A stretch of 64,000 bases of DNA from assembly GCA_932294295.1 (NCBI GenBank), contig OW028576.1, positions 40,869,247-40,933,246 on the forward strand, given 5' to 3'. Made by a program: the position numbers and the translations under genes. This DNA is from Alitta virens (lineage: Eukaryota; Annelida; Polychaeta; Phyllodocida; Nereididae). Shown in pieces: positions 1 to 64,000 of the stretch; the first letter of the stretch is position 1; each line of letters opens with the position of its first letter. A model generated the notes under the pieces. It was not told the origin of the DNA. It did no database searches and saw only the letters and a program-made list of their open reading frames with translations.

Positions 1-1575
1 CTGTATTCTCAACGCTTGATTTTAAATCAAGCTTTCACCAGCTACTGCTCTACACTGAAGACCAAGAGAAGACCGCGTTCATCTGCCACAGAGGTCTCTT
101 TCACTGGACAAGGCTCCCGATGTTCCTTTGTAACGCATCACAATTGTCTCAAAGGGCAATGGAGGTGGTGTTTAAAGGATTGATTGGCAATATTTGTATG
201 CTGTACATTGATGACATAGTCATGTACAGCGCAAATTAAACTGAACATACCCACAATCTGCAGACAATGTTTGATCGTCTCGACTGATTCAACTTACGCC
301 TCAATCCCTCCAAGTGTGTGTTTGGCTTGTGGGAAGTTAAGTTGCTGGGTTATGTGGTCAGTAAGGCGGGGCTGAGAAAGGATCCTGGCAAGGTTGCTGC
401 CATCTTGCGGATGCACACTCCTCAGAACCTTGGCGAAACCCACAGTTTGGGATGACTGGTTACTACAGATCGTACATCTCAGAACCAAACTAAATACAAT
501 CGTGAATAAAAGAAAAACACTTCAGCGTACAGAATCACAGAAAACGGCTTTTACTTGTTAATTTGCTATTGTAACCTAGTGATCTATAATCACATAAACG
601 GCACATATGCTTGCTAATTGATATTAAATGAATGCCACAATATTATTTTTGACATTGATTTTTTCGTTTGTTTTACAATGTCTTTAATGTATAAATATGC
701 TTGTTAATCAATATTAAATTAACGGTCATATCGGTAAACCATAAGATATAGTTAAAATGTCAAGTTTGAGTGGTCGGGCCGCCACCATCTGGCATTTGAT
801 GCTCTTAAGACAGCCCTGACAAGTGACAGCGTCATGGCTCATTCACCCACCGATCAGCTTTACACGGACGTGTGCGACTACACCATTGGAGCTATACTGT
901 GTCAGAGGGATAAAGCAGGAGTGGAATGCCCGATTGTCTAATTGTCAAAGCATCTATCCGATACCCAAAGGCGGTGGGCAACAATCGAAAAGAAAGCATA
1001 TGCTGTCATATACGCCCTCAAGCAATTGGGACCGTATCTTTGGGGTGCCAGCTACAGGACCTTCACAAGCCCCTCACGTCACTGTTCACAAAAGACATGA
1101 ACAACACCAAGATCCAACGTTGGGCCATCCTGTTAGCTGAGTACAATTGCAAGGTCAGGGCAGACATGCTTTCCAGGATACGACAAGTTGACACCATCAC
1201 CACCTTTAACACCGGCTATTGGCAACTAGGAGAGCACTTGTCACTCCTGCCTCCTGATGATGCTACCCCAAACATATACAGTCTCGACTTGCACCTCATT
1301 GCACAGCAGCAGCGCCTAATGACAGAGTGGACGGATCATCATAACGAGGACAGCGACTTTGAGGTTATCAACAGGATGCTATACTCGACCAAGCGCCTTA
1401 TCAATATGCGGCCGATTATGCACGACTAGTCATACCTCCAGAGCAACACAGCACTGTAACAACCCATGCACATGAGGATGTTGGTTACATGTCTGTCATT
1501 AAGACCATGCGTAAACTCCAAGAAGCCTTTGCATGGCGCAAAGTGAAGTATGACATCTCAGCTATCGTTTCTTAG
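1..1575 (+). mobile_element. Degenerate Ty3/gypsy pol remnant, unit A (truncated at window edge)
   Basis: The segment resembles Ty3/gypsy pol. It holds the end of a reverse transcriptase with a YIDD catalytic motif (near 204-215), the connection region, an RNase H-like part (about 860-1080) and the start of an integrase zinc-binding region (to about 1575). It is broken by several in-frame stops and frameshifts, and an AT-rich stretch (about 497-770) interrupts it between the reverse transcriptase and RNase H parts. No LTR, gag or protease is visible. The open stretches here are short remnants in different frames, not a working gene. Confidence 0.85.
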
Positions 1576-1784
1576 TACCCCACACTATCACTATGTGGCA
1601 TTTAAATTAAGGCTTATGGTATAATTAAAGGTTTGTAATATGTAATAGTATGCTTTTAGTAGTTATTGTCAGGCTACTACACAAAAACGTCAAAATATAA
1701 CGGGAAAACATTCATCAGATTAAATGACCATCAAATTGTAAACAATTTCCATGGAATAATGATCAAGTGTTATATTTTTTCCAG

Positions 1785-1824
1785 GTTTGAGTCAGGAGAT
1801 ATTATCGAATATTTCTCACCATAT
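1785..1824 (+). CDS. Diverged 40 nt exon-like segment (copies at 7201-7240 and 12055-12094)
   Basis: A pyrimidine-rich tract ending in CAG precedes the segment and GTATAA follows it. The upstream flank (the block containing AACGTCAAAATATAACGGG and CCATGGAATAATG) is shared with the 33 nt micro-exons at 18721, 22387, 23771, 24421 and 25877, so this is a relative of that class. At 40 nt it is not a multiple of three, and its donor lacks the GTAAGT form. An acceptor seven bases further in would give 33 nt. It may be a decayed exon or a frame-changing alternative exon. Confidence 0.4.
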
Positions 1825-2177
1825 GTATAAACTGTTTAACTGTAATATCAAAATATGAATACAGACACAAAAAAATATAGATGGAATTTCATGATTATTC
1901 CTCAAACTTTAATCCTGAAGTTCAACCAATAGTTACTGTTGTATATAACAAGCCAGGTTATCAGAGTAGATCATGATATTCCGTAAATTGTTGGCCTACT
2001 ATAATCAATTGCTATCGCTAAAACTCCTTGCTACTTTGCGTTAAATGGAAATGACATAATTTTCTTTTGATTATAATGTCATTTTTTTAAAGTTAACTAT
2101 GAACTGACAATTGTAATTCTTTTATGTGAAACTGCCTAATATTTCAATGTATAATAGTCTTCTTTATATCCTTCCAG

Positions 2178-3923
2178 GCCAAGTCCTGGGCCCAGGTAAG
2201 TGATATTTAAATGATGACACACTAAAAACCTTTTTCAATTTATTTAGTGTACAAAGTCATATAAGTTATAAACTGTAACAGCTAGTTGCATCAAATATTT
2301 TTAAAACTCCTTGCTATTTTGCGTTAATTACTAAATTTTCTTTCATTATTATAATGAATTTGTTTATTGTAAAGTAAATTATGAATTGACAATCATAATT
2401 ATTTTACTGTGAAACTGATTAATATTTCAATGCATAATAGTCTTCTTTATATCCTTCCAGGCGACTTTCCATTCACGAGTAAGTGATATTTAATTGATGA
2501 CAAACTATAAAACGTTTTCAATTTATTTAGTGTACAAAGTCATATAAGTTATAAACTGTAACAGCTAGTTGCATCAAATATTTTTAAAACTCCTTGCTAT
2601 TTTGCGTTAATTACTAAATTTTCTTTCATTATTATAATGAATTTGTTTATTGTAAAGTAAATTATGAATTGACAATCATAATTATTTTACTGTGAAACTG
2701 ATTAATATTTCAATGCATAATAGTCTTCTTTATATCCTTCCAGGCTACTTTCCATTCTCAAGTAAGTGATATTTAATTGATGACAAACTATAAAACGTTT
2801 TCAATTTATCTAGTGTAAAAAGTCATATAAGTTATCAACTGTAATAGCTAGTTGCATCACAAATTATTGAAACTCCTTGCTTCTTTGCATTAAACGGAAC
2901 TTACTTAATTTTCTTTCATGATTATAATAAACATGTCATCTTAAAGTAAATTATGAATTGACAATCATAATTCTTTTACTGTGAAACTGCCTAATATTTC
3001 AATGTATAATAGTCTTCTTTATATCTTTTCGTGCCCAGGTAAATGATATTTATTCTTTATAAGTGATTTTTAAATGATCCAACACTACTACTAAAAACTT
3101 TTTCAATTTATCCTGTGTACAATGTCATATAAGTTATCAACTGTAATAGCTAGTTGCATCACAAATTTGTTGAAACTCCTTGAATGTTCTTTCATGATTA
3201 TAATAAAAATGTCATCTTAAAGTAAATTATGAATTGACAATCATAATTCTTTTAGTGTGAGACTGCGTAATATTTTTAATGTATAATAGTCTTCTTTATA
3301 TCCTTCCAGGACAAGGCGTGCTGAGTAAGTGATATTTAAATGATGACATACTAAAAACATATTCAATTTATCTAGTGTACAATGTCATATAAGTTATCAA
3401 CTGTAATAGCTAGTTGCATCACAAATTATTGAAACTCCTTGCTATTTTGCGTTAAATGGGAATTACTTAATTTAGTTTCATGATTATAATAAAAAATGGT
3501 TTTTTAAGTAAATTATGAATTGACAATCATAATTCTTTTAGTGTGAAACTGCTTAATATTTTTAATGTATAATAGTCTTCTTTATATCCTTCCAGGACAA
3601 GGCGTGCTGGGTAAGTGATATTTAAATGATCACACACTAAAAACTTTTTCAATTTATCCTGTGTACAATGTCATATAAGTTATCAACTGTAATAGCTAGT
3701 TGCATCACAAATTATTAAAACTCCTTGCTACTATGCGTTAAACAGAAATTACTTCATTTTCTTTCATGATTTTAATAAAAATGTTATTTTTAAGTAAATT
3801 ATGACAATCATATTATCCTTGAATTGGTTGACAATCATAATTTTTTTAGTGTGAAACTACTTAATATGGCATTGTTTAATAGTCTTCTTTATATCCTTCC
3901 AGGCGAGATGGTGCCTCCTCCAG
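2178..3923 (+). CDS. Micro-exon array, unit A (six intact exons)
   Basis: Six micro-exons lie at 2178-2195, 2461-2478, 2744-2761 (18 nt each), 3310-3324, 3596-3610 (15 nt each) and 3903-3923 (21 nt). Each follows TATATCCTTCCAG and is followed by GTAAGTGATATTTA. All lengths are multiples of three. In the frame with one leading base they read PSPGPR, RLSIHE, LLSILK, TRRAE, TRRAG and RDGASSR (last residue completed by the next exon). Frame 0 has a stop in the 3310 exon. A seventh repeat near 3025-3042 has lost its acceptor and exon body. They are inferred to belong to the gene ending in the FIIND-CARD-CARD exon at 27359. The first exon of that gene is not seen and may lie left of the window. Confidence 0.78.
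2377..2400 (+). promoter_or_regulatory. Conserved intronic palindrome of the micro-exon array
   Basis: AATTATGA and TCATAATT flank an 8 nt loop, giving an 8 bp stem about 60 nt before the 2461 acceptor. The same block recurs before most array exons in units A, B and C and before 20513, 21121 and 25189; the first exon of each unit has a degenerate form. As RNA it could form local hairpins, or pair between copies, since every left half complements every right half. Confidence 0.6.
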
Positions 3924-4849
3924 GTAAGTGATATTTAAATGATGACACACTAAAAACCTTTTCAATTTATCCTATGTACAACGTCATGCAGAAGTAACAA
4001 ACTCTAATACCTAGTTGCATCAAAAATATAAAGAATATATGTCAAACTTTTGTTATGAAGGAGCAGATGCCTTACAGATAAAATAAATACAATGAAAATC
4101 AATGTTAGTTGGCATAAGCTTCAAAAAACGTCAAAATATAACTGGAAAGCATTCATCAGATTAAATAACACAAAATTGTAAACAATTTCAAAAGGATAAT
4201 GTTCAACTGTATTTTCCTGCCCTGTCCTAGGAAGTAATTATAAACTGTAGCTCTAAATATTAAAATACACGTAAAGAGACAGACACAAAGAAATATAGCT
4301 GGAATTTAATGATTATTCATCAAACTTCATCATGAAGTTCAATAGCCATATATTAATTTTCTTGCAAAATTATAATAAACACGTCATTTATAAGTAAATT
4401 ATAAATGGTTAATCATACCCTTAAGTGGGATACTTGAAAACAATAGCACTGTATCCTGTAGAGGACATAAATAAATACACTGTCACTTTTAAAATCACGG
4501 AGTAAGTTTGAAATAATAAATGACTACAGATCAAAAAGTTCAATAAATATATAAATATATTTAATTCAGAAAACTTTGATAAAATGCTCACCACATGTAG
4601 GCTGTATAGGTCATAAAGGAAAACTGATTACAAATTTTTATTTTATTTTTGCCTCAATCATATCGCCCAAAAGAAGATATAAGCAATGCTGTGAGAAAAA
4701 TAAAACAGAACCTAACAGTGAATTACTAACATTAAAAGAAAATGCAACAGATTAAAAGTAACAGAAACTATTTGAAGAAAATAAAATCAGTGATGCTTCA
4801 AGTGATCCCTGAACACAGAAAGAATACTGTACCTGAAATCGCATCCATG

Positions 4850-4918
4850 CTTCGACCACTTCCACAAATTTTCTTTTTCTGAATAATGACTTGTACACAA
4901 CTATCAAAGTGGTCGAAG
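4850..4918. repeat. Short inverted repeat in each tandem unit
   Basis: CTTCGACCACTT at 4850-4861 is the exact reverse complement of 4907-4918, with TACTGTAC-like sequence outside both. It may be the ends of a tiny non-autonomous element. Copies occur in units B (near 9704-9772) and C (near 15404-15472). A CCAAT box follows in each unit (near 4957). Confidence 0.55.
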
Positions 4919-5340
4919 TACAGTATCAAAAAACAATTGATTTAACGGCTGTTCAGCCAATCAGACGTGGCCATTCATCAAAAGATGCGCCTTTTGAACA
5001 GCGCGAGGGCATTGCAATCACCTTTTTCGGGCCGCATGTTTTCTTATTGTAGACTTACACCTCTTGATAATAGCAATATTTCCACATCCAAGTTTTAAAC
5101 TCTTAGAAACACATTAAGAAACCGCAACATCACATAAAACCTCACATGTTATCTTACCGCCATATAATTACATTAAGTTCCATCATGTTTTTTTAACCAT
5201 TTGATATTAATGAATTTCTCTACATGATAAATGGACTGAATATAAAATCGTATTCAAAATGATACCAAACAATCAGAATGAATTAGATCTTAGTTTACTG
5301 TATCTTATCCCATGTACACCATTGTGAATTAGACTCACAG

Positions 5341-6991
5341 CCTCAAAAAGGTCACCAAGAAAGACGCTTACCCATACCTCTAATAATGGACATTTTTGAC
5401 CACCTCGAAGGCTCCACTGTATTCTCAACGCTTGATTTTAAATCAAGCTTTCACCAGCTACTGCTCTACACTGAAGACCAAGAGAAGACCGCGTTCATCT
5501 GCCACAGAGGTCTCTTTCACTGGACAAGGCTCCCGATGTTCCTTTGTAACGCATCACAATTGTCTCAAAGGGCAATGGAGGTGGTGTTTAAAGGATTGAT
5601 TGGCAATATTTGTATGCTGTACATTGATGACATAGTCATGTACAGCGCAAATTAAACTGAACATACCCACAATCTGCAGACAATGTTTGATCGTCTCGAC
5701 TGATTCAACTTACGCCTCAATCCCTCCAAGTGTGTGTTTGGCTTGTGGGAAGTTAAGTTGCTGGGTTATGTGGTCAGTAAGGCGGGGCTGAGAAAGGATC
5801 CTGGCAAGGTTGCTGCCATCTTGCGGATGCACACTCCTCAGAACCTTGGCGAAACCCACAGTTTGGGATGACTGGTTACTACAGATCGTACATCTCAGAA
5901 CCAAACTAAATACAATCGTGAATAAAAGAAAAACACTTCAGCGTACAGAATCACAGAAAACGGCTTTTACTTGTTAATTTGCTATTGTAACCTAGTGATC
6001 TATAATCACATAAACGGCACATATGCTTGCTAATTGATATTAAATGAATGCCACAATATTATTTTTGACATTGATTTTTTCGTTTGTTTTACAATGTCTT
6101 TAATGTATAAATATGCTTGTTAATCAATATTAAATTAACGGTCATATCGGTAAACCATAAGATATAGTTAAAATGTCAAGTTTGAGTGGTCGGGCCGCCA
6201 CCATCTGGCATTTGATGCTCTTAAGACAGCCCTGACAAGTGACAGCGTCATGGCTCATTCACCCACCGATCAGCTTTACACGGACGTGTGCGACTACACC
6301 ATTGGAGCTATACTGTGTCAGAGGGATAAAGCAGGAGTGGAATGCCCGATTGTCTAATTGTCAAAGCATCTATCCGATACCCAAAGGCGGTGGGCAACAA
6401 TCGAAAAGAAAGCATATGCTGTCATATACGCCCTCAAGCAATTGGGACCGTATCTTTGGGGTGCCAGCTACAGGACCTTCACAAGCCCCTCACGTCACTG
6501 TTCACAAAAGACATGAACAACACCAAGATCCAACGTTGGGCCATCCTGTTAGCTGAGTACAATTGCAAGGTCAGGGCAGACATGCTTTCCAGGATACGAC
6601 AAGTTGACACCATCACCACCTTTAACACCGGCTATTGGCAACTAGGAGAGCACTTGTCACTCCTGCCTCCTGATGATGCTACCCCAAACATATACAGTCT
6701 CGACTTGCACCTCATTGCACAGCAGCAGCGCCTAATGACAGAGTGGACGGATCATCATAACGAGGACAGCGACTTTGAGGTTATCAACAGGATGCTATAC
6801 TCGACCAAGCGCCTTATCAATATGCGGCCGATTATGCACGACTAGTCATACCTCCAGAGCAACACAGCACTGTAACAACCCATGCACATGAGGATGTTGG
6901 TTACATGTCTGTCATTAAGACCATGCGTAAACTCCAAGAAGCCTTTGCATGGCGCAAAGTGAAGTTTGACATCTCAGCTATCGTTTCTTAG
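5341..6991 (+). mobile_element. Degenerate Ty3/gypsy pol remnant, unit B
   Basis: Second copy of the same fragment, here with its left end. A gypsy-type leader to the reverse transcriptase at 5341-5381 ends in two stops, and the next 89-codon stretch lies in another frame (5386-5655). The YIDD motif is at 5620-5631. RNase H-like sequence lies near 6276-6495 and integrase-start sequence ends near 6991. The fragment starts exactly at the tandem-unit junction, so the insertion was part of the unit before it was duplicated. It is non-functional. Confidence 0.87.
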
Positions 6992-7593
6992 TACCCCACA
7001 CTATCACTATGTGGCATTTAAATTAAGGCTTATGGTATAATTAAAGGTTTGTAATATGTAATAGTATGCTTTTAGTAGTTATTGTCAGGCTACTACACAA
7101 AAACGTCAAAATATAACGGGAAAACATTCATCAGATTAAATGACCATCAAATTGTAAACAATTTCCATGGAATAATGATCAAGTGTTATATTTTTTCCAG
7201 GTTTGAGTCAGGAGATATTATCGAATATTTCTCACCATATGTATAAACTGTTTAACTGTAATATCAAAATATGCATACAGACACAAAAAAATATAGATGG
7301 AATTTCATGATTATTCCTCAAACTTTAATCCTGAAGTTCAACCAATAGTTACTGTTGTATATAACAAGCCAGGTTATCAGAGTAGATCATGATATTCCGT
7401 AAATTGTTGGCCTACTATAATCAATTGCTATCGCTAAAACTCCTTGCTACTTTGCGTTAAATGGAAATGACATAATTTTCTTTTGATTATAATGTCATTT
7501 TTTTAAAGTTAACTATGAACTGACAATTGTAATTCTTTTATGTGAAACTGCCTAATATTTCAATGTATAATAGTCTTCTTTATATCCTTCCAG

Positions 7594-8777
7594 GCCAAGT
7601 CCTGGGCCCAGGTAAGTGATATTTAAATGATGACACACTAAAAACCTTTTTCAATTTATTTAGTGTACAAAGTCATATAAGTTATAAACTGTAACAGCTA
7701 GTTGCATCAAATATTTTTAAAACTCCTTGCTATTTTGCGTTAATTACTAAATTTTCTTTCATTATTATAATGAATTTGTTTATTGTAAAGTAAATTATGA
7801 ATTGACAATCATAATTATTTTACTGTGAAACTGATTAATATTTCAATGCATAATAGTCTTCTTTATATCCTTCCAGGCGACTTTCCATTCACGAGTAAGT
7901 GATATTTAATTGATGACAAACTATAAAACGTTTTCAATTTATTTAGTGTACAAAGTCATATAAGTTATAAACTGTAACAGCTAGTTGCATCAAATATTTT
8001 TAAAACTCCTTGCTATTTTGCGTTAATTACTAAATTTTCTTTCATTATTATAATGAATTTGTTTATTGTAAAGTAAATTATGAATTGACAATCATAATTA
8101 TTTTACTGTGAAACTGATTAATATTTCAATGCATAATAGTCTTCTTTATATCCTTCCAGGCGACTTTCCATTCACGAGTAAGTGATATTTAATTGATGAC
8201 AAACTATAAAACGTTTTCAATTTATTTAGTGTACAATGTCATATAAGTTATCAACTGTAATAGCTAGTTGCATCACAAATTATTGAAACTCCTTGCTATT
8301 TTGCGTTAAATGGGAATTACTTAATTTAGTTTCATGATTATAATAAAAAATGGTTTTTTAAGTAAATTATGAATTGACAATCATAATTCTTTTAGTGTGA
8401 AACTGCTTAATATTTTTAATGTATAATAGTCTTCTTTATATCCTTCCAGGACAAGGCGTGCTGGGTAAGTGATATTTAAATGATCACACACTAAAAACTT
8501 TTTCAATTTATCCTGTGTACAATGTCATATAAGTTATCAACTGTAATAGCTAGTTGCATCACAAATTATTAAAACTCCTTGCTACTATGCGTTAAACAGA
8601 AATTACTTCATTTTCTTTCATGATTTTAATAAAAATGTTATTTTTAAGTAAATTATGACAATCATATTATCCTTGAATTGGTTGACAATCATAATTTTTT
8701 TAGTGTGAAACTACTTAATATGGCATTGTTTAATAGTCTTCTTTATATCCTTCCAGGCGAGATGGTGCCTCCTCCAG
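7594..8777 (+). CDS. Micro-exon array, unit B (five intact exons)
   Basis: Exons at 7594-7611, 7877-7894, 8160-8177 (18 nt), 8450-8464 (15 nt) and 8757-8777 (21 nt), with the same acceptor and donor sequences as unit A. The third exon here is a second copy of the RLSIHE exon, not the LLSILK exon. The intron after it continues directly into sequence that in unit A follows the TRRAE exon. This marks an internal deletion or unequal exchange inside the array. Frame and length rules are as in unit A. Confidence 0.78.
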
Positions 8778-10194
8778 GTAAGTGATATTTAAATGATGAC
8801 ACACTAAAAACCTTTTCAATTTATCCTATGTACAACGTCATGCAGAAGTAACAAACTCTAATACCTAGTTGCATCAAAAATATAAAGAATATATGTCAAA
8901 CTTTTGTTATGAAGGAGCAGATGCCTTACAGATAAAATAAATACAATGAAAATCAATGTTAGTTGGCATAAGCTTCAAAAAACGTCAAAATATAACTGGA
9001 AAGCATTCATCAGATTAAATAACACAAAATTGTAAACAATTTCAAAAGGATAATGTTCAACTGTATTTTCCTGCCCTGTCCTAGGAAGTAATTATAAACT
9101 GTAGCTCTAAATATTAAAATACACGTAAAGAGACAGACACAAAGAAATATAGCTGGAATTTAATGATTATTCATCAAACTTCATCATGAAGTTCAATAGC
9201 CATATATTAATTTTCTTGCAAAATTATAATAAACACGTCATTTATAAGTAAATTATAAATGGTTAATCATACCCTTAAGTGGGATACTTGAAAACAATAG
9301 CACTGTATCCTGTAGAGGACATAAATAAATACACTGTCACTTTTAAAATCACGGAGTAAGTTTGAAATAATAAATGACTACAGATCAAAAAGTTCAATAA
9401 ATATATAAATATATTTAATTCAGAAAACTTTGATAAAATGCTCACCACATGTAGGCTGTATAGGTCATAAAGGAAAACTGATTACAAATTTTTATTTTAT
9501 TTTTGCCTCAATCATATCGCCCAAAAGAAGATATAAGCAATGCTGTGAGAAAAATAAAACAGAACCTAACAGTGAATTACTAACATTAAAAGAAAATGCA
9601 ACAGATTAAAAGTAACAGAAACTATTTGAAGAAAATAAAATCAGTGATGCTTCAAGTGATCCCTGAACACAGAAAGAATACTGTACCTGAAATCGCATCC
9701 ATGCTTCGACCACTTCCACAAATTTTCTTTTTCTGAATAATGACTTGTACACAACTATCAAAGTGGTCGAAGTACAGTATCAAAAAACAATTGATTTAAC
9801 GGCTGTTCAGCCAATCAGACGTGGCCATTCATCAAAAGATGCGCCTTTTGAACAGCGCGAGGGCATTGCAATCACCTTTTTCGGGCCGCATGTTTTCTTA
9901 TTGTAGACTTACACCTCTTGATAATAGCAATATTTCCACATCCAAGTTTTAAACTCTTAGAAACACATTAAGAAACCGCAACATCACATAAAACCTCACA
10001 TGTTATCTTACCGCCATATAATTACATTAAGTTCCATCATGTTTTTTTAACCATTTGATATTAATGAATTTCTCTACATGATAAATGGACTGAATATAAA
10101 ATCGTATTCAAAATGATACCAAACAATCAGAATGAATTAGATCTTAGTTTACTGTATCTTATCCCATGTACACCATTGTGAATTAGACTCACAG

Positions 10195-11845
10195 CCTCAA
10201 AAAGGTCACCAAGAAAGACGCTTACCCATACCTCTAATAATGGACATTTTTGACCACCTCGAAGGCTCCACTGTATTCTCAACGCTTGATTTTAAATCAA
10301 GCTTTCACCAGCTACTGCTCTACACTGAAGACCAAGAGAAGACCGCGTTCATCTGCCACAGAGGTCTCTTTCACTGGACAAGGCTCCCGATGTTCCTTTG
10401 TAACGCATCACAATTGTCTCAAAGGGCAATGGAGGTGGTGTTTAAAGGATTGATTGGCAATATTTGTATGCTGTACATTGATGACATAGTCATGTACAGC
10501 GCAAATTAAACTGAACATACCCACAATCTGCAGACAATGTTTGATCGTCTCGACTGATTCAACTTACGCCTCAATCCCTCCAAGTGTGTGTTTGGCTTGT
10601 GGGAAGTTAAGTTGCTGGGTTATGTGGTCAGTAAGGCGGGGCTGAGAAAGGATCCTGGCAAGGTTGCTGCCATCTTGCGGATGCACACTCCTCAGAACCT
10701 TGGCGAAACCCACAGTTTGGGATGACTGGTTACTACAGATCGTACATCTCAGAACCAAACTAAATACAATCGTGAATAAAAGAAAAACACTTCAGCGTAC
10801 AGAATCACAGAAAACGGCTTTTACTTGTTAATTTGCTATTGTAACCTAGTGATCTATAATCACATAAACGGCACATATGCTTGCTAATTGATATTAAATG
10901 AATGCCACAATATTATTTTTGACATTGATTTTTTCGTTTGTTTTACAATGTCTTTAATGTATAAATATGCTTGTTAATCAATATTAAATTAACGGTCATA
11001 TCGGTAAACCATAAGATATAGTTAAAATGTCAAGTTTGAGTGGTCGGGCCGCCACCATCTGGCATTTGATGCTCTTAAGACAGCCCTGACAAGTGACAGC
11101 GTCATGGCTCATTCACCCACCGATCAGCTTTACACGGACGTGTGCGACTACACCATTGGAGCTATACTGTGTCAGAGGGATAAAGCAGGAGTGGAATGCC
11201 CGATTGTCTAATTGTCAAAGCATCTATCCGATACCCAAAGGCGGTGGGCAACAATCGAAAAGAAAGCATATGCTGTCATATACGCCCTCAAGCAATTGGG
11301 ACCGTATCTTTGGGGTGCCAGCTACAGGACCTTCACAAGCCCCTCACGTCACTGTTCACAAAAGACATGAACAACACCAAGATCCAACGTTGGGCCATCC
11401 TGTTAGCTGAGTACAATTGCAAGGTCAGGGCAGACATGCTTTCCAGGATACGACAAGTTGACACCATCACCACCTTTAACACCGGCTATTGGCAACTAGG
11501 AGAGCACTTGTCACTCCTGCCTCCTGATGATGCTACCCCAAACATATACAGTCTCGACTTGCACCTCATTGCACAGCAGCAGCGCCTAATGACAGAGTGG
11601 ACGGATCATCATAACGAGGACAGCGACTTTGAGGTTATCAACAGGATGCTATACTCGACCAAGCGCCTTATCAATATGCGGCCGATTATGCACGACTAGT
11701 CATACCTCCAGAGCAACACAGCACTGTAACAACCCATGCACATGAGGATGTTGGTTACATGTCTGTCATTAAGACCATGCGTAAACTCCAAGAAGCCTTT
11801 GCATGGCGCAAAGTGAAGTTTGACATCTCAGCTATCGTTTCTTAG
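10195..11845 (+). mobile_element. Degenerate Ty3/gypsy pol remnant, unit C
   Basis: Third copy, offset 4854 bp from unit B and almost identical to it, with the same stops and frameshifts and the same AT-rich interruption between reverse transcriptase and RNase H parts. Shared disabling changes show that decay came before duplication. Confidence 0.87.
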
Positions 11846-12447
11846 TACCCCACACTATCACTATGTGGCATTTAAATTAAGGCTTATGGTATAATTAAAG
11901 GTTTGTAATATGTAATAGTATGCTTTTAGTAGTTATTGTCAGGCTACTACACAAAAACGTCAAAATATAACGGGAAAACATTCATCAGATTAAATGACCA
12001 TCAAATTGTAAACAATTTCCATGGAATAATGATCAAGTGTTATATTTTTTCCAGGTTTGAGTCAGGAGATATTATCGAATATTTCTCACCATATGTATAA
12101 ACTGTTTAACTGTAATATCAAAATATGCATACAGACACAAAAAAATATAGATGGAATTTCATGATTATTCCTCAAACTTTAATCCTGAAGTTCAACCAAT
12201 AGTTACTGTTGTATATAACAAGCCAGGTTATCAGAGTAGATCATGATATTCCGTAAATTGTTGGCCTACTATAATCAATTGCTATCGCTAAAACTCCTTG
12301 CTACTTTGCGTTAAATGGAAATGACATAATTTTCTTTTGATTATAATGTCATTTTTTTAAAGTTAACTATGAACTGACAATTGTAATTCTTTTATGTGAA
12401 ACTGCCTAATATTTCAATGTATAATAGTCTTCTTTATATCCTTCCAG

Positions 12448-14476
12448 GCCAAGTCCTGGGCCCAGGTAAGTGATATTTAAATGATGACACACTAAAAACC
12501 TTTTTCAATTTATTTAGTGTACAAAGTCATATAAGTTATAAACTGTAACAGCTAGTTGCATCAAATATTTTTAAAACTCCTTGCTATTTTGCGTTAATTA
12601 CTAAATTTTCTTTCATTATTATAATGAATTTGTTTATTGTAAAGTAAATTATGAATTGACAATCATAATTATTTTACTGTGAAACTGATTAATATTTCAA
12701 TGCATAATAGTCTTCTTTATATCCTTCCAGGCGACTTTCCATTCACGAGTAAGTGATATTTAATTGATGACAAACTATAAAACGTTTTCAATTTATTTAG
12801 TGTACAAAGTCATATAAGTTATAAACTGTAACAGCTAGTTGCATCAAATATTTTTAAAACTCCTTGCTATTTTGCGTTAATTACTAAATTTTCTTTCATT
12901 ATTATAATGAATTTGTTTATTGTAAAGTAAATTATGAATTGACAATCATAATTATTTTACTGTGAAACTGATTAATATTTCAATGCATAATAGTCTTCTT
13001 TATATCCTTCCAGGCGACTTTCCATTCACGAGTAAGTGATATTTAATTGATGACAAACTATAAAACGTTTTCAATTTATTTAGTGTACAAAGTCATATAA
13101 GTTATAAACTGTAACAGCTAGTTGCATCAAATATTTTTAAAACTCCTTGCTATTTTGCGTTAATTACTAAATTTTCTTTCATTATTATAATGAATTTGTT
13201 TATTGTAAAGTAAATTATGAATTGACAATCATAATTATTTTACTGTGAAACTGATTAATATTTCAATGCATAATAGTCTTCTTTATATCCTTCCAGGCTA
13301 CTTTCCATTCTCAAGTAAGTGATATTTAATTGATGACAAACTATAAAACGTTTTCAATTTATCTAGTGTACAAAGTCATATAAGTTATCAACTGTAATAG
13401 CTAGTTGCATCACAAATTATTGAAACTCCTTGCTTCTTTGCATTAAACGGAACTTACTTAATTTTCTTTCATGATTATAATAAACATGTCATCTTAAAGT
13501 AAATTATGAATTGACAATCATAATTCTTTTACTGTGAAACTGCCTAATATTTCAATGTATAATAGTCTTCTTTATATCTTTTCGTGCCCAGGTAAATGAT
13601 ATTTATTCTTTATAAGTGATTTTTAAATGATCCAACACTACTACTAAAAACTTTTTCAATTTATCCTGTGTACAATGTCATATAAGTTATCAACTGTAAT
13701 AGCTAGTTGCATCACAAATTTGTTGAAACTCCTTGAATGTTCTTTCATGATTATAATAAAAATGTCATCTTAAAGTAAATTATGAATTGACAATCATAAT
13801 TCTTTTAGTGTGAAACTGCGTAATATTTTTAATGTATAATAGTCTTCTTTATATCCTTCCAGGACAAGGCGTGCTGAGTAAGTGATATTTAAATGATGAC
13901 ATACTAAAAACATATTCAATTTATCTAGTGTACAATGTCATATAAGTTATCAACTGTAATAGCTAGTTGCATCACAAATTATTGAAACTCCTTGCTATTT
14001 TGCGTTAAATGGGAATTACTTAATTTAGTTTCATGATTATAATAAAAAATGGTTTTTTAAGTAAATTATGAATTGACAATCATAATTCTTTTAGTGTGAA
14101 ACTGCTTAATATTTTTAATGTATAATAGTCTTCTTTATATCCTTCCAGGACAAGGCGTGCTGGGTAAGTGATATTTAAATGATCACACACTAAAAACTTT
14201 TTCAATTTATCCTGTGTACAATGTCATATAAGTTATCAACTGTAATAGCTAGTTGCATCACAAATTATTAAAACTCCTTGCTACTATGCGTTAAACAGAA
14301 ATTACTTCATTTTCTTTCATGATTTTACTAAAAATGTTATTTTTAAGTAAATTATGACAATCATATTATCCTTGAATTGGTTGACAATCATAATTTTTTT
14401 AGTGTGAAACTACTTAATATGGCATTGTTTAATAGTCTTCTTTATATCCTTCCAGGCGAGATGGTGCCTCCTCCAG
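12448..14476 (+). CDS. Micro-exon array, unit C (seven intact exons)
   Basis: Exons at 12448-12465, 12731-12748, 13014-13031, 13297-13314 (18 nt), 13863-13877, 14149-14163 (15 nt) and 14456-14476 (21 nt). A degenerate repeat lies near 13580-13592. The RLSIHE exon is present twice in a row, so this array is the longest of the three. All splice sites match GTAAGT at the donor and CCTTCCAG at the acceptor, and all exons are symmetric, so any subset could be skipped without changing the frame. Confidence 0.78.
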
Positions 14477-15889
14477 GTAAGTGATATTTAAATGATGACA
14501 CACTAAAAACCTTTTCAATTTATCCTATGTACAACGTCATGCAGAAGTAACAAACTCTAATACCTAGTTGCATCAAAAATATAAAGAATATATGTCAAAC
14601 TTTTGTTATGAAGGAGCAGATGCCTTACAGATAAAATAAATACAATGAAAATCAATGTTAGTTGGCATAAGCTTCAAAAAACGTCAAAATATAACTGGAA
14701 AGCATTCATCAGATTAAATAACACAAAATTGTAAACAATTTCAAAAGGATAATGTTCAACTGTATTTTCCTGCCCTGTCCTAGGAAGTAATTATAAACTG
14801 TAGCTCTAAATATTAAAATACACGTAAAGAGACAGACACAAAGAAATATAGCTGGAATTTAATGATTATTCATCAAACTTCATCATGAAGTTCAATAGCC
14901 ATATATTAATTTTCTTGCAAAATTATAATAAACACGTCATTTATAAGTAAATTATAAATGGTTAATCATACCCTTAAGTGGGATACTTGAAAACAATAGC
15001 ACTGTATCCTGTAGAGGACATAAATAAATACACTGTCACTTTTAAAATCACGGAGTAAGTTTGAAATAATAAATGACTACAGATCAAAAAGTTCAATAAA
15101 TATATAAATATATTTAATTCAGAAAACTTTGATAAAATGCTCACCACATGTAGGCTGTATAGGTCATAAAGGAAAACTGATTACAAATTTTTATTTTATT
15201 TTTGCCTCAATCATATCGCCCAAAAGAAGATATAAGCAATGCTGTGAGAAAAATAAAACAGAACCTAACAGTGAATTACTAACATTAAAAGAAAATGCAA
15301 CAGATTAAAAGTAACAGAAACTATTTGAAGAAAATAAAATCAGTGATGCTTCAAGTGATCCCTGAACACAGAAAGAATACTGTACCTGAAATCGCATCCA
15401 TGCTTCGACCACTTCCACAAATTTTCTTTTTCTGAATAATGACTTGTACACAACTATCAAAGTGGTCGAAGTACAGTATCAAAAAACAATTGATTTAACG
15501 GCTGTTCAGCCAATCAGACATGGCCATTCATCAAAAGATGCGCCTTTTGAACAGCGCGAAGGCATTGCAATCACCTTTTTCGGACCGCATGTTTTCTTAT
15601 TGTAGATTTACACCTCTTGATAATAGCAATATTTCCACATCCAAGTTTTAAACTCTTAGAAACTCATTAAGAAACCGCAACATCACATAAAACCTCACAT
15701 GTTATCTTACCGCCATATAATTACATTAAGTTCCATCATGTTTTTTTAACCATTTGATATTAATGAATTTCTCTACATGATAAATGGACTGAATATAAAA
15801 TCGTATTCAAAATGATACCAAACAATCAGAATGAATTAGACCTTAGTTTACTGTATCTTATCCCATGTACACCATTGTGAATTAGACTC

Positions 15890-18500
15890 AAAATACTTTA
15901 ATTATTGGCTTTAATTAATTATTTTTCCTTCCTAAGACTGGATAAAAATTAAGACATTTGCAAATATATATCATGGAATACAGAGTAGTACATATATAAT
16001 CTTTTGCAGCATTCAAGACAAAATTTCTAAATCTGATAGTCAATCAAATATACACTGTATAAAATACACACTTGGTAAAATGGATGTCAATCCTGTTAAA
16101 TCATCAATTACCTAAATATTAGAATTACAACTAACTTTAAACTTTTTTTTTATCATGTAGTTTAAAGTATGGCCATTATTGGGAAGTCTGTGCAAAAGTA
16201 AAGTATATTAGGCCTTGTAATTTGTAACTATAAAAGTTATGATAATTTTTTGAGCATAGTCTGGCAACATAAGCCATTATAATACTTTATATACACATCT
16301 AGTATCATGTCTGAAGTCTAAATCATCAATATACGTGCACCAGTGATAATGCATACACCGTAGGCATACGATGTGCATCATTGCACAATGTGTTATTCCA
16401 TATCTGATATAACATAAATACCATTAATACATAGTTCTGGCAAAAAATTGAAAACCATCAAGTCTCCTTAATTTGTGATTTGTGACTATAAAACAATTAT
16501 AACATGCTTCAAAGAAACATTGTAGACCTATATTATTATGTATTTCATTTAATGTCTAGCTGGTTTGCAAAATAATGAAATCAAGGCAGTGATGCCTAAA
16601 CTAGCATAATATAAAACTTAACATTCTTCATATGATCATGTTTGGTGCTTATTTTTTGTCAGGAAGTTGAATTTTTACGTATGAATTTCATATAATTCCT
16701 TGCCTAAAAATGTTTTAGTTCAATTTTCTGTGGAGTGAAATAAACTGACCCATACTAGATATGATTAGGGTGTGTTGTCTTCCGTCGCCTCAGTCACACA
16801 CCCCATATGGTCATTAGATGGCCATCAGATAAGGCTTGGGCGATATTGGACAGTATTATAAGATACTCTGTCACTATATGCTATGTTAAATTAAGGCTTA
16901 TAGTATAATTAAAGTTTTGTAATATGTAATAGTATGCTTTTACTAGTTATTGTCAGGCACGGATCCACAGCCCGGTTCAGCACTGATTTTACATTGCCAA
17001 AAATGCCATCAGTCTGAGCAAGGTACAGGTAATTCTCACGGCAATAATGAAATAGCAGATCCTAAGAAAGTGTGAGAACCATTTTTATGAATATTCGTGC
17101 AAATTAGATTTATCATGTGTATATGTATGAATAATATTTACTCATTTAGTTTGAAGTTAAAACTAATTCATAACCATAGCACTATATCCTGAATAGGTTA
17201 TAAATAACACTGTCACTATCAAAATCAAGGGAATCATTTCTTACTTTAAATATGTCCTGCAAAGACTTAACGGATTTCATCCATTAGCCCAGAGATTCAC
17301 TTTCAAAATTAATAACCCTGTATAGGTCATAAATACCAACAGTCCCCCTTTACAATCCAGAGAATTATTTCTGCTTCTTTGGGCTCTGATAGACTTTGAC
17401 AGATTTTTTCCAGTGGCCCAGATATCCTGTAGAGGGTCTCATGACCGTAAATAATGAAAATTGTATAATAAGGGGAAAATCTTTCAATCCTTTATAAATC
17501 AATTTTGAATTGAACCCGGGACCCAGCGGTTAGAAGCCCAGGGCGCTACCTCTGAGCTAGGCCCCGCCCATTTTCTGGAGCAGAACTCTAACACTATTAT
17601 ACTATTATTCTATATGGCCTGGTCATGTTCTTTGGTAGTCACATTGACATATCTCAAAAATGTTTTACAAATTATAAAAAAAAAATGAAACAAATGTATA
17701 TTTTTTTGGTTTCTGGAGCAGAACTCGAACATTAATGCACTGACATGTATAACATATTAGGAGAAAATGTCTCAAATAGTGTAGTTGTTCTGTTTAAGGA
17801 TCTCATGACCATAAATAGTATATAAGGGAAAAAATATAAAGAATTCTTGTTTTTTTAAACCTCCATATTAAAGACATTAAATCTTTGACATTTACTTCAT
17901 GTATTTCTTTCTTAGTCATAGTCATGGAAAATCTTAATAAAATGCTGAAAATTGTGTTATTTTCGACTTTTCCCTTACCTAACGTGCCATACTTTACAAT
18001 GAAAGCCATGAAAAGTTTGTACATCAAACATATTTTTACATGAATAAAACCTTGGCATATATAGAATAATATTTTCACTGGGAAACGAAGATTATTAGTA
18101 AGTTTTTAAAAAAATTAATGAATATGAAAAAAATGTATGAATATTCTTCAAGATCAGACTTATGATGTGTATATATGTTTAATATTTACTTATTTATTTT
18201 TGAAACTGAAATAGAGTCTATCCTTTAGAGGTTATAAATACCACTGTCACATTTTAAGTAAAGGAAATTATTTCTTCCTTTAATACCTGCTATTATTTTC
18301 CCAATTTCTTTCTGTGTCCCAGATGATAACTTCAAATAATTCTGTGTCCTGTAGAAGTCCTAAATAACAATACTGTCACTTTCAAACTCAAGCTAAAAAT
18401 TCTCCTTAATTGGACCCTCTCTTAAAATTTGGCAGATTTCTCCCAGTGGCCCAAAGATTCACTTTCAAATTAATAGCCCTGTAAAATTATAATAAACACG
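15890..18500. other. AT-rich non-coding stretch after the tandem units
   Basis: No exon of the array type is seen here. 16884-16958 repeats the unit sequence near 1606-1676, so the right edge still carries unit-derived material. 17571-18100 recurs with changes at about 21730-22160 and 26632-27100. Short open stretches such as the one on the minus strand at 17803-18078 have no recognisable features. Confidence 0.6.
17507..17568 (-). repeat. tRNA-derived SINE head or tRNA pseudogene
   Basis: On the minus strand an A-box-like TAGCTCAGAGGTAG (17546-17559) and a B-box-like GGTTCAATTC (17507-17516) have tRNA spacing, with TTCTAA where an anticodon loop would sit. There is no matching 3' acceptor strand, so this is not a working tRNA gene. 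Confidence 0.6.
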
Positions 18501-21500
18501 TCATGATAGTTAGTTGCGTCAAAAATATAATGAATATATGTCAAAATTGTATTATTAAGGGGCAGATGCCTTATGGATAAAGAAATATATTCAATTTTAG
18601 CTGACATAAGCTTCACAAAAATGTCAAAATATATAACGGGAAAGCATTAATCAGATTAAATAACTGCCAAATTGTAAAATAATTCCATGGAATAATGTTC
18701 AACTGTTTTATTTTCTCCAGCTCTGACTGGAGTGTTGCAGAACTTACCTCACTGTAAGTATAAACTGTGTAACTCTAAGTATCAAAATACCCATACAGAG
18801 ACAGACACAAATAAATAAAGCTGGAATTTAATGATTATTCATCAACCTTCAATTGTAGGTTGGCCCCGATTTGGCTACCAGTAGGTCAAGCACTGTCACA
18901 TAGGTCTACCGATGGCCAAATCATTTGCTAGAGTTGTTCCAATGTCAGTTCGTCCCACTTTTTGCTAACAGCAGGTAGCCCCACTGTAGCTTGGGCCTAC
19001 CAATGACCAAATGACATGTCAACTCAAAGTCGGCCCAGTGTTAGCCCAAAATTGGGCTGGCCCAGTGTTTGTTGTCCAACAACGGTTTGGCCGCTATCAG
19101 ATATACCCATAGAGAAAATGCCATTAATAACCACCATACAGAGACAGACACAAAGAAATTTTGCTGGAATTTAATGATTATTCATCAACCTTCATCAGTA
19201 AATAACAAACCTGGCAATAAAAGAGGATCATGATATTTCCGTATTTGTTGGCCTAATACAATCAATTACCATTGGTAAAACCCCTTGCTATTTTGCGTTA
19301 AATGGAATTAATTTTCTCCTGTAGGGGTCATAAATAACACTCAATTTTAAAATTAAGGGAAATATTTCTTACTTCAAATGTATCCTGCTAAAATTTACCT
19401 GATAATTTTCAGTGACACAGGGGATGAATCCAAACTGAAACTCCGTTCTTCTATGTAAGTTTTTAAAAAAATGTATGAATATGGAAAGAAATCAATGAAT
19501 GTTCTTCTAGATCAGACTTATGATGTGTATATATGTGTAATATTTACTTATTTATTTTTGAAACTGAAATACAGTCTATCCTTTAGAGGTTATAAATACC
19601 ACTGTCACATTTTAAGTAAAGGAAATTATTTCTTCCTTTAATACCTGCTATTATTTTCCCAATTTCTTTCTGTGTCCCAGATGATAACTTCAAATAATTA
19701 TGTGTCCTGTAGAAGTCCTAAATAACAATACTGTCACTTTCAAACTCAAGCTAAAAATTCTCCTTAATTGGACCCTCTCTTAAAATTTGGCAGATTTCTC
19801 CCAGTGGCCCAAAGATTCACTTTCAAATTAATAGCCCTGTAAAATTATAATAAACACGTCATGATAGTTAGTTGCGTCAAAAATATAATGAATATATGTC
19901 AAAATTGTATTATTAAGGGGAAGATGCCTTACGGATAAAGAAATATATTCAATTTTAGCTGACATAAGCTTCACAAAAATGTCAAAATATATAACGGGAA
20001 AGCATTAATCAGATTAAATAACTGCCAAATTGTAAAAGCCCAGTGTTGGCCTAATGGCTGCCCAGCATTCGCCCAACATTGGGCTGGCCCAGTGTTGGTC
20101 CAACAACGGTTTGGCCGCTATCAGATATTCCCATAGAGAAAATGCCATTAATAACCACCATACAGAGACAGACCTAAAGAAATTTTGCTGGAATTTAATG
20201 ATTATTCATCAACCTTCATCATGAAGTTCAACCAATAGTCATTGTAGTAAATAACAAACCTGGCTATCAAAGAGGATCATGATATTTCCATATTTGTTGG
20301 CCTAATACAATCAATTACCATTGGTAAAACCCCTTGCTATTTTGCGTTAAATGGAATTAATTTTTTTCATGATTATAATAAAAAATGTTATTTTAAGGTA
20401 AATTATGAATTGACAATCATAATTATCCTTGAATAGGTTGACAATCATAATTCTTTTAGTGTGAAACTACTTAATATGGCATTATATAATAGCCTTCTTT
20501 ATATCCTTTTAGGTATGTTCCCCTCTCCAGGTAAGTGATATTTAAATGTTGACACACTAGAGAATTTTTTAATTGATCCTCTGTATAAGTTATAAACTCT
20601 TATGCCTATTTGCAAAAAGAAATATGATGAATATATGTAAAACTTATTATGAAGGAGCAGATGCTTCAGATAAATAAATATATACAATGAACATTAATTT
20701 TAGTTGACATAAGCTTCAAAAAAGTCCAAATATATGGAAAGTACAAATCAGATTAAATATTCACCATACAGAGACAGACACAAAGAAATTTGGCTGGAAT
20801 TTAATGATTATTCATCAACCTTCATCATGAAGTTCAACCAATAGTCATTGTAGTAAATAACAAACCTGGCTATCAAAGAGGATCATGATATTTCCATATT
20901 TGTTGGCCTAATACAATCAATTACCATTGGTAAAACCCCTTGCTATTTTGCGTTAAATGGAATTAATTTTTTTTCATGATTATAATAAAAAAAATTAATT
21001 TTAAGGTAAATTATGAATTGACAATCATAATTATCCTTGAATAGGTTGACAATCATAATTCTTTTAGTGTGAAACTACTTAATATGGCATTATATAATAA
21101 CCTTCTTTATATCCTTTTAGGCCATATGTTTCCTCCTCCAGGTAAGTGATATTTAAATGTTGACACACTAGAAAATTTTTAATTGATCCTCTGTATCTAT
21201 ATCTATAAAATCGTTGCGTCTGTTTGCAATTTAAACGAACAAACACCCCAGAATATTCCATTTTTCCTTCACAGTACCTTCGAGTATTTACTTCACTCTG
21301 TCCTGCCCACCTGAATCCTGTCCTTATCACTTTTTCTAATAGTTTTTGACAACTTTTTCATACTTTTTAAGTCAGCACGTTTGTTTGTTTATATTGCACT
21401 TGACCCAGTTGTACCCCGCATCGGCGCCTCTGTTAATCGTTACGTGTAAAAAAGGAGGGGCTGAATAACTTTGTGATAGAGTATGTGATGTACACAATTA

Positions 21501-24500
21501 CAAAATTGTCGAATAATTCACTTAAAAAAAGTAAAACAATCCAAATATCTTTTTAATTTGTAATTATTACAAATCAGATTAAATATTCACCATGCAGAGA
21601 CAGACACAAAGAAATTTGGCCTAAATTTAATGATTATTCATCAAACTTCATCATGAAGTTCAATAGCCATATATTAACTTTCTTGCAAAATTATAATAAT
21701 CTCGTCATGTCTAAGTAAATTATAAGTCGTGCTTTTTGGTAGTCACATTGACATACCTTGGTCCAAATTATTTGACAAATCATAAAAAAAATTAAAACTT
21801 TATATTTTTTGGTTTCTGGAGCAGAACTGAAACACTAATGCACTGACATGTATAACATATAAGGAGAAAATGTCTCAAATAGTGTAGTTGTTCTGTTTTA
21901 AGGGTTTCGTGACCATAAATAATATAGAAAAAATATAAAGGATTCTTGTTTTTTCAAACCTCCATATAAAAGACCATAAATCTTTGACATTTACTTCATG
22001 TTAATTTTTTTTTAGTCATAATCATGGAAAATCTTAATTAAATGCTGAAAATTGTGTTATTTCCCATCATTCCTTACCTAACGTGCCATACTTTACAATG
22101 AAAGTCATAAAAAGTCAGTACATAAGACATATTTTTACATCAATAAAACCTAAGCATATATATTTTTCATGATAGTTAGTTGCGTCAAAAATATACTGAA
22201 TATATGTCAAAATTGTATTATTAAGGGGCAGATGCCTTATGGATAAAGAAATATATTCAATTTTAGCTGACATAAGCTTCACAAAAATGTCAAAATATAT
22301 AACGGGAAAGCATTAATCAGATTAAATAACTGCCAAATTGTAAAAAAATTCCATGGAATAATGTTCAACTATTTTATTTTCTCCAGCTCTGACCTGAGTT
22401 TTGAAGAACTTACCTCACTGTAAGTATAAACTGTGTAACTCTAAGTATCAAAATACCCATACAGAGACAGACACAAATAAATAAAGCTGGAATTTAATGA
22501 TTATTCATCAACCTTCAATTGTAGGTTGGCCCCGATTTGGCTACCAGTAGGTCAAGCACTGTCACATAGGTCTACCGATGGCCAAATCATTTGCTAGAGT
22601 TGTTCCAATGTCAGTTCGTCCCACTTTTTGCTAACAGCAGGTAGCCCCACTGTAGCTTGGGCCTACCAATGACCAAATGACATGTCAACTAAAAGTCGGC
22701 CCAGTGTTAGCCCAAAATTGGGCTGGCCCAGTGTTTGTTGGTCCAACAACGGTTTGGCCGCTATCAGATATACCCATAGAGAAAATGCCATTAATAACCA
22801 CCATACAGAGACAGACCTAAAGAAATTTTGCTGGAATTTAATGATTATTCATCAACCTTCATCATGAAGTTCAACCAATAGTCATTGTAGTAAATAACAA
22901 ACCTGGCAATAAAAGAGGATCATGATATTTCCGTATTTGTTGGCCTAATACAATCAATTACCATTGGTAAAACCCCTTGCTATTTTGCGTTAAATGGAAT
23001 TAATTTTCTCCTGTAGGGGTCATAAATAACACTCAATTTTAAAATTAAGGGAAATATTTCTTACTTCAAATGTATCCTGCTAAAATTTACCTGATAATTT
23101 TCAGTGACACAGGGGATGAACCCAAACCGAAACGCCGTTATTCTATGTAAGTTTTTAAAAAAATGTATGAATATGGAAAGAAATCAATGAATGTTCTTCT
23201 AGATCAGACTTATGATGTGTATATATGTGTAATATTTACTTATTTATTTTTGAAACTGAAATACAGTCTATCCTTTAGAGGTTATAAATACCACTGTCAC
23301 ATTTTAAGTAAAGGAAATTATTTCTTCCTGTAATACCTGCTATTATTTTCCCAATTTCTTTCTGTGTCCCAGATGATAACTTCAAATAATTATGTGTCCT
23401 GTAGAAGTCCTAAATAACAATACTGTCACTTTCAAACTCAAGCTAAAAATTCTCCTTAATTGGACCCTCTCTTAAAATTTGGCAGATTTCTCCCAGTGGC
23501 CCAAAGATTCACTTTCAAATTAATAGCCCTGTAAAATTATAATAAACACGTCATGATAGTTAGTTGCGTCAAAAATATAATGAATATATGTCAAAATTGT
23601 ATTATTAAGGGGAAGATGCCTTACGGATAAAGAAATATATTCAATTTTAGCTGACATAAGCTTCACAAAAATGTCAAAATATATAACGGGAAAGCATTAA
23701 TCAGATTAAATAACTGCCAAATTGTAAAATAATTCCATGGAATAATGTTCAACTGTTTTATTTTCTCCAGCTCTGACTGGAGTGTTGCAGAACTTACCTC
23801 ACTGTAAGTATAAACTGTGTAACTCTAAGTATCAAAATACCCATACAGAGACAGACACAAATAAATAAAGCTGGAATTTAATGATTATTCATCAACCTTC
23901 AATTGTAGGTTGGCCCCGATTTGGCTACCAGTAGGTCAAGCACTGTCACATAGGTCTACCGATGGCCAAATCATTTGCTAGAGTTGTTCCAATGTCAGTT
24001 CGTCCCACTTTTTGCTAACAGCAGGTAGCCCCACTGTAGCTTGGGCCTACCAATGACCAAATGACATGTCAACTCAAAGTCGGCCCAGTGTTAGCCCAAA
24101 ATTGGGCTGGCCCAGTGTTTGTTGGTCCAACAACGGTTTGGCCGCTATCAGATATACCCATAGAGAAAATGCCATTAATAACCACCATACAGAGACAGAC
24201 CTAAAGAAATTTTGCTGGAATTTAATGATTATTCATCAACCTTCATCAGTAAATAACAAACCTGGCAATAAAAGAGGATCATGATATTTCCGTATTTGTT
24301 GGCCTAAAAGCTTCACAAAAATGTCAAAATATATAACGGGAAAGCATTAATCAGATTAAATAACTGCCAAATTGTAAAAAAATTCCATGGAATAATGTTC
24401 AACTGTTTTATTTTCTCCAGCTCTCACTGGTGTTTTGAAGAACTTACCCCACTGTTAGTATAAACTGTGTAACTCTAAGTATCAAAATACCCATACAGAG

Positions 24501-26560
24501 ACAGACACAAATAAATAAAGCTGGAATTTAATGATTATTCATCAACCTTCAATTGTAGGTTGGCCCCGATTTGGCTACCAGTAGGTCAAGCACTGTCACA
24601 TAGGTCTACCGATGGCCAAATCATTTGCTAGAGTTGTTCCAATGTCAGTTCGTCCCACTTTTTGCTAACAGCAGGTAGCCCCACTGTAGCTTGGGCCTAC
24701 CAATGACCAAATGACATGTCAACTCAAAGTCGGCCCAGTGTTAGCCCAAAATTGGGCTGGCCCAGTGTTTGTTGTCCAAAAACGGTTTGGCCGCTATCAG
24801 ATATACCCATAGAGAAAATGCCATTAATAACCACCATACAGAGACAGACCTAAAGAAATTTTGCTGGAATTTAATGATTATTCATCAACCTTCATCATGA
24901 AGTTCAACCAATAGTCATTGTAGTAAATAACAAACCTGGCAATCAAAGAGGATCATGATATTTCCATATCTGTTGGCCTAATACAATCAATTGCTATTGG
25001 TAAAACCCCTTGCTATTTTGCGTTAAATGGAATTAATTTTTTTCATGATTATAATAAAAAATGTTATTTTAAGGTAAATTATGAATTGACAATCATAATT
25101 ATCCTTGAATAGGTTGACAATCATAATTCTTTTAGTGTGAAACTACTTAATATGGCATTATATAATAACCTTCTTTATATCCTTTTAGGCCATATGTTTC
25201 CTCCTCCAGGTAAGTGATATTTAAATGTTGACACACTAGAAAATTTTTAATTGATCCTCTGTATCTATATCTATAAAATCGTTGCGTCTGTTTGTCCCCG
25301 TTTTCGGCAATTTAAACGAGCAAACACCCCAGAATATTCCATTTTTCCTTCACAGTACCTTCGAGTATTTACTTCACTCTGTCCTGCCCGCCTGAATCCT
25401 GTCCTTATCACTTTTTCTAATAGTTTTTGACAACTTTTTCATACTTTTTAAGTCAGCACGTTTGTTTGTTTATATTGCACTTGACCCAGTTGTACCCCGC
25501 ATCGGCGCCTCTGTTAATCGTTACGTGTAAAATGCTGAAAATTGTGTTATTTCCCATCATTCCTTACCTAACGTGCCATACTTTACAATGAAAGTCATAA
25601 AAAGTCAGTACATAAGACATATTTTTACATCAATAAAACTTAAGCATATATATTTTTCATGATAGTTAGTTGCGTCAAAAATATACTGAATATATGTCAA
25701 AATTGTATTATTAAGGGGCAGATGCCTTATGGATAAAGAAATATATTCAATTTTAGCTGACATAAGCTTCACAAAAATGTCAAAATATATAACGGGAAAG
25801 CATTAATCAGATTAAATAACTGCCAAATTGTAAAAAAATTCCATGGAATAATGTTCAACTGTTTTATTTTCTCCAGCTCTGACTGGAGTTTTGAAGAACT
25901 TCCCTCACTGTTAGTATAAACTGTGTAACTCTAAGTATCAAAATACCCATACAGAGACAGACACAAATAAATAAAGCTGGAATTTAATGATTATTCATCA
26001 ACCTTCAATTGTAGGTTGGCCCCGATTTGGCTACCAGTAGGTCAAGCACTGTCACATAGGTCTATCGATGGCCAAATCATTTGCTAGAGTTGTTCCAATG
26101 TCAGTTCGTCCCACTTTTTGCTAACAGCAGTTAGCCCCACTGTAGCTTGGACCTACCAATGACCACTGACTTGTCAACTCAAAGTCAGCCCAGTGTTGGC
26201 CTAATGGCTGCCCAGCATTCGCCCAACATTGGGCTGGCCCAGTGTTGGTCCAACAACGGTTTGGCCGCTATCAGATATACCCATAGAGAAAATGCCATTA
26301 ATAACCACCATACAGAGACAGACCTAAAGAAATTTTGCTGGAATTTAATGATTATTCATCAACCTTCATCATGAAGTTCAACCAATAGTCATTGTAGTAA
26401 ATAACAAACCTGGCAATCAAAGAGGATCATGATATTTCCATATCTGTTGGCCTAATACAATCAACTGCTATTGTTGAAATTACCTAATTTTCTTTCATGA
26501 TTATAATCAGAACTTTACCTTAAAGTAAATAATGAATTGACAACACACTAAAACAATTTT
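18500..26560. repeat. Shuffled repeat mosaic carrying micro-exons
   Basis: Blocks recur in changing order: a block containing GGTTGGCCCCGATTTGG (near 18854, 22523, 23903, 24553 and 26013), the 33 nt exon block, the 42 nt exon block and the 18/21 nt exon block. An inserted segment at about 21185-21510 recurs at 25265-25530. The mosaic implies repeated local duplication, which also multiplied the exons. Confidence 0.75.
18721..25909 (+). CDS. Downstream micro-exon set (33, 42, 18 and 21 nt exons)
   Basis: Ten further exon candidates lie in a shuffled repeat region. The 33 nt exons are 18721-18753, 22387-22419, 23771-23803, 24421-24453 and 25877-25909 (acceptor TTTTCTCCAG; donor GTAAGTATA, or GTTAGTATA in the last two). 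The 42 nt exons are 19413-19454 and 23105-23146 (acceptor AATTTTCAG, donor GTAAGTTTTT). An 18 nt exon (20513-20530) and two 21 nt exons (21121-21141, 25189-25209) have array-type flanks. In the one-leading-base frame they read, for example, SDLSFEELTSL, SDWSFEELPSL, DTGDEPKPKRRYSM, YVPLSR and PYVSSSR. The other two frames hit stops in at least one copy. Confidence 0.72.
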
Positions 26561-27358
26561 CAATTTATCTAGTGTTCAATGTCATATAAGTTATAAAAGT
26601 ACTTGATGTCCATTCCAAGCTTTTATTTCTTTTTCTGGATCAGAACTCTAACTATTATGCTATTATTCTATATGGTCTGGTCATGTTCTTTGTTTGTCAC
26701 ATCGACATATCTCCAAAATGTTTTACAAATTATAAAAAAATTTATATTTTTTTGGTTTCTGGAGCAGAACTGGAACATTAATGCACTGACATGTATAACA
26801 TATTAGGAGAAAATGTCTCAAATAGTGTAGTTGTTCTGTTTAAGGGTCTCATGACCATAAATAGTATAGAATTCTTGTTTTTTTAAACCTCCATATTAAA
26901 GACATTAAATCTTTGACATTTACTTCACGTACTTCTTTCTTAGTCATAGTCATGGAAAATCTTAATAAAATGCTGAAAAATGTGTAATTTCCGACATTCC
27001 CTTACCTAACGTGCCATAATTCACAATGAAAGCCATAAAAAGTTAGTACCTAAAACATATTTTTACATGAATAAAACCTTGGCATATATAGAATAATATT
27101 TTCAAATAATCCAATGAAATATCATCCAATACCAAGATCATCCTTTAATTACTGTTGTGACAATATTGCCCAGAATAATGTGACAATATAAATGTGTGCT
27201 TGCAGAAACATGAATGATACAAAGATCAAAATAGTTTCACAGTGTAAATTATATAAGGCAACATTGTCTCAACATTTCCATAATTTGTTTTTGAATATTT
27301 GAAACATATTTTCCCAATGTGTGAGAGTGTAATATGTAAAAATATATTGTGTTTGCAG

Positions 27359-29174
27359 GAAAGAAGCTCAAGAAAACATTGGCAAGAATGGAGGACACAT
27401 GAAGCTTCATCATGTTGACATAAGAGTGCCTAAAGATGCTTTAAATACAGACATAATGATGTCAATCACAACGATAGACAATTCGGCAATCAGAGAGGAA
27501 AAAATCAAGTTAGTTGGATTTCATGAGATTTTACAGCCTGGAATTCATCTATGTTTACAACCACATGGGGTTCAGTTCCTTCATCCAATACAATTTGAAA
27601 TACAAGATCATGGAATGGTTGACAATGTCCAACTTCTAGTGTTCCACAAAGAAGTACGAAATGGTCAAGAAACTGAATGGAATGATATTACCCAAAAATC
27701 CAAGCCAGAAGTCCGAGATGGTGCTTATGGCTTTTCTATCAACCACTTTTCTTTTGTTGAGACAATAAAACTTCTTGTACCAGTGAGTGTCATCAGTATG
27801 AGTCTTGGAATTGCCATCGGATACAAAGTTAGTGCCCTGCTGAATAATCGACACGCTCCATGCAAATTTCATGCATACTTCAATCAAACTGAATGTAAAC
27901 TGATGTTGGTCATGCAAACACAAAAGAACCAGGGTAATGCGAATACAACAGAACCTGGCTATGCCTTAGTTGGTACCGGACAATCAAAATATCACATCAT
28001 TGATGAGGAAATGTTACTACTTTACTACGATAATTCTCCAAATTTGGTTGAGGCATTCCCTTTCCAGCTAAGTAAATGTGAACAGGAAGGTCAACGTATA
28101 ATGTTACCATTTCGCAGTGAAAGCGAGAATGACCTTCCCAAGAAAATTCACATCCGCCGTCGACTATTTCCAGAGGATGACATTTGTCTTATCAACTTGG
28201 ACACCCTTCACAATCATGGTAAACTATCTGTGTGGGGAGACGTATTGCAAAGGAACAGAGGGCGAATCACAAAAGCTCTTGACGTCAAGGACATCCTGGA
28301 TTACTTGCGCCAGGATGGTGTCCTAGACATCACTCAACAAGATGAGCTGCTTTCAATTCCAGCCAAACAAAACCAAGCAGGGAAGCTTTTGGATATTATT
28401 TCTGGAATGGATTTGAAAGCATTCAATTCATTCGTTGAATCTATGAAAATTAATTATCCTCGAATTGGTTCAGATCTACAGAGAGATTATGACAAGATGG
28501 CAGGTGCAACAATGCGCCCCTCCACTGCTCTTACTTCATCAAACTCAGCAGTGGATTCTGCCTCTAAAGAAGAAGAAATGCAACTCCAAAAATCCCAGCC
28601 AAGTGGGGATGTTCAAAGTCAACCAGAAATAGTAAGCATAGTACAGTCTGAAAATCTTTCAATGCCTGCTCCTCGATTCAAGTCCTCAAGTTTAATGCCA
28701 GCTTCTGCACCAATGATGAAAAGACAAAAATTGTCGAAAGCAACACTGAATGGCAAAAATCAACTTGAAGTGAAATTTCAATACCCGATGACAGCAGGCA
28801 AAGAACCCATTTGGGAAATGGTTTTACGAAGAAATAGAGTTAGGATTGTTCAGTCTCTCAACATTCGAGATATCCTACCACATATGGAACAGTATGGTAT
28901 TATCAATCTTCGTCAGAAGGAAAAATTACTTGCCGAACCAGCAAGAGAAGACCAGGCAGGAATGCTGTTGGATATCATTTGCAGCAAAGATGTTGATGCA
29001 TTTCAATATTTCATCAAATCCTTGGAAGAGGATTATGCGATCATTGCTAGCAAATTGAAGAGTGCGTTCAAAAAGGCTGATGATCCAAAGAGTGCTCCTA
29101 ACAACGGCCATGAAATGGATGGAAAATTGTATCAGACAAATAATGTGGAGCAAGAAGATTACTGTGAAGAATAA
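27359..29174 (+). CDS. FIIND (ZU5-UPA)-CARD-CARD protein, terminal coding exon
   Basis: The exon follows TTGTGTTTGCAG and opens with one base that completes a split codon (intron phase 2). The frame is open from the acceptor, adding 13 residues (KEAQENIGKNGGH) before the first ATG at 27399; that methionine sits inside the ZU5 start motif and is unlikely to be the true start. Counting from it: ZU5 about 1-118, HFS motif at 116-118, a hydrophobic stretch at 125-144, UPA-like region about 151-275, first CARD about 278-365, a Ser/Gln-rich linker, second CARD about 470-558. ZU5 plus UPA is the FIIND of NLRP1 and CARD8, which self-cleaves between F and S of HFS. The role is inferred as an inflammasome-like or apoptotic adaptor. 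Earlier exons are probably the upstream micro-exons. Confidence 0.87.
27744..27752 (+). other. HFS autoproteolysis motif of the FIIND
   Basis: Codons for His116-Phe117-Ser118 lie at the ZU5/UPA boundary, the position where PIDD, CARD8 and NLRP1 cleave between Phe and Ser. Cleavage here would free a fragment holding UPA and both CARDs. Confidence 0.7.
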
Positions 29175-29324
29175 TTTCAGCAAAAGTCTTCTAACTGTAG
29201 ATTATGACCTGATCTGCAGTGATTTGATTAATGAAATTTTCATTTGTTTTGCACCTAGAAGCAGTCTACATTAAATTTATTTCACTAATTTGAAAAGAAA
29301 TTAATCTTGCATTAAAAAATTTAT

Positions 29325-29330
29325 AATAAA
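29325..29330 (+). terminator. Likely polyadenylation signal of the FIIND-CARD gene
   Basis: AATAAA lies about 150 bases after the TAA stop, inside a run of overlapping AATAAA-like repeats. Confidence 0.6.
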
Positions 29331-29530
29331 ATAAAATAAAATTGGAGGTAGAACTGTCACAAGAGGCTGCTTTCAGTTGTCTGTGAATTATTTCCATTTC
29401 AAAGTATTTGAAACAATTTTTATTAACATTTATCAGTTAACTAATAAGAGTTCAAGTACATCAAGAAATTTAACAATAACCAAAATAACAACTGTATGGA
29501 GAAATAAAACTAATGGAAATCTAATATTGT

Positions 29531-29800
29531 GCCGCCAACTGAGTACATTACTTGTGGATTTCATTGTTACATTACAGTGACATTAACAGACGACAAGGGA
29601 AAAAATGCTGGAAATTAATACACTGTAATATTGTTTAACTGTTTACCAAACTTAGTACATTACTTTTGGATTTTATTGTTACATTATAGTGACATTAGCT
29701 GATGAAAAAATACTGAAGGAAATTAATCAGATTGTTCAGCTTAGTTCATTACTTCAGTATTTCCATGTAACTCTATGGTGATGTCAGTTGAAAAAATATT
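29531..29800. repeat. Degenerate tandem repeat, about 115 bp period
   Basis: Roughly three copies of a block containing AGTACATTACTT and GTTACATTA(C/T)AGTGACATTA, diverged from one another. Confidence 0.6.
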
Positions 29801-31108
29801 TTTCAACCCACCCAACTTGGTCCATGCCCACACAATGGTCCAGTTCAGGGAATGCTATTCTTTTTTTAATGTACTGAAAGTCCACCATTTTTTTAATGTA
29901 CTGAAAGTCCACCATTTTTACGGAAAAGACCATGCAATGCAAGCGGCTGGCTATGGGCCTGCAAAACAAAAACTGAACAAAAATTAATATTGTACATAAT
30001 TAACTTGAAGATTTTATTGATTTAGGATTTCATTGATATTTTATAATGACTTATGCAATTTAATGTAAATGTTGTGAACACTGGTTTGGGTTGTGCAAAT
30101 CTTTGGTTTATATATTTGAATATATTCAAATTTTTCTGTTACTTTTGCTGTTTTTAAAACTAATGAATAACTTGTTGACTTGTGGTACTCAGAGAAGTTT
30201 CATTAAGAGAGCAGGTATTTGTTACATTTTTTTATACCAAATGAATAACTTAAGAAAGCTGACATTTGTTACTTTTTGTATGTGAATATTCAAAGTAGAC
30301 ATTTGCTTCGTCTGATATAGAGGCATGATTTATATTTAGAAAATTGCAGAGGATATGGTTATTTCTGTTGTATTAATTCTCTACTCTCTTGAAGATCATT
30401 AGTGATGGCACCAATGAAAGTGAAATTTAGTCAACTTTTATCTTTTTTATAGGTGCAAAATATTGAGAAGTAATTCATTGTCATTTGTGAATTTATATAT
30501 ATATATATATATATACATATATAATTGTCTATGATATAATGTAAATATATATGGTTTAGAGTCTTCAGTTACATGATTGACATACTCTGCCTATAGCAAA
30601 GCGACCATTTACACCTGGGTGGTTTATTCCAGTATTGAAAAGTTATCTATGATGTAATTTCCTAACAGAATTTAATTTAAATAGCCAATTAATATCGAGA
30701 ATGTAACTGTTATGACAGGTGAAACCTGTACAATTAAGTTTTGCTATTTTCTGTTCATTTAAAGATATTACAATGGATATAAGTTGGTATTTTTTATTTT
30801 TATGAAGAAAATTATGTAACTATGTTGAAATTAGTTACCTCAGTAGATATTTGATCTTACTGGATTTTATAACAAAATAATATTTATGAATCCTTTGTCC
30901 CTTTGTCTGATTATTATAATGCTGTGAAATATCAAATTTGATCCATTTAATTAAAGTAACTGCTACAGGAGGACCTAGTGTTTCTTAGTATTTTTGTCTT
31001 TCATTTCTGTGTGTTTGATTCCACACATTTCCAAGCATTAACCATTTGCAAGTGACAGATTTTAACGACGTGTTAACCTGAAAGGTCATTCACAAATAAA
31101 TTAATAAG

Positions 31109-31122
31109 CCAACAGGGGGCGC
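31109..31122 (+). promoter_or_regulatory. CTCF-like motif between convergent genes
   Basis: CCAACAGGGGGCGC matches the CTCF core (CCASYAGRKGGCGC) at all but one position. It lies between the 3' ends of the FIIND-CARD gene and the minus-strand I-kappa-B gene, where an insulator would be plausible. Confidence 0.45.
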
Positions 31123-31448
31123 TCCATGCCAGTCCTTAAACCACAGATTAAACAGATCCCGCACTCTCATAATTAGGATGTGCTTGGCATGCTGGGGGAG
31201 AAGGAGGAATAAGGTCTGAATGACGTTACGAACAGAGACCAATTGGCGACTATTGAGTTACATCATACGGCATATTATGACATCTTTGGACATCGATCGT
31301 ATGTTCAGATAGCTGTGTAAACTTCTAATAATTTGCACCATTCACACATTATGACAACTAAATGTGAATTGATGAAACTACGGACAGGACAGATCGAGCT
31401 ATTTCAAAATTAATTTTACTATCCACTAGGGGAGTTGAAGTTTCCACC

Positions 31449-31494
31449 TACTACTCCCAGAACTCCTGGCCTGCTGGGAATTCTGGGGGTAGCA
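31449..31494. repeat. Imperfect hairpin
   Basis: CTACTCCCAGAACTCC and GGGAATTCTGGGGGTAG form a long imperfect inverted repeat with a short loop. Confidence 0.5.
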
Positions 31495-31850
31495 TTTACA
31501 ATGGGAATTATAGGGAGTGGCGCTTCTTGGTGATCTTCTTCGCTTAAACCATTGTTTGATGATGTAATCATACAATCATGTCACTGAGTGCATTGATGAT
31601 GTCACAATGGTAGTGGCATACAGCTCCCCCTATTAATCTGAAAGTCCCTCATTGACATTATATGAGTAAAGCTCTATGTCAAAAAATACCCCAACCAAGG
31701 AGAAAACTCTACCCTATTTGGGAGTAAATTTTACTGTCTTCAGGAAGAGGATGAAATTCACATCTTGGTAGATTTTAGCAATTTCTTATAAATCTATCAC
31801 GGTATGTAGGGACGAGTTGATCTTGTTCCAAAATATTGGAATTTTTCTAT

Positions 31851-32225
31851 TTCCATATTAGGGTGCATGAAATTTACAGGCAGGTAATATAGCATTTTAT
31901 TACCATATAAGGATATACACCTTGTTCTGGAAGACCTTGGAATTTCATTTCCTTATTAGGGTGGATGAAATTCACATGCTGGTGAAACTTAGCATTTTGT
32001 CGCCACATAAGGGTATACACCATCTTGTTCTGGAAGACCTTGGACTTTTATTTCCATATTAGGGTGGATGAAATTCATGTGCGGGTAGAACTTAAAATTT
32101 TGTTACTACACAAGGGTATACATCATCTTGTTCTGGAATACCATGGAGCTTTATTTCCATATTAGGGTGGATGAAATTCACATGCTGGTGGAACTTAGCA
32201 TTTTATCATACCATATTAGGGCAAA
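31851..32225. repeat. Minisatellite, about 103 bp period
   Basis: About four copies of a unit with CCATATTAGGGTGGATGAA and ATCTTGTTCTGGAA, diverged by substitutions and small indels. Confidence 0.75.
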
Positions 32226-33631
32226 TAACATTTACATGCTGTCAGACTGAAGCATTGTCACATTGCTTGATCTGTTGCTAGCCCAGCACCAAAAATTAAT
32301 ACGAGTAGAACAGAGAATATTTGCTCCAATTATGTAACAACCAGTAATAATCCTGGTCAGTATATAGCCAATAAATTTGAATATATCTATTGTTTTATAC
32401 ATAAAGAAGTATTTATTTTCTCAGGTCCTGTGAGATACATATCCTTCCTCAATGCTTACATTATAAGGCACCATTCAAAACGTATCAAACAAGAACGCTA
32501 ACACACTTATATACAATGTATACCAAAAGCAATTTGTAACAATTTGGGCATTTTCAGTAATGGGGTTGACCAGTTGTCATGTGACTGCGTTGCAAGTGAT
32601 AATACAATACATGATGTCACTACAGCCCAGTAATTGATGATGTCATCTAGTATTGTGTATTGGTGACGTCAAGCATTGTATTCTATTAGTATTTCCAGGT
32701 ACAAGGTCACATGACAACTGACCAGCCATATTACCAAATTTTTCAACAATCTTAACATCAAATTACAAATTCTTATATCAGAATGCCTTTTTTTTTTCAT
32801 TTTCAATTTTCTTTTCAACTAGTTAATTAATAACGTCATCATGAAAAATTAATAAAATTGAAAGTGTATCATAAAATGTTCATGGTTACATTCCAATATG
32901 GTGACGATTATTTTATAAAGTATAGAAATTATTTTCTTATAATTGTTATATTGGAAACAAATAAAGTGGCATTACCTAACTAAATATTATGCTTTAAAAA
33001 ATCAATTTTTTCCTATGTTCGTCCATTTTTACCCTTCATTTTAAGAGCTAGGCCGTCACAAATTATGATTGGGTAAATGCTGGCATATTTCGTTCTGCAT
33101 ATTAAAAGGCCACGCAAATATATCTATATCTACTGTACACTGAAGTCCTGATAAAAATTTGCTATAATACATGTACTTTGCCAAAAATAACATCAATGTT
33201 TATCGTATACTGGAAACAGGGTCGTATATAGATATTTATATTACAAATTTTATTAAAAATGAGGTTGAAATTATTAAAAGAAATTACATTTGATGCATAA
33301 AAGGGGTTGAAAATATTGGCGGCGTTTACCCAATCACATTCTATATATGCACAGCAAACCACACTCAATTAACATATTACCCTCAGTTAGCACACGTCAT
33401 AAAATATCAGTCCAAAATCGTACGAGTTAGATCACAATTAGCACAAACAACAAAATACACATCTTATGAATGAAGACATGAACTAAGATATAATAATATA
33501 AAGACATAATTTAACATAACATTTTACAAATGAACTTGTATGACAAGTATGATATGTAAATAACACATTCAAAACAAATATACGAATTATCAATTAAATT
33601 AAATACATTGATGGATTTTACAAATCACAAA

Positions 33632-33736
33632 CTAGGTGTTTATTTTCTCCCGTAGTTTTCGTTTCACAGATGCTTTTTGGTTTCGTTTTTGCCCACTAGA
33701 GGGACTCTTAGCGGACCCGGAAGCTCCATGAGTATT
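33632..33736 (-). CDS. BCL3: BCL3-like exon 7 (basic C-terminus)
   Basis: 105 nt, acceptor TTTTCATTATAG, ending in TAG. Encodes a 34-residue Ser- and Lys/Arg-rich tail (GQKRNQKASVKRKLREKI) instead of the acidic PEST tail of I-kappa-B alpha, which fits a nuclear-type protein. It was assigned by phase and splice site; it has no homology anchor of its own. Confidence 0.75.
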   Translation of the reverse strand, partial: NTHGASGSAKSPSSGQKRNQKASVKRKLREKINT

Positions 33737-36700
33737 CTATAATGAAAATTTGAAAGGTAAATAACAACTAAAAAAGGTGACGATGAATAGCAATAACAGA
33801 CGGAAACCCAGCACTTACATTTCTTTCATAAAATGCTTTCTAATTATCTTTTATTTCCTAATGTCCACTGAGACTATTTAATTAGAAATAAATACATTAA
33901 AAACAGGTAACAGAGCCCACAGAGGCCACTTTGACCGTAGCGGATGAAAGGACATTTAGATGATGTCACTACTTGATTGCTACATTGATGACATCACAAT
34001 ATATATGACATCATCAAACCATACTTATCTGCTACGGTGTCAGTGACCTTTTGTGGTACTTTTCCTCCCTATTGAATTATAAAATTTTTCACCAAAGGAT
34101 GTCTTAATTGTACAATAGGTGGAGTCACATAAAATGAACAGAACGTTAGCAAGTATTGGTACTTTTCAGTATCATTTTTCTGTTCGCTATATTTTCCACT
34201 GTAATTTCTCGGTGACCATCAATAAATGATCCAAATTAAGACAAGGCAAAATTTATTGGACAAAATAGGGCACTTCAAATAATCTATTCCAGAAACATAT
34301 TCCTGTCAGTCAGGAAGTTGGGGTTTGACTAATTGCGAAAAACGAGCGGACATTAGTTTCACATAAGGCCCCGCTTATTATATCTTTAGCTTCTCGGATC
34401 CTCTCAAGACCATTTTCAATGGATCGGTCGGTCAATAATGCAAAAATAAAATAAAAATTTCGGACTATCAACATTGAGACATATTACTTTACTTTTCTGT
34501 CGGCACACTTCTCATCATGTCAACGGATCCAAGAAGCTAAAAATAGTATAATTTATTGACGGTAACCCACCTGGACTGCTGCCTGGTAGTTGTCAACAGA
34601 GACAGTGAAGTTTCTCATCGTTGTGTCTGCTCCATACTGTACAAGCAGCTGGACAATGTCCAAGTGGCCTCGTCCACTGGCCACATGTAATGGAGAACAA
34701 CCTATAAAAAGAAGATTTACAAAATTAATCACTATAGCTTCTGTAACTATCTTACAGCAACAGACGGAAACCCAGCACATACATCAATTATTAAGGCCGA
34801 CTGCAAAAAAAGAGTTTTTTTGTTTCCATTTTTCCTCTATGAATCAAGGTTCAAAAGCTAAAAAAGTGAGTGTCCATTTATACCAGGGTAGAGTGGAGCA
34901 AAGGCTTAATATTTGCTCAGTTCCTCCATGCCACGGCGGGAGCTCGAACCTACCACCTTTCGGTTTGAAGACAGGCACCTTAACCACTAGGCCAATGAGT
35001 TTAAATCATGCATAGCTTTCTTATTTCCCAAACAGCTGTCATTATTATTCATTATACAAATTACTTTAGTGGTCTATAACATTGATCAGTATCGCAACGT
35101 CGTCAAATAATGCAGGCTTTCTTTTTTTCCAACATGAAGCCCTTTAAATGTGAAGAAATCCTACGTATTCACTTACCAGAATAACTGGGTTGGTTCACGT
35201 TAGCATTTCTTTTGAGCAATTCAGCCACTAGGGGGCTACAAGTGGCCTCAACCGCATGATGTAAAGCCGTTCGCCCACTTTTTCCATCTTGGCAATCGAT
35301 GTCCGCTCCATGGTCAAGCAAACATTTCGTTATCTCGAGACCCTTTTCCTGCACTGCAACATGCAGTGGCGTCATACCTGGTAATGACAGATTAGAATTG
35401 AGAACTTGAAACAAAATAAAAAGTATTGTAAATAGAGTTGAAACAAAATTAAAAGTATTATATATAGGGTTGAAACTAAATTAAAAGTAATATATATAGG
35501 GTTGAATACGCTACTTTGGCTTAAATGTCCATCATATATACAGTCAGGCCCAAAAGTTAAAATACACCTCAGGGAGATGATCTAAATGAAATTGTTAATG
35601 AAATCATCTGAGTGAAAGAAATGTTGTTAATCCTTCTTTAAAAATAAAGAAAATGGTTATAATCCTCATCTGTAAAGAATGGTGATTATTGGAAGTAAAC
35701 CATATTCTTTTCAAGATTATTTGAACATTTGGGCTCGGCTGTAGGCCGCTATACATTCCACATTTCATTTTATACCTTCAAAGTTTTTACAGTTGATATC
35801 AAACTTAGTAGGGTCTTGTAGCATTGCTTTGAGGCACTCCAACTGTTTGTGTTTGACCGCTAGGTGGAGACTGGTGTTGCCTTCTCTGTCGGAAAAGTCA
35901 GGTGCTGCCCCCTGTTTGATTAAATAGGAAACTATCTGTGCTTCCCCAGTTATCACAGCCAAGTGTAAAGGAGTCTGGAAAAAAAAATCAAAAAAATCAA
36001 TCAATAAAAATTTATCACCTTAGCAATATAAGACTCCAGCAGAAGACCATCTTGCCGTTCTATTGAAAAGTTGACGGCATTGAAATCGCCGTCTCATATA
36101 ATTGAGTTAACTTAGCATCAGATTTTCCATTTCATTCAAAACTTAATGTCAGTGACTCGTCAGTGGCTATGGATTCACTATGTTTATCAGTGACTCGTCT
36201 ATGCTCGTCTGTGGCTATGGATTCACTACATTTATCAATGTTGTAGTTTACAAGTTTAGTATTAATAATTACAAGCTGATTGAAGAACCATCTAAAGTTA
36301 ATGTTAAAGATGGCATCAAGTCATCAAATTCTCTGGTATCATTTCAAATTTAATGCTAGTGGATGTCTATTGCTATAAGTTCAATACATTTATCACTGTA
36401 GTTTACAAGTTAGGTAAAGTAATTTACAGTAAAAGTAAAAGAAATGTCATAATATCCATTGCTGCGGTCAGTATACTCACTTGTCGTAAAGCATTGGGAG
36501 TGTCGATAGATAGCCGAGCCACTTTCATCAGGGGAATCACCCGCGCAATGACATCTTTGTTTTCCTGGACAACTGCGATGTGTAACGGTCTAAAAAATTC
36601 AAATAAATGTCTGTCAACATTATGAAATAGAGAAGACCAACAATAGTTTCCAATGGAAGTTCTGAACTTAATAAATATAAATAATAAACATGTATAGCGC

Positions 36701-39700
36701 CGGTTTCAGAAAGAATTCTTGTCACTGGTCCTTAAAATAAACATTAATGCTAACTTGTTATAGTGTTCGACTGTTCGTGTATGATTAAATTGTTCAGATG
36801 AACTTGTTGTTTAATAAATATAAACTTTTAAGTTACTCACAAGTCGCCTTCCTCATCCGGCGTGACGGCCAGTTGGATTTCCTGGATCAGCTTTGGATTT
36901 ATTCTTATCTGTTTTTCACCTGTGAAAGATAAACAAATAATAAATAAATAAGAACAAATAATAATGCTGCATAAAGTAATGAAAATTACAAGCTTCTATT
37001 ATTTTACTAGAAAGTAGCACCTCTCCATTAAGACCAACTTTGGTGCAATATTTACTGTGACTTTAACTATGCAATGCTGTAAGGTGGTCTTAACATAGAG
37101 GTAGCATACAGTACTTGGTGGTCTTAATAGTTAGGTGGTCTTAATAGTGAGGTGGTCTTAACAGTTAGGTGGTCTTAATAGTGAGGTGGTCTTAATAGTT
37201 AGGTGGTCTTGATAGTGAGGTGGTCTTGATAGTTAGGTGGTCTTAATAGTGAGGTGGTAATATAATAGTGTAGTTTTGTTAATTAAATTGAACCCCATTT
37301 TTAGGACTACCTCGCAAATACAGTCCGGTACGAAAGTTTACATGCCCTTTGAGCTAAATGTCATAAATTAAATTGCAAATAAAATCATCCTGGTGAAAAA
37401 TGACTGCCAAAGCCTTTGATATAAATGGTTACAATTTGTGATTGGAATGTAAAAAATCGTGTTTATATATTTAAGAGAACAGAATTGTTATTCAAATGTA
37501 AAGAATATTGATTATTTATCTCAAAATATGTGGAAATCAGGGTGAACTGTATTCTGCTGAGCCCAGGTGCATGTAAACTTTTGGGTCCAACTGTATATAT
37601 ATATAAAATCATCAATACCACAAATTTTGACTCAGTTATATTCTTACCATTGTATTTTACCTGACTATTAAGACCACCTCACTATTAAGACCACCTCACT
37701 ATTAAGACCAACTCACTATTAAGACCACCTAACTATAAATACCATCTCACTATTGAGACCACCTCAATATTAAGACCACCTCACTATTAAGACTACCTCA
37801 CCGTTAAGAGAAATACATTTACACCAAGGATGGTCTCAATGGTGAGGTTTCACTGTATAGTCTAGTTATAAAGACAACCCACACATAACGAAATCCACTT
37901 GTAACATAATTCCAAATAAACAGCGCTGTAGCCTGCCTAAGTTTGAAGATAGTGGCCATAATGTTTTATTATTTATACTATATATAATTTTAACTTATAA
38001 TGGCCATGATGGCATTGTAACCGAATAGAAAACATCAAGAAATCCTAGTTTCTAATATTCCAGTTTCACAAATAATAATTTGATATTTTGTAATTATAAT
38101 TTCTGAATCTATTGTCCAATAGAAAATAAGGAATTGTTAATATAAGTTATTTTTATATCATATTCCTGGAAGTGCATGTACCACAAAATATAGGTTCCTG
38201 CTATGAGTAAAGCTGGGGGGGGGGGGGGGCTACACATTTTAATGGCAGTTTCACTTTCCCAAAATAGAACTACCTGTTGGTTTCTATTATTATTATTAAG
38301 ACAAATAAAAAATGAAGCTTTAAATTTTATTTCAGGACTGACTGACTAAAAAACTGATTTTACATCAATCATATATTTAGGTTTAATTTATAACTAATTG
38401 TAGTCATACAGTACCTTCATGCTACCATGGATACATAATGAACTGCTTGTGACTGACTAACTGATGACTGACTGATTTGTAGTCATATTGACTGACTGGC
38501 AGAATAATTAGTAGAACTAAAAGACCTATGTATTTAATAATGAGTGACTCAAACAATGCTGACTGACTTACTGACTTACTTACTTACTGACTAACTAAAT
38601 AACATAGATAGTGCTGGCTGACTGACTGACTGACTGAATAACCTAGACTGACTGAATAACCTAGATAAGACTGACGTGCTGACTGACGTGCTGACTGACT
38701 GACTGACTGACTGACTGACCGACTGACTGACGTGCTGATTGACTGAATAACTTAGATAAGACTGACTGACTGACGTGCTGACTGAATGACTGAATGACCT
38801 AGATAAGACTGACGTGCTGACTGACTGACTGACTGACTGACGTGCTGACTGACCAACTGACTGACTGAATAACCTAGATAAGACTGACTGACTGACTGAC
38901 CGATTGACCGATTGACTGAGACTAAATTTGACAACGATTGATAACATAAACATAACTCCCACTGAAATTAAATCACCCATTTATAATATTTAAATTTTTA
39001 GCATATATTCCATGATCAATATTTAGAATCCTATCAGTTTTTCTTGCAATTCACTCAAGCATGAATTGGTCACGAGATTTGGGGAATTTTACTAATTTTT
39101 GTGTGTGCATTTTTGTCATGTTTTTTAAACCAGAGACTTGCTGTTGCAGCAGTTTTGCCTATTTCATGTTTAGCATGTTGATTGCTATTTATAGCCATAA
39201 TGTCATGATGTATTTATAACCATTTACTACACGGAATATATCATAAACACAACATTGTGAATAAATATTTATTTCCAAGCATTTCTCCTGTGTTTTTGTC
39301 AAAATGTTTTGAGTATATTGAATTCAGGTTCAGATAAAATTATGTTGGTAGAGTGTTCCGGACAGGCAGACAATTTTTTATTTTTCTATAAAGGTTTTAG
39401 GCCATATCCTAATGACCATCATTTGTGTTAGTTTAATTAAGAGTTGGCCAATGTAAGTTCTAAATAGCCTATGTCACTTGGCTTATTTATTTTGGGTGTG
39501 GGGGGAGGGGGTTAAATTGGCATTCCAAATCCCATATTTATTATGGATCCAGAAGACTTCATCTCCAGATACTTCACGTCTTACTGCTAACTTAAATTAT
39601 AAATTGTACAGAATTGTTACTTGAGTGCACATTTAATTGATCAGATTAGGATGTTCTCATTTCTTGAGCTATTATATATTAATTTGACACATATTTCAAA

Positions 39701-42700
39701 TGGTTAGTATGACATTATTACTGCAAACTGTATGGCAATCTAGAAGACATATATAGGCCTACAAATCATATTTTGTAACTATAATTACACTCAATATTCA
39801 TGTTTTGTTTACAGAAAAACAGTCCTTGTGAAACAGACTATACCACAGAAGTACCATTATTTCTTTTTCTAGAACCAAAATTTTCCATCTTTTTGTTGAC
39901 ATGGCAACTGGGTGTGCCTATGATGTCACCAGCCGTGTTGATATTTCACGCGCCAGTGAGCACACGTGCAAGGCCAGACATATAGCCCACGCGAACTTTA
40001 AAGTTAGAATCACATGAGTAATAAAACATTGTGAAAATTTGACTGGGAATTTTCAAATAATCTTTATAATGATGGTGAGTTGTGAATCAGATATGCTGAT
40101 TATATATCGATATTGTTTACATTTTATCTTATTTACTTTACTATTTTTTTACGTTGGGAAAGGGGGGGGGGGGGGTGCAGTTTTACAATTGAAGTTATCA
40201 ATTACATTTACAAAACCAATGATTTTGTTATTTACAATATGCTATCTAGTTTATTGTAAAGGTTTGGCAGATTTTCTGAAACACATAATAATTGAGGTGT
40301 TCCAAGGTAAGGTAGGCTACTTTCCATTCTTTTCAGTTTCAGTTATATCGAAGTATACAATTTAAATTTAAATTAGGGTGCTTAATTGTACGAATTTTAT
40401 AAAGTTTGAATTTCTAAATGACGTTTAATGTAGGGGGTCACCCTCATTAAAAAAAATTGTGTCTTAAAATATCTCAACATTTCAATATGCTTAAGCAAAA
40501 AATAATATATACGTTATATGCAAATAGTATCAGGCTATCAGTCACTGAATTTTCCATAATTTACACTTCAAAATTCGGTGAGTGCCCCCCCCCCCTCCAC
40601 CCCCAAATCAGACATACTAATTTTCCTACCTTCTACCATAATTTAGGGCCTAAAAATTATAACACTGTTATTTATTAGCAATAAAGCCAAGCCAAGTTAA
40701 AGATTCAAATATAACCATTAAAAGCAACAAACAAGTTCAGGATCCTAGGAGGATCGAATTTACAAGCGGGAATCCCCGACGAGCCAAGGGGAATCCCCTA
40801 CAATGCAGGGCTCGCGCTGGTGTCTAAAAACAGAACATTCAATGGCTTTCAGTCCATCTGTACAGCTATGTACAGCTATGTACAGCCATGCTTGAGGTGT
40901 TTTAACACACACAAAATTTGATTTCCAGAGAGAGAATATTAAACGCTTCTCCATGTATTTGCTCGAATAAAATTAAATTGTATATTATTTTTATAAAATA
41001 GCCAACTTGTTTGTTTCGTTTTATATTTATTCATATATACCGTAAAGGAGGGTATTATCGACAGGGCAGGTATTTTCGACACTCACATTAGAATGCTAAC
41101 ATTTTGTTAATATTCTAATGTGAGTGTCGATAATACCTGCCCTGTCGATCATACCATAATGGAGGGTACTATCGACAGGGCGGGTATTTTAGACACTTAA
41201 AATGAGTTTAACAAAATTGTTAACATTCTAATGTGAGGGTCGAAAATACCTGCTCTGTCGATAATACCCTCTTTTACGGTATTTCTTCTTCTTCTTTTTT
41301 TTCACATAATTTAAATCCTAATATTTATTTTTGTTTTTTCAATTACCTGATTACACCTTTTAATTTGACTAGAAAATCTCAAGCTACCAAACAATCAATA
41401 ATTTGAACTGATAATTCTAATTTACCAGCTTAATAATGCCTGTACTTTGACCTCAGTAAATCTATTCTGAAATGCAACTAGGCCTGTCAGCTATATTGTG
41501 TACAGTAAACATGTCAAAAATCAATGAAACATGTCAAAAATCAATGAAACATGTCAATAATCAATGACACATGTCAATAATAAGGTTAATCCAGTTATAT
41601 TGCTAACTAACACTGTTGTGATATTTCAATGTCAGTGAATAATGTATTTGTGAACCCACAAAAAAAACACTACGTAATTAATTTGTATATAGGGGTTCTT
41701 TAAAATAAAAATTAAAAAAAAGCGATGTATATTGTGAAATTAGTCTACACTAACTTATCTGTAATAAAATGATCTTTGTCACTTTGATTGTCTTTAAATT
41801 AAACAAAAGAAATTCCCTCTTCTTTTTTTCTTCTTCTTTTATTTTTATTTTTTATTTTGTTTCTCCCTTATCGCTTACTTTAGCACGGCACTGTACACGA
41901 GTCAGATAAAATATAGAAAATAATTATTTTATATCCATCACAAAATACAGTTTCATTCTATTTCTAAAAAGGTATTTCACGATTAGAGCAGCGAACTACA
42001 CTTCATTAAGATCCATTTGATTTTTGCGTGTTAGTAAATTAAAATTGTTTACCACAAACAAAATGGCGGGAAAATTGTTTCAGGTTTTATTTTCGAACCA
42101 AAGTTTATTTCCAAATTATCTTTCTTACCCCCCCCCCCCCCCAAAAAAAAAATATTCTAAATATTTATAATATTCCAAAATGTATCTAAAAATCAAAAAT
42201 TATTTGAGAAAATATCCCAAGTTGACATATATCAGTTACAACTATTCAAACATTTAACAATATTAAATATTTATAATATTCCAAAATGTATTTAAAAATC
42301 AAAAATTATTTGAGAAAATATCCAAAGTTGACACATATCAGTTACAACTATTCAAACATTTAACAATATTAAATATTTATAATAATGTATTTAAAAATCA
42401 AAAATTATTTGAGAAAATATCCAAAGTTGACACATATCAGTTACAACTATTCAAACATTTAACAATATTAAATATTTATAATAATGTATTTAAAAATCAA
42501 AAATTATTTGAGAAAATATCCAAAGTTGACACATATCAGTTACAACTATTCAGACATTTAACAAATGTACCATTTTTGCTTTTTATTATCTCTTAGTGAA
42601 TATTGCGTGATGAGCTTTCTACCTGACTGTTGACACCAAATCATTAACAGGTGAAAACTCCCCTCAGGTGTGTAGTTAGTTTCCATAGCGACCAAAAAAC

Positions 42701-45700
42701 ATCAATCGTGTTATTGTATTGGGTACACTTGCACTTAATTCATACGTTTATAGGTTTTTGTAATGTATATTATATTTCAATACATGTAATTCATGCCATA
42801 AATTAATCCATGGAAATTAGACTTTTCATATTTTTCAAATTATTCTAAAAGTTAAATTAAGTACTTTTTTATTTTATTTTTAAAATCAGGGCTCTAACAA
42901 ATAATTGTATTTAAAAAAAAAAACTATGAATTACTTTACATGTATTACTGTTCTGATAAGAATTTTCTCCTCCAGGGGTGCACTCCCCTTCAAATTAAGC
43001 AGTGAATTTAAAGGTTAAATACAATCAAAATGAAAAAGACCCTAAAATATTAAAAACAAGGACGACAAATTCTAAAAATGGCATTGCACTTACATAATTT
43101 TTTAATTTTTTTGCTTAATTAAATACATTTTCAAAAGATTGCATAATTTTTGTAACAAATGTGACTATCAACTGTACACAAATCTAAGTCTTTAATTTGT
43201 AACATATTCTCAAAGATTTTAACAAAACATTAATTTTTATTTACATGTAGTTCCATAGCAACGAGTAAAAATGCCAGGTTACATGATATTTACGCAGCAT
43301 TCAACTTTAAACATATCCACGACATGTTTAAACATTTCCACGACATGTTTAACATGAAATCGGGCAGAGTAGAGCATGAATAGCATTATTTGCTAAACTT
43401 TTTTTTTGTCTTTTAAAGACTTTTTCCAAAGCATAGCTCCACTTATGTCAGTTTTCATTTGCATAAAACGGCAGAAAAACATTGAATTGGCAGAATTGTA
43501 TTTTTTATTTTTTTAAACACCTGAAATTTGAGCGACAATCTGCGGCCAACTAAAACCGCAAAGCGACTTGAAAATAAAAAATATACATATGTCTCGAGAT
43601 ATAGTAAACATTCAGTAAGACATAGATAGATAGACAGATAGACAGACAGATAGATAGATAGCTAGCTAGATAGATGATAGATGGATGGATGGATAGGTTG
43701 ATAGATAGATAGATAGATTATAGATGGATGAATAGATGATTTTATTAATTTATGTGTTGTATGAAAGTTTGTTATAGCTAACTAAAGACTACAATTGAAC
43801 CAGCTTGTAATCACATGGTGGTTGTATTTAATTATCTAATTAAATAACTTATAACAAATGTGTATTTCATATCTTTTACACAAAACCCACGTATAAGGAA
43901 ACCCGGGTATAACGAATACATTTCTACAGTCCTTCACAGTCCTTTGCGTCATTCACAGTCCTTAACAGCGGGCCCTATTGTACATTTACTTGTTTAGGTT
44001 ACTTAAATATCAGAAGAAAACAATTCTATAAAACATCTATACACCCACCTAAATCGTGAACACAGCGAAATGAGTATGTTGTAAAGGATTGCCTTAAAAT
44101 TTTATATAAGACCGAAAAAAGGTCTAAAAATAAAAATAAGTTATATATGACTCAAACATGGGTGGATCTTGTCAATTTGCATACCTGGTATTACCTGCCC
44201 TTATTTAGTCATGTTAAACTTGAATTTACATTTAAGTGAATTCTCGTGAAGTTCGTGTTTTCCTTAAGTACTTAAGTTACCATGGCAACTACTGTCTAAA
44301 ATATGATCTAGCTATAAAAACGAATGAAAATTGACACGTTAAAGTAATTAGGCCTAGTTGAAATTATATAAATTGCACAGCTAAAATTTCAAATAATTTC
44401 CTTAATTTTTACCTACCAAAACACGGAAGAAAATTATTTCTAGAATACATTTCTATCTTATTACATCAAAAGCGTTTTACTCATAAAAAAGTAAATTTTA
44501 TACTAAATTTTAAAATGTAATGTCAGCACTTTGAAATTTGCTTTCTGCCCCAGAAAGTAATGAATAAAAGGTCTATTATTAAAAAATAAATAAAAATTAT
44601 GTAATAATAAACAATAAGATGGAAGAATTTACATTACGAAAATTTTACTGCAGCTCTGGGGGAAAATGTGCTGGCAACCCAGAAAGTAAAAAAAAAGTTT
44701 ATTACTTAAAAAAACCGAATACTTTCGTACTTTTATACCAGGATGTAGTAAACAAACTTGTTTATTGAGGAAAATTCCAGGAAAACCGAGTAAACAAGTC
44801 TAGTACCAAATATTCCGATAGAGGGCACTGGCAAGTGGGTCATTATGTAACCTACAAACGAGGTTATTAATTGACGGGATTCCCCCGAAGAGATAAACCT
44901 ATTGATAAGAAACGTTGGTCATAATTAAACAGCCTGTCTACTTTTTATTTATTTTTGTACAATGCTTACTTTCTAGTCAGTCAGCCAGCCAGACAGTCGT
45001 TTCTTTACCAATAATTGTATTATGTATATATCCATATTTTGTTTTTGTCACTGAACTTGTTGTATTGTATTGTATTGTATTGTATTGTATTGTATTGTAT
45101 TTTATTTGAATTGTATTTTATCACTACCACTAGTCACAAGCTTAGCTTATATGATCAGAGACCGACATAATGATGAGATGAAATGAGATGAGATGAGATG
45201 AGAGGAGAAGAGAGGAGAGGAGATGGAAGAGAGGAGATGGAAGAGATGAGATGGTTTGGCGTCCACACCAGGTCACACCATGGAGCTACCAGAACAGTGG
45301 CCCCAAGGTCACGCATTCACCCCTTCAAGGCTTGGGTGGTGTCTTTTACTGTCACAGCATAGACACATATCAATATTCATGTATTGATTAATTATATTTA
45401 TTATATCACAACTGATTGTTTGTAGTTACATCATCTTCCAATGCATGTACTTTATAATAAGTAATTTAATAATATCTAATCAGGCCTGTTCCAGTATGAG
45501 CCTTTCTCAACTCCCTGGGAGTATACAGCCCGTTTAATCTTTCGCATGTGATGTTAATGTCTAATATTCTTAATTCTGACTTTAAGAAATACAACTTTAT
45601 CCTTTAAAATCACTTTCAAAAATAATAGACTTTATCCTTTAATAAAATCAACTTCAAAAATAAATAATTTTTCAAAATTCAGAGCTCTAAGAAATATTTG

Positions 45701-48700
45701 TATTATAGTTCACTTAAATTACTTTATAACACCATTCAGTCTTTCTTGTGAACATTGAACAATTCATTACGTATTATTTTTTACAACTACTTCACATATA
45801 TCAAGTATATTGGGACATTGAAAACTGCTTAATATTTCCACGCTAATCGGTATGAATATATTTATAAATTCCCGTTAACTTAATTCAAGTACAAATTGAT
45901 TAGATAAGCTGCTATTCTGAGCTACTATTCACTTCAATAATTTTCTTTTTCCTTTGTAATCTCCAAAATAGGTTCGAGTGAGGCTCAAGCCTTATTCAAA
46001 TGTAAAAGTTTGTGAGATTAGAGTGTTCTAATACACGTTTAATTATATACCTTTGGCAGGCCTGTTCCAGCTTGAGCCTTTCTCAACACCCTAGGGAGTA
46101 CACAGCCCATTTAATAGTTTAAATGTCACATGAGATGTTAATGGGTGCTGCCCATCAAATTATATTCTATCATATATTTTTTAATGATGCTTTTTATGCC
46201 TTATTCAATACAGTAATTTCAAAGATTAAGCCCATTAAATTGTGAGAAATAATAAACTCAAAATTAATAATATTTAGAACCAAATTCATAAAGTTCTGTA
46301 CGGATAACAACATTGCTTCTGATAGCTTCATCAACAAATCGACACTTAGTAATAGTGGATTTTCAAGGAAGGTTCGCTGTATTTCCACTAGGTGGCTGTG
46401 ACAGAATACTGCACTTCTATTGGCTGAAAAAGTTCCTGCCCTTGGCTATGATTGGCTGAAGAAAAGTGCATCCTAGCAGCAGTATTTTTAGTGCATTGTA
46501 ATGTATATTTGACACCATATCGTTCAGTTGATTTTTGTTATTTTTTCTGAGAAAGTTTTATTTATTGAATAAGTCATTGATTATCTTCTATGTCTGGAAA
46601 GCAAAATGAGTAATAAGAGGAGAGGAAGGACTTATGTCTTGCTGAACTCAGGGCTCCTCAATGAAAAGACTCTTATTTATCAATAAATTACCATGAATTA
46701 TATCAAATTGACATTTAAATGCTAATGCGAGAAATTTACCAAAAAGGGGGATTTCCAATACTTGCTGATAATACACCATTGTTAGAATGAACTAAATTTA
46801 ACAACTTTGTCTGATATACATCTTGTACAACAAGCTGTCTCATGAAGCACCTGTACAACAGATAAGTAATGATAAAAAGAGATAAAAATTATCTCTTGTA
46901 GATAGGCATAAGCTACTTGAACAGTAAGCCTCTTGAGTTATGTTGAACTAGAAGATTATGGTGGTAAAAAAAATTATGTAAGGAGAGGCCAAATGAAATA
47001 TTTTTATTTTGTGATAATTATTGGACAGGAATATAGTTACATTTGAATTTAATTTAACACGGATATATAGATTGATTGACATTATATATCACTGTAAAAT
47101 ATTTCCTGTAGTTTTTACAGTATTTTACAGCTGGCCAAATTTTGCACAGTATTTTGCTGCAAAAATGAGTTACAAGTTGGTCTACTGTAATATAGAACAA
47201 ACGGATGTTTGTCGTAAAATCTACAGCACATGCATCTGTTAGGTTGTGATGATCACTACCGTAAAATCATACAAACAGCATCTTACCGTAAATTACTGTT
47301 GTACTTTCATGTTGGCCCTACTGATGAGCCCCTAAAATAACCTAATGCTGGACCATCTACTGCAAATGATACACTATCATACTGCAGTTGAAATTTATTT
47401 TAACTTGCAGTAAAATGCTACGATATCATGGTGAAGAGTAGTTTTATGGTATAGTCCTGCAAAAATATGCGGTACCATGCTGTATGGTGGATTTGGTGGA
47501 TTTCACAGCAACTTACTGGATAATTACAGTCGAATGCTATTTTCTTTGCCTTAGCTGAACATTTAATAGTATTATACAGAAGGGTAGATTCACAGCATCT
47601 TGCTGTAAAATATTTACGGTAGCAGTCATTACCAATTAACAGTATTTTACCGTAAAAATTACGATTAAATTGCAAGACAACTACGGAAACTTGTTACAGT
47701 GTACCTCTGGAACCCCCACCATGGCATCAAGGAGTTGGGCATATCCTCCTGCATGGGTATTTGGCAATAGGCAACCACAGTGATGGCACTGGTGTGAGCT
47801 CTTAAGCCCTTGCAGAACTTTTAAAAACCCTGTTCGAGGCTCAATACTCCCCAGAGAGTTGAGAAAGGCTCTAGATTGGCCTGCCAAGGGTGTAATTGTA
47901 AAGTCGGCAGAATGTGTCACCAACATAATTACATTTTGACCTCATATTTATACCAAAATGTTGAACTGCTCCCTATCATATCCAAAATGATATATATAAT
48001 ATTAATCATGCCTGAATCATGCCTCAGTACAACAACAATGTACAATAATATATTATGACTCACAATCTATTATCTATTACCGGGTCTTGAAGTTGAAAAT
48101 GCAACAAACTGTGTCAATTAAAAAATTGTTTTGTTCCAATTTCATATCTCTCAAAAATGTGGGTCAGTAGGTCCTGAAGTCAAATTATTTTTTTATTTTT
48201 ATAATTAAATGGTATAGCAAAGAATTTTGAAACTGTTTGAAAAAGCTTGAAAAGTCCATCAAAAAGCAGGGTTCTCGCTAGCAGTAGCCACGTAGCATTA
48301 TGCTTATAGATTAGCCGTGTGGCTAATCTAATTTTGTACTTTATCATTTGTGGCTAATTTTCAGATGACCATTTACTGTACAATCTATCCAACCATGGCT
48401 AATAATTTTCAAAGTTGGGAGAGATCCCTGAAAAAGGGTCGGTAGGAAATCGGAACCAAACAATTTTTTCCATTCAGCCTAAGAAGTCATTCATTTTTCT
48501 CTGGTTTGCATCTCAAACACACATGTAGCTATGAGTATGATGAGTCAGCCTCTTAAATATACAATCACAATATATGCACAGGCACCTATATACCTCATGA
48601 AAGATAGCACATTATGAGTCATTGCTGACACACTAAGATGGTTATTTTAAAGTTCAAGCCAATTGGGTGCAAAATGTTCTAATTAAAAAACAATGGACAT

Positions 48701-51700
48701 TATCATTGTTATTATAATAACAATAATATACTAATAATTTATTTGTCTCAAAATGAGACAATTTACAATATCATACATGATAAAATATATTATTATATAT
48801 TAAGATGATTATTTTAGAGTTCTAGTCAATTGTGTGCAAAATATTCTAATATTAAAAAAACAATGGACATTATTATATATATTATTATTATATATATTAT
48901 CATAATGTTCCATTTTATTAAGGTAGCCGATGATCGCCTTATCAAATAAAAACTCAACAGTGATCATGTAGGTTAATGGTCTGTAATGAAGCCAGCTTAT
49001 ATGACCAGCTGCCAGAGGCAAACGTAATGACGAGATGATGTTTCAAACTTATTCCATGGGTGGGGTATTTTACTTGCCTCATCATAGGCACCGAGTACAA
49101 GGCACCCCCAATTACATCTCATGCGTGTTTTTTTTTTTTTTTACATTACAAGTTAAATTCTCAATTTAAGTTCAATATAATTCTGTAAATTAACATAATC
49201 GATGCACATTTCCTGATGATCATGAATGATGAAACATTTAACAAAATCATTTATTATATCACTACAACCTCCTTTAATCTCGTAAAATTATCTCCCTGTA
49301 GCTCCTTGTATCAACAAGACATTATTTTTAATAAATATGACCACATGTCTGTCCAGAAAAATAATTCCATAAATTATATTTTTATTTCAGCATTTTCTCT
49401 CTCCTTGTTGTGACTTATTGGGGTAAATCCACATCTGTTGCACTTGGTGACCCCTGACCTACTTCTTTCTGACCTTTGACCTATTTATGACGTCCAAACA
49501 TTCCTTTGCCTCATTCAGCTGTTCGGACTAAACAGATGTACCCTAAATTTATTACCCCAAAAATATTCCTACCAGAAACGCAGAATGTAAATGGCTACAT
49601 AGCCAGGGGGGTTACTTTACTTTTCTAAAAAAATATAAATAAATTTTACTTAATTAATAAACAGAGAATGAATTGTCTTGCCATTCTCAGCCAATTGAAT
49701 TATAATATCACTCTGTAATCATTCACAAGTATTAAACGACCAAAAGTTATTATAAGAAATAAATTATGACACTTTGATATACATTTTATTTTCTCTTTTA
49801 ATGATGAATTCGCAACATATCTGATCACGGATCATACCCTAAATAAAGCTAATGAGAAATTTAGCCAGTTATACTAAGACTTTTCATATCTGACAAAATG
49901 AAAACATGTACCTATATTTATCAATATTTTCTCGCATGTACATAATGTACTTGAATAAATGTAATATTATCACTTCCTCAAACAAATCATTAATCAGAAA
50001 CACATTTTATCGAGGAATTAGAAATGACAAAATACATATATGTAAAAAATATGGAATGCCCTTAATGTTTATTTGTTGGCCAAGGTCAAAACTGACCTAG
50101 TGCATCAAATTAATTGAGAGTCCTCCCCCCAACCCAGCCATTGATCAGCATTCAGGTGAGAGATGACTACAGGCCTAAATAGCAGCTCCCAGCAAGAGGG
50201 GAATTTTGTTGTTATAATATATCCATGGACACCTCTATAATAGTGTAACCACAAAGCAAAATCATGGAATCCCCCTTGTGAACATTGGAAACTCCCTATT
50301 GATCAATTAATTATTTTACAAGACACAATTTGTAACAAATTAGGCAATTATTCGTGAAAGTTTTATTTAATTTTTGATTTTGATTTTATTTCGAGGATAG
50401 CCTCTAAATTTGTAATTTAAAATGATGGTTCTTGTTGTTTCAGCAGCACCGTTTAATATATTCTAAAATTTCTCATAAGATTTAAAATGCAAAAACACTA
50501 TAAAACCATATGCTTAGGTAGAAATTGTGAGTTCATTGATAATTCTGGTATTTTTCTAAGATTTAAAACTTTTTTTTTACCATTTCTTTCAGTAAATATA
50601 TATATGTAAACATGCCCCCTTTTTTTCTTTTAAAGTGTACATATTTCCTTACATATGAAATAGATAATTTGATAAAATGAATTAGCTATCCTTAGGGGTA
50701 AAAAGAAAGAAAGTATTAAGAGAAAGGAAATTAGCTTCAAATCAGCCACTCCTTAATGTAAACAGGAAGATGTTTGGAGTTTTTTTTTTCTTCTTCTAAT
50801 TTCAGTGAAATTGTGTTTCGGAGCAGCTTAGTATCAGTAGTTGCTTTATTTTTTAAATATTTTTGTTTTTAAATATTAAAATTATTTGTTGCGTTATACT
50901 TACCATGCAACCTGGAGTTTGGCCGTACGGCCCGGACTTGTTTCGACCCGACATCAATTTTACCCGGAGATTCAGAAGGCGTGAAGACCTCGTCATCTTC
51001 ATTACTCGTACTCGTTCCGGGCAACGGGGGACTCTTTTTCTTCGGATCGACCTCCCAATTGCGGGCGTGTCGTATGTGTTTTCTTTTTTTAGGGGGAAGA
51101 TTTGAGCGAAGTCGATCCGGACCCGGACTTTCGATCTCACTCTCCGACCTCGCTTCGCTGAAAGATTCTGAGGAATAACCCGACGTGGAACTGCTGTAAG
51201 ACTGACAATCAGCTGATAGGGGTCTCGTGTGTGATGGCTTAAAGGGCATTGTCCATTGGGCAAAAGTTGTAGCGGTACTACCCGGAGAATCTAACTCGGA
51301 CTCCAATTTAATTGGAGACACCGTCCCAAATTTTGTGTTCGTCGAATTATAATTTAATGTCACAGGTTTTAATCCTGATAAATTATCTGGTCTGGTAATC
51401 CCCCTTTTAATGGTAGTCTGCGGTGCTGGCATGAATTTAATAATATTATTTTTAATCACTGTTGATTCCAAGTCAGATTGCGTATTAACTGTAGTCCTTA
51501 TTTCCTCAGGTTCAGGGCTATGATTAGACTCATGGCCACTGTCATGTCTTTCCCTGGTAATTTTAGAAGCCACATGTGACGAACTTAAATCCAGTGGTTC
51601 TAGTTGAGCGTCCATAGTTTGTCTAGCACAATTATTCACAGGATAATTTCTAGAAGCTGCAGTCAATTTCAAGGCAGTACCCTCCATGTTGTAACTGGTT

Positions 51701-51867
51701 TGAGACTTGTTCAGTTCCGAACAGCTGTTCTGTAAATTCTCTGAAGGGAGAGTTTCTTGTATGACCTTAACAGGACTTAGTCCTGAAGCTAGTGCAGACA
51801 TGGCCAGAGCGGCATTTAGCCTATCTCTCTCTTCTGTTGATAAAGTATTCCGCCCCTCCTTAGACAT
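33632..51867 (-). CDS. BCL3: BCL3/I-kappa-B family ankyrin-repeat regulator of NF-kappa-B, complete
   Basis: Seven exons on the minus strand join with matching phases into 596 codons including stop: 50904-51867, 36841-36919, 36481-36589, 35776-35974, 35177-35377, 34571-34701, 33632-33736. I-kappa-B proteins bind Rel dimers through ankyrin repeats; BCL3 is the nuclear co-regulator of p50/p52. Six ankyrin repeats are encoded by exons 2-6. Wording such as GDLPLHIAVVQEN, LRQTPLHLAVITG, SGRTALHHAVE and YSGCSPLHVASGRG is closest to BCL3, which has a seventh repeat not found here. The N-terminal exon has PLDLS (91-95, CtBP-binding type), DSGHES (109-114, the DSGxxS beta-TrCP degron of cytoplasmic I-kappa-B) and PPKKRK (258-263, nuclear-signal type). 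The start is the ATG at 51865-51867, with an in-frame TGA about 45 bases upstream. Cactus-type I-kappa-B is the alternative reading. Confidence 0.88.
34571..34701 (-). CDS. BCL3: BCL3-like exon 6 (ankyrin repeat 6)
   Basis: 131 nt, acceptor TTTTTATAG, donor GTGGGTTAC. Encodes CSPLHVASGRGHLDIVQLL and GADTTMRN, then a short non-repeat tail. Confidence 0.88.
34945..35000 (-). repeat. tRNA-derived SINE-like element in a BCL3-like intron
   Basis: Minus strand has TGGCCTAGTGGTTAAGG (A-box type, 34978-34994) and GGTTCGAGCT (B-box type, 34951-34960) at tRNA spacing. The 3' acceptor strand is missing. The element is separate from the one at 17507. Confidence 0.6.
35177..35377 (-). CDS. BCL3: BCL3-like exon 5 (ankyrin repeats 4-5)
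   Basis: 201 nt, acceptor GTCATTACCAG, donor GTAAGTG. Encodes MTPLHVAVQEKGLEI, GADIDCQDGKSGRTALHHAV and the repeat ending NQPSYSG. Confidence 0.9.
35541..35741. mobile_element. Short TA-flanked MITE, family 1
   Basis: Ends CAGTCAGGCCCAAAAGTT and (reverse) CAGCCGAGCCCAAATGTT, each flanked by TA, fit a Tc1/mariner-type non-autonomous element. Relatives lie at 37321-37593 and 62873-63086. Confidence 0.6.
35776..35974 (-). CDS. BCL3: BCL3-like exon 4 (ankyrin repeats 2-3)
   Basis: 199 nt, acceptor TTTTTTTCCAG, donor GTATAAAATG (weak). Encodes TPLHLAVITGEAQIV and TSLHLAVKHKQLECL; ends in phase 1. Confidence 0.88.
36481..36589 (-). CDS. BCL3: BCL3-like exon 3 (ankyrin repeat 1)
   Basis: 109 nt; acceptor TTTTTTAG, donor GTGAGTATA. 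Encodes LPLHIAVVQENKDVI and onward to NALRQ, the first ankyrin repeat; ends in phase 0. Confidence 0.88.
36841..36919 (-). CDS. BCL3: BCL3-like exon 2
   Basis: 79 nt, acceptor TTTCACAG, donor GTGAGTAAC. Reads GEKQIRINPKLIQEIQL then AVTPDEEGD, leading into ankyrin repeat 1. Incoming phase 1 and outgoing phase 2 fit its neighbours. Confidence 0.87.
37015..37858. mobile_element. Foldback element with inverted 18 bp satellite arms
   Basis: The left arm repeats GGTGGTCTTAATAGTGAG (about 37079-37258); the right arm repeats its reverse complement (about 37664-37810). Outer ends also match in inverse (CCATTAAGACCAACTTTGGTG type). A TA-flanked MITE sits between the arms. Confidence 0.65.
37321..37593. 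mobile_element. Short TA-flanked MITE, family 1, inside the foldback
   Basis: 273 bp with imperfect 25 bp terminal inverted repeats (CAGTCCGGTACGAAAGTTTA; reverse end CAGTTGGACCCAAAAGTTTA) and TA at both sides, as for Tc1/mariner insertion. Confidence 0.7.
38560..38925. repeat. CTGA tetranucleotide repeat
   Basis: Long impure (CTGA)n tract with interspersed GACGTGCTGA and ATAACCTAGATAAGA pieces. It yields artefactual Ser-Gln-Val open frames on the minus strand. Confidence 0.9.
40768..40798. promoter_or_regulatory. Pair of kappa-B sites in BCL3-like intron 1
   Basis: GGGAATCCCC (40768-40777) and GGGGAATCCCC (40788-40798) are full matches to NF-kappa-B palindromic sites, 20 bp apart. They may form an intronic enhancer giving feedback control. 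Confidence 0.5.
41038..41281. mobile_element. Nested palindromic element
   Basis: Outer ends TACCGTAAAGGAGGGTATTA and the inverse at 41262-41281 enclose two further inverted copies of ATCGACAGGGC and CACATTAGAATG. The whole 244 bp could fold as two hairpins or one long one. It has no coding capacity and is MITE-like. Confidence 0.75.
42150..42560. repeat. Tandem repeat, four copies of 99-106 bp
   Basis: CAAAAATTATTTGAGAAAAT starts at 42194, 42300, 42399 and 42498. The copies are nearly identical. Confidence 0.9.
43621..43740. repeat. GATA/GACA microsatellite
   Basis: Impure (TAGA)n with GACA and GGAT variants. Confidence 0.9.
44876..44885. promoter_or_regulatory. Kappa-B site in BCL3-like intron 1
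   Basis: GGGATTCCCC matches GGGRNYYYCC at every position. Confidence 0.4.
45059..45111. repeat. TATTG pentanucleotide microsatellite
   Basis: Pure (TATTG)n tract, followed at 45170-45260 by an impure GAGAT/GAGGA repeat. Confidence 0.9.
46747..46756. promoter_or_regulatory. Kappa-B site in BCL3-like intron 1
   Basis: GGGGATTTCC matches GGGRNYYYCC at every position. Confidence 0.4.
47087..47703. mobile_element. Non-autonomous element rich in TTTACAGTA/TACTGTAAA motifs
   Basis: Left end CACTGTAAAATATTTCCTGT and right end (reverse) CACTGTAACAAGTTTCCGTA are similar in inverted orientation. The inside is full of CAGTATTTTAC and ACCGTAAAAT motifs. Confidence 0.5.
48272..48436 (+). repeat. Dispersed repeat, inverted copy at 59813-59970
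   Basis: A block containing TGGCTAATCTAATTTTGTAC and CCAACCATGGCTAAT occurs here and, reverse-complemented, in the USF3-like intron near 59813-59970. Confidence 0.7.
50904..51867 (-). CDS. BCL3: BCL3-like exon 1 (N-terminal regulatory region)
   Basis: 321 codons plus one base, ending CATG before donor GTAAGTATAAC. Ser/Thr/Pro-rich and probably disordered. It carries the PLDLS motif, the DSGHES degron (codons 51526-51543), a serine-rich run near residues 221-245 and two basic clusters (PPKKRK and DPKKKS). Open sequence reads into the intron for 11 codons, but the strong donor and fit to exon 2 set the end. Confidence 0.87.
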
Positions 51868-52114
51868 CCTATCTGTGACACACTTCAGTGAACTCAACTT
51901 GGTCTGTCAACGAATCCACGTAAAAAAAAACTCACCTTCAGCGGCTCAGTTCTCACTAAAATCACTCACTTCCACGGAACCGGCGACTGTACAACAAAAT
52001 ACCATTTCTCATGCATCCATCTCGATAGTCTCCTTAAAATATGAGCCCTTTTTCTAGTCAAAATGTAAGTTTTTAAAATCCCCCCTTGGGCATATTTTGG
52101 ATCGAAGAAAATAA

Positions 52115-52125
52115 GGGGAATCCCC
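52115..52125. promoter_or_regulatory. Kappa-B site in BCL3-like promoter
   Basis: GGGGAATCCCC, near-perfect palindrome, about 250 bp upstream of the BCL3-like start codon. Such sites bind p50/p52 homodimers, the partners of BCL3. Confidence 0.6.
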
Positions 52126-52142
52126 TATCTTACATTAGAGGT

Positions 52143-52211
52143 CACGTGGCCAAGGTGACCAATCAGAGCGCGGCCCACTTCTACCAGTGACGTCAGAGCG
52201 CACGTCACGTG
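52143..52211. promoter_or_regulatory. E-box, CCAAT and CRE cluster in BCL3-like promoter
   Basis: GTCACGTGGC (E-box 52143-52148), CCAATCAG (52159-52166), TGACGTCA (52188-52195) and GTCACGTGG (E-box 52206-52211) occur within 70 bp, upstream of the kappa-B site. The layout is typical of a core promoter. The transcription start is not determined. Confidence 0.6.
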
Positions 52212-52889
52212 GTTTTAGGGTATTTCCAGATCCAACAACGTCGTGGTGTTTTTGTTTGTAGGGGGGCACTCTCAATAAAAAGGTGCATAGAATAATGGCG
52301 GGAGTGTAAAAGTACGTTAATTATCAACCTAAGGAGGGCATTCCCATGCATAATATGATAGCATTTATAAACAATTTCAATGCTTAAACTTAAAGGGTCA
52401 TGGCAGGTCTTGCTTTACCCCACATATCTGCCTTCAAATATAGCGTTTAAGTATTAAATATAGGCCGGCCTATATTTAATTAGACGGAGTTTCAGTCGTG
52501 CTGTCAGCTCAGATGAAAATATATTTAATTCATATAATAACGAAAAAAATAAATAATATCATATTTTAGCGAATTTTTTTAATACAAATATCAAGAATGT
52601 GACAATAAACTGATTAATCTGCATAAGCAATGTGAATGAAATTTGATTGGATCAGAGTGAATCCGCTAAGAACCACAATTAATACACCACGCAAATTTTT
52701 AAACAATGGGTCCCTTAAAAAAAAGAGATTTGGTAATCTTGATAAATAATGTTAAATGTAAATCAAGCTTTCGAGGAAGGACATTTTGGCAGATAGCCAA
52801 ATTAATCATTCATCATAATAAGCATATGTTATCACCAAGACGTGCTGTATATATTTGGGTGGAGGGGGTGGGGGGGATTGGGCGATTCG

Positions 52890-54608
52890 AACACTGTTAT
52901 TAAGAAATGCGTTCTAGTGTCCCAACACAATATTTTCAAATGTGGATGGACTTGTTATGATGATGCTATATCACACCAGGGGGCCAGTGTAAGCGACTGC
53001 AGCGCCCCTGGCAGCTGAAGGTACGAATTTACAATTCCTGAGCAGGTCTGACTTATTTTAACTCTAAAATAATTATTTACGGTCCAATTTTGCTAAGACT
53101 CATCAAATAGTTGAAAATAAACCTTTATTATTCAGGGCATACTAAATTTGTGTGTTAACTAATGATTTTATTAGACTAAAAAATAAATCTTACATTGAGA
53201 GAAAATCCAGACTAAAACATTGGAAACACACTGGGTATGTTTACATACTGAGTTTTTATGGCATGAAAAACAAATATTTAAATTATTTATTGTAAATTAT
53301 AACTAAATTGTGGCGCAAAAGTGGGCATGTGAGGGCAGCATTGGTATATATAATTACTTGAATGTGCTAAATCTGGACAGTAACTTTAAGTTGTCATAAA
53401 TATACATATAGCTGCGCTCACTCCTGGCATTGACAGCTACATGTATATAGTTTTCTATTCTAACACTGTTATTAAGAAATGCGTTCTAGTGTCCAAACAC
53501 AATATTTTCAAATGTGGATGGACTTGTTATGATGATGCCATATCACACCAGGGGGCCAGTGTAAGCGACTGCAGCGCCCCTGGCAGCTGAAGGTACGAAT
53601 TTACAATTCCTGAGCAGGTCTGACTTATTTTAACTCTTAAATCATTATTTGTGGTCCAATTTTGCTAAGACTCATCAAATAGTTGAAAATAAACCTTTAT
53701 TATTCAGGGCATACTAAATTTGTGTGTTAACTAATGATTTTTATTAGACTAAAAAATAAATCTTACATTGAGAGAAAATCCAGACTAAAACATTGGAAAC
53801 ACACTGGGTATGTTTACATACTGAATTTTTATGGCATGAAAAACTAATATTTAAATTATTTATTGTAAATTATAACTAAATTGTGGTGCAAAAGTGGGCA
53901 TGTGAGGGCAGCATTGATATATATAATTACTTGAATGTGCTAAATCTGGAGACAGTAACTTTAAGTTGTCATAAATATACACATAGCTGCGCTCACTCCT
54001 GGCATTGACAGCTACATGTATATAGTTTTCTATTCTAACACTGTTATTAAGAAATGCGTTCTAGTGTCCAAACACAATATTTTCAAATGTGGATGGACTT
54101 GTTATGATGATGCCATATCACACCAGGGGGCCAGTGTAAGCGACTGCAGCGCCCCTGGCAGCTGAAGGTACGAATTTACAATTCCTGAGCAGGTCTGACT
54201 TATTTTAACTCTTAAATCATTATTTGTGGTCCAATTTTGCTAAGACTCATCAAATAGTTGAAAATAAACCTTTATTATTCAGGGCATACTAAATTTGTGT
54301 GTTAACTAATGATTTTTATTAGACTAAAAAATAAATCTTACATTGAGAGAAAATCCAGACTAAAACATTGGAAACACACTGGGTATGTTTACATACTGAA
54401 TTTTTATGGCATGAAAAACTAATATTTAAATTATTTATTGTAAATTATAACTAAATTGTGGTGCAAAAGTGGGCATGTGAGGGCAGCATTGATATATATA
54501 ATTACTTGAATGTGCTAAATCTGGAGACAGTAACTTTAAGTTGTCATAAATATACACATAGCTGCGCTCACTCCTGGCATTGACAGCTACATGTATATAG
54601 TTTTCTAT
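52890..54608. repeat. Three tandem copies of a 572-575 bp unit
   Basis: Copies begin at 52890, 53462 and 54037 with AACACTGTTATTAAG; the second and third are nearly identical. Each carries a CTCF-like CACCAGGGGGC (52974, 53546, 54121) facing an inverted GCGCCCCTGG about 18 bp further on. No coding potential is seen. Confidence 0.92.
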
Positions 54609-54723
54609 GTTTTCAATAGTAATTCATGTTCCTCAAGCAGCATCTCACTATATCAAGCCTCAATCTGAACCAAACATTGTTCTGATGACATCACAGAGCA
54701 ATCCACTCAGAGGTAAATTCAGT

Positions 54724-55505
54724 CACAGGCCTTAACTAGTGATCTCACAACTTTAGCTGACGAAAACGCGGTGGCCTGTATTATATATATTCTAAAGGTA
54801 TCCATCAGCCATGCAGTCCCCCAACTTATGCCAACACTTCGTCAATGTTTTTTCTGGCATGACATAGACTGTTAAAGCACAGAATTGTCCCAAATGTGGT
54901 TAACAACTGTCCTTCACAAACCAAAAGTTGTTTTAGGCCTTCCTGTGCTGCTACAAGAGGGATAATAGATCGAGTGCTGAAGTCGGCGAACGGTAATTAC
55001 TTATGTTTTTGATCAAAATATTTGATTCTGTCCATACACAGGCCCAAATGACCGTTTGCCGACTTCGGCACTCGAACTATCATAACAACCTCAAGGTAAA
55101 CATTGTTCATGGCCCAAAGAGAGGTCTCCGGCCCAAACGGGCACTGACGTCACAAATTTCCGCATTTCAGCCAATCAGAGAGCAGTATTTTTTTCAGCCC
55201 TTACTGATGACGTCACTGCCGAAGGGAGCTGCATTCAACAAAATGTGCAAGTTTAGTCAGGAATTCTCTCGTAGCAGCACGGGAAGGTCTAAAACAACTC
55301 TTGGTATGTGAAGAACATTTGTAAACCATATTTGGGACAATTCTGTGCTTTAATAGTCTATGTCATGCCGTATTTATCATAAGTTGGGGGACTGCATGGC
55401 TGATGAATACCTTTAATTACTAAGGTTTTAGGATATATATATAATTATACAGGCCGCCGGGTTTACGTCAGCTGAAGTTGTGAGATCGGTAATTTAGGCC
55501 TGTGG
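54724..55505. mobile_element. Foldback transposon-like element with long inverted arms
   Basis: The left arm (54724-54994) and right arm (about 55050-55505) are reverse complements over most of their length, sharing CACAGGCCT ends, GCAGTCCCCCAACTTATG, AAAGCACAGAATTGTCCC and GAAGTCGGC(A/G)AACGGT. The right arm has about 170 bp extra, with two perfect CREs (55145-55152, 55208-55215) and a CCAAT box (near 55171). Confidence 0.75.
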
Positions 55506-56061
55506 TCACAGTAAAACCCAGTTATATATGATAGCTACGCAAAAGTACACACAAAAAGACTAGTTACACTGTGGATATATAAATGAATACATTGTTACAT
55601 TGCGACTTGTCACTTGATCAACAGGTGGCTCTGCAGGGTTTGTCAGTGCCCTCTATGAATGTGATCATGTGAATCATGTGACAATAACAGTCGGCCGCCA
55701 TGATGACGATAAAGTAAAGAGCAGAAATTAACACTAAAAAAATTGAAAAATTCAAGATTTATCTCACCTGTCCTGAATGAATATTAAATAACTGCAAGGT
55801 TTAGGGTCCACACTGACAGTCACTGTAATCAGATTAAATCCGCCCCCCCCCCCCCCCGTTAATTGGAGTGGCAAAATTTAATAAAATGGACATGTGCACC
55901 TCTGCGGTATTATTTTACTAACTTACCTGCCCCCCCCCCCATGTATACTGCAGTAATTATACCACTGAATAACGCCCCTGATCTTTTTTTTTTTATTAGA
56001 TTTAAAAACTTTACATTGCTAATAGACAATTTGTGACCAAAAAGGAGAATCTGTTCAGGGA

Positions 56062-56090
56062 GGGGGATTCCTTCTGCTGAAGGGATTCCC
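56062..56090. promoter_or_regulatory. Two kappa-B-like sites upstream of the USF3-like gene
   Basis: GGGGGATTCC (56062-56071) and GGGATTCCC (56082-56090) lie about 120-150 bp before the proposed start codon. Confidence 0.35.
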
Positions 56091-56137
56091 TCAAATCGAA
56101 ATCGAGGCGAAAATGCATATTCATGACTGGAGCCAAA

Positions 56138-56209
56138 ATGGCCGAAAGCTTTCAAATTCGTGTGATTTCTTTATCTCTGTTTTTGTGTTTTAATACGATG
56201 TTTTCCTGA
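56138..56209 (+). CDS. Upstream open reading frame before the USF3-like start
   Basis: ATG in a good context (AAAATGG) opens a 23-codon frame ending TGA two bases before the main ATG. If transcribed it could lower translation of the main frame. It may instead mark the initiator region, since AAAATGGCCG resembles a YY1-type element. Confidence 0.35.
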   Translation: MAESFQIRVISLSLFLCFNTMFS

Positions 56210-56211
56210 AA

Positions 56212-56278
56212 ATGAAGGAAAAGGATAAACAAGGGTTTGGTCTTAAGACCAAGGCCAGTTTGAAGCGAATGGAGAGAG
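56212..56278 (+). CDS. USF3: USF3-like exon 1
   Basis: Start ATG at 56212; 22 codons plus one base; donor GTTAGTATGG. Lysine-rich, with no close in-frame upstream ATG. The true first exon could lie further upstream. Confidence 0.6.
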
Positions 56279-59200
56279 GTTAGTATGGCGTCTGTTTTAA
56301 GTGGGAACCTCGTGGGAAATGTGCCTCCCAAAAACTTGTTGGTTGTTAAAAATTTAAAGTGAAGTCAGACGTGAAACTAAAAGCATGTCAATGACTTGCT
56401 TGCAAAGTCAAGATGGTATGGACTTGACCATATGCCTGTTTAAATATGTCCAGCAAAAAGATATATATTTTGGTGTGCAGGACGTTGCTATTATACAATG
56501 TTTATTGTCATAACAAATAATTGAAGTTCAGGTGGGAAGCCACATTTCAACTGTTGGCAGATTTCTTTTGATGTCAAATGTCAACAACTCACAATTTGGT
56601 TGTTTCAATACCAAACCCCTAAATTTCTAACTCTAATATGACATATTTATGCTTCGGACATGTTTCATGTTGACAATATATATGTTGAATAAATATCATA
56701 TGTCAAAAAGTCTAATAAAGCTCTGAAAAAATTGCATGCAGCTAAAAGATGGCTGTTATTGTCGAAATTTAACTGCCTGATTTTCCCTACACTCACCAGC
56801 TGTGAGGAAGCATTGTAATTCAAACTTGTAGATGTAATAGTGTGAAAGACTCTTCTTGGAGCTGGTTAAAAACATTACAATTTACAGTTACTGCAATGAT
56901 TTCACAGGACTGACAATTTATAGCATATGGGTTGAGATAAATTAAGTTCTCAAAAAATAATAATCTCGTTAAATTGACATTGTTGATTGCAATATTTTCT
57001 AAATATCAGTGTCAAGGAATATGCTGACACTAATAGAGTTTCTGGTATGGCACAATAAGTATGATAAGTCATGTATATTGAGTGCACATGTCATTGCTGA
57101 GTCAATTGCAATCAAGAAGATAAACAGATTTTGGCTAATCTCTGACACAACTTTGTCTACAATTGCAATTAGTAAAATTGCAATTAATACAGTCTGTCAT
57201 TGATTGCCAATCTTAGCGAGTATAAAGCAGTGCAAACCATTGATAGTTTCCTCAGAATGTCTAAGACTACATGTGTAGTGAGATATGTTTACATTTTATA
57301 GATAAGCTAAGATTAGGCAAGTCTTTATTATCACAACAAATTTTTGGTTGCTGCATGCATGTTCAGGCGTAAGGTGAATTTATTAATATTTTAAAAAAAC
57401 ATGTTCACTGTGGAATAAATAATTTCTCTAGGCAACAATTATTTAATATTTACCTTCTCATATCCGCCAATACAAATATGTGCCAACCCCATAAAATAAA
57501 ATAACATGTGACAATGTCATTTAATATAGAATTTTAATTAATTTTTTACTTTTCAACTGCCCAACTGACTCAGGCAGCTTTGCGAAATAGTTTATCAACA
57601 TCCCAACGGTTTTGGGAGGCATACAGTTTATTGGAATATATTTCAGATTTCATATGGCTTTCAGAGTAACTCCAGGAATCTTACAATATTTATTCAAATG
57701 TTTGCATAGAGAATGAACTTTCTTTATATTTTGCTTTCAGTCACCCTCACTGGTAACCAAAGCAATGGAGGTGCAATGCCAGAGGCGATTGACAAATATG
57801 CGTTCACTGATGATGATGACGTAGGGTGAGCATTAGACAATAAGCAAAGCAGAGTGAAAAAAATGGCGCAGTTCTGATTTGGACTGACCCTACAGTAATA
57901 TTGTACCAACCCTAAATAAATTTTTTTGTAACTTACCTGACATTTTCACTGCTGTGGATGTGCGTGATTACTCTAAATGACATTTAATCAACAATTTTTG
58001 AAAAAGAAATAAATCCCACCTCGAATTGTCTGGGTTTTTTTTTTTTTGGGGGGGGGGGGGGATATGAAAATGGAAGCAATATCTCCACCTTATCCCAATC
58101 ATCATGATCATATCAAGAGATAATTTGTTTTGGATTTTGACTTATTTTTGAAATCTGGATCTTTTATTAAACTGTCTCGCATTAAACAAAGTGGACTTTT
58201 GGTCCATTGTCAGTGATGAGTTTTATTGAATTATCCAATATCACCAGGAAAGTAACGGGAAAGTTGTCATTCTTAAGATAGCAGCTGCTGTGCTAGCCGG
58301 TAACAAAAATGTGTTAAATGTTCATAAATGTAATTGCAGTAGTTGAGGTTTAAGTCCCATCAAGGTGTGACAGTTCTACTCCTTCCAATTTCGATCAATT
58401 CGAAAGTCACTTTCGCATTTGCTGATGCCATTTTCTTGCCGTTTCAGTTCTGGAAAGGAAAAAGACAAGAAACGAATATCGCACAACACAATGGAAAAGA
58501 AACGGAAAGACAAGATCAGTAAAAATATCCTGTACATCCAGACGCTCCTGCCGCCTGAGTACCGCAATCAGAAGCAGAAAGATGTGAGAGAACATTTTTA
58601 TGATGCCTCAGTTTGATGATGATGGTGTTATTTAAATTGTCATTGAATAGAGTTTAGTTTAGTAAGATTACTGGACGCAGAACTAAAGTCCTATATATCC
58701 AGCTCATGAAGTAGTGGTGGCGACGCGGTGCAAAAAGGGATGAATCACTGATGATGATTTACATAGATTTGTGAGACATATATGTAGTGTTTTTTGTCTT
58801 TTTTTACATTATATACATATTTATAGAGTGATATAATAATTGATATTATGAATCATTGATTTGATTTTATTGTTAAATTATAGATTTGATTATAGTTAGG
58901 GATGATTTAGAAGCATTGGTTGGTAGTATGGGTGTAAATCATTTGTTTCTGTCATATTTATGGTATTGCTATTATGCAAAATCAGATTCCATGTCCTAGC
59001 ATCACAGAAGAGATAAAAATTGTAAAAAAATGACAGGAGCTGTGTGGAAGCATATGTCGCCATTAGCACTGAGCCAGCTATTGAGCACAGCGCCACCTAC
59101 TAGTATATTGTTTTTTACATGACAATATTAAAATTTTATTTAAATTGTGAAATTTCAGAGTTTGACAGTGATTCTGGAGAAGACAGCAACTTACTTACAA

Positions 59201-62200
59201 GACATGCAAGACAAAGTCCAAAGATGCATGATGGGAGAAGCTGATGATGTCAGAGGTATTTATTGCAAGATTTATCTACAATCCATTAGGTGGTGTTAAC
59301 TCATTTATGCTGCCACCTAGTGTTTGCTGAAAATAAACAACTTTTAAAGACTTCATTAACGGCATATTCCATGTATGTATATATGTTATGTCATGGGAAA
59401 TTGTAAAGAAATGAGTTTGCAATTTTCTTCTAAAGCCATCATTGATTCATTGGTAGTCTTGTGTTAGCTGAAATTTCTGATGTTAGCTGAAATTTCTGAT
59501 GTTCTTAGTAAACGTTTCTTGGAACGACTGATCATCGTATGTGTAACATTTTCAGCACAAGAAGCGGAAAGTCTTCGACAGAAAGTGCAGGAACTGACTG
59601 ACCTTAACCAGCAGTATGTGGATTTGCTCAGAAGCTCAGGTATGTTGTGAAATGTTGGTGTAATCTGCTCGAGAATTTGACTACTTAGGGCAGAATGTAA
59701 AAAGATTGGATCAATGGGGTATACATAACTGAACCTTTTTTTAAGGCTGTCGGTGAAAAGTACCTATAACCTTGAATCTGAAAAATAGAAAAAAAATTAA
59801 TAGACCTATTGCAGAGATCTCTCCCAACTTTGAAAATGATTAGCCAAGGTTGGATAGATCGTACAGTAAATGGTCATCTAAAAAAATTAACCACAAATGA
59901 TGAAGTACAAAATTAGATCAGCCACATGGCTATTGGATTAGCATAATGCAACGTGGCTAATGCTAGTTGTCCTGACCTTTTTCGAACAAAGAATGTGTGT
60001 TGTAATTTGTATCTTCTATGTTATTGTTGACACATCAGAAGTAAAATTTTCCATCTGGCATGTACTGTATTAATATATTTGTTTATAAATTTATATAATA
60101 TGCGTTTTTAAATTAATTCAGATGTTCCTGAGGATCTGCTTCTCCAACCAGACCTCATCAAACAATGGAAATCAAAAGGAAAAAGCTCTTTAGCCAATCA
60201 GACAGCGGCTGCTGCCGATTCAACCAATCAGAGCTCACCTGAGCCGGAGATGTCACAAGAGAAGGAATCTGATTGGTCGAACGGGTCAGGATCAAAGCGT
60301 AACCGTGGCAACACGGTCCAAGAACACCTAAAGAGGATGGAAGGAATGAGAGAAGCAACAGGGAGTAATGGAGATAACCCCGTTACCATGGAAATGTCTC
60401 CGTTTCCTGCCCAGGGTTTTCCTCGTATGTTACCAGGTGGCACTGGTATGCCGCTAATTGTTGCCGGTCCAAATGGGCAGCCGCAGATTTTGCCAGCAGG
60501 TAAATTGATGCTTGATGGTTGATTTGTTCTTCCCAGCAGAAATCCAGGATGCACAATTTATTTAGATATTATTCTCATTACTTGATTGATCAGTACTGCA
60601 AAATTTGAATACCTTGTTGATATTTGGTGAAAGCATAAATGCATTTTTATGCCTGTTAAAAATATGATTTTAATTTATTAATATGCATACAGAAATTACG
60701 TAGTCCTAACTAAGAAATACAGAAATTTTGTAGTCCTAACTAACAACTAAAACAGCTTGTGCACAATGAAATGCCCGTTATACTGTCATATCTATCTTTA
60801 ATATTTGTCAGCTATCAACAAGTTGAAAAAATAAGTAAAGTGATTAGAAAACTTCGTTTATAAACAATAACAACTCCTCTCTCCTCTCTCCTCTTGCTTC
60901 CACAGATGTGGCAAATATAACATGTAAACACAGCAACTATGGATCTCTCTAAACTGAATTTTTTTGTTGTTGCAGGAATTGACCCAAGTCAGATGGGCAT
61001 GTTCATTCCACCAGGGATGCCTTGTTATCCAGGGGCTATGATGCCCTCTCAGCAGCAGCAACAACAACAGCTTTGTGAATCTGTTCGGGATCTATCACAA
61101 AATGACGACCCTCTGATGACCCTAGCTCGGGCCGCTGGGTCCAGTCCAATGCTGAGTCCCACCCCCCAAATGACCACCTCAACCAATGCCCAAGAAGAAC
61201 AGAAAGGTTCCGAGCAAGATGGCGCCACCAGCTCCACAGATATTTTATCACGTGCGGTGTCGCAAAGCGGCATGCAGTTGTCGCCTGATCCACAGAATGG
61301 TAGGTTCATTGTCACTTCATTATTAAAGGTCCCACGTAAGATTGTGTTGGATATTCGTCTAACTGCACCCAGTTGAGAAATAATTTGTTTTACAAATTAA
61401 CCTTTACAATTTTAACCCACTTATATGTGGAAAATCGGTTTCACCAAAAAAGAACAAAAAAATAATTTCATTGTCCCCAACATCAGACTTTCAATATCTT
61501 TTTTTATATAGTCATATTTCATCTAAGGATGATGTGATGTGTTCATGTTTGTTGAAATCGCTTACAGGTTATGTTTCCATAAATATACTTATTATTTCTT
61601 TTTTGCAGACAACCCTGAGATAGAGGATGAAGATAAGGCTCCTATCGTAAGCGCGTCAACAGAAGACCAGCAAGAAATAACAGACACTAATGTGGAATCT
61701 CAAAATCGCAACGAAATGTCTCAAACACCTGTTGGAGACAGTGGGTTGACAATTCAGCAGCAACAGCCTGATCAAGAAAACCCTGCAGGGCCTCCCAACT
61801 TCAGCATGCCCCTTTCAGTGCCTCCTGTCTCTCAAGGTTGGTTTAACAGATCTTAGAACCAATTTATTCGACAAAGTGTAATTATGAAAATTTAGATGGT
61901 CATGCTGTCACTAACAAAGGGCGCCCTTATAAAAGTGTATACAATAAATCATTTACAGTTAAATTTAACCTCACTAGGTACAAGCTAACATTTAGTATAT
62001 AGTCGATATAAAATCATTAAATCAATTTGTGAAGTGCAATGTATATAATGATAATATAATTAATTTCATACATCATTCACACATGTATTATTAGTTTGAT
62101 TAATCAATTGCAAAATTTGGAATAGATTTGTAGGCCTAACTGTTACAAATGGGAAATGGCCTCACAAGATAGATGAGGAAAATTATGATAATGACTCTGT

Positions 62201-64000
62201 TTCGCCTACGCCCACAGACCTATTGTCACACTATAATATGCGTGACAATGATTAGAAGTGCTATTTCCTCTACTCAATCACATCCCTGACCAAAAATTTC
62301 ATTAATAAACTTGTGCAGTTTATCCTGCACGCAGATCAGAAACAAAACGGTTAAACCAAGCCAAAGGTTTAATTGCAATCAAAGTATAACTGCTATCAGA
62401 TTTCCTATTTGTAACATTAAAGTAAAAGACGCCATCCATGGGGTAAATATGTAACATGGGTGGACTCCTCCTCTCTCTCACCTCAACAATGAATTGAACC
62501 CTCGCTAGCAGCAAGAACTTACCTTAGAGGGCGGCACTTTCCATATTTATCTATCAGTCTATCTATTGGAGAGGTTTTTGAGTCTACATTTTGCTTTGTA
62601 TTTTGCAGGTTTGCCAAGCATACCTCCTTTTCATATGGGTCCCTTGCAAGGACGACTGGTGTTTCAAAACGGACAGTTGATTTTATTAAACGACAATTCT
62701 CAGCCAAATCTACTGCCAGGATCATCAGCTGGTCCCCAAAATCTGTTGTCTGTGCCTGGATCTGCCACTTCTACAGGTAAACCATTGTTAAATATCATGT
62801 GCTATTGTACTTAACATTTGAAGTAAACCACATAAAATATATTCAGTTAAATTCGAAACATACAATTAGGCCCAAAAATTTACCTACACCTGAGCAAGAT
62901 GCCACAAAAATTAAAAGGAAGTTGCTAATTTTTTTTTAATAGAAATGAAGGAATATGGTTAGAAATATCATGATGATGATTGGAATGTAAAGAATGGTGA
63001 TTATTAATATGAATTATGAATCTAGGAGAAAAGATTTGGAAATGAATTGTATTCCGCTTTGAGGTGTGCAAACTTATGCCCGATTGCTTTTGCAGAAATT
63101 TGAGCTTATTCCCAGATGGAGACTTATAATTTACCAATAATCCTTTGATTGTCCCTTTTGGACATTATACTTCTCAATTCAAAGTTAGTTTTAAATATTC
63201 CTTTGATTAAGAAACCAAATGAATTAAATGACCTGTTCAGGGATCTGAAATTTTGGCACGGTGAAATTTCTGGAAAACTTGCGAACCGCTGCACAAAATT
63301 TAACCTATAGTATGCCTTACTTGCGCTAATATAGAATGGGTATGCAATGCAAAACGTAAATAATTTTTTTATACTTTCAGGTGGAATATGGACAAGCAGT
63401 ATTCCAGGCCAGATACAGCCACCATTAATGTCAGTTGCTAAGCAACCAGGACAACAATTAGCAACCCAGTCTTTACCAGGACAACAGCTACCTGGTCAGG
63501 GAATACAAGGCCAGTTACCCGGGCAACCACTACAACAGCTTGGCAACCAACCCTTGCCAGGGTTACCGCAGTTGCAAGGGCAACAATTTTTAGGGCAACA
63601 GCTGGGCGGTCAGCAGCTAGGCGGTCAACAGCTAGGCATGCCAGGATTTCAAATGCCGAACTTTATACTCAATAGCAACGGACAATTAATTATGACTAAT
63701 CCTCCGCCAATGCTCGGGCCTCAGCAGGTTGGTAATGATGGACAGATGCAGCAGATTGGTGCAATTCAATCAGGAGGCCAGTTACAACCGGGTGGTCAAA
63801 TTCAACAACCGGGACATATTCAACCAGGCAGTTTTGTCGGTGTCAAAAATGTCTCCGGAACACCTGGAAATCTCCCACAAGCTCTGCTATTACCAAACGG
63901 ACAAATCGTGCCAGTAGTTACACAACCTAGTATGCTATTTCCCGGCTGCCAAGCAGTACCCGGTGGGGTACTTTTCCCGAAGAATCCCGGAGCTGCCATC
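56212..64000 (+). CDS. USF3: USF3-like bHLH transcription factor, 3' part beyond window
   Basis: Ten exons join in frame to 729 codons with no stop: 56212-56278, 57741-57825, 58448-58583, 59159-59255, 59556-59639, 60122-60499, 60976-61299, 61609-61836, 62609-62776 and 63381-64000. A bHLH domain spans residues about 58-112; its basic region ISHNTMEKKRKDKI keeps His63, Glu67 and Arg70 for E-box contact, with Lys at the place of the usual second Arg. A Leu-rich zipper-like helix follows (ESLRQKVQELTDLNQQYVDL), then an LIKQWK stretch like the one after the zipper in vertebrate USF3. The rest is Pro/Gln/Gly-rich, probably activation region, with recurring NGQ motifs. It is inferred to be a nuclear factor. 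Orthology to USF3 rests on remembered family features and is less sure than the bHLH call. Confidence 0.8.
57741..57825 (+). CDS. USF3: USF3-like exon 2
   Basis: 85 nt, acceptor TTTGCTTTCAG, donor GTGAGC; acidic end FTDDDDVG. Phases fit exons 1 and 3. Confidence 0.75.
58448..58583 (+). CDS. USF3: USF3-like exon 3 (basic region and helix 1)
   Basis: 136 nt, acceptor GCCGTTTCAG, donor GTGAGAG. Holds the basic region, helix 1 (ISKNILYIQTLLP) and the loop. Confidence 0.88.
59090..59103 (-). promoter_or_regulatory. CTCF-like motif in USF3-like intron 3
   Basis: On the minus strand CTAGTAGGTGGCGC matches the CTCF core at 13 of 14 positions. A second partial match (CACTAGGTGGC) lies at 59312-59322 in the next intron, same strand. 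Confidence 0.4.
59159..59255 (+). CDS. USF3: USF3-like exon 4 (helix 2)
   Basis: 97 nt, acceptor AATTTCAG, donor GTATTTATT. Encodes helix 2 (LTVILEKTATYLQDMQ); ends phase 1, as do exons 5-9. Confidence 0.82.
59556..59639 (+). CDS. USF3: USF3-like exon 5 (zipper-like helix)
   Basis: 84 nt, acceptor CATTTTCAG, donor GTATGT. Heptad-like Leu/Val spacing. Confidence 0.82.
60122..60499 (+). CDS. USF3: USF3-like exon 6
   Basis: 378 nt; starts DVPEDLLLQPDLIKQWK, then Ser/Gly/Pro-rich; ends near GPNGQPQILPAG before donor GTAAAT. Confidence 0.85.
60976..61299 (+). CDS. USF3: USF3-like exon 7
   Basis: 324 nt, acceptor GTTGTTGCAG, donor GTAGGT. Pro/Met-rich start, then a short polyglutamine run. Confidence 0.85.
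61609..61836 (+). CDS. USF3: USF3-like exon 8
   Basis: 228 nt, acceptor TTTTTTGCAG, donor GTTGGT (weak). Acidic and Gln-rich. Confidence 0.82.
62609..62776 (+). CDS. USF3: USF3-like exon 9
   Basis: 168 nt, acceptor TATTTTGCAG, donor GTAAAC. Contains FQNGQLILLND. Confidence 0.82.
62873..63086. mobile_element. Short MITE, family 1 relative, in USF3-like intron 9
   Basis: Ends CAATTAGGCCCAAAAATTTA and (reverse) CAATCGGGCATAAGTTTGCA form imperfect inverted repeats. The interior resembles the copies at 35541 and 37321. Confidence 0.55.
63381..64000 (+). CDS. USF3: USF3-like exon 10 (continues past window)
   Basis: Acceptor ATACTTTCAG; 620 nt, open to the window edge. Strongly Gln/Gly/Pro-rich with GQQL-type repeats and two NGQ motifs. 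Confidence 0.82.

Follow-up and report, generated by a model that had tools for sequence, protein, structure and literature searches.

A bank of candidate symmetric micro-exons upstream of a ZU5-CARD-CARD exon in the annelid Alitta virens

Introduction

As described in excerpts of two papers, schistosome micro-exon genes (MEGs) contain numerous tiny symmetric exons, which can be joined in alternative ways. Mobile elements are enriched near them, dN/dS exceeds 1 in the mature portion of some, and most encode secreted parasite proteins with signal peptides; in SmVAL6, micro-exons are combined with a recognized protein domain (PMC4350168, PMC4015677). CARD8 and NLRP1, as covered in an excerpt of a third source, are protease tripwire sensors that combine a disordered N-terminus under positive selection with a FIIND and a CARD (PMC10249858), and ZU5 autopeptidase is treated in a further excerpt (PMC8195603). 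Among the matches listed, titles and abstract openings in the open literature made no mention of a CARD protein with a micro-exon bank.

PIDD1 and other ZU5 death-fold proteins carry a ZU5 followed by a death-fold domain, and the exons of Dscam1 encode pieces of Ig domains and are chosen one at a time.

Here, we analyzed a 64,000-nucleotide window of the A. virens genome in which a bank of short segments precedes an exon encoding a ZU5-like domain and two CARDs. Judged from sequence alone, the locus resembles schistosome MEGs, as far as the excerpts describe them, in its tiny symmetric exons, fast protein change and nearby mobile elements, and SmVAL6 in that micro-exons would be combined with an established domain. 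It differs from them in that the micro-exons precede a ZU5-CARD-CARD exon, fall into three families of tandem cassettes and vary more than their introns in the 33- and 42-nt families. Like CARD8 and NLRP1, it ends in a CARD, would have a variable N-terminus of low complexity and carries a candidate ZU5-type domain in which the S of an HFS site is conserved, but it has two CARDs, a hydrophobic stretch after HFS and no UPA or FIIND profile match, with self-cleavage putative. The excerpt on CARD8 does not describe its N-terminus as a micro-exon bank (PMC10249858), whereas about 29 micro-exons would encode the N-terminus here. As in PIDD1, a ZU5-like domain precedes a death-fold domain, although this is a CARD present twice rather than a death domain and the N-terminus would derive from micro-exons. 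The locus is also like Dscam1 in its tandem duplicated exons, predicted to diversify the protein, possibly for immunity; unlike those of Dscam1, its exons span only 15–42 nt and stay in frame however they are combined, so that one-at-a-time choice would not be needed. We propose, with a probability just under one half (about 0.48), that the locus is one gene whose micro-exon bank provides the variable N-terminus of a ZU5-CARD-CARD protein for sensor or bait use.

Results

Short segments and their copies

We scanned for [CT]AG with at least 16/20 pyrimidines, followed by 6–74 nt and then GTAAGT or GTTAGT. On the plus strand, window positions 1–27358 yielded 26 such strict segments, all 26 of them multiples of three (15, 18, 21 or 33 nt). 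None was found on the minus strand of this interval, on either strand of 27359–64000 or in the 100 kb that precede the window. In 200 dinucleotide shuffles, the same scan returned 0.155 segments on average and two at most, which rules out chance splice-like motifs as an explanation of the 26. Two 42-nt segments (19413 and 23105) raise the window total to 28, and a third 42-nt cassette lies about 2.3 kb left of the window (L004:7712-7753, window −2288), for a bank of about 29 in all. The predicted tiny exons, read from genomic DNA rather than spliced RNA, are thus each a multiple of three in 26 of 26 strict cases and in the three 42-nt ones. The original prediction of at least 28 segments of 15, 18, 21, 33 and 42 nt was therefore borne out; its strong polypyrimidine acceptors with GT donors apply to the 26 strict segments, the two 42-nt acceptors being weak (11/20 pyrimidines). 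Because the segments fall into three cassette families, A (15–21 nt), B (33 nt) and C (42 nt), about five lengths (15, 18, 21, 33 and 42) count as independent evidence for divisibility by three (chance about 0.004). Rfam gave no match in the window. The segments and one dead cassette are located as follows.

2178..2195, plus strand, candidate micro-exon A, 18 nt
2461..2478, plus strand, candidate micro-exon A, 18 nt
2744..2761, plus strand, candidate micro-exon A, 18 nt
2945..3153, plus strand, dead class A cassette (copy at 13498-13706)
3310..3324, plus strand, candidate micro-exon A, 15 nt
3596..3610, plus strand, candidate micro-exon A, 15 nt
3903..3923, plus strand, candidate micro-exon A, 21 nt
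7594..7611, plus strand, candidate micro-exon A, 18 nt
7877..7894, plus strand, candidate micro-exon A, 18 nt
8160..8177, plus strand, candidate micro-exon A, 18 nt
8450..8464, plus strand, candidate micro-exon A, 15 nt
8757..8777, plus strand, candidate micro-exon A, 21 nt
12448..12465, plus strand, candidate micro-exon A, 18 nt
12731..12748, plus strand, candidate micro-exon A, 18 nt
13014..13031, plus strand, candidate micro-exon A, 18 nt
13297..13314, plus strand, candidate micro-exon A, 18 nt
13863..13877, plus strand, candidate micro-exon A, 15 nt
14149..14163, plus strand, candidate micro-exon A, 15 nt
14456..14476, plus strand, candidate micro-exon A, 21 nt
18721..18753, plus strand, candidate micro-exon B, 33 nt
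19413..19454, plus strand, candidate micro-exon C, 42 nt, weaker acceptor
20513..20530, plus strand, candidate micro-exon A, 18 nt
21121..21141, plus strand, candidate micro-exon A, 21 nt
22387..22419, plus strand, candidate micro-exon B, 33 nt
23105..23146, plus strand, candidate micro-exon C, 42 nt, weaker acceptor
23771..23803, plus strand, candidate micro-exon B, 33 nt
24421..24453, plus strand, candidate micro-exon B, 33 nt, donor GTTAGT
25189..25209, plus strand, candidate micro-exon A, 21 nt
25877..25909, plus strand, candidate micro-exon B, 33 nt, donor GTTAGT

Introns within the 15–21-nt clusters are short and uniform (265–292 nt, twice 548). In the dead cassette, the flanks match on the acceptor side (2945-3029) and the donor side (3060-3153), and no exon with intact sites lies between them. 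A block of about 5 kb occurs in three copies, which reduces the 28 window segments to 14 distinct sequences (15 with the 42-nt exon at −2288), so that the 28 micro-exons first counted hold as copies, not as independent exons.

1..5337, plus strand, tripled block, copy 1 (start at window −78), with retroelement fragments and class A cassettes inside
5338..10191, plus strand, tripled block, copy 2
10192..15890, plus strand, tripled block, copy 3

The block copies are 99.8–99.9% identical (mismatches at 6/4853, 11/5415 and 11/4854 aligned bases), and by its sequence the duplication behind the tripled cassettes is recent. Such identity would also fit an assembly artefact accounting for part of the triplication and hence a lower real cassette count, which we consider very improbable given that the copies differ in scattered bases and in live-exon number (6, 5 and 7); an artefact would alter the count and leave the 14 distinct exons standing.

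The repeats with conserved intronic flanks that had been held to multiply the segments were recovered as the three cassette families. Across eight representative A cassettes, exon identity is 38% against 94–96% in the adjoining 20 nt, and deeper intron falls to 54–90%, with one gapped stretch at 16%. This steep conservation at the splice sites speaks against a decaying or unexpressed array, that is, a former multi-exon region with mobile-element debris in which only recent duplication keeps splice-like motifs. Reverse-transcriptase fragments inside the bank, the dead cassettes, the very recent triplication and frequent mobile-element-like frames in the 100 kb upstream would fit such an array, but a lack of stops in all 15 distinct exons in phase 2 and a period-three pattern of change, both described below, are unexpected of decay, and we regard it as improbable.

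Terminal exon and paralogs

Downstream of the bank lies a single long exon, its end placed by the stop codon and AATAAA at 29325, 29335 and 29503.

27359..29174, plus strand, terminal exon with phase-2 acceptor, 604 codons plus TAA, ZU5-like, CARD, CARD
27375..27620, plus strand, ZU5-like domain (Pfam E 0.0012, 19.5 bits, under the 21-bit cut-off)
27744..27752, plus strand, H-F-S tripeptide, residues 129-131
27765..27821, plus strand, hydrophobic stretch, possible membrane segment or core helix
28227..28466, plus strand, first CARD
28821..29060, plus strand, second CARD

The C-terminal part matches Pfam CARD in two stretches (E 2.9e-28), in agreement with the two CARDs of the FIIND-CARD-CARD exon originally proposed. 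Its FIIND gives way to a ZU5-like domain: neither Pfam FIIND nor UPA matched at E up to 10, in a search whose HMMER filters drop most matches above 0.1, and FIIND structures showed no match by sequence. Among four family members scanned with the ZU5 profile, L027 passed (30.2 bits), two fell under the cut-off and one had no match. The best result of a solved-structure profile search, a ZO-1 chain at E 1.5, was not counted as a match, NCBIfam gave only a chance-level match and a single-sequence AlphaFold model of the ZU5 region was unusable (mean pLDDT 35.5). The S of H-F-S, which we take to be the site of ZU5/FIIND self-cleavage in known proteins, is invariant in 8/8 aligned family members; other members of the family read SFS, QFS or QIS at this site.

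The same contig holds a paralog (58% identity across residues 5-419) in which ankyrin repeats (Ank_2 E 6e-36), encoded in an exon with an open frame of 936 codons, come before the same ZU5-CARD-CARD exon, which the ankyrin exon joins in frame through a phase-2 donor. These ankyrin repeats had not figured in the original prediction. A tblastn search from −100 kb to +64 kb revealed no ankyrin exons hidden in the window gene. No strict segment occurred in the 93,887 bases that precede the C4 paralog or in a combined 32,000 bases upstream of 16 family loci, of which each contributed 1.5 kb and two a further 4 kb; a stretch of 1.5 kb tests this only weakly, because the nearest micro-exon in the window itself sits 1449 nt from the terminal exon. 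An apparent signal peptide at L031 was judged to be an intron pyrimidine tract.

Between −12000 and 27358, the search pattern used gave one Kozak-type ATG frame that ends at a phase-2 donor, at −3542. This candidate start exon lay outside the view of the earlier analysis.

L004:6458-6492, 3.5 kb left of the window, candidate start exon encoding MGNLLRCTGFN plus 2 nt

Joined to 29 micro-exons and the terminal exon, it would be open throughout 2520 nt, 669 of which, not most of the coding region, would come from micro-exons if all 29 were used. Presumably, MGNLLRCTGFN resembles a lipid-anchored rather than a secreted protein. Mobile elements lie upstream of this exon.

Reading phase and codon usage

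The distinct exons are open in phase 2 in 15/15 cases, in phase 1 in 13/15 and in phase 0 in 7/15, and none of 196 phase-2 junctions among the 14 window exons creates a stop. Phase 2 is also that of the acceptor at 27359, and the symmetric micro-exons expected upstream of a death-fold exon do all open in its entry phase. Because all are symmetric, any subset could be joined without frame loss. Splicing of the micro-exons to the terminal exon at 27359 is quite probable.

Codon usage in family A conflicts with the phase 2 needed for joining 27359, scoring +1.8 in phase 1 versus −17.8 in phase 2 (~20 log units for phase 1), a phase difference that falls under the 1% point of controls in their true phase (−2.2), with A members not independent of one another. 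Families B (7.5 in phase 2 versus 1.7 in phase 1) and C (4.6 versus −0.7) favor phase 2; summed over the 15 exons, phase 1 is ahead (7.75 versus 0.86). These scores would suit a two-layered bank in which A is read in phase 1, giving peptides rich in Gly and Pro, many of them with a junctional Gly, and B and C in phase 2, with phase 1 reached through another transcript or a second AG located 5 nt into the terminal exon; a candidate exon at −3573 is likewise open in phase 1. We rate this arrangement as distinctly unlikely: homologous copies inflate the codon score, A cassettes at 20513, 21121 and 25189 sit between B and C cassettes, the second AG (AAAG) is a poor acceptor missing from the paralog, and an incidental look, rather than a dedicated search, noticed no phase-1 terminal exon.

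Variability of exon bodies and flanks

Exon bodies that vary more than their flanks were an observation beyond the original prediction. The 42-nt pair differs at 4/42 exon versus 3/774 flank sites (25 times, P 2e-4), and the 33-nt family (five copies, four distinct) at 8/33 versus 15/389 (6 times, P 1e-4); in phase 2, 12/12 of these exon changes would alter amino acids. Two of three close family A pairs lack such an excess. Among close copies, counted without exons 2178, 20513 and −2288, 20 variable exon columns split 0:10:10 by index mod 3 (P 3e-4); since none falls at index 0, all 20 would alter amino acids in phase 2. With these three diverged members added, the pattern weakens to 9:24:18 (P 0.01) and, read in phase 1, would resemble a protected second codon position. 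After this control, we consider it very likely, if slightly less so than before, that the segments are coding micro-exons.

Change in a neutral linker would be expected to keep pace with the introns, so the excess of amino-acid-altering change in the 33- and 42-nt bodies counts against constitutive inclusion of all cassettes, in which a long repetitive Ser/Arg/Pro-rich linker would drift in cassette number by unequal exchange, without choice of isoforms or any sensing. Strong acceptors paired with GTAAGT/GTTAGT donors in 26/28 window copies, short uniform cluster introns that suit constitutive intron definition and a disorder-type residue content of 62% in the joined region versus 48% in the terminal exon agree with such a linker, which we find rather unlikely overall.

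Discussion

In the single-gene model that we prefer, a short first coding exon (candidate MGNLLRCTGFN) would be followed by about 29 phase-2 micro-exons and then the terminal exon, and the freely joinable symmetric micro-exons would give a variable N-terminal region where the paralog carries ankyrin repeats. Unequal exchange would multiply the cassettes, and the 33- and 42-nt exon bodies would change under diversifying selection while the splice signals stay fixed. The most likely use would be in a sensor that signals through CARDs, as a bait or binding region open to rapid rewriting; we see even odds that the bank is a variable sensor region. As in CARD8, the CARD part would be freed once the stretch N-terminal to the self-cleaved ZU5 is cut or lost; a role as a protease tripwire specifically is unlikely. 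Less likely again is a germline-encoded, combinatorial and quickly re-written protease bait, in which splicing would select sets of 5- to 14-residue peptides N-terminal to a self-cleaving ZU5 and a pathogen protease cutting any one of them would free the CARD-CARD end; the specificity of this innate sensor would come from micro-exon choice and cassette turnover, with copy number possibly polymorphic between individuals.

The phase, the period-three change and the exon-over-intron divergence of this locus suggest that micro-exons can be detected from sequence alone. If the splicing is real, a quickly changing set of tiny exons supplies the sensing end of a protein that signals through CARDs, and a sister gene uses ankyrin repeats where the bank gene uses micro-exons.

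A recently expanded bank of putative micro-exons in three families

The window lies on contig C4 (40869247-40933246) of a 671-Mb genome in 23 contigs, probably an animal's to judge from its CARD/ZU5 genes. Its first 27 kb contain short segments, each with a strong acceptor before it and a GTAAGT-type donor after it. A strict scan (strong acceptor, short body, GTAAGT or GTTAGT donor) identified 26 segments there and none on the opposite strand or in the other 36.6 kb of the window. All 26 have lengths divisible by three, as first noted, and shuffled sequence gave 0.155 segments per shuffle. Two 42-nt segments with weaker acceptors raise the total to 28, reaching the number first proposed. Profile searches that included flanks separated three cassette families, with 14 distinct exons in the window and 15 when an upstream one is counted.

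Cassette families from profile searches with flanks
Family A: 15, 18 and 21 nt; 21 live, 2 dead
Family B: 33 nt; 5 live cassettes, relics also present
Family C: 42 nt; two within the window and one at L004:7712-7753, relics also present

The third live 42-nt cassette, at window -2288..-2247, lies outside the window in L004, the stretch to its left. A block of A cassettes and retroelement fragments is present three times in copies 99.8–99.9% identical; a large share of the micro-exon number is therefore recent in origin. The cassettes may have spread through the genome as a mobile repeat. No strict segment was found in the 100 kb left of the window.

Two further repeats occur in the window.
52885-54608: unit of about 573 bp in about three tandem copies, 97–99% identity
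38559-38980: degenerate CTGA/GACTGACTGAATAACC simple repeat with a minus-strand open frame of 129 codons, probably not a gene

Sequence evidence for exons and their reading phase

Judged from sequence, three features mark the segments as exons. Across eight representative A cassettes, identity is 94–96% in the 20 nt on each side and 38% in the exon bodies, with intron stretches farther out at 54–90% and one gapped stretch at 16%; the flanks are conserved and the body is not, and splice signals have therefore been kept while the exon changes. Exon differences affect 8 of 33 columns in family B versus 15 of 389 in recently copied surroundings (Fisher P = 1e-4) and 4 of 42 versus 3 of 774 in family C (P = 2e-4), sites and copies being only partly independent in these tests. 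In A, by contrast, two of three close pairs show no more change in the exon than in its flanks. Among close copies, 20 variable columns split 0:10:10 by index modulo three (P = 3e-4; B and C alone, 0:7:5, P = 0.008; A alone, 0:3:5, P = 0.04), but including the diverged exons 2178, 20513 and -2288 shifts this to 9:24:18 (P = 0.01).

Phase 2, in which one leading base finishes a codon, leaves 15 of 15 distinct exons open (phase 1, 13; phase 0, 7) and creates no stop codon at junctions among 196 pairs. Read in this phase, all 20 close-copy changes alter the amino acid (expected silent share 0.256, P = 0.003), including 12 of 12 in B and C alone (P = 0.04). The terminal exon at 27359 also has a phase-2 start, supported by a paralog whose ankyrin-repeat exon joins its ZU5 exon at a phase-2 intron. 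Codon-usage scores, referenced to nearby and family frames, were 1.7 in phase 1 and 7.5 in phase 2 for B, -0.7 and 4.6 for C, +1.8 and -17.8 for A, and 7.75 and 0.86 for all families together; true-phase controls of A's lengths placed the 1% point of the phase difference at -2.2. By eye, family A consists of copies from some four lineages and TCC codons contribute strongly, which inflates the A score. This inflation notwithstanding, A codon usage conflicts with phase 2 and counts against a simple single-phase story.

From -12000 to 27358, one Kozak-type ATG frame has a phase-2 donor (ATG -3542, donor GTAAGA), while the ten remaining ones end in phase 1 and sit in A cassettes.
L004:6427-6492 (window -3573..-3508): candidate start exon, ATG at L004:6458, MGNLLRCTGFN

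Joined to 29 micro-exons and the terminal exon, the candidate gives 2520 nt open up to one stop. Also upstream of the bank, a mobile-element-like frame (MATRSSPSVWLVGRPVK...) occurs in four near-identical copies at window -73440, -53837, -37479 and -7621 (L004-L013).

An exon with a ZU5-like domain and two CARDs, and its paralogs

27359-29174 (+): terminal exon, 604 codons, ZU5-like domain and two CARDs

The two CARDs of the predicted FIIND-CARD-CARD exon were recovered (Pfam E 2.9e-28), matching solved structures that include the CARD11, CARD9 and APAF1 CARDs. FIIND is too specific a name, because the Pfam FIIND and UPA models are not among the matches listed; the preceding domain is ZU5-like at 19.5 bits (cut-off 21, passed by one of four scanned family members at 30.2 bits). 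Residues 129-131 form an HFS tripeptide, the motif of self-cutting in ZU5/FIIND proteins; its S is shared by all 8 aligned family members and its H is not. A hydrophobic stretch after HFS is partly kept across the family, making a membrane-bound form of the protein possible. FIIND self-cleavage is described in PMC10249858, and PMC11508797 names FIIND-CARD as present in NLRP1 of humans and in some NLRPs of fish.

Among the matches listed, the nearest paralog (C4:49022488-49024062) shares 58% identity in residues 5-419 and 66% in 479-578. Its locus comprises a long ankyrin-repeat exon, a phase-2 donor, a 225-base intron and the ZU5 exon, with the frame kept on both sides.
L014:6339-9146 (minus strand): ankyrin-repeat exon of the paralog, very similar repeats

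This exon lies directly before the paralogous ZU5-CARD-CARD exon, which suggests that N-terminal sensors are exchanged within the family. A genome search with the terminal exon scored 73 of 147 candidates and gave at least 21 matches, of which at least 14 lie on contig C13. Sixteen of these loci had no strict micro-exon in 1.5 kb upstream. ZU5-family exons cluster on C13 at about 0.57-3.24 Mb and 35.2-35.4 Mb (L027-L040), where several of the open frames in these exons stop shortly past the conserved region and, within that one exon, have no in-frame CARD.

Comparison with known systems and a possible role

Dscam1 banks differ from the one described here in having larger exons that are chosen singly. 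Schistosome micro-exon genes, as described in PMC4350168 and PMC4015677, resemble the bank in their small symmetric exons, in their fast change and in having mobile elements nearby; one domain protein, SmVAL6, includes a micro-exon part. They encode mostly signal-peptide proteins, however, and micro-exons make up to 75% of their coding sequence versus at most 27% in the window gene. Among the open-literature records listed by our searches, none describes a CARD gene that carries a bank of micro-exons.

Most likely, the bank stands where the paralog has its ankyrin sensor. As all the micro-exons are symmetric, any set of them could be joined in one transcript, and gaining or losing cassettes or altering their exons would remodel the N-terminus while leaving the signalling end untouched. 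The parts would then be ordered as in known ZU5/FIIND-CARD sensors, with the N-terminus split into a bank; this analogy is the basis for proposing a sensor role for the window gene, whose splicing and self-cleavage are likewise putative.
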